Assembly: GCF_963675165.1 (NCBI RefSeq)
Contig: NC_087377.1
Coordinates: 15,806,198 to 15,870,197 of the forward strand
Direction of reading: 5' to 3'
Origin: Halichondria panicea
Lineage: Eukaryota; Porifera; Demospongiae; Suberitida; Halichondriidae
Length of the DNA stretch: 64,000 nt
Part shown: piece by piece, positions 1-64,000 of the stretch
Numbering within the stretch: position 1 is the stretch's first letter
Layout of the letters: every line of letters starts with the position of its first letter
The notes under the pieces: generated by a model
Databases searched by the model: none
Seen by the model: only the letters and a program-made list of their open reading frames with translations
Told to the model about the DNA's origin: nothing
Program-made: the position numbers and the translations under genes

Positions 1-1929
<1,929 letters not shown>

Positions 1930-2361
1930 CTTCTCTGTAGAGAGTGGAATAAGATAAACAATGAATGTATTATATAAATTATATATAGTGTGTGCAAATT
2001 ATATCATGCCATCTAAATCATGTACATGCAGTAAACAGTGCTGTCTGCACTCACTGATAATAATCCAGAGGCTCTGTACAGTACAGTATCTTCACAGCAT
2101 GATACAGAAATACAGAAAAACAGCAACTAACAAGATACGCCCTCTTTCTCTGCAGAATAAACAATAATCTGTCACGCAATATACAATGCTAAACCACATG
2201 TAGCTAGCCTCGATCCAAGGTGAAGGAGGCTTAACCACGTGTGGTGCTTCCACAAAAGAAAAGAAAAAGAAATTGTGCAGTCAGTCAAAAATTGTGCAGT
2301 CAGTTTTGAAGCTCTGAGCAAGTGGTCAAACTATTTGTCTGTATTGGTGGAGGCTGAAGAC
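1930..2361. promoter_or_regulatory. Divergent intergenic region A1/U1 with E-box CACGTG at 2236-2241
   Basis: This lies between the class A start codon (1929, minus) and the start of the U1 remnant (ATG 2362, plus). A CACGTG E-box within CCACGTGTGG sits about 307 bp from the kinase ATG. The A2, A3 and A4 copies have the same motif 304, 319 and 298 bp away. A divergent promoter is inferred from gene orientation. No transcription start was seen. Confidence 0.45.
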
Positions 2362-2416
2362 ATGAGTCCATGGACAGGGACTACTGAAGAACCTTCATCA
2401 AGAACATTAACAAGGT

Positions 2417-2639
2417 AGAGTAAGTAACCCATCTTCGCCAGGCACCTATAATCGGCGGCTATTGCACGAAGCACAAGACAATTTTGCACAAAACTAACTA
2501 CATGGATCTACAGATGGGTAAGAAAGTAACAGCTCCCCAAAATTTGGAAAGAATAACTTGCTTGCGGACGGAATGGTGGTCATGAGAAGTGAGCTGCCGA
2601 ATGTATCGATAATCGTCAGTGAGACAGACACTTATCTCC
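2417..2639. other. Unrecognised DNA unique to the U1 copy
   Basis: This stretch has no counterpart in U2, U3 or U4. Together with the adjoining foldback it replaces roughly 560 bp present at 30106-30667. I see no convincing coding region in it. Confidence 0.5.
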
Positions 2640-3062
2640 GTCTTTGCACGCTTACCAAGCACTGAAACTACCAACACTAAACAATGCTTCTTGGCACAAC
2701 TCTAACTAGTGAGCACTACTTGCAGGCAAAGCAGCGTTAGCTGCAGATCGAGCCCCACCCAGCTAGGCATGACGAAAATTTTGCAGAAAATAATGCTGAT
2801 TCAGCAATAATTGTGCACATTCAGCAATAATTGTGGCAAATTAAACTGGGATTAGCCTCGATTGCAGGCCGCCCTGAAGATATGTGCACAATTATTGCTG
2901 AATCAGCACTATTTTTTGCAAAATTTTCGTCATGCCTAGCTGGGTGGGGCTCGATCTGCAGCTAACGCTGCTTTGCCTGCAAGTAGTGCTCACTAGTTAG
3001 AGTTGTGCCAAGAAGCATTGTTTAGTGTTGGTAGTTTCAGTGCTTGGTAAGCGTGCAAAGAC
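2640..3062. mobile_element. Foldback (long inverted repeat) element
   Basis: Bases 2640-2818 and 2884-3062 are near-perfect reverse complements (179 bp each) around a loop of about 65 bp. No transposase reading frame is visible. It is absent from the matching position of the near-identical U3 copy, so it arrived after, or together with, the local rearrangement. A non-autonomous DNA transposon or MITE is the likely class. Clear target duplications were not found. Confidence 0.75.
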
Positions 3063-3320
3063 AAAATCTAACAGCTAATGATGGGGAGAGTGTGGAGCAG
3101 CAACAGGCCAGTGACTTGGGCCCTAACTTTGGCCTTGTGCATGATACCCAGGTAACACACACACACACAGTTCACACCAAGTAATATACAAAAACTAGCG
3201 CTTAAAAACGCTTTTTTAAAGGTATTATCCGGCTTCTAAGACGTTTCGTTTTCGTATTATTTTCACTTTCGTATTACATGGTTAGAATTTGCATGATGAT
3301 AACTACCTCCCAAATAACGA

Positions 3321-3351
<31 letters not shown>

Positions 3352-3931
3352 TTGTTCCTGCCCACTCACACAGGAGGTCCACACGCTAACTAGCGATGAT
3401 GGTTTGCCCTCTGACATGACCTCTGAGGATGGCTCCACCCTCAACGCTATAGGCCACGCCCTCATCCAAATGCAGCATGGTGGGCAGACCACCCCCTTTC
3501 AGAGTCTGGCCAAAAATTAATGGTGAATAAAGAAGGCCAAATTTATCAGTGTGACGATTGCTTTTTTGCCAAATCCAGAAGTTATAGTCCTCGATAAGTT
3601 ATCCAAGTGCTTGTACATACTAATTACATGTAGAACCATGAGTATTATTGCTAATGTTTGAGGTTTCTTGGAAGTGGTGTTGAGTTTTTACTATGTTGTT
3701 GTGTGTGTTCAGGTCCTCTGTATGTGATGATCCCACCATCCAGTAGTGCTGAGATACTGCATGCAATGGGTCGACCTATAGCACCCAAGATGAGCGTGAT
3801 ATCAACTATGGATTATCACACGGCCGACCCCATCGTTCAAATGCAGTTGTGAGTACACAGTTCATGTGATTGCCTACCTCTGCATAACATGTATGACAGT
3901 ATGTTAGGGAAAGCATCATTCTTGCTACATA

Positions 3932-4135
3932 CCGTATTACTAGAATATTTTGCTGTTGGTGAAAAACCTTTACCAATCAGCAACAAAGTTAATCCTTTGC
4001 GATTGTGCTAACTATTGCGTTCTGGCAATAATCGTGTGTATTTATAGTCATACTTTAGGTTTTGCGATTTTATTGTTGCGAATTGATCAACCCTCGCAAA
4101 ATGTGCATATGCTCGTAAACATTCTAGTAATACGG
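3932..4135. mobile_element. TA-flanked MITE (CCGTATTACTAG family) in a U1 intron
   Basis: The left end CCGTATTACTAGAATATTTT is mirrored by the right end CATTCTAGTAATACGG, and both are flanked by TA (3930-3931, 4136-4137). There is no coding capacity. TA target sites and short inverted termini fit the Tc1/mariner superfamily. Copies sit in the same intron of U2 (24035-24239) and U3 (31520-31723), so it predates those duplications. Confidence 0.75.
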
Positions 4136-5036
4136 TAACTGTGAGGAGTGTTGTTATTATGGTGGTTGGTTTGCAGGTCTGGGGATATGGCCGCCAACAG
4201 GGAAGCTCAGAGGAAGGCTACACACAATGAAGGTGCTGCAAATTCAATACTGAAAGTTATAGTGAACAACAGATGTACATGTACTTACGTGGTCATAATC
4301 AAATAGAAGCATTTCCCACAAAGTACAGTTACGAAACTTTAACATCGAATTTGCCACTTCTAAAACTAATGACTTATTTGTTGTATGGAGGCTATCCATC
4401 CATGCTGTAACGTCTTAATAATTAAGTATGCCTTGACTGTACAGTAGGTGTACGTGTGTGTGTGAGGTCAAGGTTCATTCATTTTGCCAATTGGCTCAGC
4501 TTCATTGTACATGCCCTAAACACGATAATTACCAGTTGTTGTTGTTCTTCCCACGCCCAGTTGAGCGTTGTTGGCGTCGGGACAGGATCATCGAGCTCAT
4601 CAAGGTACTGGCTCAGATAGTGCCTGCTTGTCAGAAGAAAGACGCAACTACTGGTTCCATTGTTTTGGTTACTCGAAAAACCAAGTGCGTAGATATTACG
4701 ATTATTCTATTATTCATAATGTAAGTACGTACATATTGTATACCAGTACATGTGTTGTGTGTGGTGTCCCTTTTATCATAGTTGAGCCATTTTGCATTTA
4801 GCCAGTATAAATTATAGCTACTGTTATCATGTGATTTCCTCACCCCTTACTTCCTAAGCCCTCAAACTTCCACTCATGCAGTATGACTATGATCATGTGA
4901 CTCTTTAACCCCTCAGTTCCCGAGCCCCACCCCTCACTGGTCTGTCTCGGAAGAGGAGATAGACTTTGTATTCTGGGAGAAGGCGTCCACCCTACCCGAG
5001 GACAAGACCCCAACCAAGGACCTGAACTTGTTATGA

Positions 5037-5402
5037 GACTGTTAAATATTATTTTGTCTGTTTTTGTACTATTTTCTGGCAATGTAATTATGTATGTACC
5101 ACTTCATGTCATCATAATAACTTTATATGCGATAAAATTCTGTTGCAACTTAATTTTCTCTTACCTGCTTATAACGTGCAAATATTTAAGGCGTGGCTTC
5201 CGGTAAGCAGTCATTCCGCGAACATTGTGCAACGAAAAGAGGCCTATCCACAAAATATAAATGCCTCAAAAATTTCGCGCTATACGGTATTTAGCACTTA
5301 TAGGTCAACAGTTCGAATAAAAATAAACGAAATATGCGAACTTAATTAGAAAACTTTTTTCAAAAAGATTGTTAACAATGCACAACATATTACAATAACT
5401 AA
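5037..5402. other. Convergent spacer between U1 and B1
   Basis: An AT-rich spacer between the stop of U1 and the stop of B1. The part 5140-5300 (ending CGCTATACGGTA) is shared only with 32730-32880. It resembles one end of the CCGTATAGC MITE family but I could not define a full element. No gene is seen. Confidence 0.5.
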
Positions 5403-8400
5403 TTAATCGCTTATACAAAAGAAATCAACTGTTTGAAGATCATTATCAAATGGATTTGTCTGTCCTCCGGCTACAATGACCTCTCCACTAGGAAGTACTG
5501 AGCATGTGCAGCTGTGTCGTGCAGTAGGCAGGTCTCCCACTTTCACCCACCTCCTGGTGTCAGGCTGGTAGAGGTGGATCGATGAACTTGGGTTGACACT
5601 GTCGTCCCGTCCACCAACGACTAATAGTGACCTCCCAATACTGAGAGGAGCTGACCACTCGAGTGGTACTTCCTGTAAGGTCTGCCAGAGAGTGGGTGTG
5701 TCCATGTTGGAAAGGGCATTTGCAATGAGTTCATCGAGGTCGGCGTGATGCACTGTCTTGGTTTGACTACTCACAGTGTGATCCCACCCTCCCATTAGGA
5801 AAAGGGTGTTTCCTATGAGAGTCGATTTCAGTGATGATCGTGGGTTAGGTAGTGACTGAGCAATGTACCATCTTCTTGATGCCACATCCAACACCTCCAC
5901 AGAGGAGGTACGTCCTTTATCATCAATCCCACCAGCTACAATGATGTGGTTGTTGAAGGAGACAGCTGTTGAGGAAGAACGAGCAATGTTCATTGGTGGG
6001 TACGGGTGAGTCCATTCCCCTGATTCAAACACTGCAAGTTGATTGGTGGGTTTTTTGTTTCTTAGATAACGTCCTCCCACCAGCACTAGTCGATTAGCGA
6101 GTGATGTCATAGCGAACCACTTGGCAGTGTACTCTGGTAGTTTGGTCCATTGATCTTGCTCGAGCTTCATCACTGTACACAAGTCACGATCATTGCCTAC
6201 AACACCACCTCCACAAACATACACCGTGTCACCGATAACAACACTCTGTACCGAGGTGCCCATCTTGATTGGCATGTCTTTTCCTCTTCTCCATTTCAGA
6301 GTGAGTGGAGGTCTCAACTCTCTGGGAGGGGGACCCTGAATAATGAATGAGTGTAATTAGGATAGTGTCTACTAACAAGCGAGTGTTACTTGTAGCAATA
6401 ATTGCATGCACACTAAATCACTTTCTCTAATTAGCTTAAGAGGCCACGCCCACTAGTCTAATAGAATGTACAGTACGATTATAAGAGATCAAAGCTTCTA
6501 CTATAGCTCTGCAATAATATAATGGTGCATTTTGTCTCACCTGTCTCTGCTGTTGAATGATGGCGTCTCTCCTGACCAGCTCAGCATCTTTGTTGATAGA
6601 AATCTAAAACATAGACGTGAATATCATTAGTGGAAATTCTACAACAGAACGAGAACAAACAACAATTTCTGCTAAAGGAAGTACATAATTATAGGCACAC
6701 TCAAACGGATGTGTAGTTAGCGGCTTAACATGATTTATACAATAGCATCAATTGTTGAGGTATAATACTATTGTTGGAATCTCATCGACACACTTAGCTA
6801 CATGTACGCAAACAAATATCATTATTGTAGTATAATACTAGCGTATAAGAGTGTGTGCATTTGGTGACTACTATAATACCTGTAAGAGAGCGGCCCTCTC
6901 AACTAGAGCACCCTCTCTCTGGGAAATGAGATCAGCGATCGTTGACTCTTGTTCACTGAGTCGTCTGTCCTTGTCAGCAATCATACCATCTTTGGTGGCA
7001 CGGACACTATTCAATATCTGTATAAAAAAAGGTTATCAACATGCTAGCTCGTTGAACAAAATAGCTTATAATAAACGAAATAAACTGGTTCTGCTGACCT
7101 GTTGCAGTCTAGCCAGCTGAGTATCTTTGTCCGCTACTTCCTCATCTTTTTGAACAAGTAGCTCATCTTTTTGTGCCAGAAGTCCGTCTTTTTGATCTAG
7201 TTGATCGTCTTTTTGCACAAGAAGTACATCTTTCTCAGTAAGTTGTTCATCTTTCTGTGCTATTTGCTCATCTTTTCTCTCCAGTATCCTGTCCTTCTGG
7301 ACCATCTCTCTCTGAAAACAGAGTACAGCATGCAGTGTCAGACCCTTGCACCCACTAGCTCACTGGACTGGACTCACCTGTAGAGCCTCTATCCTCTTCT
7401 CCTTTGCCCTGATGGTCCTAGCAGTCTTCACTCGTCCAATGTCCAGCTGGAGCAGTCCTCCGTCCATCTCCCTCCCCACCTCCTCCAGAGACGAGAGGAG
7501 CTCAGCGGTGGTCGGTCTTCTCTCTGGGGTGTTGGCCAGACACTCCCTCACCAGACCAAACAGAGGGTGCTCACGTCCACCCGCCAGACTCCTCTCAAGG
7601 AGAGCCGTGTAGGGACCCCGACGCTCAAACTCTGAGCGAGCCAGGAGGTGGTCTGGGTTGTTGGGGTCGCTGTACGTGGGGGCAAGGAGATCTCCTGGAA
7701 ACACCTAGTCCAATGACACGAGTGGAAGAACATGTGAATACTGACTGTCATGATTGTTTTTATGTATGAGTGCACGTATATTCACAATCATACATACAAA
7801 ATGCATTTGCTGAAGGTCAACAATATTAAAGGGGGATCTCCCCAACACATACAACCACAATACTTATAAGGTAATTCACTGCATGAAAGGTCACCAGGAA
7901 TCTAACCTATGAATATCATTAACTACACACATACTTGTGTGAGTGCAAACAGTTGCAGCACTCCGAAAGAGAAGACGTCCAAACTGGATCCGTACACACT
8001 GTGACCTCTGTCAGAGAGGGCCTCGGGCGGCATGTACACCAGTGTCCCAGGAAACCTCGTCAGAGTCCTGGCCAGTCGACCAGGCTCCAGATTCACGATA
8101 CGAGAGTTACCAAAGTCGGTGATCTTGGCTCTCAGAGATGCCGTCAGCAGAACGTTCCTGGCAGTGAGATCACGATGGACTACGGACTCACGATGCAGGT
8201 GGAGCAGCCCTCGAGCCACACAGACCAGAATGTACTGGGTGACAGAGAGGGGGATGTTGGGGGTGGACTCCAGGAGATCGTCCAGACTTGAGTCCAGTCT
8301 CTCCATGACCAGGAGGGGCAGTCGAGAGCCAGTCACGAAACACAGCCCAATGAACTGGGTGATGTTGGGGTGACGGATGCGAGCCATGAGTCGACACTCT

Positions 8401-8697
8401 CGGCGGTAGTTCCCAGCTAGGTTGGCCACTCCACCACGCTCGTCCGTCTCCAGGAGAACATCGTGGATCTTCTTGGCTGCATACACCTCACCATTGATCA
8501 TCACCTGTGCATGGAGGCAGTCACACTTGAATAGCTAGCAGATACACTAGAGACAGTGCACAGAAACAGAGCATGCAGTGACTGACCTCTTGAACAGAGC
8601 CATAGGAGCCAGTTCCTAGAACTCTCTCCTCTCCAAAGTGCTCCACATTCTCCAGCACAAACTCCCTCAAGTCAGCATCATCTCGCAAAGAAAACAT
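5403..8697 (-). CDS. B1: kinase - coiled coil - Kelch receptor-like gene (784 aa model)
   Basis: Seven exons joined in phase: 8697-8587, 8504-7935, 7704-7378, 7311-7099, 7017-6880, 6603-6541, 6335-5403. Residues 1-336 are a kinase: Gly loop GTGSYGSV at 28-35, AAKK lysine 48, HRDLTARN with catalytic Asp149, DFG 167-169, then MPPEA. HRDLTARN is tyrosine-kinase-like. There is no Death domain and no signal peptide or membrane segment was noticed. Residues 337-474 are a coiled coil of repeated QKDxxL heptads. Residues 475-784 are one Kelch exon with six Gly-Gly motifs, read as a six-bladed propeller. The start is the first ATG of an exon whose upstream side carries the divergent promoter. The first Kelch motif has Cys in place of the usual Gly (VYVCGGG). 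A cytosolic ligand-sensing kinase is inferred. Confidence 0.85.
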
Positions 8698-8888
8698 TGG
8701 TAGTTAAGTTGACTCAGCTAGCTTGCTACAAGATGTACAAGATACGCCCTTTTTCCTATTCCAATGTCCAATCACATGCAATAACAGCTGAATCAGCAAA
8801 CTACGTGGTCACCCAGCACCCATGGAACATGGAGCAAGTGGCTAACTATTGTCTCAGTGTTAGGTGGAGGCTTTGTCCAGTACTATAA
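8698..8888. promoter_or_regulatory. Divergent intergenic region B1/P1
   Basis: It contains two CCAAT-like boxes (8760-8772) and TACGTG at 8802-8807. The latter is the degenerate equivalent of the CACGTG seen in B2, B3 and B4. Its distance to the kinase ATG is about 105 bp, as in B2 (96) and B4 (104). Promoter function is inferred. Confidence 0.4.
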
Positions 8889-9170
8889 TTTGTAGACCAC
8901 AGTGACATAGCCAGGACCATGGAGAGAGACCATTGCTGAGGAGGTGGGAATAGCAAGCTCCTGGCCAATCAGATGATCCTACATGACGAAGTTGCTCGTA
9001 AAGATGCAAGTCTGATGACAAACTCAGGATGATGAGTGAGTGATAGTGTTGTTATTTAATAGCCTGATAGGATATACCTACTGCCAACATTTTCATGTTC
9101 ACTGTACCCAAGTATTGTATTTGGATGGTCCGGAAGAACTGTTGTAAACTAGTAAATAGTATGTAGAGGA

Positions 9171-9436
9171 GCCTACGCACGCGAGGGACTGGCAAACTGC
9201 CTATCAGTCACTCGTCTCAGCTGCAACGAGCATTGCAGCCTATCAGATTGCTCAACGTCATATTAGCCCTGTAATTGTAACCGCACTTACACTTCAGGGG
9301 ATTCAGTACATAGCAAAATTTAACCACATTATCTATAATGATATTCATGTTTGGTAGTGTCATAATTATGATCCATATATTCCGCTGAGACGAGTGACTG
9401 ATAAGCAGTTGGCCAGTCGCTCGCACTACGCGCCAG
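9171..9436. mobile_element. Foldback element in P1 (copies in P2 and P4)
   Basis: The left arm ACTGGCAAACTGCCTATCAG...CTCGTCTCAGC is mirrored by the right arm GCTGAGACGAGTGACTGATA...CCAGTCGCTCGC, with about 160 bp between. No coding capacity. The same element is at 16137-16414 and 43903-44188, so it was duplicated along with the array unit. Confidence 0.65.
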
Positions 9437-9736
9437 TTTACCTTTTTAATACCCTCGAAATATACCCGCTATATACGGTTTCTTCTTTATAGTGCATGGT
9501 GTGCTTAAATCAATATGAAATTCATGCCCAAATTGTGGAAAATAAGCGTGGACAATATTTAAATAACACGCATAGTTTATGTGTACGTGTATTGAGTTTG
9601 TAATTCCTCAGGGCCATGTTCAAACTGAACCCCAATGCAAAGACGTCAAGTTCAAGCTGAATGCCCAAGAGTTCAAACCTCCGAGAGCAAGCTTCTCTCC
9701 AGTGGTCACTGCCTCCTCCACACCTCTCCGGTAAAT

Positions 9737-10574
9737 GCAATCATAATTATTATAATTGTGAAATAGCTTATCCCGAATTTCGAATATCAAAATGTGCATA
9801 CCCCCAGGCCATAATAATCTGTCTTTGAGCTCGTGCATGCATGAACAATCTGCCATCATGATCTTAGTATTATCATTGTACATGTACGGGATTGATCCCC
9901 CCATCCAGAACTACGAAACTAGCTGGCAAAAAGGACATCTAATTATTATTGCATATTGAGAATGCATTTTCAGTTGGTTGTATAATTGTTGCTTAGCAGT
10001 GGACTTTATAAATGCTCTGTAGTACCCAAAAGGACAACTCCCCTAGAAGTGTCCTACTATTAGGAGTTTTCACACTTTTTGTGTTTGGCCAGAGCCATTT
10101 GTCTATGCACAAGTCATGTTTCTGCCTGACATGCCCTTTGGGCCGTAGCCTTGGGCCTTGTCTGAGACCATGGTGGAGTCAAAGCTCCGTTCTGCAAATT
10201 GTGATTATGCTTATTTATATGCGTTTGTTAATTGTTAGTTCTAATTTGTCGTTTACGTGTCTGTGTCCATGAATAACTATTTGAACACGTCATAAAATGC
10301 AATTCATAGGACAGGAATGTTGCCACCAACTAGTGTGGCCCTGTTTTAGTACTCCTATAAAGGCTAGAGTATTGGTTATTGTACCTGTAGAAACTGGATT
10401 ATTAGCACTTACTCGATTATAAGCCCATGCTTAACTGCAAGTTTGTAATTAAGGTCATCTGTACTCCTTCCATTTCTCTCTATAATTTCATGTCATAATT
10501 ATTATTGAATTTATGATTTTACTAGTTACCCTCATTTCTCTGCACACACGCCCCCTCACTCACCCCTGCCACAG
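9737..10574. other. P1 intron without recognisable coding sequence
   Basis: About 840 bp between the PAM2 exon and the DKATV exon. It is shared with P2 (partly deleted) and P4. I see nothing in it beyond AT-rich intronic sequence. Confidence 0.5.
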
Positions 10575-12083
10575 AGACAAGGCGACTGTCGAGTCCTCAG
10601 CCTCTGTCCTACAAGAGCAAAATAATTTCGTTTCTGCTTGTTTCACCAAACTGGAGGTAAAAGTTTACGTAAGGACTTTGAGAAGGAGCGGGAAAATGAG
10701 TACAAAGAGAAGTACCTCTCGCTATTAGGTAAAGGTCCTGTAATTTACTTACTGTTATTATAACGTGTTATGTTAGGTAAGATCTTAGTATTATATTGGA
10801 GCATACTATAGGTAAAGGGTCATCGTGTAGTGTTTTGTAAAACAGTCATCATAATCCTTAGTTTTGCTGTATAGCGGCTCTTGGGCTATCAGAAATGTTC
10901 ATGGGGTCTAATAATTATTCACGTTTCAATGTTAGGAAACCACACCCATCAATAGCTTTATCCCAGTTTTAATGTTTACGTTAGCTGCTCTGCCCCAAAA
11001 AACGTGAAATGTTGCACCTCACCTGCTACGGTACATGCTAACACTGTATATCACTATACAACCACTTGAATGCAGATAAAGCACAATCACTCTCTTTATT
11101 GTCTCCCAAGAAGTTAAGTAGCTAACTGTTCTCTGTTGCACTGGATGAGTGCTGATTCGGCTTTGTTTAAGTCCAAGAGCAAGAAATCAAAGTGGCTCGA
11201 CTAGTGAGTTGTGTCCCGTCAGTTAGTGTGTAGAGTTGTAGTGAAGCTTTTCTTATTCTAGTCACTCTATAGAGATTATTATAGAATACAGTCAGGTTAA
11301 TTAATGGACTCCATAGCGGACCTATGCCACCTCTAGAGTACAGCTATACTGTTTCACTGTATATCTTGAAGTAAGATTATAATCTAGTGCAATAAGATAC
11401 TATTAGTGTTATGATTCTACTAAAACTCGTTCTCAAAAGTTTCAGCCTATAGTCTAGTTTTATTTTATTGCTCCCGTTACTTGCTGCTTAGCCTATAGAT
11501 CTTTATTATTTATGTCAACAGCCGAGGGTAGCACTTCAGTGCTCTAGTTCTAATTGTAGATTGACTGATCGATTTGTTTTCTGTACTATTGTTTGATTTT
11601 TCCACCCCTCATCTTTTCCGGCCCCCAGTTATGCGGCCATTTTTCAGCCCGGCCAAGTGTTGAGGAGACAAGAAGAGGCACTGAGAATGGAGGTAGAGGT
11701 ACAGAGTACATTAGCTGGAAAATGCATTTGTGTCATACTTTGTAGAGTCCCTTAAAGTCATTCAAGGTCAGCTATAGTGTGTCCTATTTGAAGGTGTGCA
11801 TGCAATGTAATGGGAGAGAGCGTCCACCCAATGTACAATCATGTACGACCCCCCCCCCACACACACATCTTTAGGCCTACTATGCTGCTAAGAAAGAGAG
11901 GGGCCTCGATCACGTAAACTTCCACTCAGTGTGACTGTGACTATGCGACTCTTTAACCCCTCAGTTCCCGAGCCCCACCCCTCACTGTCTGACTCGGAAG
12001 AGGAGATAGACTTTGTATTCTGGGAGAAGGCGTCCACCCTACCCTCGGACAAGACCCCAACCAAGGACCTGAACTTGTTATGA

Positions 12084-12276
12084 GACTGTTAAATATTATT
12101 TTGTCTGTTTTTGTACTATTTTCTGGCAATGTAATTATGTATGTACCACTTCATGTCATCATAATAACTATAATTATATGCGATAAAATTCTGTTGCAAC
12201 TCAACATGATAAAAATAATATCAATATCGTTATAAACACTCATCGCACAATTAAAGAGAAACAATTAACAAAATAA
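12084..12276. other. Convergent spacer between P1 and B2
   Basis: An AT-rich 3' spacer between the stops of P1 and B2. It is similar to spacers after other P and U copies. Shared 3' flanks are probably the homology that drives unequal crossing-over. Confidence 0.4.
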
Positions 12277-15200
12277 CTAATTAGCACTTATAGAGAAGAA
12301 ATGAACAGTTCGAATATAATCAACATTTGTCTCTCCTCCGGCTACAATGACCTCTCCAATAGGAAGTACTGAGCATGTGCACCAGTATCGTGCAGTAGGC
12401 AGGTCTCCCACTTTCACCCACCTCCTTGTGTCAGGCTGGTAGAGGTGGATCGATGAACTTGGCTTGTAACTGTCGTTTAGTCCACCAACGGCTAATAGTG
12501 ACCTCCCAATACTGAGAGGAGCTGAGGACACGAGTGGTACTTCCTGTAAGGTCTGCCAGAGAGTGGGTGTGTCCAGGTTGGAAACGGCCTTTGCAATAAG
12601 TTCATTGAGGTCGACGTGGTGCACTATCGTGGTTAGGCTCCCAGTGTGATCGTACCCTCCCATTAGGTAGAGGGTGTTTCCTATGAGAGTCGATTTCAGT
12701 TCTGTTTGTGGGTTAGGTAGTGACTGAGCAATGTACCATCTTCTTGATGCCACGTCCAACACCTCCACAGAGGAGGTACGTCCTTTATCATCACGCCCAC
12801 CAGCTACAATGATGTGGTTGTTGAAGGAGACAGCTGTTGAGAAAGTACGAGCAATGTTCATTGGTGGGTACGGGTGAGTCCATTCCCCTGACTCAAACAC
12901 TGCAAGTTGATTGGTGGGTTTGTTGTTTCTTGGATCATTTCCTCCCACCAGCACTAGTCGATTAGCGAGTGATGTCATAGCGAACCACATGGCAGTGTAC
13001 TCTGGTAGTTTGGTCCATTGATCTTGCTCGAGCTTCATCACTGTACACCTGTCACAATCATCGCCTGCAAACCCTCCACCAACATACACCGTGTCACCGA
13101 TAACAACACTCTGTACCGAGTAGCCCATCTTGATTGGCATGTCTTTCCCTCTTCTCCATTTCAGAGTGAGTGGAGGTCTCAACTCTCTGGGAGGGGGACC
13201 CTGAATAATGAATGAGTGTAATTAGGATAGTGTCTACTAACAAGCGAGTGTTACTTGTAGCAATAATTGCATGCACACTAAATCACTTTCTCTAATTAGC
13301 TTAAGAGGCCACGCCCACCAGTCTAATAGAATGTACAGTGCGATTATAAGAGATCAAAGCTTCTACTATAGCTCTGCAATAATATAATGGTGCATTTTGT
13401 CTCACCTGTCTCTGCTGTTGAATGATGGCGTCTCTCCTGACCAGCTCAGCATCTTTGTGCTCAATTTGTTCCCTGTGTGCCTGTACAGGGGAACGTTGGT
13501 GGAAATCAAACACAGACATGAATAACATTAGAGAAAATTCTACAACAGAACGAGAACAAACAACAATTTCTGCTAAAGGAAGTACATAATTATAGGCACA
13601 CTCAAACGGATGTGTATTTAGCAGCTTAACATGATTTATACAATAGCATCAATTGTTGAGGTATAATACTATTGTTGGAATCTCATCGACACACTTAGCT
13701 ACATGTACGCAAACAAATATCATTATTGTAGTATAATACTAGCGTATAAGAGTGTGTGCATTTGGTGACTACTATAATACCTGTAAGAGAGCGGCCCTCT
13801 CAACTAGAGCAGCCTCTCTCTGGGAAATGAGATCAGTGATCATTGACTCTTGTTCACTGAGTTGTCTGTCCTTGTCAGCAATCACACCATCTTTGGTGGC
13901 AGCATTAGCACGGACACTATTCAATATCTGTATAAAGTGAAAAAAAGATTATCAACATGCTAGCTCGTTGAACAAAATAGCTTATAATGAACAAAATAAA
14001 CTGGTTCTGCTGACCTGTTGCTGTCTAGCAAGCTGAGTATCTTTGTCCGCTACTTCCTCATCTTTTTGAACAAGTAGCCCATCTTTTTGTACCAGAAGTC
14101 CGTCCTTTTCATCTAGTTGATCGTCTTTTTGTGCCAGTAGTGCAACGCTCTGTTCGAGTTGGTTGTCTTTTTGCACTAGAAGTACATCTTTCTCAGTAAG
14201 TTGCTCATCTTTCCTCTCCAGTATCCTGTCCTTCTGGACCACCTCTCTCTGAGAACAGAGTACAGCATGCAGTGTCAGACCCTTGCACCCACTAGCTCAC
14301 TGGACTGGACTCACCTGTAGAGCCTCTATCCTCTTCTCCTTTGCCCTGAGGGTCCTGGCAGTCTTCACTCGCCCAATGTCCAGCTGGAGCAGTCCTCCGT
14401 CCATCTCCCTCCCCACCTCCTCCAGAGACGAGAGGAGCTCAGCGGTGGTCGGTCTTCTCTCTGGGGTGTTGGCCAGACACTCCCTCACCAGACCAAACAG
14501 AGGGTGCTCACGTCCACCCGCCAGACTCCTCTCAAGGAGAGCCGTGTAGGGACCTCGACGCTCAAACTCTGAGCGAGCCAGGAGGTGGTTTGGGTTGTTG
14601 GGGTCGCTGTACGTGGGGGCAAGGAGATCTCCTGGAAACACCTAGTCCAATGACACGAGTGGAAGAACATGTGAATACTGACTGTCATGATTGTTTTTAT
14701 GTATGTCTGTATGTATGGAGAAAACGAGTGCACGTATATTCACAATCATACATACAAAATGCATTTGCTGAAGGTCAACAATATTAAAGGGGGATCTCCC
14801 CAACACATACAACCACAATACTTATAAGGTAATTCACTGCATGAATGGTCACCAGGAATCTAACCTATGAATATCATTAACTACACACATACTTGTGTGA
14901 GTGCAAATAATTGCAGCACTCCGAAAGAGAAGACGTCCAGACTGGGTCCGTACACACTGTGGCCTCTGTCAGAGAGGGCCTCGGGCGGCATGTACACCAG
15001 TGTCCCAGGAAACCTCGTCAGAGTCCTGGCCAGTCGACCAGGCTCCAGATTCACGATACGAGAGTTACCAAAGTCGGTGATCTTGGCTCTCAGAGATGCC
15101 GTCAGTAGGACGTTCCTGGAAGTGAGGTCACGATGGACCACGGACTCACGATGCAGGTGGAGCAGCCCTCGAGCCACACAGACCAGAATGTACTGGGTGA

Positions 15201-15655
15201 CAGAGAGGGGGATGTTGGGGGTGGACTCCAGGAGATCGTCCAGACTTGAGTCCAGTCTCTCCATGACCAGGAGGGGCAGTCGAGAGCCAGTCACGAAACA
15301 CAGCCCAATGAACTGGGTGATGTTGGGGTGACGGATGCGAGCCATGAGTCGACACTCTCGGCGGTAGTTCCCAGCTAGGTTGGCCACTCCACCACGCTCG
15401 TCCGTCTCCAGGAGAACCTCGTGGATCTTCTTGGCTGCATACACCTCACCATTGATCATCACCTGTGCATGGAGGCAGTCACACTTGAATAGCTAGCAGA
15501 TACACGAGAGACAGTGCACAGAAACAGAGCATGCAGTGACTGACCTCTTGAACAGAGCCATAGGAGCCAGTTCCTAGAACTCTCTCCTCTCCAAAGTGCT
15601 CCACATTCTCCAGCACAAACTCCCTCAAGTCAGCATCATCTCGCAAAGAAAACAT
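12277..15655 (-). CDS. B2: kinase - coiled coil - Kelch receptor-like gene (795 aa model)
   Basis: Exons in phase: 15655-15545, 15462-14893, 14641-14315, 14248-14015, 13927-13781, 13480-13406, 13200-12277. The kinase part is nearly identical to B1, with Gly loop, AAK lysine, HRDLTSRN (Ser where B1 has Ala), DFGN and MPPEA. The coiled-coil exon is 78 codons, one heptad longer than B1, with an added VALLAQK-type repeat. The next exon is 49 codons against 46 in B1. The short coiled-coil exon uses the longer AHREQIEHKD form. The Kelch exon (307 aa) differs from B1 mainly in loop clusters, for example NIAR-TF-S against NIAR-SS-S and EVPL-VS against EVPL-EW. It is open throughout with no lesion. 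Confidence 0.87.
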
Positions 15656-15840
15656 TGGTAGTTAAGTTGACTCAGCTAGCTAGCTACAAGATACGCCCTT
15701 TTTCCTATTCCAATGTCAAATCACATGCAATAACAGCTGAATCAGCAAACCACGTGGTCACCCACCCTTGGAACATGGAGAAAGTGGCTAACTAACTATT
15801 GTCTCAGTGTTAGGTGGAGGCTTTGTCCAGTACTATAATT
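15656..15840. promoter_or_regulatory. Divergent intergenic region B2/P2 with E-box CACGTG at 15751-15756
   Basis: AAACCACGTGGTCA lies 96 bp from the B2 start codon, beside CCAAT-like sequence (15708-15714). Its position is conserved with B4 and, in a form displaced by insertions, with B3. Promoter function is inferred. Confidence 0.45.
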
Positions 15841-16136
15841 TGTAGACCACAGTGACATAGCCAGAACCATGGAGAGAGCTAGAGACCATTGCTGAGGAAG
15901 TGGGAATGGCAAGTTCCTGGCCAATCAGATGATCCTACATGACGAAGCTGCTCGTAAAGATGCAAGTCTGATGACAAACTCAGGATAATGAGTGAGTGAT
16001 AGTGTTGTTATTTAATAGCCTGATAGGATATACCTACTGCCAACATTTTCATGTACACTATTCCTATAGGACGCATTTGATTTTGTTTGGATGGTCCGGA
16101 AAAACTGTTGTAAACTAGTAAATAGTATGTAGAGGA

Positions 16137-16414
16137 GCCTACGCACACGAGGGACTGGCAAACTGCCTATCAGTCACTCGTCTCAGCTGCAACGAGCATT
16201 GCAGCCTATCAGATGGCTCAACGTCATATTAGCCCTGTAATTGTAACCGCACTTACACTTCAGTGGATTCAGTACATTCCATAGTAGCTAAATCAAAATA
16301 TAACCACATTATCTATAATGATATTCATGTTTGGTAGAGTCATAATTATAATCCCTATATTCCGCTGAGACGAGTGACTGATAAGCAGTTGGCCAGTCGC
16401 TCGCGCTACGCACC
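16137..16414. mobile_element. Foldback element in P2
   Basis: Same element as at 9171-9436, with the two arms diverged by a few bases. It is inherited by duplication of the unit. Confidence 0.6.
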
Positions 16415-18217
16415 AGTCTACCTTTTTAATACCCTCGAAATATACCCGCTATATACGGTAGCTTCTTTATAGTGCATAGTGTGCTTAAATCAATATGAAA
16501 TTTATGCCCAAATTGTGGAAAATAAGCGTGGACAATATTTAAATAACACGCATAGTTTAGTACATACATGTATGTGTATGTGTACGTGTACTGAGTTTGA
16601 AATTCCTCAGGGCCATGTTCAAGCTGAACCCCAATGCAAAGACGTCAAGTTCAACCTGAATGCCTAAGAGTTCAAACCTCCGAGAGCAAGCTTCTCTCCA
16701 GTGGTCACTGCCTCCTCCACACCTCTCCGGTAAATGCAATCATATTATAATTGTGAAATAGCTTTTCCCGAATTTCGAATGTCAAAATGTGCATACCCCC
16801 AGGCCATAATAATCTGTCTTTGAGCTCGTGCATGCATGAACAATCTGCCATCATGATCTTAGTATTATCATTGTACGGGATTGATCCCCATCCAGAACTA
16901 CGAAACTAGCTGGCAAAAAGGACATCTAATTATTATTGCATATTGAGAATGCATTTTCAGTTGGTTGTATAATTGTTGCTTAGCAGTGGACTTTATAAAT
17001 GCTCTGTAGTACCCAAAAGGACAACTCCCCTAGAAGTGTCCTACTGGAATCAATATTAGGAGTTTTCACACTTTTTGTGTTTGGCCAGAGCCATTTGTTT
17101 ATGCACAAGTCATATTTCTGCCTGATGGGGCCTTTGGGTCGTAGCCTTGGGCCTTGTCTGAGACCATGTTGGAGTCAAAGCTCCGTTCTGCAAATTGTGA
17201 TTATGCTTATTTATATGCGTTTGTTAATTGTTAGTTCTAATTTGTGGTTTACGTGTCTGTGTCCATGAATAACTATTTGAACACGTCATAAAATGCAATT
17301 CATACGACAGGAATGTTGCCACCAACCAGCAAAATAATTCCGTTTCTGCTTTTGTCACCAAACTGGAGGTAAAAGTTTACGTAAGGACTTTGAGAAGGAG
17401 CGGGAAAATGAGTACAAAGAGAAGTACCTCTCGCTATTAGAGCATACTAGGTAAAGGTCATGTAATTTACTTACTGTTATTATAACGTGTTATGTTAGGT
17501 AAGATCTTAGTATTATATTGGAGCATACTAGGTAAAGGTCATCGTGTAGTGTTTTGTAAAACAGTCATCATAATCCTTAGTTTTGCTGTATAGCGGCTCT
17601 TGGGCTATCAGAAATGTTCATGGGGTCTAATATTCATGTTTCAATGTTAGGAAACCACACCCATCAATAGCTAGTTTTAATGTTCACGTTAGCTGCTCTG
17701 CCCCGAAAAACGCGAAATGTTGCACCTCACCTGCTACGGTACATGCTAACACTGTATATATCACTATACAACCATTTGAATGCAGATAAAGCACCATCAC
17801 TCTCTTTATTGCCTCCCAAGAAGTTAAGTAGCTAACTGTTCTCTGTGGATGAGTGCTGACTCGGCTTTGTTTAAGTCCAAGAGCAAGAAATCAAAGTGGC
17901 TCGACTAGTGAGTTGTGTCATGTCAGTTAGTGTGTAGAGTTGTAGTGAAGCTTTTCTTATTCTAGTCACTCTATAGAGATTATTATAGAATACAGTCAGG
18001 TTAATTAATGGACTCCATAGCGGACCTATGCCACCTCTAGAGTACAGCTATACTGTTTCACTGTATATCTTGAAGTAACATTATAATCTAGTGCAATAAG
18101 ATACTATTAGTGTTATGATTCTACTAAAACTCATTCTCAAAAGTTTCAGCCCTATCTAAGTCTAGTTTTATTTTTTTGCTCCCGTTACTTGCTGCTTAGC
18201 CAGATCATACTATTGTA

Positions 18218-18427
18218 CCGTATAGCATGTAATTTTCGTGGGGCAAAATATTCGTGGTTTTCGTTTTCGTGGTTGGAGGTCTGACCATGAATATTACCCA
18301 CGAATGAAGCGACCATGCCTACCTTTACCTGCAGTGCAAGCAGCAACCACGAAAATATTACCCACGAAATGTCTCAATATTGCTGAACCACGAATATTTT
18401 GTCCCCTGAAAATTACCCGCTATACAG
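18218..18427. mobile_element. TA-flanked MITE (CCGTATAGC family), 210 bp
   Basis: The termini CCGTATAGC and GCTATACAG are flanked by TA on both sides (18216-18217, 18428-18429). Inside are repeated motifs related to TTCGTGG/CCACGAA in both orientations. The paralogous site near 26080-26100 lacks the element and reads ACTATTGTATAACACTCC, exactly the empty site, which proves insertion. A second family member is at 54047-54240. Confidence 0.85.
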
Positions 18428-19170
18428 TATAACACTCCTCTGGTTTCTATAGATCTTTATTATTTATGTCAACAGCCGAGGGTAGCACTTCAGTGCTCTA
18501 GTTCTAATTGTAGATTGACTGATTGATTTGTCTTCTGTACTATTGTTTGATTTTTCCACCCCTCATCTTTTCCGGCCCCTAGTTATGCGGCCATTTTTCA
18601 GCCCGGCCAAGTGTTGAGGAGACAAGAAGAGGCACTGACAATGGAGGTAGAGGTACAGAGTACGTTAGCTGGAAAATGCATTTGTGTCATACTTTGTGGA
18701 GTTCCTTAAATTCATTCAAGGTCAGCTATAGTGTGTCCTACTTGAAGGTGTGCAATGTACAATCATGTACGACCCCCCCCCACACACACACACCGTTAGG
18801 CCTACTATGCTGCTAAGAAAGAGAGGGGCCTCACGTAAACTGGCCACTCAGTGTGACTATGACCATGTGACTCTTTAACCCCTCAGTTCCCGAGCCCCAC
18901 CCCTCACTGTCTGACTCGGAAGAGGAGATAGACTTTGTATTCTGGGAGAAGGTGTCCACCCTACCCTCGGACAAGACCCCCAACCAAGGACCTGAACTTG
19001 TTATGAGACTGTTAAATATTATTTTGTAGTATTATTATGTACTTCGTGTCATAATAATATTATTATTAACTTATTATTAATTCTGTTGCAACTTCTTAAT
19101 TAGAACATAATAAAAAATTTCATATCGTTAACGCACAATATATATTAAAGAGAAACAATTAACAAAATAA

Positions 19171-22030
19171 CTAATTAGCACTTATAGAGAAGAAATCAAC
19201 AGTTGGAGTATATGCAGTAAACAGTTTTGTCTGTCCTCCGGCTACAATGACCTCTCCACTAGGAAGTACTGAGCATGTGCAGCAGTATCGTGCAGTAGGC
19301 AGGTCTCCCACTTTCACCCACCTCCTGGTGTCAGGCTGGTAGAGGTGGATCGTTGAACTTGGGTTGCGTCTGTCGTCTCGTCCACCAACGGCTAATAGTG
19401 ACCTCCCAATACTGAGAGGAGCTAACCACACGAGTGGTACTTCCTGTAAGGTCTGCCAGAGAGTGGGTGTGTCCAGGTTCGAATGGGCCTTTGCAATCAG
19501 TTCATTGAGGTCGACGTGGTGCACTGTCTTGGTTGGCCTCCCAGTGTGATCCCACCCTCCCATTAGGTAGAGGGTGTTTCCTATGAGAGTTGATTTCAGT
19601 ATTGATCGTGGGTTAGGTAGTGACTGAGCAATGTACCATCTTCTTGATGCCACGTCCAACACCTCCACAGAGGAGGAGGTACGTTCTTCATCATCACGCC
19701 CACCAGCTACAATGATGTGGTTGTTGAAGGAGACAGCTGTTGAGGAATCACGAGCAATGTTCATTGGTGGGTACGGGCGAGTCCATTCCCCTGATTCAAA
19801 CACTGCAAGCTGATTGGTGGGTTTGTTGTTTCTTAGATCACGTCCTCCCACCAGCACTAGTCGATTAGCGAGTGATGTCATAGCGAAGTACTTGACAGTG
19901 TACTCTGGTAGATTGGTCCATTGATCTTGCTCGAGCTTCATCACTGTACACACGTCACGATCATTGCCTGCACGCCCTCCACCAACATACACCGTGTCAC
20001 CGATAACAACACTCTGTACCGTGGTACCCATCTTGATTGGTATGTCTTTTCCTCTTCTCCATTTCAGAGTGAGTGGAGGTCTCAACTCTCTGGGAGGGGG
20101 ACCCTGAATAATGAATGAGTGTAATTAGGATAGTGTCTACTAACAAGCGAGTGTTACTTGTAGCAATAATTGCATGCACACTAAATCACTTTCTCTAATT
20201 AGCTTAAGAGGCCACGCCACGCCCACCAGTCTAATAGAATGTACAGTACGATTATAAGAGATCAAAGCTTCTACTATAGCTCTGCAATAATATAATGGTG
20301 CATTTTGTCTCACCTGTCTCTGCTGTTGAATGATGGCGTCTCTCCTGACCAGCTCAGCATCTTTGTGCTTAATCTGTTCCCCGTGTGTCTGTACAGGGGA
20401 ACGTTGGTGGAAATCAAACACAGACGTGAATAACATTACAGAAAAATCTACAACAGAACGAGACAATCTTCACTAAAGGAAGTACATAATTATAGGCACA
20501 CTCAAACGGATGTGTAGTTACGGCTTAACACATGAGATAGCATCCATGCATGTTAAGGTACAATACTATTGTTGCTGTGGGAATCTCATTATCACAGTAC
20601 ATGTACGAACCTTTTTGACTGGTTGAGGGTCCTTTGACTCCCTCTTTGTTGCCTCCACTGTGTCCGAGCTTGTTGTCAGGTCAGCATCTAAAGTAAAAGA
20701 AAATCGATACCAACATAAAATGATTTTTCTGTTAGAGCTAGGAGTTAGTGGAAACGTAAAACACATAATTATAATTGACTCACAGATGTCCCTGGCAGAT
20801 GGTCTCCTCGTCATGTCTTCTTGCAAGCAACTGTCGATAAGCTTCCTTAACCTGTGTGTGTGAGGGATCTGGGCAACATGGAATAATCGATCCTTGACTG
20901 ATTTGATCGTCTCCAGCTTGCAAACAATTTGCGTCACAATCACCCCATAGGAAAACACATCCAGGCTGTTATCGTATTTCTTCTCTTCCAATCGTATAGC
21001 CTCGAGAGGTAGATACCCCATACGGTGACCAATGGCTGTGAGAGTGTGGCTAAGCTTGGAGGGATCGTATAGCCGTGACATGCCAAAGTCGGATATCTTT
21101 GCAACAGGCATTGGTCGTGAAAGATTCAGCAAAACGTTATCACCACAGAGGTCACGGTGGATAATCTGCTTGCTATGAATGTAGGCCAGACCACAAGCTA
21201 TGTCTTTGGAGAGGCTAATTTCACATTCGCTAGTGAGGGACTCTTCATCAAGGCCAGAAAAATAGGATCTCAGATTGCAATCCATCAGCTCAACAACGAG
21301 GATTGTACTCCCTGATTTGGGGTGCTTGGCAGTCGACAAAAACTGAACAATGTTTGGGTGCTGGAACGACTTGAGAAAATCACTCTCACGATCAATTGCA
21401 TTGCTAGCTTCTTCGTCTTTGGCGATTGGAATACTTGCCTGCATCTCCATAGCATCGTGAAGCAGCACTTTGACTGCACAAATCTCGCCCTTGTAGCTGC
21501 CTTTGAAGACTGCTCCAAATGCACCTTTACCGAGAGGCTTGTCTAAGAAAACAGTCAAATCATCGTTAATCTTCTGGCGGGTTTGGTCAACTGTACAACA
21601 TTGTGTGTGTGTGTGTGTGTGTGTGTGTGGGGGGGGGTGAATATTATAGCAGCTAACGAACTAAGCATTATGACTGTATGATTCCTGTGCTGAACTAGTG
21701 CTTACCCTCTGACTTCACATCAGTAGGATTGCTTGGACCAGTAGACTGTAGATGATCTTTCTCGATGGTCTGGGCTATGTGAGCTTCACCCACGATGGGA
21801 CTGGTCAATGCCTCCACCATCTCTTTCCAGCTCTTCCCTCCTTCATTAAGCCATTTAATCAAACCCTCACGATAGCAGTCATCAGGATTGTTGCTCCATT
21901 CTTTCCCGATGCTGTGGATTGTAGCCTGGGGTACGTCAAGAATAAGCAAGATGTTTCGCCACTTAATTCGAGCATCAAACGTGACGAGGTACAATTTCTT
22001 TAGATCTGCTATTGTGAGATAGTCCGACAT
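19171..22030 (-). CDS. A2: Death domain - kinase - coiled coil - Kelch gene (738 aa model), intact
   Basis: Five exons join in phase: 22030-21706, 21590-20784, 20687-20611, 20388-20314, 20103-19171. Residues 1-108 hold a Death domain (from MSDYLTIADL to AQTIEKDHL), a homotypic interaction module. The kinase follows: GKGAFGAVFKG loop at about 129-139, CAVK lysine, HRDLCGDN, SDFG, and LPLEA in place of APE. A linker of 26 codons and a 25-codon coiled coil (HKDAELVRRDAIIQQQRQ) lead to a 310-aa Kelch exon with six Gly-Gly motifs. IRAK and plant Pelle-like proteins share Death-kinase order, but the Kelch end is unlike them. The linker donor is the weak GTTCGT. The start is the first ATG, with the divergent promoter upstream. 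No lesion is visible. Confidence 0.88.
21603..21629. repeat. (GT)n tract in the Death-kinase intron of A2
   Basis: About 13 GT units followed by a G run. It is the short allele of the tract at 1401-1524, upstream of the kinase acceptor on the coding strand. Confidence 0.9.
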
Positions 22031-22400
22031 CTTCTGTGTAGAGTGTGGAATAAGATAAACAATGATAATTATGAAGGTACATGTAATTATGTATAAATAT
22101 TTGGTGTGTGCAAATTATATCATCAAAACCATAAATACCGTAGATCTATATGCAGAAAATAAAACAGTGCTGTCTGCACTTACTGATAATAATCCAGAGC
22201 TACAGTATCTTCACAGCTTGATACCAGGCACGATACAGAAGTACAGGACAACAGTTAGCTCAGCTACAACGAGACCCGCCCTGTTTCTCTGCAGAATAAA
22301 CAATAGCTGTCACGTGCGATAACATTGCTAAACCACGTGGCTGATCTTTCACTGCACTTCCATAGCTAGCTAGCTAGAGAGAAGAAGAAATTATGCTGTC
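22031..22400. promoter_or_regulatory. Divergent intergenic region A2/U2 with E-box CACGTG at 22334-22339
   Basis: AAACCACGTGGCTG lies 304 bp from the A2 start codon. The position is conserved in A1, A3 and A4. Promoter role inferred. Confidence 0.45.
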
Positions 22401-22554
22401 AATTTTGAAGCTCTGAGCAAGTGGTCAAACTATTTGTCTGTATTGGTGGAGGCTGAAGACATGAGTCCATGGACAGGGACTACTGAGGAACCTTCATCAA
22501 GAACATTAACAAGGTACAGTTATTCATAAATATTAAATTACAAAGCGAGAGGTC

Positions 22555-22840
22555 ATTTCTTTTTGGAGGTTTAGAAAAATTCCTGGTGTCGCATATTTAG
22601 AGGGTCGCATCTAATTGGAGGTTACTCTACTATCCTCGATTACAGGATGCTTAAAATTATATTGTTTCTAGCGGCCTGGAATCGAGGCTGTGGTTTGACC
22701 TCTATTTAGGACGCGACATATAAAAATAATTGTCACACGCAGCAGTCGCTACTTTTAGAGGTCAGAATATTACCTAAGATCGAGGGTGTCGCATATTTGG
22801 AGGGTCGCCTTAAATTGAACAAGTACGGTACTTGTGTATA
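22555..22840. repeat. Repeat block with GTCGCATATTTRGAGGGTCGC motifs in the U2 intron
   Basis: The motif GGTGTCGCATATTT with GAGGGTCGC occurs at both ends of the block, with CCTCGATTA and GGAATCGAGGC facing each other inside. The whole block recurs at about 30139-30420 and 62145-62420. It was probably an old element now carried as part of the U unit. Confidence 0.5.
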
Positions 22841-23059
22841 ATGTGTAGTTGGTTATAATGTGGGCCCTAACTTTGGTCTTGTGCATGATACCCAGGTATG
22901 TACCCACACAGAGTTCACACCAAGTAACATAAAAGCAAACACATAAAAACTGTTTTAATACAGAGATACTACACGTAGGGACAGAGCCGACCGACGTGGA
23001 GACGGTTACTATCGCTACTGAAGAGGTGGTACCCAGTTCACAGTTTGAGATAGAGATAA

Positions 23060-23262
23060 GTCAGAGTGATGATGGGGAGAGTGTGGAGCAGCTACAGGCC
23101 AGTGACTTGGGTCCTAACTTTGGCCTTGTGCATGATACCCAGGTAACACACACACACACAGTCAGAGTGATGATGGGGAGAGTGTGGAGCAGCTACAGGC
23201 CAGTGACTTGGGTCCTAACTTTGGCCTTGTGCATGATACCCAGGTAACACACACACACACAG
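23060..23262. repeat. About 101-bp tandem duplication of exon end plus donor in U2
   Basis: The segment GTCAGAGTGATGATGGGG through the CA tract after the splice donor is present twice in a row. The CA tract of copy one creates a possible acceptor (ACACACAG) for copy two, so a duplicated exon could form. Confidence 0.8.
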
Positions 23263-24034
23263 TTCACACCAAGTAACATATAAAAACTAGCACTTAAAAA
23301 CGCTTTTTTAAAGTATCTGGCTTCTAAGACTTTTCGTTTTTGTACTATTTTCGCTTTCATATTACATGGTTAGAATTTGCATGATGGTAACTACCTCCCA
23401 AATAACGAACACACACACACACACACACACGCTTGTTGTTCCCGCCCACTCACACAGGAGATCCACACGCTAACTAGCGATGATGGCTTGCCCTCTGACA
23501 TGATCTCTGGGACAGACCACCCCCTCATCTCAGTTCCTCATCACTAAGAGCACCTCTTCTTGTTCAGAGTCTGGCCAAAGATTAATGGTGAGTAATGGAG
23601 GCCAAATTTATCAGTGTGACGATCCCCTTTTGTGAGGCAAATCCAAAAGTTATATATAGGCCTCGATAAGTTATCCAAGTGCTTGTACGTACTAATTACA
23701 TGTAGAACCATGAGTATTATTGCTAATGTTTGATATAAAATAATTATAAAATAAGGTTTCTTGGAAGTGGTGTTGAAAAATAGTCAGTTTTTACTATGTT
23801 GTTGTGTGTGTTGAGGTCCTCTGTATGTGATGATCCCACCATCCAGTAGTGCTGAGATACTGCATGCAATGGGTCGACCTATAGCACCCAAGATGAGCGG
23901 GATATCAACTATGGATTATCACACGGCCGACCCCATCGTTCAAATGCAGTTGTGAGTACACAGTTCATGTGATTGCCTACCTCTGCATAACATGTATGAC
24001 AGTATGTTAGGGAAAGCATCATTCTTGCTACATA

Positions 24035-24239
24035 CAGTATTACTAGAATATTTTGCTGTTGGTGAAAAGCCTTTGCCAATCAGCAACAAAGTTGATCCTT
24101 TGCGATTGTGCTAACTATTGTGTTCTGGCAATAATCGTGTGTATTTATAGTCATACTTTAGGTTTTGCGATTTTATTGTTGCGAATTGATCAACCCTCGC
24201 AAAATGTGCGTATGCTCGTAAAACATTCTAGTAATACGG
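24035..24239. mobile_element. TA-flanked MITE (CCGTATTACTAG family) in U2 intron
   Basis: Same element and same intron as 3932-4135. The left end here reads CAGTATTACTAG. TA flanks at 24033-24034 and 24240-24241. Confidence 0.75.
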
Positions 24240-24991
24240 TAACTGTGAGGAGTGTTGTTATTATGGTGGTTGGTTTGCAGGTCTGGGGATATGGCTGCCA
24301 ACAGGGAAGCTCAGAGGAAGGCTACACACAATGAAGGTGATGCAAATTCAATACTGAAAGTTATAGTGTACAACAGATGTACATGTACGTACGTGGTCAT
24401 AATCAAATAGAAGCATTTCCCACAAAGTACAGTTACGAAGCTTTAACATCAAATCTGCAACTTCTAAAACTAATGACATATTTGTTGTATGGAGGCTATC
24501 CATCCATGCTGTAAACGTCTTTTATTTATACTGTACAGTAGGTGTTCGTGTGTGTGTGTGTGTGAGGTCAAGGTTCATTCGTTTTGCCAATTGGCTCAGC
24601 TTCATTGTACATGCCCTAAGCACGATAATTACCAGTTGTTATTGTTCTTCCCATACCCAGTTGAGTCTCATCCCTACAACAACAACCATCGCTGCCTACT
24701 GGAGCCTCTAATCCAAACACACCACTCTTAAGCTCACTCGTACAAACTCTATCCTCCATTGCGAGCACGACCACTTCTCCGTCCACTCCTGTACCGAAAT
24801 CCTCCATGCTGTCACAAGCCAACAACAATGGCGGTGGTGGTGGTGGTGGTGGTATCTCTGCCGCGGCTGCTGCTAGTCTGCTCAACACTCTGATTCTGGC
24901 TCAGAATGTGCTCACAAGCAACTCAAGTGCTGGTAGCCCCGGGCAAGATTCAATGTCTATGGAAACGGTGGACCAATCCTCTCAACAGTAG

Positions 24992-25541
24992 TGTACAGTA
25001 TATTATAATTGTGGACTGTTTATACTGTTCTAGTTTTAACGTGTGTTTTTTAGTAATCTCTCCTTCACTTACTATAGCTACATTGTCAGTATTATTATGT
25101 ATACATAGTTTTTATACATGATATTTGTGTGGAGCTCTTTGAGAAAAATATTGTAGCAAATCCCATTTATATGTAACCACGCCCATTATAATTATGTGCA
25201 GCCTAGCCTCCATCTCAAGCGGCACTTCCTCGAAAGTTGGCCTGGTATAAATTATATGCGCTGTAGTTGGCTGGGTATAAGGACTGCTTTCGCATGTGCT
25301 AACCATTATAATTTTATAGCCACTAAAAACTTGATGAAGAACCTTCATCAAGAACAAGGTACGTGTGTATAATGTGTAGTTATGCAGTGCAATGAGTTGA
25401 CTGTGTACTATTGAATGTACAGTACACAGAATGGGAACCTAGCATGCTTACTAGTCTGTATGTACATGCACTTGTATACAAGGTATGCTGGTAGAGGTGG
25501 ATCGATGAGTAAGTACTGTTCATGTGTTTTCTCCCTACTAG
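24992..25541. other. Spacer after U2 without recognisable gene
   Basis: AT-rich. It contains a CCTAGCCTCCATCTCAAGCGGCACTTCCTCGA repeat piece at about 25203-25235, of the same short family as at 57431 and 58533. A pseudo-exon end (TTCATCAAGAACAAGGTACG) near 25345 resembles the end of the U 5' exon. Confidence 0.4.
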
Positions 25542-26433
25542 ACCTGAGGATTTGTACCAACCAGGTGAGGTGGACTTTGACCCCAACGAGGAGAGCTTAC
25601 TAGCGGAGTTCCACCTAGCAACCAGCGGTAGCAACGCACCTGGAGTGGATCAGATCATTATAGACAAGGAGAAACTAATGCTGGAGAAGTGAGTGATAGC
25701 ATGTCAGACAACTACACACATTGTAGGTCTCTTTCTGAGAGCTTTGTTGACTTGTGTAGTCATCTTGTGTTGCAAACCTCCGATTTTATCGTATTTAATA
25801 GCATCTTTAATAGTGCTGCAATAATTATAGTGTGCTTAGATCAATAATAGTATTTATTTCAGGCCCAAATTCTACTTGAAAATAACCAGCTAAGCTATAA
25901 CCTTCATAGTATGTGTTTGGACCTGTGCCACCACCTACTGTTTCATTATAATATTAGTGCAATAAAGTACGTGTCTATGATGTTATGCTAAAACTCCCTT
26001 CTCACCTCTAGTCTTTCAGCCTATATAGTCTAGTTTTATTTTATTGCTCCCGTTACTTGCTGATTAACCAGATCATATATACTATTGTATAACACTCCTC
26101 TGGTTTCTATAGATCTTTATTAGTTATGTCAACAGCCGAGGGTAGCAATGTAGTGCATGTGTCCTATTTGAAGGTGTGCAATGTACAATCATGTACGACC
26201 CCCCCCCCCCACACACACACACATTTAGGCCTACTATGCTGCTAAGAAAGAGAGGGGCCTCACGTAAACTGGCCACTCAGTGTGACTGTGACCATGTGAC
26301 TCTTTAACCCCTCAGTTCCCGAGCCCCACCCCTCACTGTCTGACTCGGAAGAGGAGATAGACTTTGTATTCTGGGAGAAGGCGTCCACCCTACCCTCGGA
26401 CAAGACCCCAACCAAGGACCTGAACTTGTTATG
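25542..26433 (+). pseudogene. P-family fragment downstream of U2
   Basis: An exon 25542-25688 (acceptor TACTAG, donor GTGAGT) is fully open: PEDLYQPGEVDFDPNE near its start and DKEKLMLE at its end. A final exon like that of P1 follows at about 26316-26433 (SDSEEEIDFVFWEKA...DLNLL). The exons between, as in P1, are missing. The only other copy of this exon is at 38887-39028, where it is frameshifted. The function is unknown. Confidence 0.5.
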
Positions 26434-26724
26434 AGACTGTTAAATATATTATTTTGTAGTATTCTTCGTGTCATCATAATAATTATTAGACATTTTGTTG
26501 GACTTAATAAAAAAGCTTTTTTTTCCGACATGCAAGATAATAATATCAAGATTGCAAAGAGAATCTAACTGTTAGATTGTTTAATTTGTTTGTTTTTGTA
26601 CGTACCACTTCATGCCATCGTATTAACTATGTACAATGAAATTCTGTTTCAACTTAGTTATAGAACATGATAAAAAAATTCATATCGTTAACGCACAATA
26701 TCAAAGAGAAACAATAACAAATAA

Positions 26725-29112
26725 CTAATTAGCACTTATATAAAAGAAATCAATAGTTGGAATACTAGTAAGTGGTTCTGTCTGTCCTCCGGCTACAATG
26801 ACCTCTCCACTAGGAAGTACTGAGCATGTGCAGCAGTATCGTGCAGTAGGCAGGTCTCCCACTTTCACCCACCTCCTGGTGTCAGGCTGGTAGAGGTGGA
26901 TCGATGAACTTGGGTTGGCTCTGTCGTCCCGTCCACCAACGGCTAATAGTGACCTCCCAATACTGAGAGGAGCTGAGAACACGAGTGGTACTTCCTGTAA
27001 GGTCTGCCAGAGAGTGGGTGTGTCCAGGTTGGAAAGGGCTTTTGCAATGAGTTCATCGAGGTCGACGTGGTGCACTGTCTTGGTTGCCCTAGTGTGATCG
27101 GACCCTCCCATTAGGTAGAGGGTGTTTCGTATGAGAGTCGATTTCAGTTCTGATCGTGGGTTAGGTAGTGACTGAGCAATGTACCATCTTCTTGATGCCA
27201 CGTCCAACACCTCCACAGAGGAGGTACGTCCTTTATCATCATACCCACCAGCTACAATGATGTGGTTGTTGAAGGAGACTGCAGTTGAGAAAATACGAGC
27301 AATGTTCATTGGTGGGTACGGGTGAGGCCATTCCCCTGATTCAAACACTGCAAGCTGATTGGTGCGTTTTTTGTTTCTTGGATTATTTCCTCCCACCAAC
27401 ACTAGTCGATTAGCGAGTGATGTCATAGCGAAGTACATGGCAGTGTACTCTGGTAGTTTGGTCCATTGATCTTGCTCGAGCTTCATCACTGTACACATGT
27501 CACGACCATTGTCTGCATTACCTCCACCAACATACACCGTGTCACCGATAACAACACTCTGTACCGTGGAACCCATCTCGATTGGCATGTCTTTTCCTCT
27601 TCTCCATTTCAGAGTGAGTGGAGGTCTCAACTCTCTGGGAGGGAGACCCTGAATAATGAATGAGTGTAATTAGGATAGTGTCTACTAACAAGCGAGTGTT
27701 ACTTGTAGCAATAATTGCATGCACACTAAATCACTTTCTCTAATTAGCTTAAGAGGCCACGCCCACCAGTCTAATAGAATGTACAGTACGATTATAAGAG
27801 ATCAAAGCTTCTACTATAGCTCTGCAATGATATAATGGTGCAGTTTGTGTCACCTGTCTCTGCTGTTGAATGATGGCGTCTCTCCTGACCAGCTCAGCAT
27901 CTTTGTGCTTATTCTGTTCCCTGTGTGCCTGTACAGGGGAACGTTGGTGAAAAAATTCTACAACAGAACGAGACATTCTTCAGTAAAGGAAGTACATAAT
28001 TATAGGCACACTCAAACGGATGTGTAGTTACGGCTTAACACATGAGACAGCATCCATGCATGTTAAGGTACAATACTATTGTTGCTGTGGGAATCTCATC
28101 CACACACTACATGTATGCACCTTCTTGACTTGTTCAGTGTCCTTTGACTCCTTCTTTGTTGCCTCCACTGGGTCCGAGCTTGTTGTTAGGTAAGTATCTA
28201 AAATCGATACCAACATTAATAGACGGATATGATTTTTTCGTTAGGGTTACAGTTAGCTGAAACGTAAAACACATAATATACTTATCATTGACTCACAGAT
28301 GTCCCTGGCAGATGGTCTCCTCCTCATGTCTTCTTGCAAACAACTGTCGATAAGCTTCCTCAACCTGTGTGTGTGAGGTATCTGGGCAACATGGAATGAT
28401 CGATCTTCCACAGATTTGATCGTCTTCAGCTTGCAAACAATCTGCATCATAATCGCCCCAAGAGAGAACACATCCAAGCTATTATCGTAAATATCCTTGT
28501 CCAATCGAATAGCCTCGAGAGGTAGATACCCCATACGGTGACCAACGGCCGTGAGGGTGTGGCTAAGCTTGGAGGGATCGTATAGCCGTGACATGCCAAA
28601 GTCGGATATCTTTGCAACAGGCACTGGTCGTGTAAGTTTCAGCAAGACGTTATCACCACAGAGGTCACGGTGGATAATCTGCTTGCTGTGAATGTAGGCC
28701 AGACCACAAGCCATGTCTTTGGAGAGGCTAATTTCACATTCGCTAGTGAGGGACTCTTCATTAAAGCCGGAGAAATAGGATCTCAGATTGCAATCCATCA
28801 GCTCAACAACGAGGATTGTACTTCCTGATTTGGGGTGCTTAGCTGTCGACAAATACAGAACAACGTTTGGGTGCTGGAGTGACTGGAGAAACTCACACTC
28901 ACGATCAAATGCTTTGCTAGCTTCTTCACTTTTGCCGGTTGGGAAACCTGTCTGCATTTCTACAGCCTCGTAAATTAGAAGTTTGACTGCACAAATGTCA
29001 CCCCTGTAGCTGCCTTTGAAGACTACTCCAAATGCACCTTTACCGAGAGATTCGTCTAGGAAAACAGTCAAATCGTCGTTGATCAGCTGGCGATTTTGAT
29101 AAACTGTAGATT

Positions 29113-29208
<96 letters not shown>

Positions 29209-29608
29209 GGGGGTCCAGGGGGTGAATAATAGCAGCTGACATCATGTATGAGATATGCATTCCTGTGCTGAACTAGTGCTTACCCTCTGACTTCACATCA
29301 GTAGGATTGCTTGCATCAGTAGACTGTAGATGATCTTTCTCGATGGTCCTGGCTATGTCACTGTGGCCCACAATAGGACTTGACAAAGCTTTGACAACAT
29401 CTTCCCAGCTTCTCTTACCACCTTTCAGCCATTCTTTCAAACCCTCACGATAGCATTCCTTTGGATCGTCTCGCCATTTTGTACCAATGCTGTCGATGGT
29501 ATCAGAGGATACCTCAAGAACTAGCAAGAAGTTTCGCCACTCGATTCGAGCATCAAACGTAGCTATGTATAGTTTTCCTAGATCTGCTATTGTGAGATAG
29601 TCAGACAT
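26725..29608 (-). CDS. A3: Death domain - kinase - coiled coil - Kelch gene (735 aa model), intact
   Basis: Exons in phase: 29608-29284, 29103-28297, 28197-28121, 27928-27854, 27648-26725. Death domain at residues 1-108. The kinase has the Gly loop at 129-139 (GKGAFGVVFKG), Lys149, His253-Arg254-Asp255, Asp276-Phe-Gly, so all catalytic residues are present. Linker 378-403, coiled coil 404-428 and Kelch 429-735 with six Gly-Gly motifs follow. The kinase differs from A1 by essentially one residue (Asn for Asp in FSGFNEES). The Kelch exon has its own variants (NIAR-IF-S, EVPL-VF, MGG-S-DHT). The first Kelch residues read GLPPREL, where other copies read GPPPREL. Expected to be cytosolic, coupling ligand capture by Kelch to Death-domain assembly and phosphorylation. 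This role is inferred from domains. Confidence 0.88.
29115..29205. repeat. (GT)n tract in the Death-kinase intron of A3
   Basis: About 45 GT units with one interruption (GTGTGGGTGT). It is shorter than the A1 tract although the flanks are nearly identical, showing rapid length change. Confidence 0.93.
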
Positions 29609-30052
29609 CTTCTCTGTAGAGAGTGGAATAAGATAAACAATGAATGTATTATATAAATTATATATTATGTCAGAATTAGTGTGTGCAAATTATATCATGC
29701 CATCTAAATCATGTACATGCAGTAAACAGTGCTGTCTGCACTCACTGATAATAATCCAGAGGCTCTGTACAGTACAGTATCTTCACAGCATGATACAGAA
29801 ATACAGAAAAACAGCAACTAACAAGATACGCCCTCTTTCTCTGCAGAATAAACAATAATCTGTCACGCAATATACAATGCTAAACCACATGTAGCTAGCC
29901 TCGATCCAAGGTGAAGGAGGCTTAACCACGTGTGGTGCTTCCACAAAAGAAAAGAAAAAGAAATTGTGCAGTCAGTCAAAAATTGTGCAGTCAGTTTTGA
30001 AGCTCTGAGCAAGTGGTCAAACTATTTGTCTGTATTGGTGGAGGCTGAAGAC
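29609..30052. promoter_or_regulatory. Divergent intergenic region A3/U3 with E-box CACGTG at 29927-29932
   Basis: CCACGTGTGG lies 319 bp from the A3 start codon, as in A1. The flank holds a TAGCCTCGATCCAAGG repeat piece (29896-29911). Promoter role inferred. Confidence 0.45.
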
Positions 30053-30908
30053 ATGAGTCCATGGACAGGGACTACTGAGGAACCTTCATCAAGAACATTA
30101 ACAAGGTACAGTTATTCATAAATATTAAATTACAAAGCGAGAGGTCATTTCTTTTTGGAGGTTTAGAAAAATTCCTGGTGTCGCATATTTAGAGGGTCGC
30201 ATCTAATTGGAGGTTACTCTACTATCCTCGATTATAGGCTGCTTAAAATTATATTGTTTCTAGCGGCCTGGAATCGAGGCCGTGGTTTGACCTCTATTAT
30301 ATTTAGGACGCGACATAAAAAAAAAATTGTCACACGCAGCAGTCGCTACTTTTAGAGGTCAGAAAATTACCTAAGATCGAGGGTGTCGCATATTTGGAGG
30401 GTCGCCTTAAATTGAACAAGTACAGTACTTGTGTATAATGTGTAGTTGGTTATAATGTGGGCCCTAACTTTGGTCTTGTGCATGATACCCAGGTATGTAC
30501 CCACACAGAGTTCACACCAAGTAACATAAAAGCAAACACTTAAAAACTGTTTTAATACAGAGATACTACACGTAGGGACAGAGCCAACCGACGTGGAGAC
30601 GGTTACTATCGCTACTGAAGAGGTAGTACCCAGTTCACAGTTTGAGATAGAGATAAGTCAGAGTGATGATGGGGAGAGTGTGGAGCAGCAACAGGCCAGT
30701 GAATTGGGCCCTAACTTTGGCCTTGTGCATGATACCCAGGTAACACACACACACACAGTTCACACCAAGTAATATACAAAAACTAGCGCTTAAAAACGCT
30801 TTTTTAAAGGTATTATCCGGCTTCTAAGACGTTTCGTTTTCGTATTATTTTCGCTTTCGTATTACATGGTTAGAATTTGCATGATGGTAACTACCTCCCA
30901 AATAACGA

Positions 30909-30939
<31 letters not shown>

Positions 30940-32613
30940 TTGTTCCTGCCCACTCACACAGGAGGTCCACACGCTAACTAGCGATGATGGTTTGCCCTCT
31001 GACATGACCTCTGAGGATGGCTCCACCCTCAACGCTATAGGCCACGCCCTCATCCAAATGCAGCATGGTGGGCAGACCACCCCCTTTCAGAGTCTGGCCA
31101 AAAATTAATGGTGAATAAAGAAGGCCAAATTTATCAGTGTGACGATTGCTTTTTTGCCAAATCCAGAAGTTATAGTCCTCGATAAGTTATCCAAGTGCTT
31201 GTACATACTAATTACATGTAGAACCATGAGTATTATTGCTAATGTTTGAGGTTTCTTGGAAGTGGTGTTGAGTTTTTACTATGTTGTTGTGTGTGTTCAG
31301 GTCCTCTGTATGTGATGATCCCACCATCCAGTAGTGCTGAGATACTGCATGCAATGGGTCGACCTATAGCACCCAAGATGAGCGTGATATCAACTATGGA
31401 TTATCACACGGCCGACCCCATCGTTCAAATGCAGTTGTGAGTACACAGTTCATGTGATTGCCTACCTCTGCATAACATGTATGACAGTATGTTAGGGAAA
31501 GCATCATTCTTGCTACATACCGTATTACTAGAATATTTTGCTGTTGGTGAAAAACCTTTACCAATCAGCAACAAAGTTAATCCTTTGCGATTGTGCTAAC
31601 TATTGCGTTCTGGCAATAATCGTGTGTATTTATAGTCATACTTTAGGTTTTGCGATTTTATTGTTGCGAATTGATCAACCCTCGCAAAATGTGCATATGC
31701 TCGTAAACATTCTAGTAATACGGTAACTGTGAGGAGTGTTGTTATTATGGTGGTTGGTTTGCAGGTCTGGGGATATGGCCGCCAACAGGGAAGCTCAGAG
31801 GAAGGCTACACACAATGAAGGTGCTGCAAATTCAATACTGAAAGTTATAGTGAACAACAGATGTACATGTACTTACGTGGTCATAATCAAATAGAAGCAT
31901 TTCCCACAAAGTACAGTTACGAAACTTTAACATCGAATTTGCCACTTCTAAAACTAATGACTTATTTGTTGTATGGAGGCTATCCATCCATGCTGTAACG
32001 TCTTAATAATTAAGTATGCCTTGACTGTACAGTAGGTGTACGTGTGTGTGTGAGGTCAAGGTTCATTCATTTTGCCAATTGGCTCAGCTTCATTGTACAT
32101 GCCCTAAACACGATAATTACCAGTTGTTGTTGTTCTTCCCACGCCCAGTTGAGCGTTGTTGGCGTCGGGACAGGATCATCGAGCTCATCAAGGTACTGGC
32201 TCAGATAGTGCCTGCTTGTCAGAAGAAAGACGCAACTACTGGTTCCATTGTTTTGGTTACTCGAAAAACCAAGTGCGATTATTCTATTATTCATAATGTA
32301 AGTACGTACATATTGTATACCAGTACATGTGTTGTGTGTGGTGTCCCTTTTATCATAGTTGAGCCATTTTGCATTTAGCCAGTATAAATTATACCTACTG
32401 TTATCATGTGATTTCCTCACCCCTTACTTCCTAAGCCCTCAAACTTCCACTCATGCAGTATGACTATGATCATGTGACTCTTTAACCCCTCAGTTCCCGA
32501 GCCCCACCCCTCACTGGTCTGTCTCGGAAGAGGAGATAGACTTTGTATTCTGGGAGAAGGCGTCCACCCTACCCTCGGACAAGACCCCAACCAAGGACCT
32601 GAACTTGTTATGA
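30053..32613 (+). pseudogene. U3: USF-like bHLH gene, best-preserved copy but with one disrupted exon
   Basis: Exons: 30053-30105, 30561-30739 (acidic), 30962-31110, 31301-31436 (PLYVMIPPSSSAEILHAM), 31765-31820 (REAQRKATHNE), 32149-32297 (VERCWRRDRIIELIKVLAQI), 32494-32613 (final exon, DLNLL stop). The last four join in phase. The order YVM block - HNEVER basic region - helix - loop with PAC matches USF1/2, E-box-binding transcription factors. Oddities: basic region reads VER-CW-RRDR with one residue more than USF, the second helix is cut short at CDYSIIHN before a strong GTAAGTA donor, and there is no leucine zipper. 30962-31110 has an in-frame TAA (31106-31108). The first exon does not join the acidic exon in phase, so a 5' exon may be missed. 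Confidence 0.55.
31520..31723. mobile_element. TA-flanked MITE (CCGTATTACTAG family) in U3 intron
   Basis: Third copy at the homologous intron position, with TA flanks 31518-31519 and 31724-31725. Confidence 0.75.
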
Positions 32614-32987
32614 GACTGTTAAATATTATTTTGTCTGTTTTTGTACTATTTTCTGGCAATGTAATTATGTATGTACCACTTCATGTCATCATAATAACTA
32701 TAATTATATGCGATAAAATTCTGTTGCAACTTAATTTTCTCTTACCTGCTTATAACATGCAAATATTTAAGGCGTGGCTTCCGTTAAGCAGTCATTCCGC
32801 GAACATTGTGCAACGAAAAGAGGCCTATCCACAAAATATAAATGCCTCAAAAATTTCGTGCTATACGGTATTTAGCACTTATAGATCAACAGTTCGAATA
32901 AAAATAAACGAAATATGCGAACTTAATTAGAAAACTTTTTTCAAAAAGATTGTTAACAATGCACAACATAATTATTACAATAACTAA

Positions 32988-35900
32988 TTAATCGCTTATA
33001 CAAAAGAAATCAACTGTTTGAACACAATTACCACTACCATATAGTTTTGTCTGTCCTCCGGCTACAATGACCTCTCCACTAGGAAGTACTGAGCATGTGC
33101 ACCAGCATCGTGCAGTAGGCAGGTCTCCCACTTTCACCCACCTCCTGGTGTCAGGCTGGTAGAGGTGGATCGATGAACTTTGGTTGGCTCTGTCGTCCCG
33201 TCCACCAACGGCTAATAGTGACCTCCCAATACTGAGAGGAGCTGAGAACTTGAGTGGTACTTCTTGTAAAATCTGCCAGGGAGTGGGTGTGTCCAGGTTG
33301 GAAAGGGCCTTTGCAATGAGTTCATTGAGGTCGACGTGGTGCACTGTCTTGGTTGCCCACCCAGTGTGATCGTACCCTCCCATTAGGTACCCTCCCATTA
33401 GGTAGAGGGTGTTTCCTATGAGAGTCGATTTCAGATATGATCGTGGGTTAGGTAGTGACTGAGCAATGTACCATCTTCTTGATGCTACGTCCAACACCTC
33501 CACAGAGGAGGAGGTACCTTCTTTATCATCATTCCCACCAGCTACAATGATGTGGTTGTTGAAGGAGACAGCTGTTGAGGAATGACGAGCAATGTTCATT
33601 GGTGGGTACGGGTGAGTCCATTCCCCTGATTCAAACACTGCAAGTTGATTGGTGGTTTTTTTGTTTCTTAGATAACGTCCTCCCACCAGCACTAGTCGAT
33701 TAGCGAGTGATGTCATAGCGAACCACTTGGCAGTGTACTCTGGTAGTTTGGTCCATTGATCTTGCTCGAGCTTCATCACTGTACACAAGTCACGATCATT
33801 GCCTACAACACCACCTCCACCAACATACACCGTGTCACCGATAACAACACTCTGTACCGAGGTGCCCATCTTGATTGGCATGTCTTTTCCTCTTCTCCAT
33901 TTCAGAGTGAGTGGAGGTCTCAACTCTCTGGGAGGGGGACCCTGAATAATGAATGAGTGTAATTAGGATAGTGTCTACTAACAAGCGAGTGTTACTTGTA
34001 GCAATAATTGCATGCACACTAAATCACTTTCTCTAATTAGCTTAAGAGGCCACGCCCACCAGTCTAATAGAATGTACAGTACGATTATAAGAGATCAAAG
34101 CTTCTACTATAGCTCTGCAATAATATAATGGTGTATTTTGTCTCACCTGTCTCTGCTGTTGAATGATGGCATCTCTCCTGACCAGCTCAGCATCTTTGTG
34201 CCCAATTTGTTCCCTGTGTGCCTGTACAGGGGAACGTTGGTGGAAATCAAACACAGACATGAATAACATTAGAGAAAATTCTACAACAGAACGAGAACAA
34301 ACAACAATTTCCGCTAAAGGAAGTACTTAATTATAGGCACACTCAAACGGATGTGTATTTAGCGGCTTAACATGATTTATACAATAGCATCAATTGTTGA
34401 GGTATACTACTATTGTTGGAATCTCATCGACACACTTAGCTACATGTACGCAAACAAATATCATTATTGTAGTATAATACTAGCGTATAAAAGTGTGTGC
34501 ATTTGGTGACTACTATAATACCTGTAAGAGAGCGGCCCTCTCAACTAGAGCAGCCTCTCTCTGGGAAATGAGATTAGCGATCGTTGACTCTTGTTCACTG
34601 AGTTGTCTGTCCTTGTCAGCAATCATACCATCTTTGGTGGCAGCATTAGCACGGACACTATTCAATATCTGTATAAAGTGAAAAAAAGGTTATCAACATG
34701 CTAGCTCGTTGAATAAAATAGCTTATAATGAACAAAATAAACTGGTTCTGCTGACCTGTTGCTGTCTAGCAAGCTGAGTATCTTTGTCCGCTACTTCCTC
34801 ATCTTTTTGAACAAGTAGCTCATTTTTTTGTGCCAGTAGTGCAACCATCTTTCCTCTCCAGTATCCTGTCCTTCTGGACCACCTCTCTCTGAGAACAGAG
34901 TACAGCATGCAGTGTCAGACCCTTGCACCCACTAGCTCACTGGACTGGACTCACCTGTAGAGCCTCTATCCTCTTCTCCTTTGCCCTGAGGGTCCTGGCA
35001 GTCTTTACTCGTCCAATGTCCAGCTGGAGCAGTCCTCCGTCCATCTCCCTCCCCACCTCCTCCAGAGACGAGAGGAGCTCAGTGGTGGTCGGTCTTCTCT
35101 CTGGGGTGTTGGCCAGACACTCCCTCACCAGACCAAACAGAGGGTGCTCACGTCCACCCGCCAGACTCCTCTCAAGGAGAGCCGTGTAGGGACCTCGACG
35201 CTCAAACTCTGAGCGAGCCAGGAGGTGGTCTGGGTTGTTGGGATCGCTGTACGTGGGGGCAAGGAGATCTCCTGGAAACACCTAGTCCAATGACACGAGT
35301 GGAAGAACATGTGAATACTGACTGTCATGATTGTTTTCATGTATGTCTGTATGTATGGAGAAAATGAGTGCACGTATATTCACAATCATACATACAAAAT
35401 GCATTTGCTGAAGGTCAACAATATTAAAGGGGGATCTCCCCAACACATACAACCACAATACTTATAAGGTATATTGAAAGATAATTTACTGATGAAAGGT
35501 CATCATGACTATAAATAACATCAACATACTTGTGTGAGTGCAAACAATTGCAGCACTCCGAAAGAGAAGACGTCCAGACTGGGTCCGTACACACTGTGAC
35601 CTCTGTCAGAGAGGGCCTCGGGCGGCATGTACACCAGTGTCCCAGGAAACCTCGTCAGAGTCCTGGCCAGTCGACCAGGCTCCAGATTCACGATACGAGA
35701 GTTACCAAAGTCGGTGATCTTGGCTCTCAGAGATGCCGTCAGCAGGACGTTCCTGGCAGTAAGGTCACGATGGACCACGGACTCACGATGCAGGTGGAGC
35801 AGCCCTCGAGCCACACAGACCAGAATGTACTGGGTGACAGAGAGGGGGATGTTGGGGGTGGACTCCAGGAGATCGTCCAGACTTGAGTCCAGCCTCTCCA

Positions 35901-36292
35901 TGACCAGGAGAGGCAGTCGAGAGCCAGTAACGAAACACAGCCCAATGAACTGGGTGATGTTGGGGTGACGGATGCGAGCCATGAGTCGACACTCTCGGCG
36001 GTAGTTCCCAGCTAGGTTGGCCACTCCACCACGCTCATCCGTCTCCAGGAGAACCTCGTGGATCTTCTTGGCTGCATACACCTCACCATTGATCATCACC
36101 TGTGCATGGAGGCAGTCACACTTGAATAGCTAGCAGATACACTAGAGACAGTGCACAGAAATAGAGCATGCAGTGACTGACCTCTTGAACAGAGCCATAG
36201 GAGCCAGTTCCTAGAACTCTCTCCTCTCCAAAGTGCTCCACATTCTCCAGCACAAACTCCCTCAAGTCAGCATCATCTCGCAAAGAAAACAT
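32988..36292 (-). pseudogene. B3: kinase - coiled coil - Kelch gene with a coiled-coil frameshift
   Basis: Exons: 36292-36182, 36099-35530, 35281-34955, 34888-34756, 34668-34522, 34221-34147, 33941-32988. The kinase part is intact, with HRDLTARN, DFGN and MPPEA. The main coiled-coil exon is 133 bp against 234 in B2. The missing 101 bp shift the frame and give a stop after DRILERKD plus a few residues, so the product would be about 358 aa: a kinase with no Kelch domain. The downstream Kelch exon remains open over 318 codons. It contains a 15-bp tandem duplication (YLMGGYLMGG). Either a young pseudogene or a gene now making a soluble kinase. The promoter is interrupted by two transposon-like elements. 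Confidence 0.7.
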
Positions 36293-36314
36293 TGCTTTTG
36301 CAGCTAGCTAGCTA

Positions 36315-37586
36315 CAGGGATTTGAGGAGTTCTTGCAACTGCAATGTCGAGAGCGGAAGTACCTGTCACGTGAACAGTTACGTAATTATGGCTCATTTCA
36401 AACCAATTTTTCTCCAATAAAGCCTTTAGGCCTGTTTATTTTGTGAAAAAATCGACCTATACAAGAGGCTTTACTCTGCATATAATTATCTGCAAGCCTT
36501 TGCACCGTACACAGCTAAAGCTTGAGCCCAATCGTGAGCTACTACTATTAGTCTGTCGTGTATCCAGCTGGAGCTAGCCTAAGAGAGATTTTACTGAGAC
36601 TAGTGATACACTTTCAACAGCTTACGGGCAGGCTGGGGCAAGTAGTAGCTCACAAAACGATTAGAATCTCAAGGATAGCTTCAGCTGACAACCTGCTGTG
36701 GTGCAAAGCCTTTACGAAAGCAGAGATAATAGAGGGATTGGCAACGGGAGTAACTCACGTGATCATTTCACATTGATTTCATATTGATTTCCTCTCAACC
36801 ATCCTTGATGCGCATTATTTCCTGGCACAACGCCCGCGAAGTAATATTACTTTTAGTTAGTTATTAGTCTCATGAGACTTTAGAATTGCGTATAGTAAGG
36901 CTACACGTGTCCTGTGCTTTATTTAAAGTGAAGTCCAAGCGTGGAAGAATTGACTGTGGTGCTCTAGAGCTTGAAAACTAGTTATTATTGGTCTGTGCCC
37001 CCTTTTGCACTGCCGTAGCCAAATGATGTTTTGCCTACAGATCCTGCTTATTTGTGTCTATGTTGACAAACTGGCCTGCATACATTTCCTTGGTTAAATC
37101 TATTTTGTATGTTTTTTACATTTATAGCTAAAATGGAGGCTGTAAAAGACGAGAAAGTGTTATATTAGTTTGTGCCCCTTTTAAGAAGCACTGCTGTAAG
37201 CCTATGATGTTTTACCTACATATCTTGTTTTGTTGTGTCTCTGTTTATCAACTAGGCTGCATAAATTCTTGATTTTGATTTTCTTAAGCATGTTTTTTTA
37301 CTTTTAGCTATAAATGGAGGCTACAAAAGATGAAAAAAAATCGATGACGTAGCGCATCACAGATAGTCACATTTTTCGACCGTTGCCAATCCCTTTCCTT
37401 ACTTTATCTCTAAGGCTCTTAGCTTTCTGATGTAAGTCGATGTTTTCCCAGTTTAACAAAAATGAATACGCTCTATTGGAAAAAAATTGGTTTGGAATGA
37501 GCCAAAATTCAATCTTGTTACCAAGGTTCACGTGACAGGTACTTCCGCTCTCGACATTACAGTTGCAAGAACTCCTCAAATCCCTG
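36315..37586. mobile_element. TA-flanked inverted-repeat element 1 (1272 bp) upstream of B3
   Basis: Termini: CAGGGATTTGAGGAGTTCTTG at the left and its complement ending AAATCCCTG at the right, flanked by TA (36313-36314, 37587-37588). The arms extend about 110 bp, through AGAGCGGAAGTACCTGTCACGTGAAC. TA target and CAG-type ends fit Tc1/mariner-like non-autonomous elements. No transposase frame is visible. Inside, about 36990-37140 is repeated in diverged form at about 37168-37335 (GATGTTTTGCCTACA and AAATGGAGGCT motifs). Confidence 0.8.
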
Positions 37587-37588
37587 TA

Positions 37589-38153
37589 CAGCGGTTTTCA
37601 GAGTTCTTGCATTTGCAATGTCTAGAGCGGAAGTACTTGTCACGTGAACCATTACGTAACAAGATTGAATTTCTACCTCATTCCAAACCGATTTTTTTCC
37701 AATACATGATTTAGGAGAAAATCAACCTTTGGAAATAGCCTTTGCAAGCCTTTTGCATCCCGCTGAAGCTATCTTTGAGATTGTAAGCAGTTCAAATAGT
37801 TTTGTGAGCTACTATTAGCAACACAAGACTGGATGTCTGGAGCTAAGAGAGATTCTACTGTCTGTATGACTCATCAGCTTGCAGCAACACAAAATGAGTA
37901 GTCAGGCCAGGGCAAGCCACTTCAACCAGTTCCTTATTATAATACTGGAAAGCTACAATCCTATTTCAGACTTCTCTGATTAACTAGTAACAAGTAATTT
38001 TGTCTATAAAATTTATATTGTCACGTCAATGTACAAAAACTTGCCTGACTCAGCAATATTTGTGCTCGCGTGATGTTGTCAAACTTGGGAATATCACGTG
38101 ACAAGTGACTTCCGCTCTAGACATTGGAGATGCAAGAACTCTGAAAACCGCTG
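37589..38153. mobile_element. TA-flanked inverted-repeat element 2 (565 bp), abutting element 1
   Basis: Left end CAGCGGTTTTCAGAGTTCTTG; right end GAACTCTGAAAACCGCTG; flanked by TA (37587-37588, 38154-38155). It shares a single TA with element 1. Its subterminal sequence (AGAGCGGAAGTACTTGTCACGTGA) is related to that of element 1, so both belong to one family. No coding capacity was seen. Confidence 0.8.
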
Positions 38154-38155
38154 TA

Positions 38156-38400
38156 CAAGACATTCAGCAATGCAAACCACGTGGCCATGTGAGCAAGTGG
38201 CTAACTAGCCTCGAATCCACGCCGATATTTTAATCGGCGTGGATTCGAGGCTAGTGGCCAACTATTATTATGGAGTACATGAATATGTTATGATCAAGAA
38301 GAGACTTTGTACAGATTATGGGACAGTTTGCAGTCCTTGATCCTATCAAGAGTGGATCGTAGACCACAGACTGTCAGTGACATAGCCAGGACCATGGAGA
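38156..38400. promoter_or_regulatory. Displaced promoter side of B3/P3 with E-box CACGTG at 38178-38183
   Basis: AAACCACGTGGCCA matches the E-box regions of B2 and B4. Here it is 1886 bp from the kinase start instead of about 100, because the two elements at 36315-38153 lie between. A perfect palindrome follows at 38205-38254. Confidence 0.45.
38205..38254. repeat. Perfect 22-bp inverted repeat with 6-bp loop
   Basis: CTAGCCTCGAATCCACGCCGAT at 38205-38226 is exactly mirrored at 38233-38254. It belongs to the TAGCCTCGA short repeat family scattered through the window, where single arms occur near 2203, 2856, 29896, 57431 and 58533. Confidence 0.9.
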
Positions 38401-39930
38401 GAGACCATTGCTGAGGAGGTGGGGAGGGCAAGTTCCTGTCCAATCAGATGATCCTACATGACGAAGTTGCTCGTAAAGATGCAAGTCTGATGACAAACTC
38501 AGGATGATGAGTGAGTGATAGTGTTGTTATTTAATAGCCTGATAGGATATACCTACTGCCAACATTTTCATGTTCACTGTTCCTATAGGACGCATTTGAT
38601 TTTGTTTGGATGGTCCAGAAGACTGTTTGAAACTTTATATACGTGTAGTATGTTGAAGAGTGCACCAGTAGACTACCGTCATGTAGCAAGCTCTGACAAG
38701 GGCTCTAATGACACGAGTATTTGACCTTATAGCCAGGGGTCGTGTTATGGTGAAGTTGCTTGAGACTATTATAGCCATTACCTTGGTTACATGTGCAGTG
38801 TTTGAAGACGTGCTTGTGTGTGTACAGTTATTATTGTTTGGCCATAATTCGTAGTAAGTACTGTTCACGTGTTTTCTCCCTACTAGACCTGAGGATTTGT
38901 ACCAACCAGGTGAGGTGGACTCCAACGAGGAGAGCTTATTTAGTGGAGCTCCACCTAGCAACCAGCGGTAGCAACGCACCCGGAGTGGATCTGATCATTA
39001 TAGACAATGAGAAACTAATGCTGGAGAAGTGAGTGATAGCATGTCAGACAACTACACACATTGTAGGTCTCTTTCTGAGAGCTTTGTTGACTTGTGTAGT
39101 CATCTGGTGTTGCAAACCTCCGATTTTATCGTATTTAATAGCATCTTTAATAGTGCTGCAATAATTATAGTGTGCTTAGATCAATAATAGTATTTATTTC
39201 AGGCCCAAATTGCAAATTGTACTTGAAAATAACCAGCTAAGCTATAACCTTCATAGTATGTGTTTGGACCTGTGCCACCACCTACTGTTTCATTATAATA
39301 TTAGTGCAACAAAGTACGTGTCTATGATGCTATGCTAAAACTCCCTTCTCAACTATAGTCTAGTTTTTTTATTGCTCCCGTTACTTGCTGCTTAGCCAGA
39401 TCATATAAACACTCCTCTGGTTTCTATAGATCTTTATTATTTATGTCAACAGCCGAGGGTAGCACTTCAGTGCTCTAGTTCTAATTGTAGATTGACTGAT
39501 TGATTTGTCTTCTGTACTATTGTTTGATTTTTCCACCCCTCATCTTTTCCGGCCCCCAGTTATGCGGCCATTTTTCAGCCTGGCCAAGTGTTGAGGAGAC
39601 AAGAAGAGGCACTGAGAATGGAGGTAGAGGTACAGAGTACATTAGCTGGAAAATGCATTTGTGTCATACTTTGTAGAGTCCCTTAAAGTCATTCAAGGTC
39701 AGCTATAGTGTGTCCTATTTGAATGTGTGCAATGTACAATCATGTACGACCCCTGCCCCCCCACACACACACCTTTAGGCCTACTATGCTGCTAAGAAAG
39801 AGAGGGGCCTCACGTAAACTGGCCACTCAGTGTGACTATGACCGTGTGACTCTTTAACCCCTCAATATTCTGGGAGAAGGCGTCCACCTACCCTCGGATA
39901 AGACCCCAACCAAGGACCTGAACTTGTTAT
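38330..39930 (+). pseudogene. P3: truncated copy of the PAM2-like gene family
   Basis: It contains the conserved 5' block (38400-38510), exon 38887-39028 (PEDLYQPGEVD...), exon 39560-39636 (YAAIFQPGQVLRRQEEAL) and the tail of the final exon to about 39930. Relative to 25542-25688, bases TTGACCCCA-type sequence are lost from the first coding exon and other changes shift the frame. The PAM2, DKATV, charged-helix and MSADS exons are absent. The start and acceptor of the final exon are deleted. Non-functional as it stands. Confidence 0.6.
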
Positions 39931-40132
39931 GAGACTGTTAAATATTATTTTGTCTGTTTTTGTACTATTTTCTGGCAATGTAATTATGTATGTACCACTT
40001 CATGTCATCATAATAACTATAATTATATGCGACAAAATTCTGTTGCAACTTTCAACATTATTTTAAATGAATATCAATATCGTTATAAACTCATCGCACA
40101 ATTAAAGAGAAACAATTAACAAATTAAAATAA

Positions 40133-43100
40133 CTAATTAGTGCTTATAGAGAAGAAATCAACAGTTTTAATTACTTCTGTCTCTCCTCCAGCTACAATGA
40201 CCTCTCCACTAGGAAGTACTGAGCATGTGCAGCAGTATCGTGCAGTAGGCAGGTCTCCCACTTTCACCCACCTCCTGGTGTCAGGCTGGTAGAGGTGGAT
40301 CGATGAACTTGGGTTGACACTGTCGTCCCGTCCACCAACGGCTAATAGTGACCTCCCAATACTGAGAGGAGCTGAATACAAGAGTGGTACTTCCTGTAAG
40401 GTCTGCCAGAGAGTGGGTGTGTCCAGGTTGGAAAGGGCTTTTGCAATGAGTTCATTGAGGTCGACGTGGTGCACTATCTTAGTTGCACTCCGAGTGTGAT
40501 CGAACCCTCCCATTAGGTAGAGGGTGTTTCCTATGAGAGTTGATTTCAGTGCGGATCGTGGGTTAGGTAGTGACTGAGCAATGTACCATCTTCTTGATGC
40601 CACGTCCAACACCTCCACAGAGGAGATACGTACTTTATCATCATACCCACCAGCTACAATGATGTGGTTGTTGAAGGAGACAGCTGTTGAGGAACAACGA
40701 GCAATGTTCATTGGTTGGTACGGGTGAGTCCATTCCCCTGCTTCAAAAACTGCAAGCTGATTGGTGCGTTTGTTGATTCTTGGATCAAGTCCTCCCACCA
40801 GCACTAGTCGATTAGCGAGTGATGTCATAGTGAACCAATAGGCAGTGTACTCTGGTAGTTTGGTCCATTGATCTTGCTCGAGCTTCATCACTGTACACAT
40901 GTCACGATCATTGCCTGCACGCCCTCCACCAACATATACCGTGTCACCGATAACAACACTCTGTACCGAGGTGCCCATCTTGATTGGCATGTCTTTTCCT
41001 CTTCTCCATTTCAGAGTGAGTGGAGGTCTCAACTCTCTGGGAGGGGGACCCTGAATAATGAATGAGTGTAATTAGGATAGTGTCTACTAACAAGCGAGTG
41101 TTACTTGTAGCAATAATTGCATGCACACTAAATCATTTTCTCTAATTAGCTTAAGAGGCCACACCCACCAGTCTAATAGAATGTACAGTACGATTATAAT
41201 AGATCAAAGCTTCTACTATAGCTCTGCAATAATATAATGGTGCATTTTGTCTCACCTGTCTCTGCTGTTGAATGATGGCGTCTCTCCTGACCAGCTCAGC
41301 ATCTTTGTTGGTGGAAATCTAAAACACAGACGTGAATATCATTAGTGGAAATTCTACAACAAAACGAGAATTTCCGCTAAATGAAGTACATAATTATAAG
41401 CACACTCAAACGGATGTGTATTTAGCCGGTTAACATGATTTATACAATAGCATCAATTGTTGAGTTATAATACTATTGTTGGAATCTCATTGACACACTT
41501 AGCTACATGTACGCAAACAAATATCATTATTGTAGTATAATACTAGCGTATAAGAGTGTGTGCATTTGGTGACTACTATAATACCTGTAAAAGAGCGGCC
41601 CTCTCAACTAGAGCAGCCTCTCTCTGGGAAATGAGATCAGTGATCCTTGACTCTTGTTCACTGAGTTGTCTGTCCTTGTCAGCAATCAAACCATCTTTGG
41701 TGGCACCATTAGCACGGACACTATTCAATATCTGTATAAAGTGAAAAAGTTGAAATCAACATAGTTAGAATACTAACAAAATGGCCTATAAAAAAAACAA
41801 AGTAAACTGGTTCTGCTGACCTGTTGCTGTCTAGCCAGCTGGGTATCTTTGTACGCTACTTGCTCATTTTTTTGTACCAGAAGTCCGTCTTTTTGATCCA
41901 GTTGATCGTCTTTTTGTGCCAGTAGTGCAACGCTCTGTTCGAGTTGGTTGTCTTTTTGCACTAGAAGTGCATCTTTCTCAGATAGTTGCTCATCTTTCCT
42001 CTCCAGTATCCTGTCCTTCTGGACCACCTCTCTCTGAGAACAGAGTACAGCATGCAGTGTCAGACCCTTGCACCCACTAGCTCACTGGACTGGACTCACC
42101 TGTAGAGCCTCTATCCTCTTCTCCTTTGCCCTGAGGGTCCTGGCAGTCTTCACTCGTGCAATGTCCAGCTGAAGCAGTCCTCCGTCCATCTCCCTCCCCA
42201 CCTCCTCCAGAGACGAGAGGAGCTCAGCGGTGGTCGGTCTTCTCTCTGGGGTGTTGGCCAGACACTCTCTCACCAGACCAAACAGAGGGTGCTCACGTCC
42301 ACCCGCCAGACTCCTCTCAAGGAGAGCCGTGTAGGGACCTCGACGCTCAAACTCTGAGCGAGCCAGGAGGTGGTCTGGATTGTTGGGGTTGCTGTACGTG
42401 GGGGCAAGGAGATCTCCTGGAAACACCTAGTCCAATGACACGAGTGGAAGAACATGTGAATACTGACTGTCATGATTGTTTTTATGTATGTCTGAATGTA
42501 TGGAGAAAACAAGTGCACGTATATTCACAATCATACATACAAAATGCATTTGCTGAAGGTCAACAATATTAAAGGGGGATCTCCCCAACACATACAACCA
42601 CAATACTTATAAGGTAATTCACTGCATGAATGGTCACCGGGAATCTAACCTATGAATATCATTAACTACACACGTACTTGTGTGAGTACAAACAATTGCA
42701 GCACTCCGAAAGAGAAGACGTCCAGACTGGGTCCGTACACACTGTGACCTCTGTCAGAGAGGGCCTCGGGCGGCATGTACACCAGTGTCCCAGGAAACCT
42801 CGTCAGAGTCCTGGCCAGTCGACCAGGCTCCAGATTCACGATACGAGAGTTACCAAAGTCGGTGATCTTGGCTCTCAGAGATGCCGTCAGCAGGACGTTC
42901 CTGGCAGTAAGGTCACGATGGACCACGGACTCACGATGCAGGTGGAGCAGCCCTCGAGCCACACAGACCAGAATGTACTGGGTGACAGAGAGGGGGATGT
43001 TGGGGGTGGACTCCAGGAGATCGTCCAGACTTGAGTCCAGCCTCTCCATGACCAGGAGGGGCAGTCGAGAGCCAGTCACGAAACACAGGCCAATGAACTG

Positions 43101-43440
43101 GGTGATGTTGGGGTGACGGATGCGAGCCATGAGTCGACACTCTCGGCGGTAGTTCCCAGCTAGGTTGGCCACTCCACCACGCTCGTCCGTCTCCAGGAGA
43201 ACCTCGTGGATCTTCTTGGCTGCATACACCTCACCATTGATCATCACCTGTGCATGGAGGCAGTCACACTTGAATAGCTAGCAGATACACTAGAGACAGT
43301 GCACAGAAACAGAGCATGCAGTGACTGACCTCTTGAACAGAGCCATAGGAGCCAGTTCCTAGAACTCTCTCCTCTCCAAAGTGCTCCACATTCTCCAGCA
43401 CAAACTCCCTCAAGTCAGCATCATCTCGCAAAGAAAACAT
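40133..43440 (-). CDS. B4: kinase - coiled coil - Kelch receptor-like gene (782 aa model)
   Basis: Exons in phase: 43440-43330, 43247-42678, 42426-42100, 42033-41821, 41731-41585, 41318-41256, 41050-40133. Kinase residues 1-336 as in B1, with loop, lysine, HRDLTARN and DFGN all present. The coiled-coil exon is 71 codons and mixes heptads of the B1 and B2 types, ending KNEQVAYKDTQLARQQQ. The short exon begins ISTNKD, using an acceptor next to ATTTCCACC, as in B1 rather than B2. The Kelch exon encodes 305 residues with distinct loop variants (EYT-AYW-F, NIAR-CS-S, NPR-SA-LK, EVPL-LY). It is open throughout. Confidence 0.87.
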
Positions 43441-43620
43441 TGCTAGTATATTAAAAGTTGACCCAGCTAGCTAGCTTGACAGCTACACAAGATACGCCCC
43501 TTTTCTTATTCAATAACAGCAAATAACTGCTGAATCAGCAAACCACGTGGTCATTTTGAAGCGTGGAGCAAATGGCTACTATTGTCTCAGTGTTAGGTGG
43601 AGGCTTTGTCCAGTCCTATA
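43441..43620. promoter_or_regulatory. Divergent intergenic region B4/P4 with E-box CACGTG at 43544-43549
   Basis: AAACCACGTGGTCA lies 104 bp from the B4 start codon, matching B2. Promoter role inferred. Confidence 0.45.
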
Positions 43621-46440
43621 ATTTGTAGACCACAGTGACATAGCCAGGACCATGGAGAGAGACCATTGCTGAGGAGGTGGGAATAGCAAGCTCCTGGCCA
43701 ATCAGATGATCCTACATGACGAAGCTGCTCGTAAAGATGCAAGTCTGATGACAAACTCAGGATGATGAGTGAGTGATAGTGTTGTTATTTAATAGCCTGA
43801 TAGGATATACCTACTGCCAACATTGTCATGTTCACTGTGCCCAAGTATTGTATTTGGATGGTCCGGAAAAACTGTTGTAAACTAGTAAATAGTATGTAGA
43901 GGAGCCTACGCACGCGAGGGACTGGCAAACTGCCTATCAGTCACTCGTCTCAGCTGCAACGAGCATTGCAGCCTATCAGATTGCTCAACGTCATATTAGC
44001 CCTGTAATTGTAACCGCACTTACACTTCAGGGGATTCAATACATTCCATAGTAGCTAAATCTCATAGCAAAATATAACCACATTATCTATAATGATATTC
44101 ATGTTTGGTAGAGTCATAATTATGATTCATATATTCCGCTGAGACGAGCGACTGATAAGCAGTTGGCCAGTCGCTCGCGCTACGCGCCAGTCTTCCTTTT
44201 TAATACCCTCGAAATATACCCGCTATATACGGTAGCTTCTTTATAGTGCATAGTGTGCTTAAATCAATATGAAATTCATGCCCAAATTGTGGAAAATAAG
44301 CGTGGACAATATTTAAATAACACGCATAGTTTAGTACATGTATGTGTACGTGTATTGAGTTTGCAATTCCTCAGGGCCATGTTCAAGCTGAACCCCAATG
44401 CAAAGACGTCAAGTTCAAGCTGAATGCCCAAGAGTTCAAACCTCCGAGAGCAAGCTTCTCTCCAGTGGTCACTGCCTCCTCCACACCTCTCCGGTAAATG
44501 CAATCATATTATAATTGTGAAATAGCTTTTCCTGAATTTTGAATGTCAAAATGTACATACCCCCAGGCCATAATAATCAACTCGATCTGTCTTTGAGCTC
44601 GTGCATGCATGAACTATCTGCCATGATGATCTTAGTATTAGCATTGTACATGTACGGGATTGATCCCCATCCAGAACTACGAAACTAGCTGGCAAAAAGG
44701 ACATCTAATTATTATTGCATATTGAGAATGCATTTTCAGTTGGTTGTATAATTGTTTGGTTGTATAATTGTTGCTTAGCAGTGGACTTTATAAATGCTCT
44801 GTAGTACCCAAAAGGACAACTCCCCTAGAAGTGTCCTACTGGAATCAATATTAGGAGTTTTCACACTTTTTTTGTCCATGAATAACTATTTAAACACGTC
44901 ATAAAATGCAATTCATAGGACAGGAATGTTGCCACCAACCAGTGTGGGCCCTGTTTTAGTATTCCTATAAAGGCTAGAGTATTGGTTATTGTACCTGTAG
45001 AAACTGGATTATTAGTGCTTACTCGATTATAAGCCCATGCTTAACTGCAAGTTTTGCTTAAGGTCATCTGTATTCTCTCATATCATAATTGAATTATTGA
45101 TTTTACTAGTTACCCTCGTTTCTCTGCACACACGCAAACACACGCCCCCTCACTCACCCCTGCCACGTAGACAAGGCCTTACCCTCTATCCTACAAGAGC
45201 AAACTAATTCTGTTTCTGCTTTTGTCGCCAAACTGGAGGTAAAAGTTTACATAAGGACTTTGAGAAGGAGCGAAAAATGAGTACAAAGAGAAGTACCTCT
45301 CGCTATTAGAGCATAGTAGGTAAAGGTCATGTAATTTACTTACTGTTATTATAACGTGTTATGTTAGGTAAGATCTTAGTATTATATTGGAGCATACTAG
45401 GTAAAGGTCATTGTGTAGTGTTTTGTAAAACAGTCATCATAATCCTTAGTTTTGCTGTATAGCGGCTCTTGGGCTATCAGAAATGTTCATGGGGTCTAAT
45501 ATTCACGTATCAATGTTAGGAAACCACACCCATCAATAGCTTTATCCCAGTTTTAATGTTCACGTTAGCTGCTCTGCCCCGAAAAACGTGAAATGTTGCA
45601 CCTCACCTGCTACGGTACATGCTAACACTGTATATCACTATACAACCACTTGAATGCAGATAAAGCACAATCACTTTTTTTATTGTCTCCCAAGAAGTTA
45701 AGTAGCTAACTGTTCTCTGTTGCACAGGATGAGTGCTGACTCGGCTCTGTTTAAGTCCAAGAGCAAGAAATCAAAGTGGCTCGACTAGTGAGTTGTGTCA
45801 CGTCAGTTAGTGTGTAGAGTTGCAGTGATCGATACAACTGTACATACGTACGTTTTCTTGTAATTGCCTACTTAATCTTGTCACTCTATAGGGGTTCTAT
45901 AAATTATAGAGTACAGCTACTGTTTCACTGGAAGTATAATTATGTAGTGCAATAAAGTACGTGTCTATGATTCTACTAAAACTCTTTTCTCAAAAGTTTC
46001 AGCCTATAGTCTAGTTTTATTTTATTACTCCCGTTACTTGCTTAGCCAGATCATACATACTATTGTACACTACTTACTATTGTATAACACTTTGATTATT
46101 TGTGTGGGTAGGCACTTCAGCATGTGGACGTACATATTGTATACCAGTACATGTGTTGTGTGTGGTGTCCCTTTTATCATAGTTGAGCCATTTTGCATTT
46201 AGCCTGTATAAATTATAGCTACTGTTATCATGTGATTTTCTCACCCCTTACTAAATTCCTAAGCCCTCAAATTAACTTCCACTCAGTATGACTATGACCA
46301 TGTGACTCTTTAACCACTCAGTTCCCGAGCCCCACCCCTCACTGTCTGACTCGGAAGAGGAGATAGACTTTGGATTCTGGGAGAAGGCGTCCACCCTACC
46401 CGAGGACAAGACCCCAACCAAGGACCTGAACTTGTTATGA
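43621..46440 (+). pseudogene. P4: PAM2-like gene copy, lacking one exon
   Basis: Segments: conserved 5' block (43640-43770), PAM2 exon near 44375-44496 (FKLNAQEFKPP, intact), DKATV exon remnant near 45165-45240, charged-helix exon near 45255-45318, MSADS exon 45728-45787 with a good acceptor (TTGCACAG), final exon 46322-46440. The YAAIFQPGQ exon found in P1-P3 is missing, and the direct join of 45787 to 46322 is out of phase and would stop quickly. DKATV is partly deleted (only ACAAGGCC then CTCTATCC). So it is probably impaired, although its MSADS exon is the best copy. Confidence 0.5.
43903..44188. mobile_element. Foldback element in P4
   Basis: Third copy of the element at 9171-9436, at the same place in the unit. 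Confidence 0.6.
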
Positions 46441-46639
46441 GACTGTTAAATATTATTTTGTCTGTTTTTATACTATTTTTTGGCAATGTAATTATGTATG
46501 TACCACTTCATGTCATCATAATAACTATAATTATATGCGATAAAATTCTATTGCAACTTCAACATTGTTATAAATGAATATCAATATCGTTATAAACCCA
46601 TCGCACAATTAAAGAGAAACAATTAACAAAATAACTAAA

Positions 46640-47532
46640 TAGCACTTATAGAGAAAAAATCAATAAGTACATCTGTCTGTCCTCCGGCTACAATGACCTC
46701 TCCACTAGGAAGTTCTGAGCATGTGCAGTAGGCAGGTCTCCCACTTTCACCCACCTACTGGTGTCAGGCTGGTAGAGGTGGATCGATGAACTTCGGTTCA
46801 ATCTGTCGTCTCGTCCACCAACGGCTAATAGTGACCTCCCAATACTGAGAGGAGCTGAGACATGAGTGGTACTTCCTGTAAGGTCTGCCAGATAGTGGGT
46901 GTGTCCAGGTTGGAAAGGGCTTTTGCAATGAGTTCATTGAGGTCGACGTGGTGCACTGTCTTAGTTGGACTCCGAGTGTGATCGTACCCTCCCATTAGGT
47001 AGAGGGTGTTTCCTATGAGAGTCGATTTCAGTCCTGATCGTGGGTTAGGTAGTGACTGAGCAATGTACCATCTTCTTGATGCCACGTCCAACACCTCCAC
47101 AGAGGAGAAACGTACTTTATCATCACACCCACCAGCTACAATGATGTGGTTGTTGAAGGAGACAGCTGTTGAGGAAGAACGAGCAATGTTCATTGGTGGG
47201 TACGGGTGAGTCCATTCCCCTGATTCAAACACTGCAAGCTGATTGGTGCGTTTGTTGATACTTGGATGACGTCCTCCCACCAGCACTAGTCGATTAGCGA
47301 GTGATGTCATAGCGAAAAACTTGGCAGTGTACTCTGGTAGTTTGGTCCATTGATCTTGCTCGAGCTTCATCACTGTACACGAGTCACGATCATTGTCTGC
47401 ATACCCTCCACCAACATACACCGTGTCACTGATAACAACACTCTGTACCGAGGTACCCATCTTGATTGGCATGTCTTTTCCTCTTCTCCATTTCAGAGTG
47501 AGTGGAGTTCTCAACTCTCTCGGAGGGGGACC
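46640..47532 (-). pseudogene. Orphan Kelch exon with two deletions
   Basis: This matches the Kelch exons of the array (acceptor at 47532/47533, GPPPREL then TPLTLKWRRGKD). No kinase or coiled-coil exon lies upstream; sequence after 47548 switches abruptly to a P-family fragment. One base is missing near 46860 (GCTGAGACATGAG against GCTGAGAACACGAG). A 13-bp deletion near 46727 removes the YxCTC blade-six region. Its blade residues are again unique (EYT-AKF-F, NPR-SG-LK). Confidence 0.85.
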
Positions 47533-47548
47533 CTGAATAATGAATGAG

Positions 47549-48195
47549 TCAGCAAGAAATCAAAGTGGCTCGACTAGTGAGTTGTGTCACGTCAGTTAGT
47601 GTGTAGAGTTGTAGTGAACGATACACCTGTACATACGTTTTCTTGCAATTGCCTACTTAATCTTGTCACTCTTATAAATTATAGAGTACAGCGCTACTGT
47701 TTTACTGTTTCACTGGAAGTATAATTATATAGTGCAATAAAGTACGTGTCTATGATTCTACTAAAACTCCTTTCTCAAAAGTTTCAGCCTATAGTCTAGT
47801 TACTCCCGTTACTTGCTTAGCCAGATCATACATACTATTGTACACTACTGCTTGTATTGTATAACACTTGGATTATTTGTGTGGGTAGGCACTTACATAT
47901 TGTATACCAGTACATGTGTTGTGTGTGGTGTCCCTTTTATCATAGTTGAGCCATTTTGCATTTAGCCAGTATAAATTATAGCCACTATTATCATGTGATT
48001 TCCTCACCCCTTACTTCCTAAGCCCTCAAACTTCCACTCAGTGTGACTATGACCATGTGACTCTTTAACCCCTCAGTTCCCGAGCCCCACCCCTCACTGT
48101 CTGACTCGGAAGACCTTCCAGAGCTCCACAGCTTTGCAAGGCTTCTCTCGAAGGTCAACAGAAGCCTTACTGAGTCCGATCACCATAGGTTAGCA
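47549..48195 (+). pseudogene. P-family 3' fragment with a novel end
   Basis: This is a second copy of about 45.76-46.35 kb, starting inside the MSADS exon (KKSKWLD) and reaching the final exon at about 48079. There the usual SDSEEEIDF is replaced after SDSE by DLPELHSFARLLSKVNRSL and TESDHHR, open and followed by a possible donor at 48187/48188 (CATAG/GTTAGC). The new tail resembles the first helices of a death-effector-type domain only loosely. Confidence 0.45.
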
Positions 48196-49370
48196 ATCAA
48201 AAATTTGCTGAAATTTTCATGTGAAATTTGTATTTCAATATCAATCTCAAAAGTGAACATACATTATAATAAATACATTAATTCTATAGTACAACAATGA
48301 CTAAGAGGCCTCTGCACACAGGGGATGAGGTACTCCTAGGTATCCTGGATAGTAGTCACAGTGAGTAGACCTTCTCAGACCCATAAGATGGTGGTGGTTC
48401 CATGGCAGATAGCAGTGACGATAGTTTCACAGACCTGCATGAGGAAGAAGGAGTATTACCAACCATGCAGACCACCTCTAGAATCAATTGTTCTTACACA
48501 CAGTAGAACATAACCTCCTCCTCAGAGACAAACACCAGCGAACAAGCCAGCCATAAAGAAATTGAATTTTAAATGTACCTTTGTTTGGGGTGGTGCCTAA
48601 AAGATCAAAAGATTATCATGCAATCAATACACACACTAAATTGAATAATAACATTCAGCCACATAATTATAATTGAATTGCTATAATAGACAGCAGACTA
48701 AAAATTAGGAATGTACACAGCACTAACTCACAAGCCAACAAACCTAAAAAAGTATATTGAGAATGGCCATACACAAAGTACACTACATCTCATACAAGGG
48801 TGCCAAATAATTATGAATCATGCAACCTTAGACATAATTATGTACAGGCTCCCACAAGCAAACTTACATGCAATGGCACTCATAGGCACATATAAAGTAA
48901 TTGTGATCCTACAACAAACTGGGAGTTCATAAAAAGATTTTAACTTTGGGCACAGAATTACAATGCATATCACAGGCAAACACACAAGCCAACTAATGAC
49001 AAATGGTGACCTAATCCTAGCTGGGGAGCATAACACAACCAACAAGCCTATTATGTTGGGAAGAAAATGTCCTTACACAAGTAGACAGTACACTCACTCA
49101 TAAACAGTACACTCATATAAGCCCAACAAGCTTTTTCTTTCTTTCTTCCAACCTCTGTACATGTACACAGCGAGCCTAATTGAGTAGTGAGCCTAATTGA
49201 ATTGTAACCTTGGAAGCAAGCAGGAACTTCACACAAGCCTAGGCATAACTTTTGGCAGAGCACTGATAATATTTAGCACGGTATAAAGTACCATTTTACA
49301 CATGGTGAGGCCTGCTTCTTGCAATTTACAGAGTACCTCTGACAATCTCCTGTCGTGCTCTTCCTGTGTC
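48196..49370. other. Region with no recognised gene
   Basis: AT-rich. A short frame MADSSDDSFTDLHEEEG near 48402 has an acidic look but ends after about 33 codons. The plus-strand frame 48711-48932 and the minus-strand frames here lack homology or codon structure that I recognise. Confidence 0.4.
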
Positions 49371-49378
49371 GGGCCATA

Positions 49379-49482
49379 GGCACACACACACACACACACA
49401 CGCACGCACATAAATATACACACAAGTGTGCGCACGCGCACGCACGCGCACGCACACACACACACACACACACGCACGCACA
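49379..49482. repeat. CA/CG-CA microsatellite
   Basis: A compound run of CA with CGCACG interruptions. It generates artefactual Cys/Val-rich and His/Thr-rich open frames on both strands. Confidence 0.92.
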
Positions 49483-49639
49483 CCACTTACTGTAAGCAGT
49501 TCCACTCCTGGCCTGACTATGGACTCCCACCATCTCAACCAATCTGTTGGCCCAAACTTTCCGATCACCGATTCAAGACAAAATTCCAGTATTCATCACA
49601 GCTGATAACAGAATACATTGTGGATGAGACCAACAGATA

Positions 49640-50710
49640 GCTAGACAAATCAATGATGACCCCTTTACATTGCAACACTGCTGAGCGTACGTACATATAG
49701 GCTTCTGTATTTTAAACTCGGCTTCAACACACTGCTGGAGCCAGTACACTTTACAAGCTACGTAGGTAAGCGTATTATCAGCTAAGAACACCATGTACAA
49801 GCTAAAAACAGCATCGCTTTAATCATACGCACACAAAGCTTACCTCTAAAGTAAAATCTCGCTCTGTCCTTGGCTGGTTGACTGTTCAGATTGGAGGTCC
49901 TGACAGAGTAACTAGCTACAAGGTAGCTTGAAGAGAACTGTTACTGTTACTAAGGGGTGCACCTTTCTTTGCCACACTGAAAAGAATAATAATTGAATAT
50001 CAAACACTGTACACTACACTCTAAAAACAGGCTCTAAACTAACTCAGCTTCTACACAAGTACACTTTACACACTCATAAGCTATCTAGGCAAGTGCAGAA
50101 GCATACTAAATCAGCTCATAGGCTTATGAAGGCTTATACTAGCTACATAATGCTTGCTATAATACGCACATAAAGCTTACCTCTGAAGAGATCCCTCGCT
50201 CTGGCCTTGGCTAGTCGACTTTTCCATTAGAAACCAGGAGATCCTGACACAGTAACTACTGTAGACTACTTTGCTACGAAGTTGAATAAAGAAAACTGTC
50301 ACTGTTTCCAAGTTATGCATCTTTCTTTGCTAGAGGCGAATGCAGAAAAAGAGAAAATAATTTGAATATCAAACCTTGTAGACTAGACTACACTAAAAAA
50401 ACAGGCTCAACTAACTAAACTATTCTTTCAGTATATCTCATACACTCAGAGGCTATCTAGGTAGGTGGACAAGCATATTAAATCAGCTCAAAAGGCTTCT
50501 AAAGGCTAGACTAGGAAAATGATCGCTATACACACACAGAGCTTACTTGTGAAATGATCCTTCGCTGGGGCCTTGGCTGGTTACCTGCTCCGTTCAAAAC
50601 TCAGAGATCCTGGCAGAATAACTATTCTAGATTAGTTTGCAACAAAGTTGCCTGCAGAAAACTGCTACTGCTTCTTAGCTACGCATCTTTCTTTGCTAGG
50701 AGCTGATAAT
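49640..50710. repeat. Three to four tandem copies of a ~340-365-bp unit carrying splice-donor-like ends
   Basis: Related units have minus-strand GAG/GTAAGCTTTGTG-type donors at 49844/49843, 50181/50180 and 50547/50546 (the last AAG/GTAAGCTCTG). Each is preceded on that strand by a conserved block (GCCAAGGCCAGAGCGA, GATCTCC/TCCTGACA, AAAGAAAGATGC). Spacing is 337 and 366 bp. No long open frame is kept across copies, so they may be repeated non-coding or 5' exons of a minus-strand transcript, or a satellite-like repeat. Confidence 0.6.
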
Positions 50711-51501
50711 GAAAGTAATTTAAAATTAATTAGATTTTGGTTCTGCGGTGGGCGGTACTACGTATGAAATCATAACCGCGGCTATTCGGATAAGCATGGT
50801 CTAAACATAATGAATTATCTATCAATGTTCTTCCAGTGATTTCTCAGTCCAAGTTCTTGCCACACATGGACACTGCGGTGACAAAATCAGAGCATGAATA
50901 GTGATTTTCAAAATCTAATGGATTGGAAGCAATAATATGGACATTGATCTTTAATATTGCCGAGTCTCTAATATAAACTCAGCTTAGTTATGGAGATACT
51001 ACCCCGCAAAGATGGCTAGTGGAAATCAACATATCGGCCAATAACTCAAGAAGTATGCTATCCCCACTTCCAATATACAGCTGAAGCAATAAAATACCAT
51101 CATATACTACTACTGTGACCATTCATTTACAATAGATGCAATTCATATGTCAGTTCTTACCCCACAAAAAAAAGCTAAGTGTTGTAAAATCTTCAAATTT
51201 TGTGTGCTACCAGAGTGAACATGACTTCTAGCTAGTAATAATGTTTCATTTTGTACCTAGCCATGCCTCAAGACAAATTTTAGGGCTATTCATACATTTA
51301 CTTACCTTGTATCCTCTCATTTGTTTCTTTTCAAAAGCTTCTCTTGACCTCAAAACCAGTAAAATCACACCTCAAGGTTTCTATTGGTTGCAACGCGCAC
51401 GGTCCCAGAGGCCTCACGTTGCAAGTATAAGCTCACGTGATCCCGTTTCCAATCCCTTCCTCTACTATCTATGATAAAAACAATGCAATAAGTTTGTGCT
51501 A
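50711..51501. other. Possible promoter region of a leftward transcript; no coding gene seen
   Basis: On the minus strand a CCAATAG box, a GC-rich GTGCGCGTTGC stretch and CACGTG (51433-51438) are followed by ATGAGAGGATACAAG and a consensus donor GTAAGT (about 51309). This could be a first exon feeding the repeated exons at 49.6-50.7 kb. Otherwise nothing recognisable. Confidence 0.3.
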
Positions 51502-54500
51502 TTATTTTTCTGATGATTTCCTAGAATTGTGTTCCGAGCTTTCACCTTTGACCCTCAGCGAGTCCCCAACCAACTTGCCATGGTGACTATGGGACGGACT
51601 TTGACCTGGGCTTGATACTGATTTCATCTCTGTCGGGTTGTCATAGTGACTGTAGTCTGGAAACTCGGTAATAGTTTTAGAGAACTTGACTTTCGGAGCC
51701 GATCTCCTAGCGTCTCTACAGTGCGTGGGCGTGTGTGGGTGGGGGTAATTTATAAAGAAGAGAAATAATGCTGCAACTAAAGTGACTGCTATAGTGTACA
51801 CACACGATTGGTAATACACAGTGACACTAGCAAGTGTATGCAATGGCCGAGTGGTCTCCCAGTAAAGTGTAGGGATAACTCACTCTGTGTGTCTCTGGCT
51901 CCTGGAGGACCTCTCACTCTTGCTATCAGCCTGGGCACAGAAATCAAACAATGTAGGTGGCTATACTAAACTGTTGGCTACATTGAAACCTGTCTATACC
52001 CTACAAGTACATGCAGCCTCTATAATACAGCCAGGTTAATGGACCCCAAAGTCTCCATAGCATGTGTCCCACTATAATACAGCCAGGTTAATGAGCCCCC
52101 AAACCTCTGCCTGGTGCATGGCCACTACCAAACAGGTATGATACAGTGCGTACGTAACTCTACTGTATTGCACACAAGCTACACACATGTACAGTGTCTC
52201 TCACCACATCTGACTTGCTGTAGAGGCGCTGTATGATAGGAGTGAGGGGGGAGAAGGTTCGGGTCATACCACCACCACGTTTACGAGCCTCTCCATTAGC
52301 ATTCATACGCTGAGCTACTGACGTTATCTGCTTCCTGTGTGTCGTGGGAGGGTGTGTGTGTGTGTGGGGGGGGGGTGCAGTCATAGTATGTGTGTGTGTG
52401 TGGGGGGGGGGGGGTGCAGTCATAGTGTGTGTGTGTGTGTGTGTGGGGGGGGTGCAATCATAGTGTGTGTGTGTGTGTGTGGGGGGGGGGGTGCAGTCAT
52501 AGTGTGTGTATAGGTACACTAGTTATAATTCAAGCACGGACATGTTACAGTAGTTGAACATCTTTTAGCAGCCATAACTTTAGTAACGTGACCCCAATTT
52601 CAAAAATTTAATGATTTTCAGAAAGAAATGATGTATTTCAATCCAATATTTAGATGTGGCCATAATTCAACTTTGAACCAAGGGCTATTATTACATGGTA
52701 TCGTGCTAAATCTGTCATCTCCCAAATATCTGGTACCATTTGAAAGGTCTTTTTCTAAGCTTTCTTGGAGAATCATAAAATTGGATCCACTGAATTCAAG
52801 TTATGGCGACTGAACGAGTCCACTAACCAATTGATTAAACGGGGGACATGTACATGTAGTACATACCTGCACATTAATTTATACTATTCACTCACTCTAA
52901 CACTTCTTGGGGGGTGGCTGTTCGATAGTCAATGGTATTATGGTCCTCCCCTTTATCTGCCGCCTCATGACCTCTGTCCTTTGACCCTCGCGACCTCTTC
53001 TTAGCGGCAGGATCCGGGGGTACAGGGGGACGATTGGAGGATCGTTGAGGGGTAGTGGGTGGTTCAGGGGGCGCCTTCTTCACAGGTACTTGACCCCTGC
53101 TGGGGGGAGGGGGTTGATAATTCACTTTTCGCATCATTTGATAAGATATAAAGAGAGCTGCTACAGAAAACGACAATTACCATATATGCTTGATCAGGAG
53201 CCGCGGCTACTAAATGTTTCATTTTGCTGGAAGAGGAGGCTACAATTCAAGAGAGGACACGTACTGTTCAAGAGCGGCGTTTATTAGCTCCAAAATATTT
53301 AGTTTATCATTAAATTGTTGTTTATAAACTTGAACTCTGTCATGAGAGAGTCTTTGTGAAGCACTAACAAGCTGCTACTTGTAGCTACGTACATGTAGCT
53401 AGCTGCTATATAGTAATAATTTTTTTTGGCTGCCACGTGCAGAAATGCTAGAGTCAAAGTTCACTGAGGCTACTATTTGAGAGCGGCTACTAAATGTTCA
53501 TTCTGCTAGCAAGGGAGGCTACTATTTGAGTACGTCCTTTATACCAGAGCGACCTCTGATCGAGCATATACGGTAATACAAGAGTGCTCTTGTTTGATAA
53601 AATTGGGTCAAATGGACCACGGATAATTACTAACTTTGGGCACAAAATAATTTCTGAGATACACCCACAGATATATATACGAACACAAGGAAATAATTAC
53701 GTGTGTAGAATTACAGATTGATTGCACTTACTTCTTATTGGCTGATGGTGCAGTAGCCCCTCCCCCTCCAGTGGGCGGAGTGTCCTGGTTCATGTGCAGT
53801 ATTGATGCCATGAGGTCGACGTGATGTTCCCTCATCTTAGTCAGTCTCTCCTCGTGACTAGTCAGCAGTTTAGTAATGGCAGATTCATGCTCTTTCTCTA
53901 GACTGGAGAATGCATCTCGTAACTGTCCATTCTCCTTCTGTACACTGAGGGGGTGGGTGGGTGTGGCAAGGGGGAGGGGCTTATTACAGTAACAGTGCAG
54001 ACAATTGAGTGGTGTAGTTAGGTTATCAACAATTAAATATCTAATACCGTATAGCGGGTAATTTTCGTGGGGAAAAATATTCGTGGTTTTCGTGGTTGAA
54101 CACTAGCTGGACCACGAATATTTTACCCACGAATGAAGCGACCTTGACTACCTTTACCTGCAGTGAAAGCAGCAACTACGAACATACTATCCACAAAGTG
54201 ACTAAATATTGCTCAACCACGAAAATTACCGGCTATACGGTAGACACTAGCAGTAGCAATTCTCCCAGTGACACACTCTCATACAGACTTGCACACCACC
54301 ACCATACACACACACTACACAATCCCTAATTAAAGGCCCTCCACTTACATAGCGAGCTGCTCGGCCATGTGTGTCAGTTCTCCAGAGAGTGCCCAACAAG
54401 TCTCGTACATCATGAGATAGAGGACACAGATATTCTGACCCATAGCATCGGCCCAATCCACCGGCTTCTGGTTCTCCCTGTCCGTGTGGACCATGCTGTA

Positions 54501-56586
54501 GCCAAAGTCCATGAGCAGCTGTGTGTGGGTGGTGTGTGTGTGTGTGTGGTGTGTGTGGGCATAGATTGAAAAGGAAGGGGATTGGAAACGAAAATGTTTG
54601 CGTGAAACACTCCGCGTTATAGGGTGTGGTTAAAACTACAAAGGATTAAATTTATAGTCAGCATGCTCATTACCTGTCTTGCTGCCATACAATGTGTTGT
54701 ACATAGAAATGGTGAAATTGATCACTTTTAATGTTGATTATTCTAAAAAGTAAAGAGAATCTAGCTCAAAAGGTAGACTAAGCAACGCAGCCACTATCAC
54801 TAAACAAATAAATGCTATACAAGAAGGAATAGCTCTTACTATGAAGTCGTGGGAGGTCAAGGCCCGTGGTGTCTCTAAAAGTATACTAAAGCAGTTTGAA
54901 GGGCTATACTGCAAACGTTTATGAACAGTACAGCTTATCCATAGCATGAAACCATCCTATATAGCACTTAGATACATAATAACCAAGTCAAGCAATGTCC
55001 TTTGCTGTTTCGGCTTCACAGCAGGGAAAGAGAAAAGTTGACATGGAGTATTTCAAGCTAAACTCAACAAAAAGTAAAAACAAAGTAAAGACAAGGGATT
55101 TAGAGCTTGTCAGTGGTGTAAACTTACTTCTCTAGAGTACCTCCCAGCTCCTGAGTGATTGCTAGTGGATAGGATAGCTAGAAACACAACCTGAGTACGG
55201 TAAATATTCGCGAGCGCGAAATCATAACGCGGAGTGTTTCACCAGTTTACACAGGGAGGCCCGGTCATTTCCAATCCCCTTCCTTTTCAATCTATGGTGT
55301 GGGGTAGGGGAGTGATACAGCTAGACTTAGAAACTAAATATCTAAAAACCAACAATACGACAGCATTATTTTCAGTTATCGTTGCTACAGTAGCTAATGC
55401 GATACACACATTTTAGACTTGAGCAAGCACTTATTACACTAACAGCACACATCCACCCACCCACTCACACATCCGCCCACCCCTATAACGCAGCGTGATG
55501 CATGAGAGTCTCTCCCTCAGTGTCCCTCACTTGGAAGGGGATCTTAGCCTCCTCCACTAGCCATTGGAGACACTCCACTGAACCACCCTAGTGGAGGGGG
55601 CAATAGTAGTCAATTATTAGGAGACTGAATGTAAAATTGCAAAATAATATTCTCAATTTTCAAACACAATTAATTTTATGATAGCGGGTTATTTTCAAGG
55701 CATTAATTTTTCACAGACTGCCCAAACTAAACATTTCGAGATTTTTGATGATATACAGAAATGTCAGTGTCAAACGGGCAACCAGTAACTGCCTATTAGT
55801 AAGTGTTCCCTGTACCTGTATAGCGAGCATGGCGGGTGTGGTGAATGAGTCATCTGGTATCTGCAGTGCGGAGGAGGGCAGTCCACTCTCCACTAGGAAC
55901 TGTATGATGGGCAGGCGGCCATGGAGGGAAGTCTTGTGGGCCAGACTGAAGTGGTGCTCGTTACTACCGTACGTGTCCACCTCGTGACTGCTCAACATGT
56001 GATGCTATGTGGGGGGTAGGACCATTTCCAGTCCAACAAAACACGAGAAAATAATGAAATCCTCGAGCTCTTTGAGAGGACAGGCATCCAGTTTAGCCCT
56101 CATACCTGCAGTGGGAAAACAAGAGTCTCAATTAAAGTGGATTAATCACTACATGTATAGGTACAGTGTAGGCAGGCCTTCATACTTGTGTACTAAGCAA
56201 AGCAATTAGTGAAGGAGCTTGTACATTAATTAAAGAGCCCTAACAGATATTTAACGCATGGAACCATTGTCTAGTGTAGCATCTTCAGGCGCCCATAACT
56301 TGTTACAATGATCTAATTTCAACCACTTTTTGGAAAGCTATATAAAAGGAGCACTGTTTAACGTCACACACATGTACATTAATACAGAGCCCTAAACTGA
56401 GCTACTACAATTAAGACAACTATCATCACCTGACAGCAACTCCCTGGCGGTGTAGAGGGAGCGAAATGGTTCCTCTGATGGATCTCTCTTACTCTCCTCC
56501 ATCCTGAGTTGAGTGACAGTCGTCCAATCGGCTGCTAGATGGTCCGCTATCCACTCCCAGAGGTCACTGTGAAGGTCACTCTCCAT
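51502..56586 (-). CDS. SNCAIP-like: Synphilin-1-like ankyrin / coiled-coil protein
   Basis: Exons: 56586-56430 (start MESDLHSDLWEWIADHL), 56105-56045, 55987-55816, 55587-about 55490, a possible piece ending 54674, 54518-54349, 53944-53732, 53096-52896, 52334-52205, 51930-51884, 51715-51502. Phases match everywhere except around 55490-54518, where part of an ankyrin repeat is unresolved. Ankyrin-type segments (TTPAMLAIQGGSVECLQWLV, ETLMHHAA, LLMDFGYSMVHTD) precede CVLYLMMYETCWALSGEL, a coiled coil (EKEHESAITKLLTSHEERL), and a Pro-rich, basic, Ser-rich tail with APKVKFSKTITEFP. The order and the LAIxxGxxECxxWxV and YLxxxETC patterns match vertebrate synphilin-1, an ankyrin scaffold known to bind alpha-synuclein. 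No relation to the kinase array is evident. Confidence 0.7.
52345..52512. repeat. Minisatellite: four units of GT-run, G-run, TGCAGTCATAGT
   Basis: About 34-42-bp units with variable GT and G runs, lying in the intron just upstream (minus strand) of the 52334 acceptor. The unit sequence gives an artefactual HYDCTPP-THTHT frame. Confidence 0.85.
54047..54240. mobile_element. TA-flanked MITE (CCGTATAGC family), 194 bp
   Basis: Termini CCGTATAGCGGGTAATTTTC and GAAAATTACCGGCTATACGG are inverted repeats, flanked by TA (54045-54046, 54241-54242). It is the same family as 18218-18427 and sits in an intron of the synphilin-like gene. Confidence 0.85.
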
Positions 56587-56609
56587 AACTTAGGTCAAAT
56601 GAACACGAC

Positions 56610-56960
56610 TGTCTTTATAATTAAGATGTGACTGATTAGGGGGCTGACTCTCGAGTAGTGGTTCTCTCCACGTTTCCTCAATCTGACGGGCGCTCAGGTT
56701 GTCTTGGTGAAGTTTTTCCTCACCCACACCCTCTGGTAATGGCAGCTCGTATGTAGGTACCTCAATGTCCACCACTGGAAGCCTGCACACGAGGATCACA
56801 TGATCATTACTATACATACGGACATTGAACAAACGCACACACAACATAGAATGTTTAGGGTAGGTGTGATTGTGCTATATTGAATGAGCTGCTTTCACCT
56901 GTCTTTTCTCAAGGCCTTGTCCAAAACTCTCTCCAGGAGCCCAGAATTACGGTGTGCATA
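56610..56960 (-). other. Putative exons upstream of the synphilin-like start
   Basis: Reading leftwards, a segment ending at about 56898 (SGLLERVLDKALRKDR) joins in phase to one from 56783 (LPVVDIEVPTYELPLPEG...NLSARQIEETWRE). The frame ends in TAA (56592-56590), two codons before the MESDL start in the same frame. It is either the end of another gene, a longer N-terminus interrupted by a stop, or leader sequence. I do not recognise the peptide. Confidence 0.4.
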
Positions 56961-57041
56961 TTAAAGACAACTTGCTGTCCATGTGTTCAGTCCTGTTATT
57001 AGATTTGAAGGTGTCTCAGTAATATTGAAACAAGCATTGAC

Positions 57042-57098
57042 CTTTGAACTCCAGTTGATTGTGTGGGTGTTGAACTCCAGTTGATTGTGTGGGTGTTG
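57042..57098. repeat. Short tandem duplication (TTGAACTCCAGTTGATTGTGTGGGTG)
   Basis: A roughly 25-bp unit is present twice in direct succession beside the inverted-repeat element at 57106. Confidence 0.85.
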
Positions 57099-57105
57099 CT
57101 AAGTA

Positions 57106-57413
57106 CAGTAGAACCTCGATTATCCGGACACCTTGGTTCCAGAAGCAGGCCGGATAAGTGAATATGCCGGATAATCGAATAGATAAACCACGCCTTGATC
57201 CACCCACTTTATTGATGAACAGCAGTGCCACATGTTGTCTGCGCATGCGCAAAAAAAAAGCAGGCATGTCTCCATGGTAACAGCTGCAACGCGCATGCGC
57301 ATTTGAGGGACACGCCCATTTTCTGAATTATGTAATCTGATTAAAAAGAAAACTGCCAAGCCGGATAATCGAGGTTCCGGATAATCGAGGGCCGGATAAT
57401 CGAGGTTCTACTG
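57106..57413. mobile_element. TA-flanked inverted-repeat element, pogo/Tigger-like MITE (308 bp)
   Basis: It begins CAGTAGAACCTCGATTATCC and ends GGATAATCGAGGTTCTACTG, flanked by TA (57104-57105, 57414-57415). CAGTAGAACCTCG-type ends with TA targets are characteristic of pogo/Tigger elements. The CCGGATAATCGA motif is repeated inside near the right end. Two GCGCATGCGC palindromes lie at 57241-57250 and 57291-57300. It has no transposase. Confidence 0.85.
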
Positions 57414-57623
57414 TACATGTATATACTGCGCTAGCCTCGATCCCAGGCCGCACTTCCTCGAAGAAGGCCAGTGAAGGAGGCTAATACTGCGCATGCTCAG
57501 TTCAACTTTTCACAGACTACCACAACAATTTATGAAAAAACAGCATCAATAAAAAGCTCACACATTATAATTACAGAGACACAAACAACATCAAAGTAAA
57601 GATCAGTTCATTATTTATCAGTT
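57414..57623. other. Spacer with a TAGCCTCGATCCCAGG repeat arm
   Basis: At 57431-57485 a GCTAGCCTCGATCCCAGGCCGCACTTCC-type short repeat is followed by GAAGGAGGCTA as an imperfect opposite arm. No gene is seen. Confidence 0.55.
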
Positions 57624-58350
57624 TCAGTTTCGGTCTGTATTGTCTACAATGAATCTACAAATGTCTGTAGCAGTGTCTCCTCTTCTCAGTCCTATGGTAA
57701 TTTCCACCAAGGCCCTGAAGGTAGCTCTGGAAGGATTCACTCTTTGCCACGCTCTCAATGCATGAGCCACTCCAGCATGATTGCCATAACGACTTGTAAC
57801 ATCAGTTACATCACCGAGGTCGGCTGGGGTGAGGTTGAGTCGATCCAGCAGGTTAGGAGTTGTGGATTGATTCACTGCATGAAGAAGTAAAGAAATCAAT
57901 AAAATGACAATTTACAATTTTCGTGATAGTCTTATTAAAAATGACACACATGCAGGCGAATAAAAAAAATGCACACAGAAAATAGTTACCTACAATTTTC
58001 GTGGTAGTTTATATCAATCACTAAAAATGGTGAATAAAAAAAAAATGCACTACAGTTACCTGTGATGCTATCAGCCAAATTGATGAGATCCACAGTGGGC
58101 CTTTTGAGAGCATCTGACAAGAGACTCCATGTTACATGTTGTGTACTCAGGAGCTTGGCCAACATTTCACGCAAGCACGATACATTATTTCCATGATGCT
58201 CGCTATCGATATATTGGTGAGAACAGGATAAGTTAGACCTAGAGCCAATCCCAGATTGAACCAGTGAGGGCTGGCACTTTCATGTAGTTTCTCATAAACA
58301 TGGTGTAGATCATTAATATTCAAAGCCTGTACAAAAACAACAATCAACAA

Positions 58351-59036
58351 GGTTTCATTTGGTGGGGGTACCCCCTCGGAAATACATTCTAGAAGAAACT
58401 CAATGGGAATACAATTGAGGGGTTTCTGGTGAATAATATTCTTAACAGGGCAGATATAGTAATGAATTCCTGGGGGTCGAACCCTCTAGATATATACATG
58501 TCATCAACACCCTAATATCATGCACGTGCACCATTAGCCTCAATCCCAGGCCGCTCTTCCTCGACTGTTTGCGCATGCGCCACATAATCCCCACAAATTG
58601 GGGACTCCGGATATTATCGTATAATGCTCAGTAAAACAATGACGTCACAACAAACAAAAGTGGATTGAAGAAAGTGGATAGAAGTGTGATTGTGAAGGCT
58701 TCTAGCTCCTGTGATAGCATTCTGATAGCTACCCTTAGCCTGCTATGTTAACAAAGAACTCACAGCCTGCAACAGTGTGGATGACAATCGTCTGAATGGA
58801 GGGAAGGCTGACAATAGCCTATATGGACAGGCCACACCCATCTGACATTAACCTTGGTGAAAGTCTACATGTAGACTCTATCAGAAGAAATAGCTGCTGT
58901 AACCAAACGTGTACAGCTCTGTCTCTAGCTAGCTAGCTATATAGCTTTGTGTATGTAGTATTCTTTGTGTGTATATGTTATTCAGGATATTTTTCGGGTA
59001 ATAATTATTTCAGAAACATTACGGGGAAATTATCCA
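58351..59036. other. Intron of A4 with repeat pieces, no coding sequence seen
   Basis: It holds a TAGCCTCAATCCCAGGCCGCTCTTCCTCGA short-repeat arm (58533-58562) followed by TGCGCATGCGCC. The opposite-type arm with GCGCATGCGC and GCAGGCCTCC...GAAGGAGGCTA is at 59043-59103. The two may be ends of one larger element. Confidence 0.45.
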
Positions 59037-61116
59037 ATTATTTTGCGCATGCGCAAACAATCAGTAGCAGGCCTCCTTTTTGAGGCCTTGTGAAGGAGGC
59101 TAGTACACCATTTGCTCCCCTTGCCAAAATGTCAGGAGGATAAGTAGATACAAGATTTAGAGTACTGCCTACCTTGTGCACGTTCAGCAGGTGAGGAAAT
59201 TTCTCCGCGATTAGAATGATGTCACTCTCAGGGATTTCTTGATCTAGTTGTTGGTCCCTCACTCCAGTCTTCTTACACACATCTTCCATTACTGTAACAG
59301 AGGACAATTCACCTCAAGAAAAATATTGGGCCAAAAAGTAAAAGTATTCTTTATAAGCGACATAAAAAACCAACCATTGGAGATAATTATTATAAACTCT
59401 TAAGTCTGAGTTGGTGCTACAATTACATCAACTACACAGTATCAACTACACAGGCACTGAATTATACACGAGGATTAACATGATCAGGCACAGGACAAAT
59501 TAATGATCATAACCTGTCGACCAAACGGCACTTTCTTACTGGTATGTTGATATTGAATGATGACGTCTCTCCTGACCAGCACAGCATCTTTGTGTTCCCT
59601 GTGTGCCTGTACAGGGGAACGTTGGTGGAAATCTAAAACACAGACGTGAATATCATTGTGGAAATTGTTCAACAGAACGAGAACAATCAACAATTTGCGC
59701 TAAAGGAAGTACATAATTATAGGCACACTCAAACGGATGTGTAGTTACGGCTTAACACATGAGACAGCATCCATGCATGTTAAGGTACAATACTATTGTT
59801 GCTGTGGGAATCTCATTCACACACTACATGTACGCACCTTCTTGACTGGTTGAGTGTCCTTTGACTCCCTCTTTGTTGCCTCCACTGTGTCCGAGCCACT
59901 TGTCAGGTCAATATCTGCAGTCAAGTTATTATCTTGTTGAGTGTCCTCCCGAGGTAGTATCTGTAGAGACTTCACTAGATGATCAATTTCTCTGGGTTGA
60001 ACTTCAAACTGTTCTTGTTGCAGAATGGTCACTTCTTCTAGTCCACAAACTTGCTCAGCTTGAAGCCGATCGATAGATGCTTGTGAATGAGTGTCTTTCT
60101 CAGATACTTGATGTAAAAGTTGAGTGTCCCTCTTTGTTTCCTCCACTGTATCTGAGTCGCTTGTCAGTGAAACATCTAAAGTTAAAGTTAAATGTTCAAT
60201 AAGGAATTTTTTCTGAACAAAATTTCAGAAGCGTAGACACATATTTACATATATACATAATATTTGCGGTATAATGTACAATACATGTATTTAATTAACT
60301 CACAGATGTCCCTGGCAGATGGTCTCCTCCTCATGTCTTCTTGCAAGCAACTGTCGATAAGCTTCCTCAACCTGCCTGTGTGTGTGAGGGATCTGAGCAA
60401 CATGGAATGATCGATCTTCCACAGATTTGACCGTCTTCAGCTTCTGAACAATCTGTACCATAATTGCCCCAAGGGAAAAAACATCTACGCTATTATCGTA
60501 ATTCTCTTTGTCCAATCGAATAGCCTCGAGAGGTAGATACCCCATACGGTGACCAACGGCCGAGAGTGTGTGGCTAAGCTTGGAGGGATCGTATAGCCGT
60601 GACATACCAAAGTCGGAAATTTTTGCGATAGGCACTGGCTGTGTTAGCTTCAGCAAGATGTTATCGCCACAGAGGTCACGGTGGATAATCTGCTTGCTGT
60701 GAATGTAGGCCAGACCACAAGCCATGTCTTTGGAAAGGCTAATTTCACATTCGCTAGTGAGGGACTCTTCATCAAGGCCGGAGAAGTAGGATCTCAGATT
60801 GCAATCCATCAGCTCAACAACGAGGATTGTACCACCTGATTTGGGGTGCTTGGCAGTCGACAAATACAGAACAACGTTTGGGTGCTGGAGTGACTGGAGA
60901 TACTCACACTCACGATCAAATGCTTTGCTGGCTTCTTCACTTTTTCCTGTTGGGAAACCTGTCTGCATTTCTACAGCCTCGTAAATTAGAAGTTTGACTG
61001 CACAAATCTCGCCCTTGTAGCTACCTTTGAAGACTGCTCCAAATGCAACTTTACCTAGTAGCTCGTCTAAGAAAACAGTCAAATCATCGTTGATCTTCTG
61101 GTGATTTTCGAACATT

Positions 61117-61154
61117 GTGTGTGTGTGTGTCACTGTGTGTGTGTGTGTGTGTGT
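61117..61154. repeat. (GT)n tract abutting the kinase exon of A4
   Basis: It is interrupted by CACT. The acceptor appears to lie inside the tract (61133-61135), so the exon would begin with Thr-His codons (THTHTMFENHQK). Confidence 0.8.
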
Positions 61155-61573
61155 TTATGAGAGGGACCCGGGTAAATATTATAGTAGCTAGCTAATAAAC
61201 TAAGCATCATGTATGAGATATGCATTCCTGTGCTGAACTAGTGCTTACCCTCTGACTTCACATCAGTAGGATTGCTTGCATCAGTAGACTGTAGATGATC
61301 TTTCTCGATGGTCCTGGCTATGTGAACGTGGCCTACGATAGGACTTGACAAAGCTTTGATAACATCTTCCCAGCTTCTCTCTTCACCCTTCAGCCATTCT
61401 TTCAAACCCTCACGATAGCAGTCATCAGGATTGTTGCTCTAATCTTTTCCAATTCTGTCAATGATATCCGAGGGTATTTTAAGAACTAGCAAGAAGTTTC
61501 TCCACTTGATTCGAGCATCAAACGTAGCTATGTATAGATCTCCTAGATCTGCTATTGTGAGATAGTCAGACAT

Positions 61574-62050
61574 CTTCTCTGTAGAGTGTGGAATAAGATA
61601 AACAATGATATGAAGGTACATGTACTTATGTATAAATATTTAGTGTGTGCAAATTATATCATCAAAACCATGTACCGTAGATCTATATGCAGAAAATAAA
61701 ACAGTGCTGTCTGCACTTACTGATAATAATCCAGAGCTACAGTATCTTCACAGCTTGATACCAGGCACGATACAGAAGTACAGGACAACAGTTAGCTCAG
61801 CTACAACGAGACCCTCCCTCTTTCTCTGCAGAATAAACAATAGCTGTCACGTGCTATAACATTGCTAAACCACGTGGCTGGTCTTTCACTGCACTTCCAT
61901 AGCTAGGGAGAAGAAGAAATTGTTCTTATAGCTATTAGTCTCGCGAGCAGACGTGGGCTAGCTATATAGAGAGAAGAAGAAATTATGCTGTCAATTTTGA
62001 AGCTCTGAGCAAGTGGTCAAACTATTTGTCTGTATTGGTGGAGGCTGAAG
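61574..62050. promoter_or_regulatory. Divergent intergenic region A4/U4 with E-box CACGTG at 61871-61876
   Basis: AAACCACGTGGCTG lies 298 bp from the A4 start codon, matching A2. Promoter role inferred. Confidence 0.45.
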
Positions 62051-62051
62051 A

Positions 62052-63479
62052 CATGAGTCCATGGACAGGGACTACTGAGGAACCTTCATCAAGAACATTA
62101 ACAAGGTACAGTTATTCATAAATATTAAATTACAAAGCGAGAGGTCATTTCTTTTTGGAGGTTGAGAAAAATTCCTGGTGTCGCATATTTAGAGGGTTGC
62201 ATCTAATTGGAGGTTACTCTACTATCCTCGATTATACGATGCTTAAAATTATATTGTTTTTAGCGGCCTGGAATCGATCGAGGCTGTGGTTTGACCTCTA
62301 TTTAGGATGCGACATAAAAAAATAATTGTCACACACAGCAGTCGCTACTTTTAGAGGTCAGAATATTACCTAAGATCGAGGGTGTCGCATATTTGGAGGG
62401 TGGCCTTAAATTGAACAAGTACGGTACTTGTGTATAATGTGTAGTTGGTTATAATGTGGGCCCTAACTTTGGTCTTGTGCATGATACCCAGGTATGTACC
62501 CACACAGAGTTCACACCAAGTAACATAAAAGCAAACACTTAAAAACTGTTTTAATACAGAGATACTACACATAGGAACAGAGCCGACCGACGTGGAGACG
62601 GTTACTATCGCTACTGAAGAGGTGGTACCCAGTTCACAGTTTGAGATAGAGATAAGTCAGAGTGATGATGGGGAGAGTGTGGAGCAGCTACAGGCCAGTG
62701 ACTTGGGCCCTAACTTTGGCCTGTGCATGATACCCAGGTAACACACACACACACAGTTCATACCAAGTAACATATAAAAACTAGCACTTAAAAACGCTTT
62801 TTTAAAGGTATCCGGCTTCTAAGACGTTTCGTTTTCGTATTATTTTCGCTTTCGTATTACATGGTTAGAATTTGCATGATGGTAACTACCTCCCAAATAA
62901 CAAACACACACACACACACACACACACACTTGTTGTTCCCGCCCACTCACACAGGAGGTCCACACGCTAACTAGCGATGATGGTTTGCCCTCTGACATGA
63001 CCTCTGAGGATGGCTCCACCCTCAATGCTAATAGGCCACGCCCTCATCCAGATGCAGCAAGGTGGACAGACCACCTCATCACTAGGAGCACCTCATCTGG
63101 TTCAGAGTCTGGCCAAAATGGTGAGTAATGGAGGCCAAATTTATCAGTGTGACGATACATTTTTTGGGGCAAATCCAAAAGTTATAGGCTTCGATAAGTT
63201 ATCCAAGTGCTTGTACTTACTAATTACATGTAGAACCATGAGTATTATTGCTAATGTTTGATATAAAATAATTATAAAATAAGGTTTCTTGGAAGTGGTG
63301 TTGAAAAATAGTCAGTTTTTACTATGTTGTTGTGTGTGTTGAGGTCCTCTGTATGTGATGATCCCACCATCCAGTAGTGCTGAGATACTGCATGCAATGG
63401 GTCGACCTATAGCACCCAAGATGAGAGGGATATCAACTATGGATTATCACACGGCCGACCCCATCGTTCAAATGCAGTT
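62052..63479 (+). pseudogene. U4: USF-like gene remnant, 5' and middle exons
   Basis: Segments: 5' exon with MSPWTGTTEE near 62052-62104, acidic exon 62560-62737 (one T missing, GGCCTGTG against GGCCTTGTG, shifting its end), 62955-63120, 63344-63479 (PLYVMIPPSSS). Here 62955-63120 does join 63344 in phase, unlike in U1-U3, because one inserted and one missing base offset each other. After 63479 the intron diverges from the other copies at the TA where they carry a MITE, and no basic-region or helix exon is found before the window ends. Confidence 0.5.
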
Positions 63480-64000
63480 GTGAGTACACAGTTCATGTGA
63501 TTGCCTACCTCTGCATAACATGTATGACAGTATGTTAGGAAAAGCATCATTCTTGCTACATACACAGGGTTCTGCCTACAGTGGTCGTTTAGGTAAGCTG
63601 CGACCACCACTAGGTATTTTCCGACCACCACTTAGCCTTTCCGACCACTGCTTTACATTCTACAAGTACTGGCTAGTCCAGTTTAGCTGCTAGTCTTCGC
63701 TTACCAGTTTTACTGTCTTGATGTGCCTTATATAGAGCTAACTATTAATTGAACTCTACTGCATGACCAGAACAATTAATTGAAGCTGCAGCATGGCTTT
63801 GTTGAGTTCGAGGAGTACTGCAGCTAGCTAGCTAGCTATACTCTGCTTTAAAACAGGGAGTTGGACCACCTGCTAAGGAAAAGACAAGCTAGAGAGTGAG
63901 CAACTGGGTGCAGTTAACACTTCCAAGTACTGATTATGACCCGGCCTGTGATGAAGAAATCTTAGTATAGCACCATACTGTACTGATGCAAGTACAACAA
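63480..64000. other. Unrecognised sequence at the right edge
   Basis: It starts like the U intron, then from about 63560 becomes CACAGGGTTCTGCCTACAGTGGTCG, with GACCACCACT motifs in repeated and inverted form (63578-63650). Possibly one end of a different transposable element. No gene seen. Confidence 0.4.

What the first reader, a model, noticed from the sequence alone, without database searches (positions are those of the whole stretch)
5403..47532. Kelch copies vary mainly at the ligand-face positions of all six propeller blades
Seen: the Kelch exons (B1, B2, A2, A3, B3, B4 and the orphan) share a nearly fixed framework but differ at equivalent sites. Before the strand leading to each Gly-Gly: EYT-(AKW/AMW/VKY/AMY/AYW/AKF)-F, NIAR-(SS/TF/DS/IF/HS/CS), NPR-(SS/SI/SE/SY/SA/SG)-LK, EVPL-(EW/VS/VW/VF/KF/LY), TAR-(HS/YW/YC/CW)-CTC. 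Just after Gly-Gly: AGG-(I/R/Y/N/C), MGG-(W/Y/S/F). In Keap1-type propellers these loops hold the ligand-contact residues. The kinase and Death exons barely vary. Diversifying selection for recognition (immune, self/non-self or microbial) is inferred. I know of no described receptor family of this form.
Basis: partly seen in the sequence, partly recalled or inferred. Interest (0 to 1): 0.93.

Follow-up and report, generated by a model that had tools for sequence, protein, structure and literature searches.

The report
Sponge hypervariable Kelch-kinase receptor repertoire
A sponge genome carries well over a hundred closely similar Kelch-kinase genes that differ mainly at the spots where such propeller proteins usually grip their targets, which looks like an undescribed repertoire of recognition receptors.

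Summary
The window lies in Halichondria panicea. Its six intact Kelch exons are among at least 126 similar copies. In 108 distinct copies, 22 of 300 codon columns are hypervariable and 257 stay below 1 bit. All 22 have dN>dS (posterior >0.95 on two trees) while the framework averages purifying selection. Sixteen of the 22 fall on 30 positions matching Keap1 ligand contacts (p=6e-14). Kinase exons largely lack this pattern. The Kelch exon follows three N-terminal modules (Death-like+kinase, kinase, unknown) with little differentiation between them. Variable loops are mostly unlinked and a conversion-like tract is visible. A second, unnamed lineage (about 30% identical, 120 proteins examined) varies at the same blade positions; an ortholog-like set of 12 does not. 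Best reading: a germline repertoire of cytosolic recognition kinases, diversified by duplication, conversion and selection, working like Podospora HNWD or NLR repertoires but built of different parts. Ligand, immune role and fold are untested; the structure queue stayed full.

The parts
5403..6356 (-). Kelch exon K1 (B-type gene), six blades
   Evidence: ORF, exon start; B kinase upstream
12277..13221 (-). Kelch exon K2 (B-type gene), reference copy
   Evidence: Pfam Kelch_1 E 2.6e-27
19171..20124 (-). Kelch exon K3 (A-type gene); aligned part identical at nucleotide level to the copy at C1:16.89 Mb
26725..27669 (-). Kelch exon K4 (A-type gene)
32988..33962 (-). Kelch exon K5 (B-type gene), with a 5-codon insertion repeating YLMGG
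40133..41071 (-). Kelch exon K6 (B-type gene)
46825..47559 (-). Kelch exon K7, frameshifted after VPL, pseudogene-like orphan
7923..8534 (-). B-type kinase exon, N part (also 14881-15492, 35521-36129, 42666-43277)
   Evidence: Pfam Pkinase 1.4e-31 for the 14881-15492 copy; IRAK4 among the best PDB matches of the B kinase
7360..7704 (-). B-type kinase exon, C part (also 14297-14641, 34937-35281, 42082-42426)
   Evidence: placed by reading, no Pfam match alone
13982..14296 (-). Coiled-coil linker exon of the B-type gene carrying K2 (further coil exons within 13301-13948), placed by reading
20566..21660 (-). A-type kinase exon (also 538-1395, 28253-29110, 60300-61154)
   Evidence: Pfam Pkinase 7.3e-39 for 20566-21660
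29273..29689 (-). Death-like exon of an A-type gene (also 21695-22114)
   Evidence: Pfam Death E 0.0052, below cut-off, for 29273-29689; none for 21695-22114; a profile of relatives finds only FADD death domains in the PDB, E 0.0035 to 0.091
5278..6077 (.). Divergent tract between two copies of a recent segmental duplication, read as a gene-conversion tract (3' part of the K1 exon and just beyond)
   Evidence: 48 of 797 mismatches in the bins from 5278 to 6077, against 8 of 2189 in 3078-5277 and 2 of 400 in 6078-6477; a second divergent stretch follows (24 of 704 in 6478-7183)

Best explanation
This is a germline-encoded repertoire of cytosolic recognition proteins. A six-bladed Kelch propeller at the C-terminus is the sensor. 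Two small groups of residues per blade (one or two residues before the strand that leads to Gly-Gly, and the residues just after it) form a variable contact face. A coiled coil links it to an output module: Death-like domain plus kinase (A), kinase alone (B), or a two-part module without a recognised kinase (C). New specificities arise by tandem and segmental duplication, by conversion-like exchange that reshuffles loops and moves the Kelch exon between output modules, and by point mutation under strong diversifying selection at the contact sites; the framework is kept uniform. Ligand binding would activate the kinase or Death-type output. SHOWN by sequence: architecture, copy number, sites, selection, weak linkage, near-independence of sensor and module, recurrence in a second lineage. 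INFERRED: that the face binds ligands, that binding triggers the kinase, that the proteins are cytosolic, and that the purpose is immune (microbial or foreign) recognition.
For: At least 126 copies, 3 with an internal stop. 22 of 22 hypervariable columns have beta>alpha with posterior >0.95 on a framework-only tree (mean beta 19.8, alpha 2.3) and on the exon tree; on the framework tree 257 framework columns average beta 0.70, alpha 1.31. Tree-free pN/pS is 2.73 in 24 columns of 2 bits or more, 0.48 in 258 columns below 1 bit. Of 8 pairs with 13 framework differences, 4 differ at 14-18 variable codons (the other 4 at 0-2). Sites at Keap1-contact offsets, p=5.9e-14. C1 and C6/C28 arrays vary at the same columns, Spearman 0.56. 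Kinase exons largely lack the pattern. Nearest upstream modules of 103 Kelch exons on C1: 61 A, 28 B, 12 C, 2 none; between-module differentiation 1-2%. Second lineage: mean entropy 2.94 at offset -15 and 3.07 at +1. Ortholog-like set: 1.04 at contact offsets against 0.94 elsewhere, p=0.23. In 33 aligned proteins the kinase H, R, N and DFG are invariant, catalytic D and K at least 90%. No hydrophobic stretch typical of a membrane span (max KD19 1.59, 5 proteins). 100 of 108 copies have a distinct 22-residue combination.
Against: No ligand, expression or functional data. No predicted structure (queue full, 21 tries), so 'ligand face' rests on register with Keap1, whose offsets from Gly-Gly are partly recalled and were set after I had seen the variable positions. 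The Death domain is below the Pfam cut-off. Recombination makes tree-based omega approximate; on the exon tree 26 of 257 framework columns also pass 0.95. Linkage among framework sites is low but does not fall clearly with distance, so it is weaker proof of exchange than a decay would be. Differentiation by module at variable codons is at the edge (p=0.05). One genome only: population polymorphism is untested. Four of the 22 sites lie in an indel-rich C-terminal stretch where alignment is less sure. Synonymous fourfold differences are about twice as high at variable codons.
Confidence: 0.7

Rival explanations
1. Same kind of receptor, but for self/non-self (allorecognition) between sponges rather than for microbes.
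For: The closest analogue found in print, Podospora HNWD, includes allorecognition genes with a hypervariable propeller (passages of PMC1805685 and PMC12222747). Sponges are known for tissue-graft rejection (recalled).
Against: Proteins look cytosolic (hydropathy only), whereas sponges meet each other through cell surfaces; the very high paralogue number in one genome suits a broad repertoire better than a few highly allelic loci. Nothing here tests it directly.
Confidence: 0.17
2. The kinases phosphorylate or scaffold many different endogenous targets; the propeller chooses the client, as in KLHL adaptors, and the family diversified for regulation or genomic conflict rather than for immunity.
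For: Kelch propellers of Keap1/KLHL type pick client peptides with these same positions (residues; register partly recalled). KLHL12 is the best PDB match of K2.
Against: Stable client choice predicts conservation, not omega above 1 and rapid turnover among copies. No BTB domain at E up to 1 in P0001, P0003 or P0010.
Confidence: 0.1
3. A targeted mutation process (diversity-generating or hypermutation-like) makes the variation at fixed codons; selection is secondary.
For: At several sites bases 1 and 2 are close to random while base 3 is nearly fixed. Fourfold third-base differences are 2.2 times higher at variable codons (0.145 against 0.067). Some otherwise near-identical copies differ by 2-3 bases in one codon.
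Against: Allele-network counts give similar rates per opportunity for nonsynonymous transversions at positions 1, 2 and 3 (0.127, 0.099, 0.100) and a lower one for third-position synonymous transversions (0.042), as selection predicts; for transitions the gap is smaller (0.156 and 0.116 against 0.102). Short exchange between copies with a shared framework can explain multi-base changes. A first idea, that codons ending in A keep it, was mixed on recount (105 of 107, 92 of 108, 65 of 108, 64 of 107) and is not used; odds raised from 0.06 to 0.07 for that reason.
Confidence: 0.07
4. Loop residues are simply unconstrained and drift neutrally.
For: They lie in loops next to a constrained framework.
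Against: beta exceeds alpha at all 22 sites; the ortholog-like set is not significantly more variable there than elsewhere.
Confidence: 0.03

Closest known systems
Podospora anserina HNWD family (HET-D, HET-E, HET-R; NLRs with WD40 propeller; HET-R recalled)
   Same: Beta-propeller sensor with near-identical framework, exchange between copies, and codons under diversifying selection on the presumed interaction face (abstract and passages, PMC1805685, PMC12222747).
   Different: Here Kelch, not WD40; no NACHT found; variation is between whole propellers of many genes rather than between repeats of a 10-member family; output is a kinase with or without Death-like domain; animal, at least 126 copies.
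IRAK/Pelle kinases (Death domain plus TKL kinase)
   Same: A-type has a Death-like domain followed by a kinase; the B kinase and the lineage-2 kinase have IRAK4 among their best PDB hits.
   Different: Adds a coiled coil and a hypervariable Kelch propeller; Death match is sub-threshold; the A kinase itself matches EGFR, LIMK, Eph and Raf chains best, not IRAK; no link to Toll-type receptors tested.
Keap1/KLHL (BTB-BACK-Kelch) adaptors
   Same: Six-bladed Kelch propeller; in five of six blades the two variable sites are 17 residues apart (16 in blade 4), the spacing of Ser363-Arg380, Ser508-Tyr525 and Ser555-Tyr572 in Keap1.
   Different: No BTB or BACK domain found; kinase instead; contact sites vary among copies.
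Animal and plant NLR repertoires, sponge NLRs included
   Same: Cytosolic, tandem-duplicated, conserved output and variable sensor (general knowledge; the sponge NLR paper PMC12909245 was seen only as listing and start of abstract).
   Different: No NACHT/NB-ARC and no LRR found in the proteins scanned.

Membership tests
Podospora HNWD / NLR | NACHT or NB-ARC nucleotide-binding domain | tested here: not met
   Pfam scans of P0001, P0003, P0010 (E up to 1) and window exons (E up to 0.01): none
Podospora HNWD / NLR | WD40 repeats as sensor | tested here: not met
   Kelch-type families instead, no WD40 match
Podospora HNWD / NLR | Hypervariable codons under diversifying selection in an otherwise uniform propeller | tested here: met
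IRAK/Pelle | N-terminal Death domain | tested here: inconclusive
   Pfam Death E 0.005-0.03, below cut-off, in 3 of 6 sequences scanned; none in the other 3, full-length P0001 included. A 6-sequence profile finds 11 PDB chains, all FADD, E 0.0035-0.091
IRAK/Pelle | Active TKL-type kinase | tested here: inconclusive
   Pkinase match and conserved HRD, N, DFG; IRAK4 among best PDB hits for the B kinase; EGFR, LIMK, Eph, Raf for the A kinase. No kinase tree was built and activity cannot be tested
IRAK/Pelle | Acts downstream of Toll/IL-1 type receptors through MyD88 | not testable with these tools
   needs experiments
Keap1/KLHL | BTB and BACK domains | tested here: not met
   absent in P0001, P0003, P0010
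Keap1/KLHL | Six-bladed Kelch propeller | tested here: met
   Kelch matches and six Gly-Gly blades in sequence; fold not modelled
Immune receptor repertoire | Responds to or binds a foreign ligand | not testable with these tools
   no binding or expression data

The most novel reading that the evidence does not exclude
An undescribed class of animal recognition system: modular cytosolic 'Kelch receptor kinases' whose hypervariable propeller face is swapped among interchangeable outputs (Death-like+kinase, kinase, non-kinase), expanded to over a hundred genes in Halichondria panicea and probably to hundreds of proteins in at least one further lineage, forming an NLR-independent germline repertoire with mostly unlinked contact loops.
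Probability: 0.55. Interest if true: 0.93.

Novelty: new variant of a known kind. Interest (0 to 1): 0.87.

Why it matters
If right, a sponge holds a large receptor repertoire built from a Kelch propeller and kinases, independent of NLRs, with the same evolutionary logic as fungal HNWD genes. It would open a testable route to how early-branching animals tell microbes or non-self apart, and gives a natural library showing which Kelch face residues can change without losing the fold.

Tried and rejected
Targeted mutagenesis: the 'bases 1 and 2 random, base 3 fixed' pattern looked at first like directed mutation. Allele-network counts made selection the simpler account; a further argument from codons ending in A did not hold on recount. 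Kept as a rival at low weight.

Structure mapping: structure prediction answered 'busy' (alignment A1; alignment A2), so no model and no fold search exist. I used the Keap1 register instead. The offset set (-16, -15, +1, +3, +6) was taken from Keap1 contacts after I had seen the variable positions. The residue names are from passages of PMC6891428; their place relative to Gly-Gly is recalled, checked only by the spacings 17, 5 and 2. Anchors for blades without Gly-Gly (blade 1 of lineage 2; blades 1 and 4 of the ortholog-like set) were set by eye.

A first tree run timed out and was repeated with a fast tree. The selection code is my own grid method (MG94, kappa fixed at 2), not HyPhy. The N-terminal part of the C-type module has no PDB match up to E=1 and no convincing Pfam match. 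Literature: no paper describing such a family stood among the results listed by searches (12-15 listed of 73-433 papers each). PMC8242945, on the immune repertoire of H. panicea, has no occurrence of 'kelch'; it does report kinase genes with DEATH domains among those changed after LPS, which I could not link to these genes (passages). PMC6208332 has two Kelch table rows; PMC10542158 (Geodia genome) has no 'kelch'. The library lacks preprints and most subscription journals.

Rows dropped before counts: of 117 sequences taken in, L009 and L016 (same as K2 and K6), L111 and L113 (other families) and K7 (frameshift) were dropped; 112 kept, 108 distinct. Not every one of the 126 hits was fetched, and a few fetched copies are not among the 126. 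Of 20 hits the 12 best-related were used.
Full report
WHERE AND WHAT. The window is C1:15806198-15870197 of a 131-Mb, 39-contig genome. Proteins from a contig of the same length, 18,138,809 bases, are named Halichondria panicea, a demosponge (recalled). The six intact ones are among at least 126 copies on C1 (103), C6 (19) and C28 (4), 81-100% identical to K2 in protein, most of them at 15.48-16.13 Mb (minus strand) and 16.71-17.39 Mb (plus strand) of C1; 3 of 126 have an internal stop. The tool says such counts are lower bounds.

ARCHITECTURE. NCBI gene models join the exons. Type A has a Death-like domain, a kinase, a short coil and Kelch (P0001). Type B has a kinase, a long coil and Kelch (P0003). 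Type C has two unknown domains and Kelch, with no kinase match (P0010). Of 103 Kelch exons on C1, 61 have an A kinase, 28 a B kinase and 12 a C module as nearest upstream module within 5.5 kb; 2 have none (the module lists are themselves lower bounds). The types are interspersed. The Death match is weak: Pfam E 0.005-0.03, below cut-off, in 3 of 6 sequences scanned and none in the other 3; a 6-sequence profile finds 11 PDB chains, all FADD, E 0.0035-0.091. In 33 aligned proteins the kinase H, R, N and DFG are invariant and the catalytic D and K at least 90% conserved. No membrane span or signal-like stretch was seen in 5 proteins by hydropathy.

VARIATION. I aligned 108 distinct Kelch exons (112 usable copies of 117 taken in; see Tried and rejected). 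Of 300 near-ungapped codon columns, 22 have entropy of 2 bits or more, 21 lie at 1-2 bits and 257 below 1 bit. Two kinase controls of 24 copies each have 0 (B) and 1 (A) columns of 2 bits or more, and 0 and 29 at 1-2 bits, against means of 18.7 and 25.3 in 24-copy Kelch subsamples. The C1 and C6/C28 arrays, analysed apart (84 and 19 copies), vary at the same columns: Spearman 0.56 over 300 columns; 15 shared between the 21 columns of 2 bits or more on C1 and the 21 of 1.8 bits or more on C6/C28. 100 of 108 copies have a distinct 22-residue combination; Arg, Tyr, Phe and Cys are enriched 2.4-3.3-fold over the framework.

SELECTION. Tree-free NG86 counts give pN/pS 2.73 in 24 columns of 2 bits or more and 0.48 in 258 columns below 1 bit (that count used a looser gap rule). 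A grid method of the FUBAR kind, written here, gives beta>alpha with posterior >0.95 at 22 of 22 columns on a framework-only tree (means 19.8 and 2.3) and on the exon tree. On the framework tree the 257 framework columns average 0.70 and 1.31, with 81 clearly purifying and 6 positive; on the exon tree 26 framework columns pass 0.95, so site calls outside the main set are less secure. B kinase pN/pS is 0.15 and A kinase 0.42. Synonymous fourfold differences at the variable codons are 0.145 against 0.067 in the framework, so a local mutation effect of about twofold is possible. pN at the variable columns is 0.520, against pS 0.190 there and 0.087 in the framework.

POSITION. Numbered from the last Gly of each blade's Gly-Gly, columns of 2 bits or more sit at -16 or -15 in all six blades and at +1 in five (the sixth has 1.70 bits), with further ones at +3 to +8. 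The distance between the two sites is 17 in five blades and 16 in blade 4; 17 is also the distance Ser363-Arg380, Ser508-Tyr525 and Ser555-Tyr572 of Keap1 (residue names from passages of PMC6891428). At the five offsets of Keap1 contacts (-16, -15, +1, +3, +6) lie 16 of 22 variable columns out of 30 such positions in 300 (p=5.9e-14); the other 6 lie at +4 to +8. This is register, not structure: modelling was never possible (21 busy replies).

HOW DIVERSITY IS MADE. Of 8 pairs with exactly 13 framework differences, 4 differ at 14-18 of 22 variable codons and 4 at 0-2; the 8 closest pairs (up to 4 differences) differ at 0-3. So turnover at the sites is fast but uneven, as expected if blocks are exchanged. 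Linkage between variable columns is clear for neighbours (median z 3.5 within 5 columns, 5 pairs) and weak beyond (medians 0.1-0.8), with some longer-range exceptions such as columns 271 and 325, z 5.3 (92 non-redundant copies). Framework r2 is 0.03-0.05 from 15 bases upward, with 19-26% of site pairs showing four gametes, but without a clear fall with distance. In the window a recent segmental duplication (offset about 27.6 kb) has 5 mismatches in 2385 aligned bases in one block. In another block 3078-5277 has 8 in 2189, yet the K1/K5 Kelch exons differ at 47 of 951 bases, mostly within 5278-6077 (48 of 797); 6078-6477 has 2 of 400, and 6478-7183 again 24 of 704. This looks like one or more conversion tracts, the main one covering about blades 3-6. 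Kelch sequences hardly group by output module: framework distance 0.0416 within and 0.0422 between types (p=0.24), variable codons 0.788 and 0.798 (p=0.05), 82 typed copies. The sensor is thus nearly free of its output.

RECURRENCE AND CONTROL. A search from P0058 found 509 proteins at E<=0.001; the best 120 were listed, all from unnamed ENA sources, 71-100% identical to P0058 over the Kelch part, while P0058 and its sisters are about 30% identical to K2. 86 of the 120 carry kinase HRD..N and DFG motifs. In these 120, 22 of 302 columns reach 2 bits and 14 of 22 fall on the Keap1 offsets (p=6.8e-11); mean entropy by offset peaks at -15 (2.94) and +1 (3.07) and correlates with H. panicea (Spearman 0.56, 162 positions). 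Whether these are one or several species, and sponges, is not known. In contrast, 12 proteins of an ortholog-like set (47-92% identical; that they are low-copy orthologues is inferred from one search) show no significant excess at the same offsets: 1.04 (28 positions) against 0.94 (266), p=0.23. 12-copy subsamples give 1.56 against 0.29 in H. panicea and 1.45 against 0.41 in lineage 2. So these positions are not simply lax; they stand out in the expanded repertoires.

INTERPRETATION. The best account is a repertoire of cytosolic recognition kinases. It works like HNWD genes of Podospora, where a uniform propeller carries a few diversifying codons on its interaction face (passages of PMC1805685 and PMC12222747), but it is not a member: no NACHT, no WD40. 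It is not a KLHL protein (no BTB) and only partly IRAK-like. P0084 begins like the B-type kinase and carries an AIG1/interferon-inducible-type GTPase in place of Kelch, so the same output is also attached to another module known from immune GTPases (general knowledge). The immune role is an inference; allorecognition is the main rival. No paper describing the family stood among the listed results of searches of an open-access library.

Noticed in passing
P0084 (LOC135337596); contig length of C6: B-like kinase N-terminus with an AIG1/IIGP-type GTPase instead of Kelch: the output module is shared with another candidate sensor or effector.
   Followed up: partly
C1 arrays, e.g. C1:17339184-17340341 and 15511304-15512458: C-type module: two unknown domains, no kinase match, before the same Kelch exon; distant relatives in numbers on C5, C9 and C11.
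   Followed up: partly
C3:0.87-2.46 Mb and C11:4.4-6.5 Mb: Very large further clusters of kinase exons about 45-51% identical to the B kinase; two open frames on C11 exceed 1900 aa.
   Followed up: no
C1:15.48-16.14 Mb (-) and 16.70-17.39 Mb (+): Two opposed arrays with some identical Kelch copies in both arms, e.g. K3 and the copy at 16.89 Mb: inverted duplication or recent exchange; assembly error not excluded.
   Followed up: partly
window 1-7183 and 27716-34840: Segmental duplication with offset about 27.6 kb, parts of it nearly identical.
   Followed up: yes
window 32988-33962: K5 carries an in-frame 5-codon insertion repeating YLMGG next to the blade-4 contact loop.
   Followed up: no
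C28 (94,770 bases): Small scaffold with four Kelch copies. Of the three fetched, two are nearly identical to C6 copies (L100 and L093; L099 and L032, which differ in three codons, one a variable site, TGG to TAC) and one (L108) is not close to any. Could be an alternative haplotype.
   Followed up: partly
P0052, P0057, P0061: Long kinase-Kelch proteins from other sources, one named as an Acidimicrobiia MAG: the combination may also exist in bacteria.
   Followed up: no
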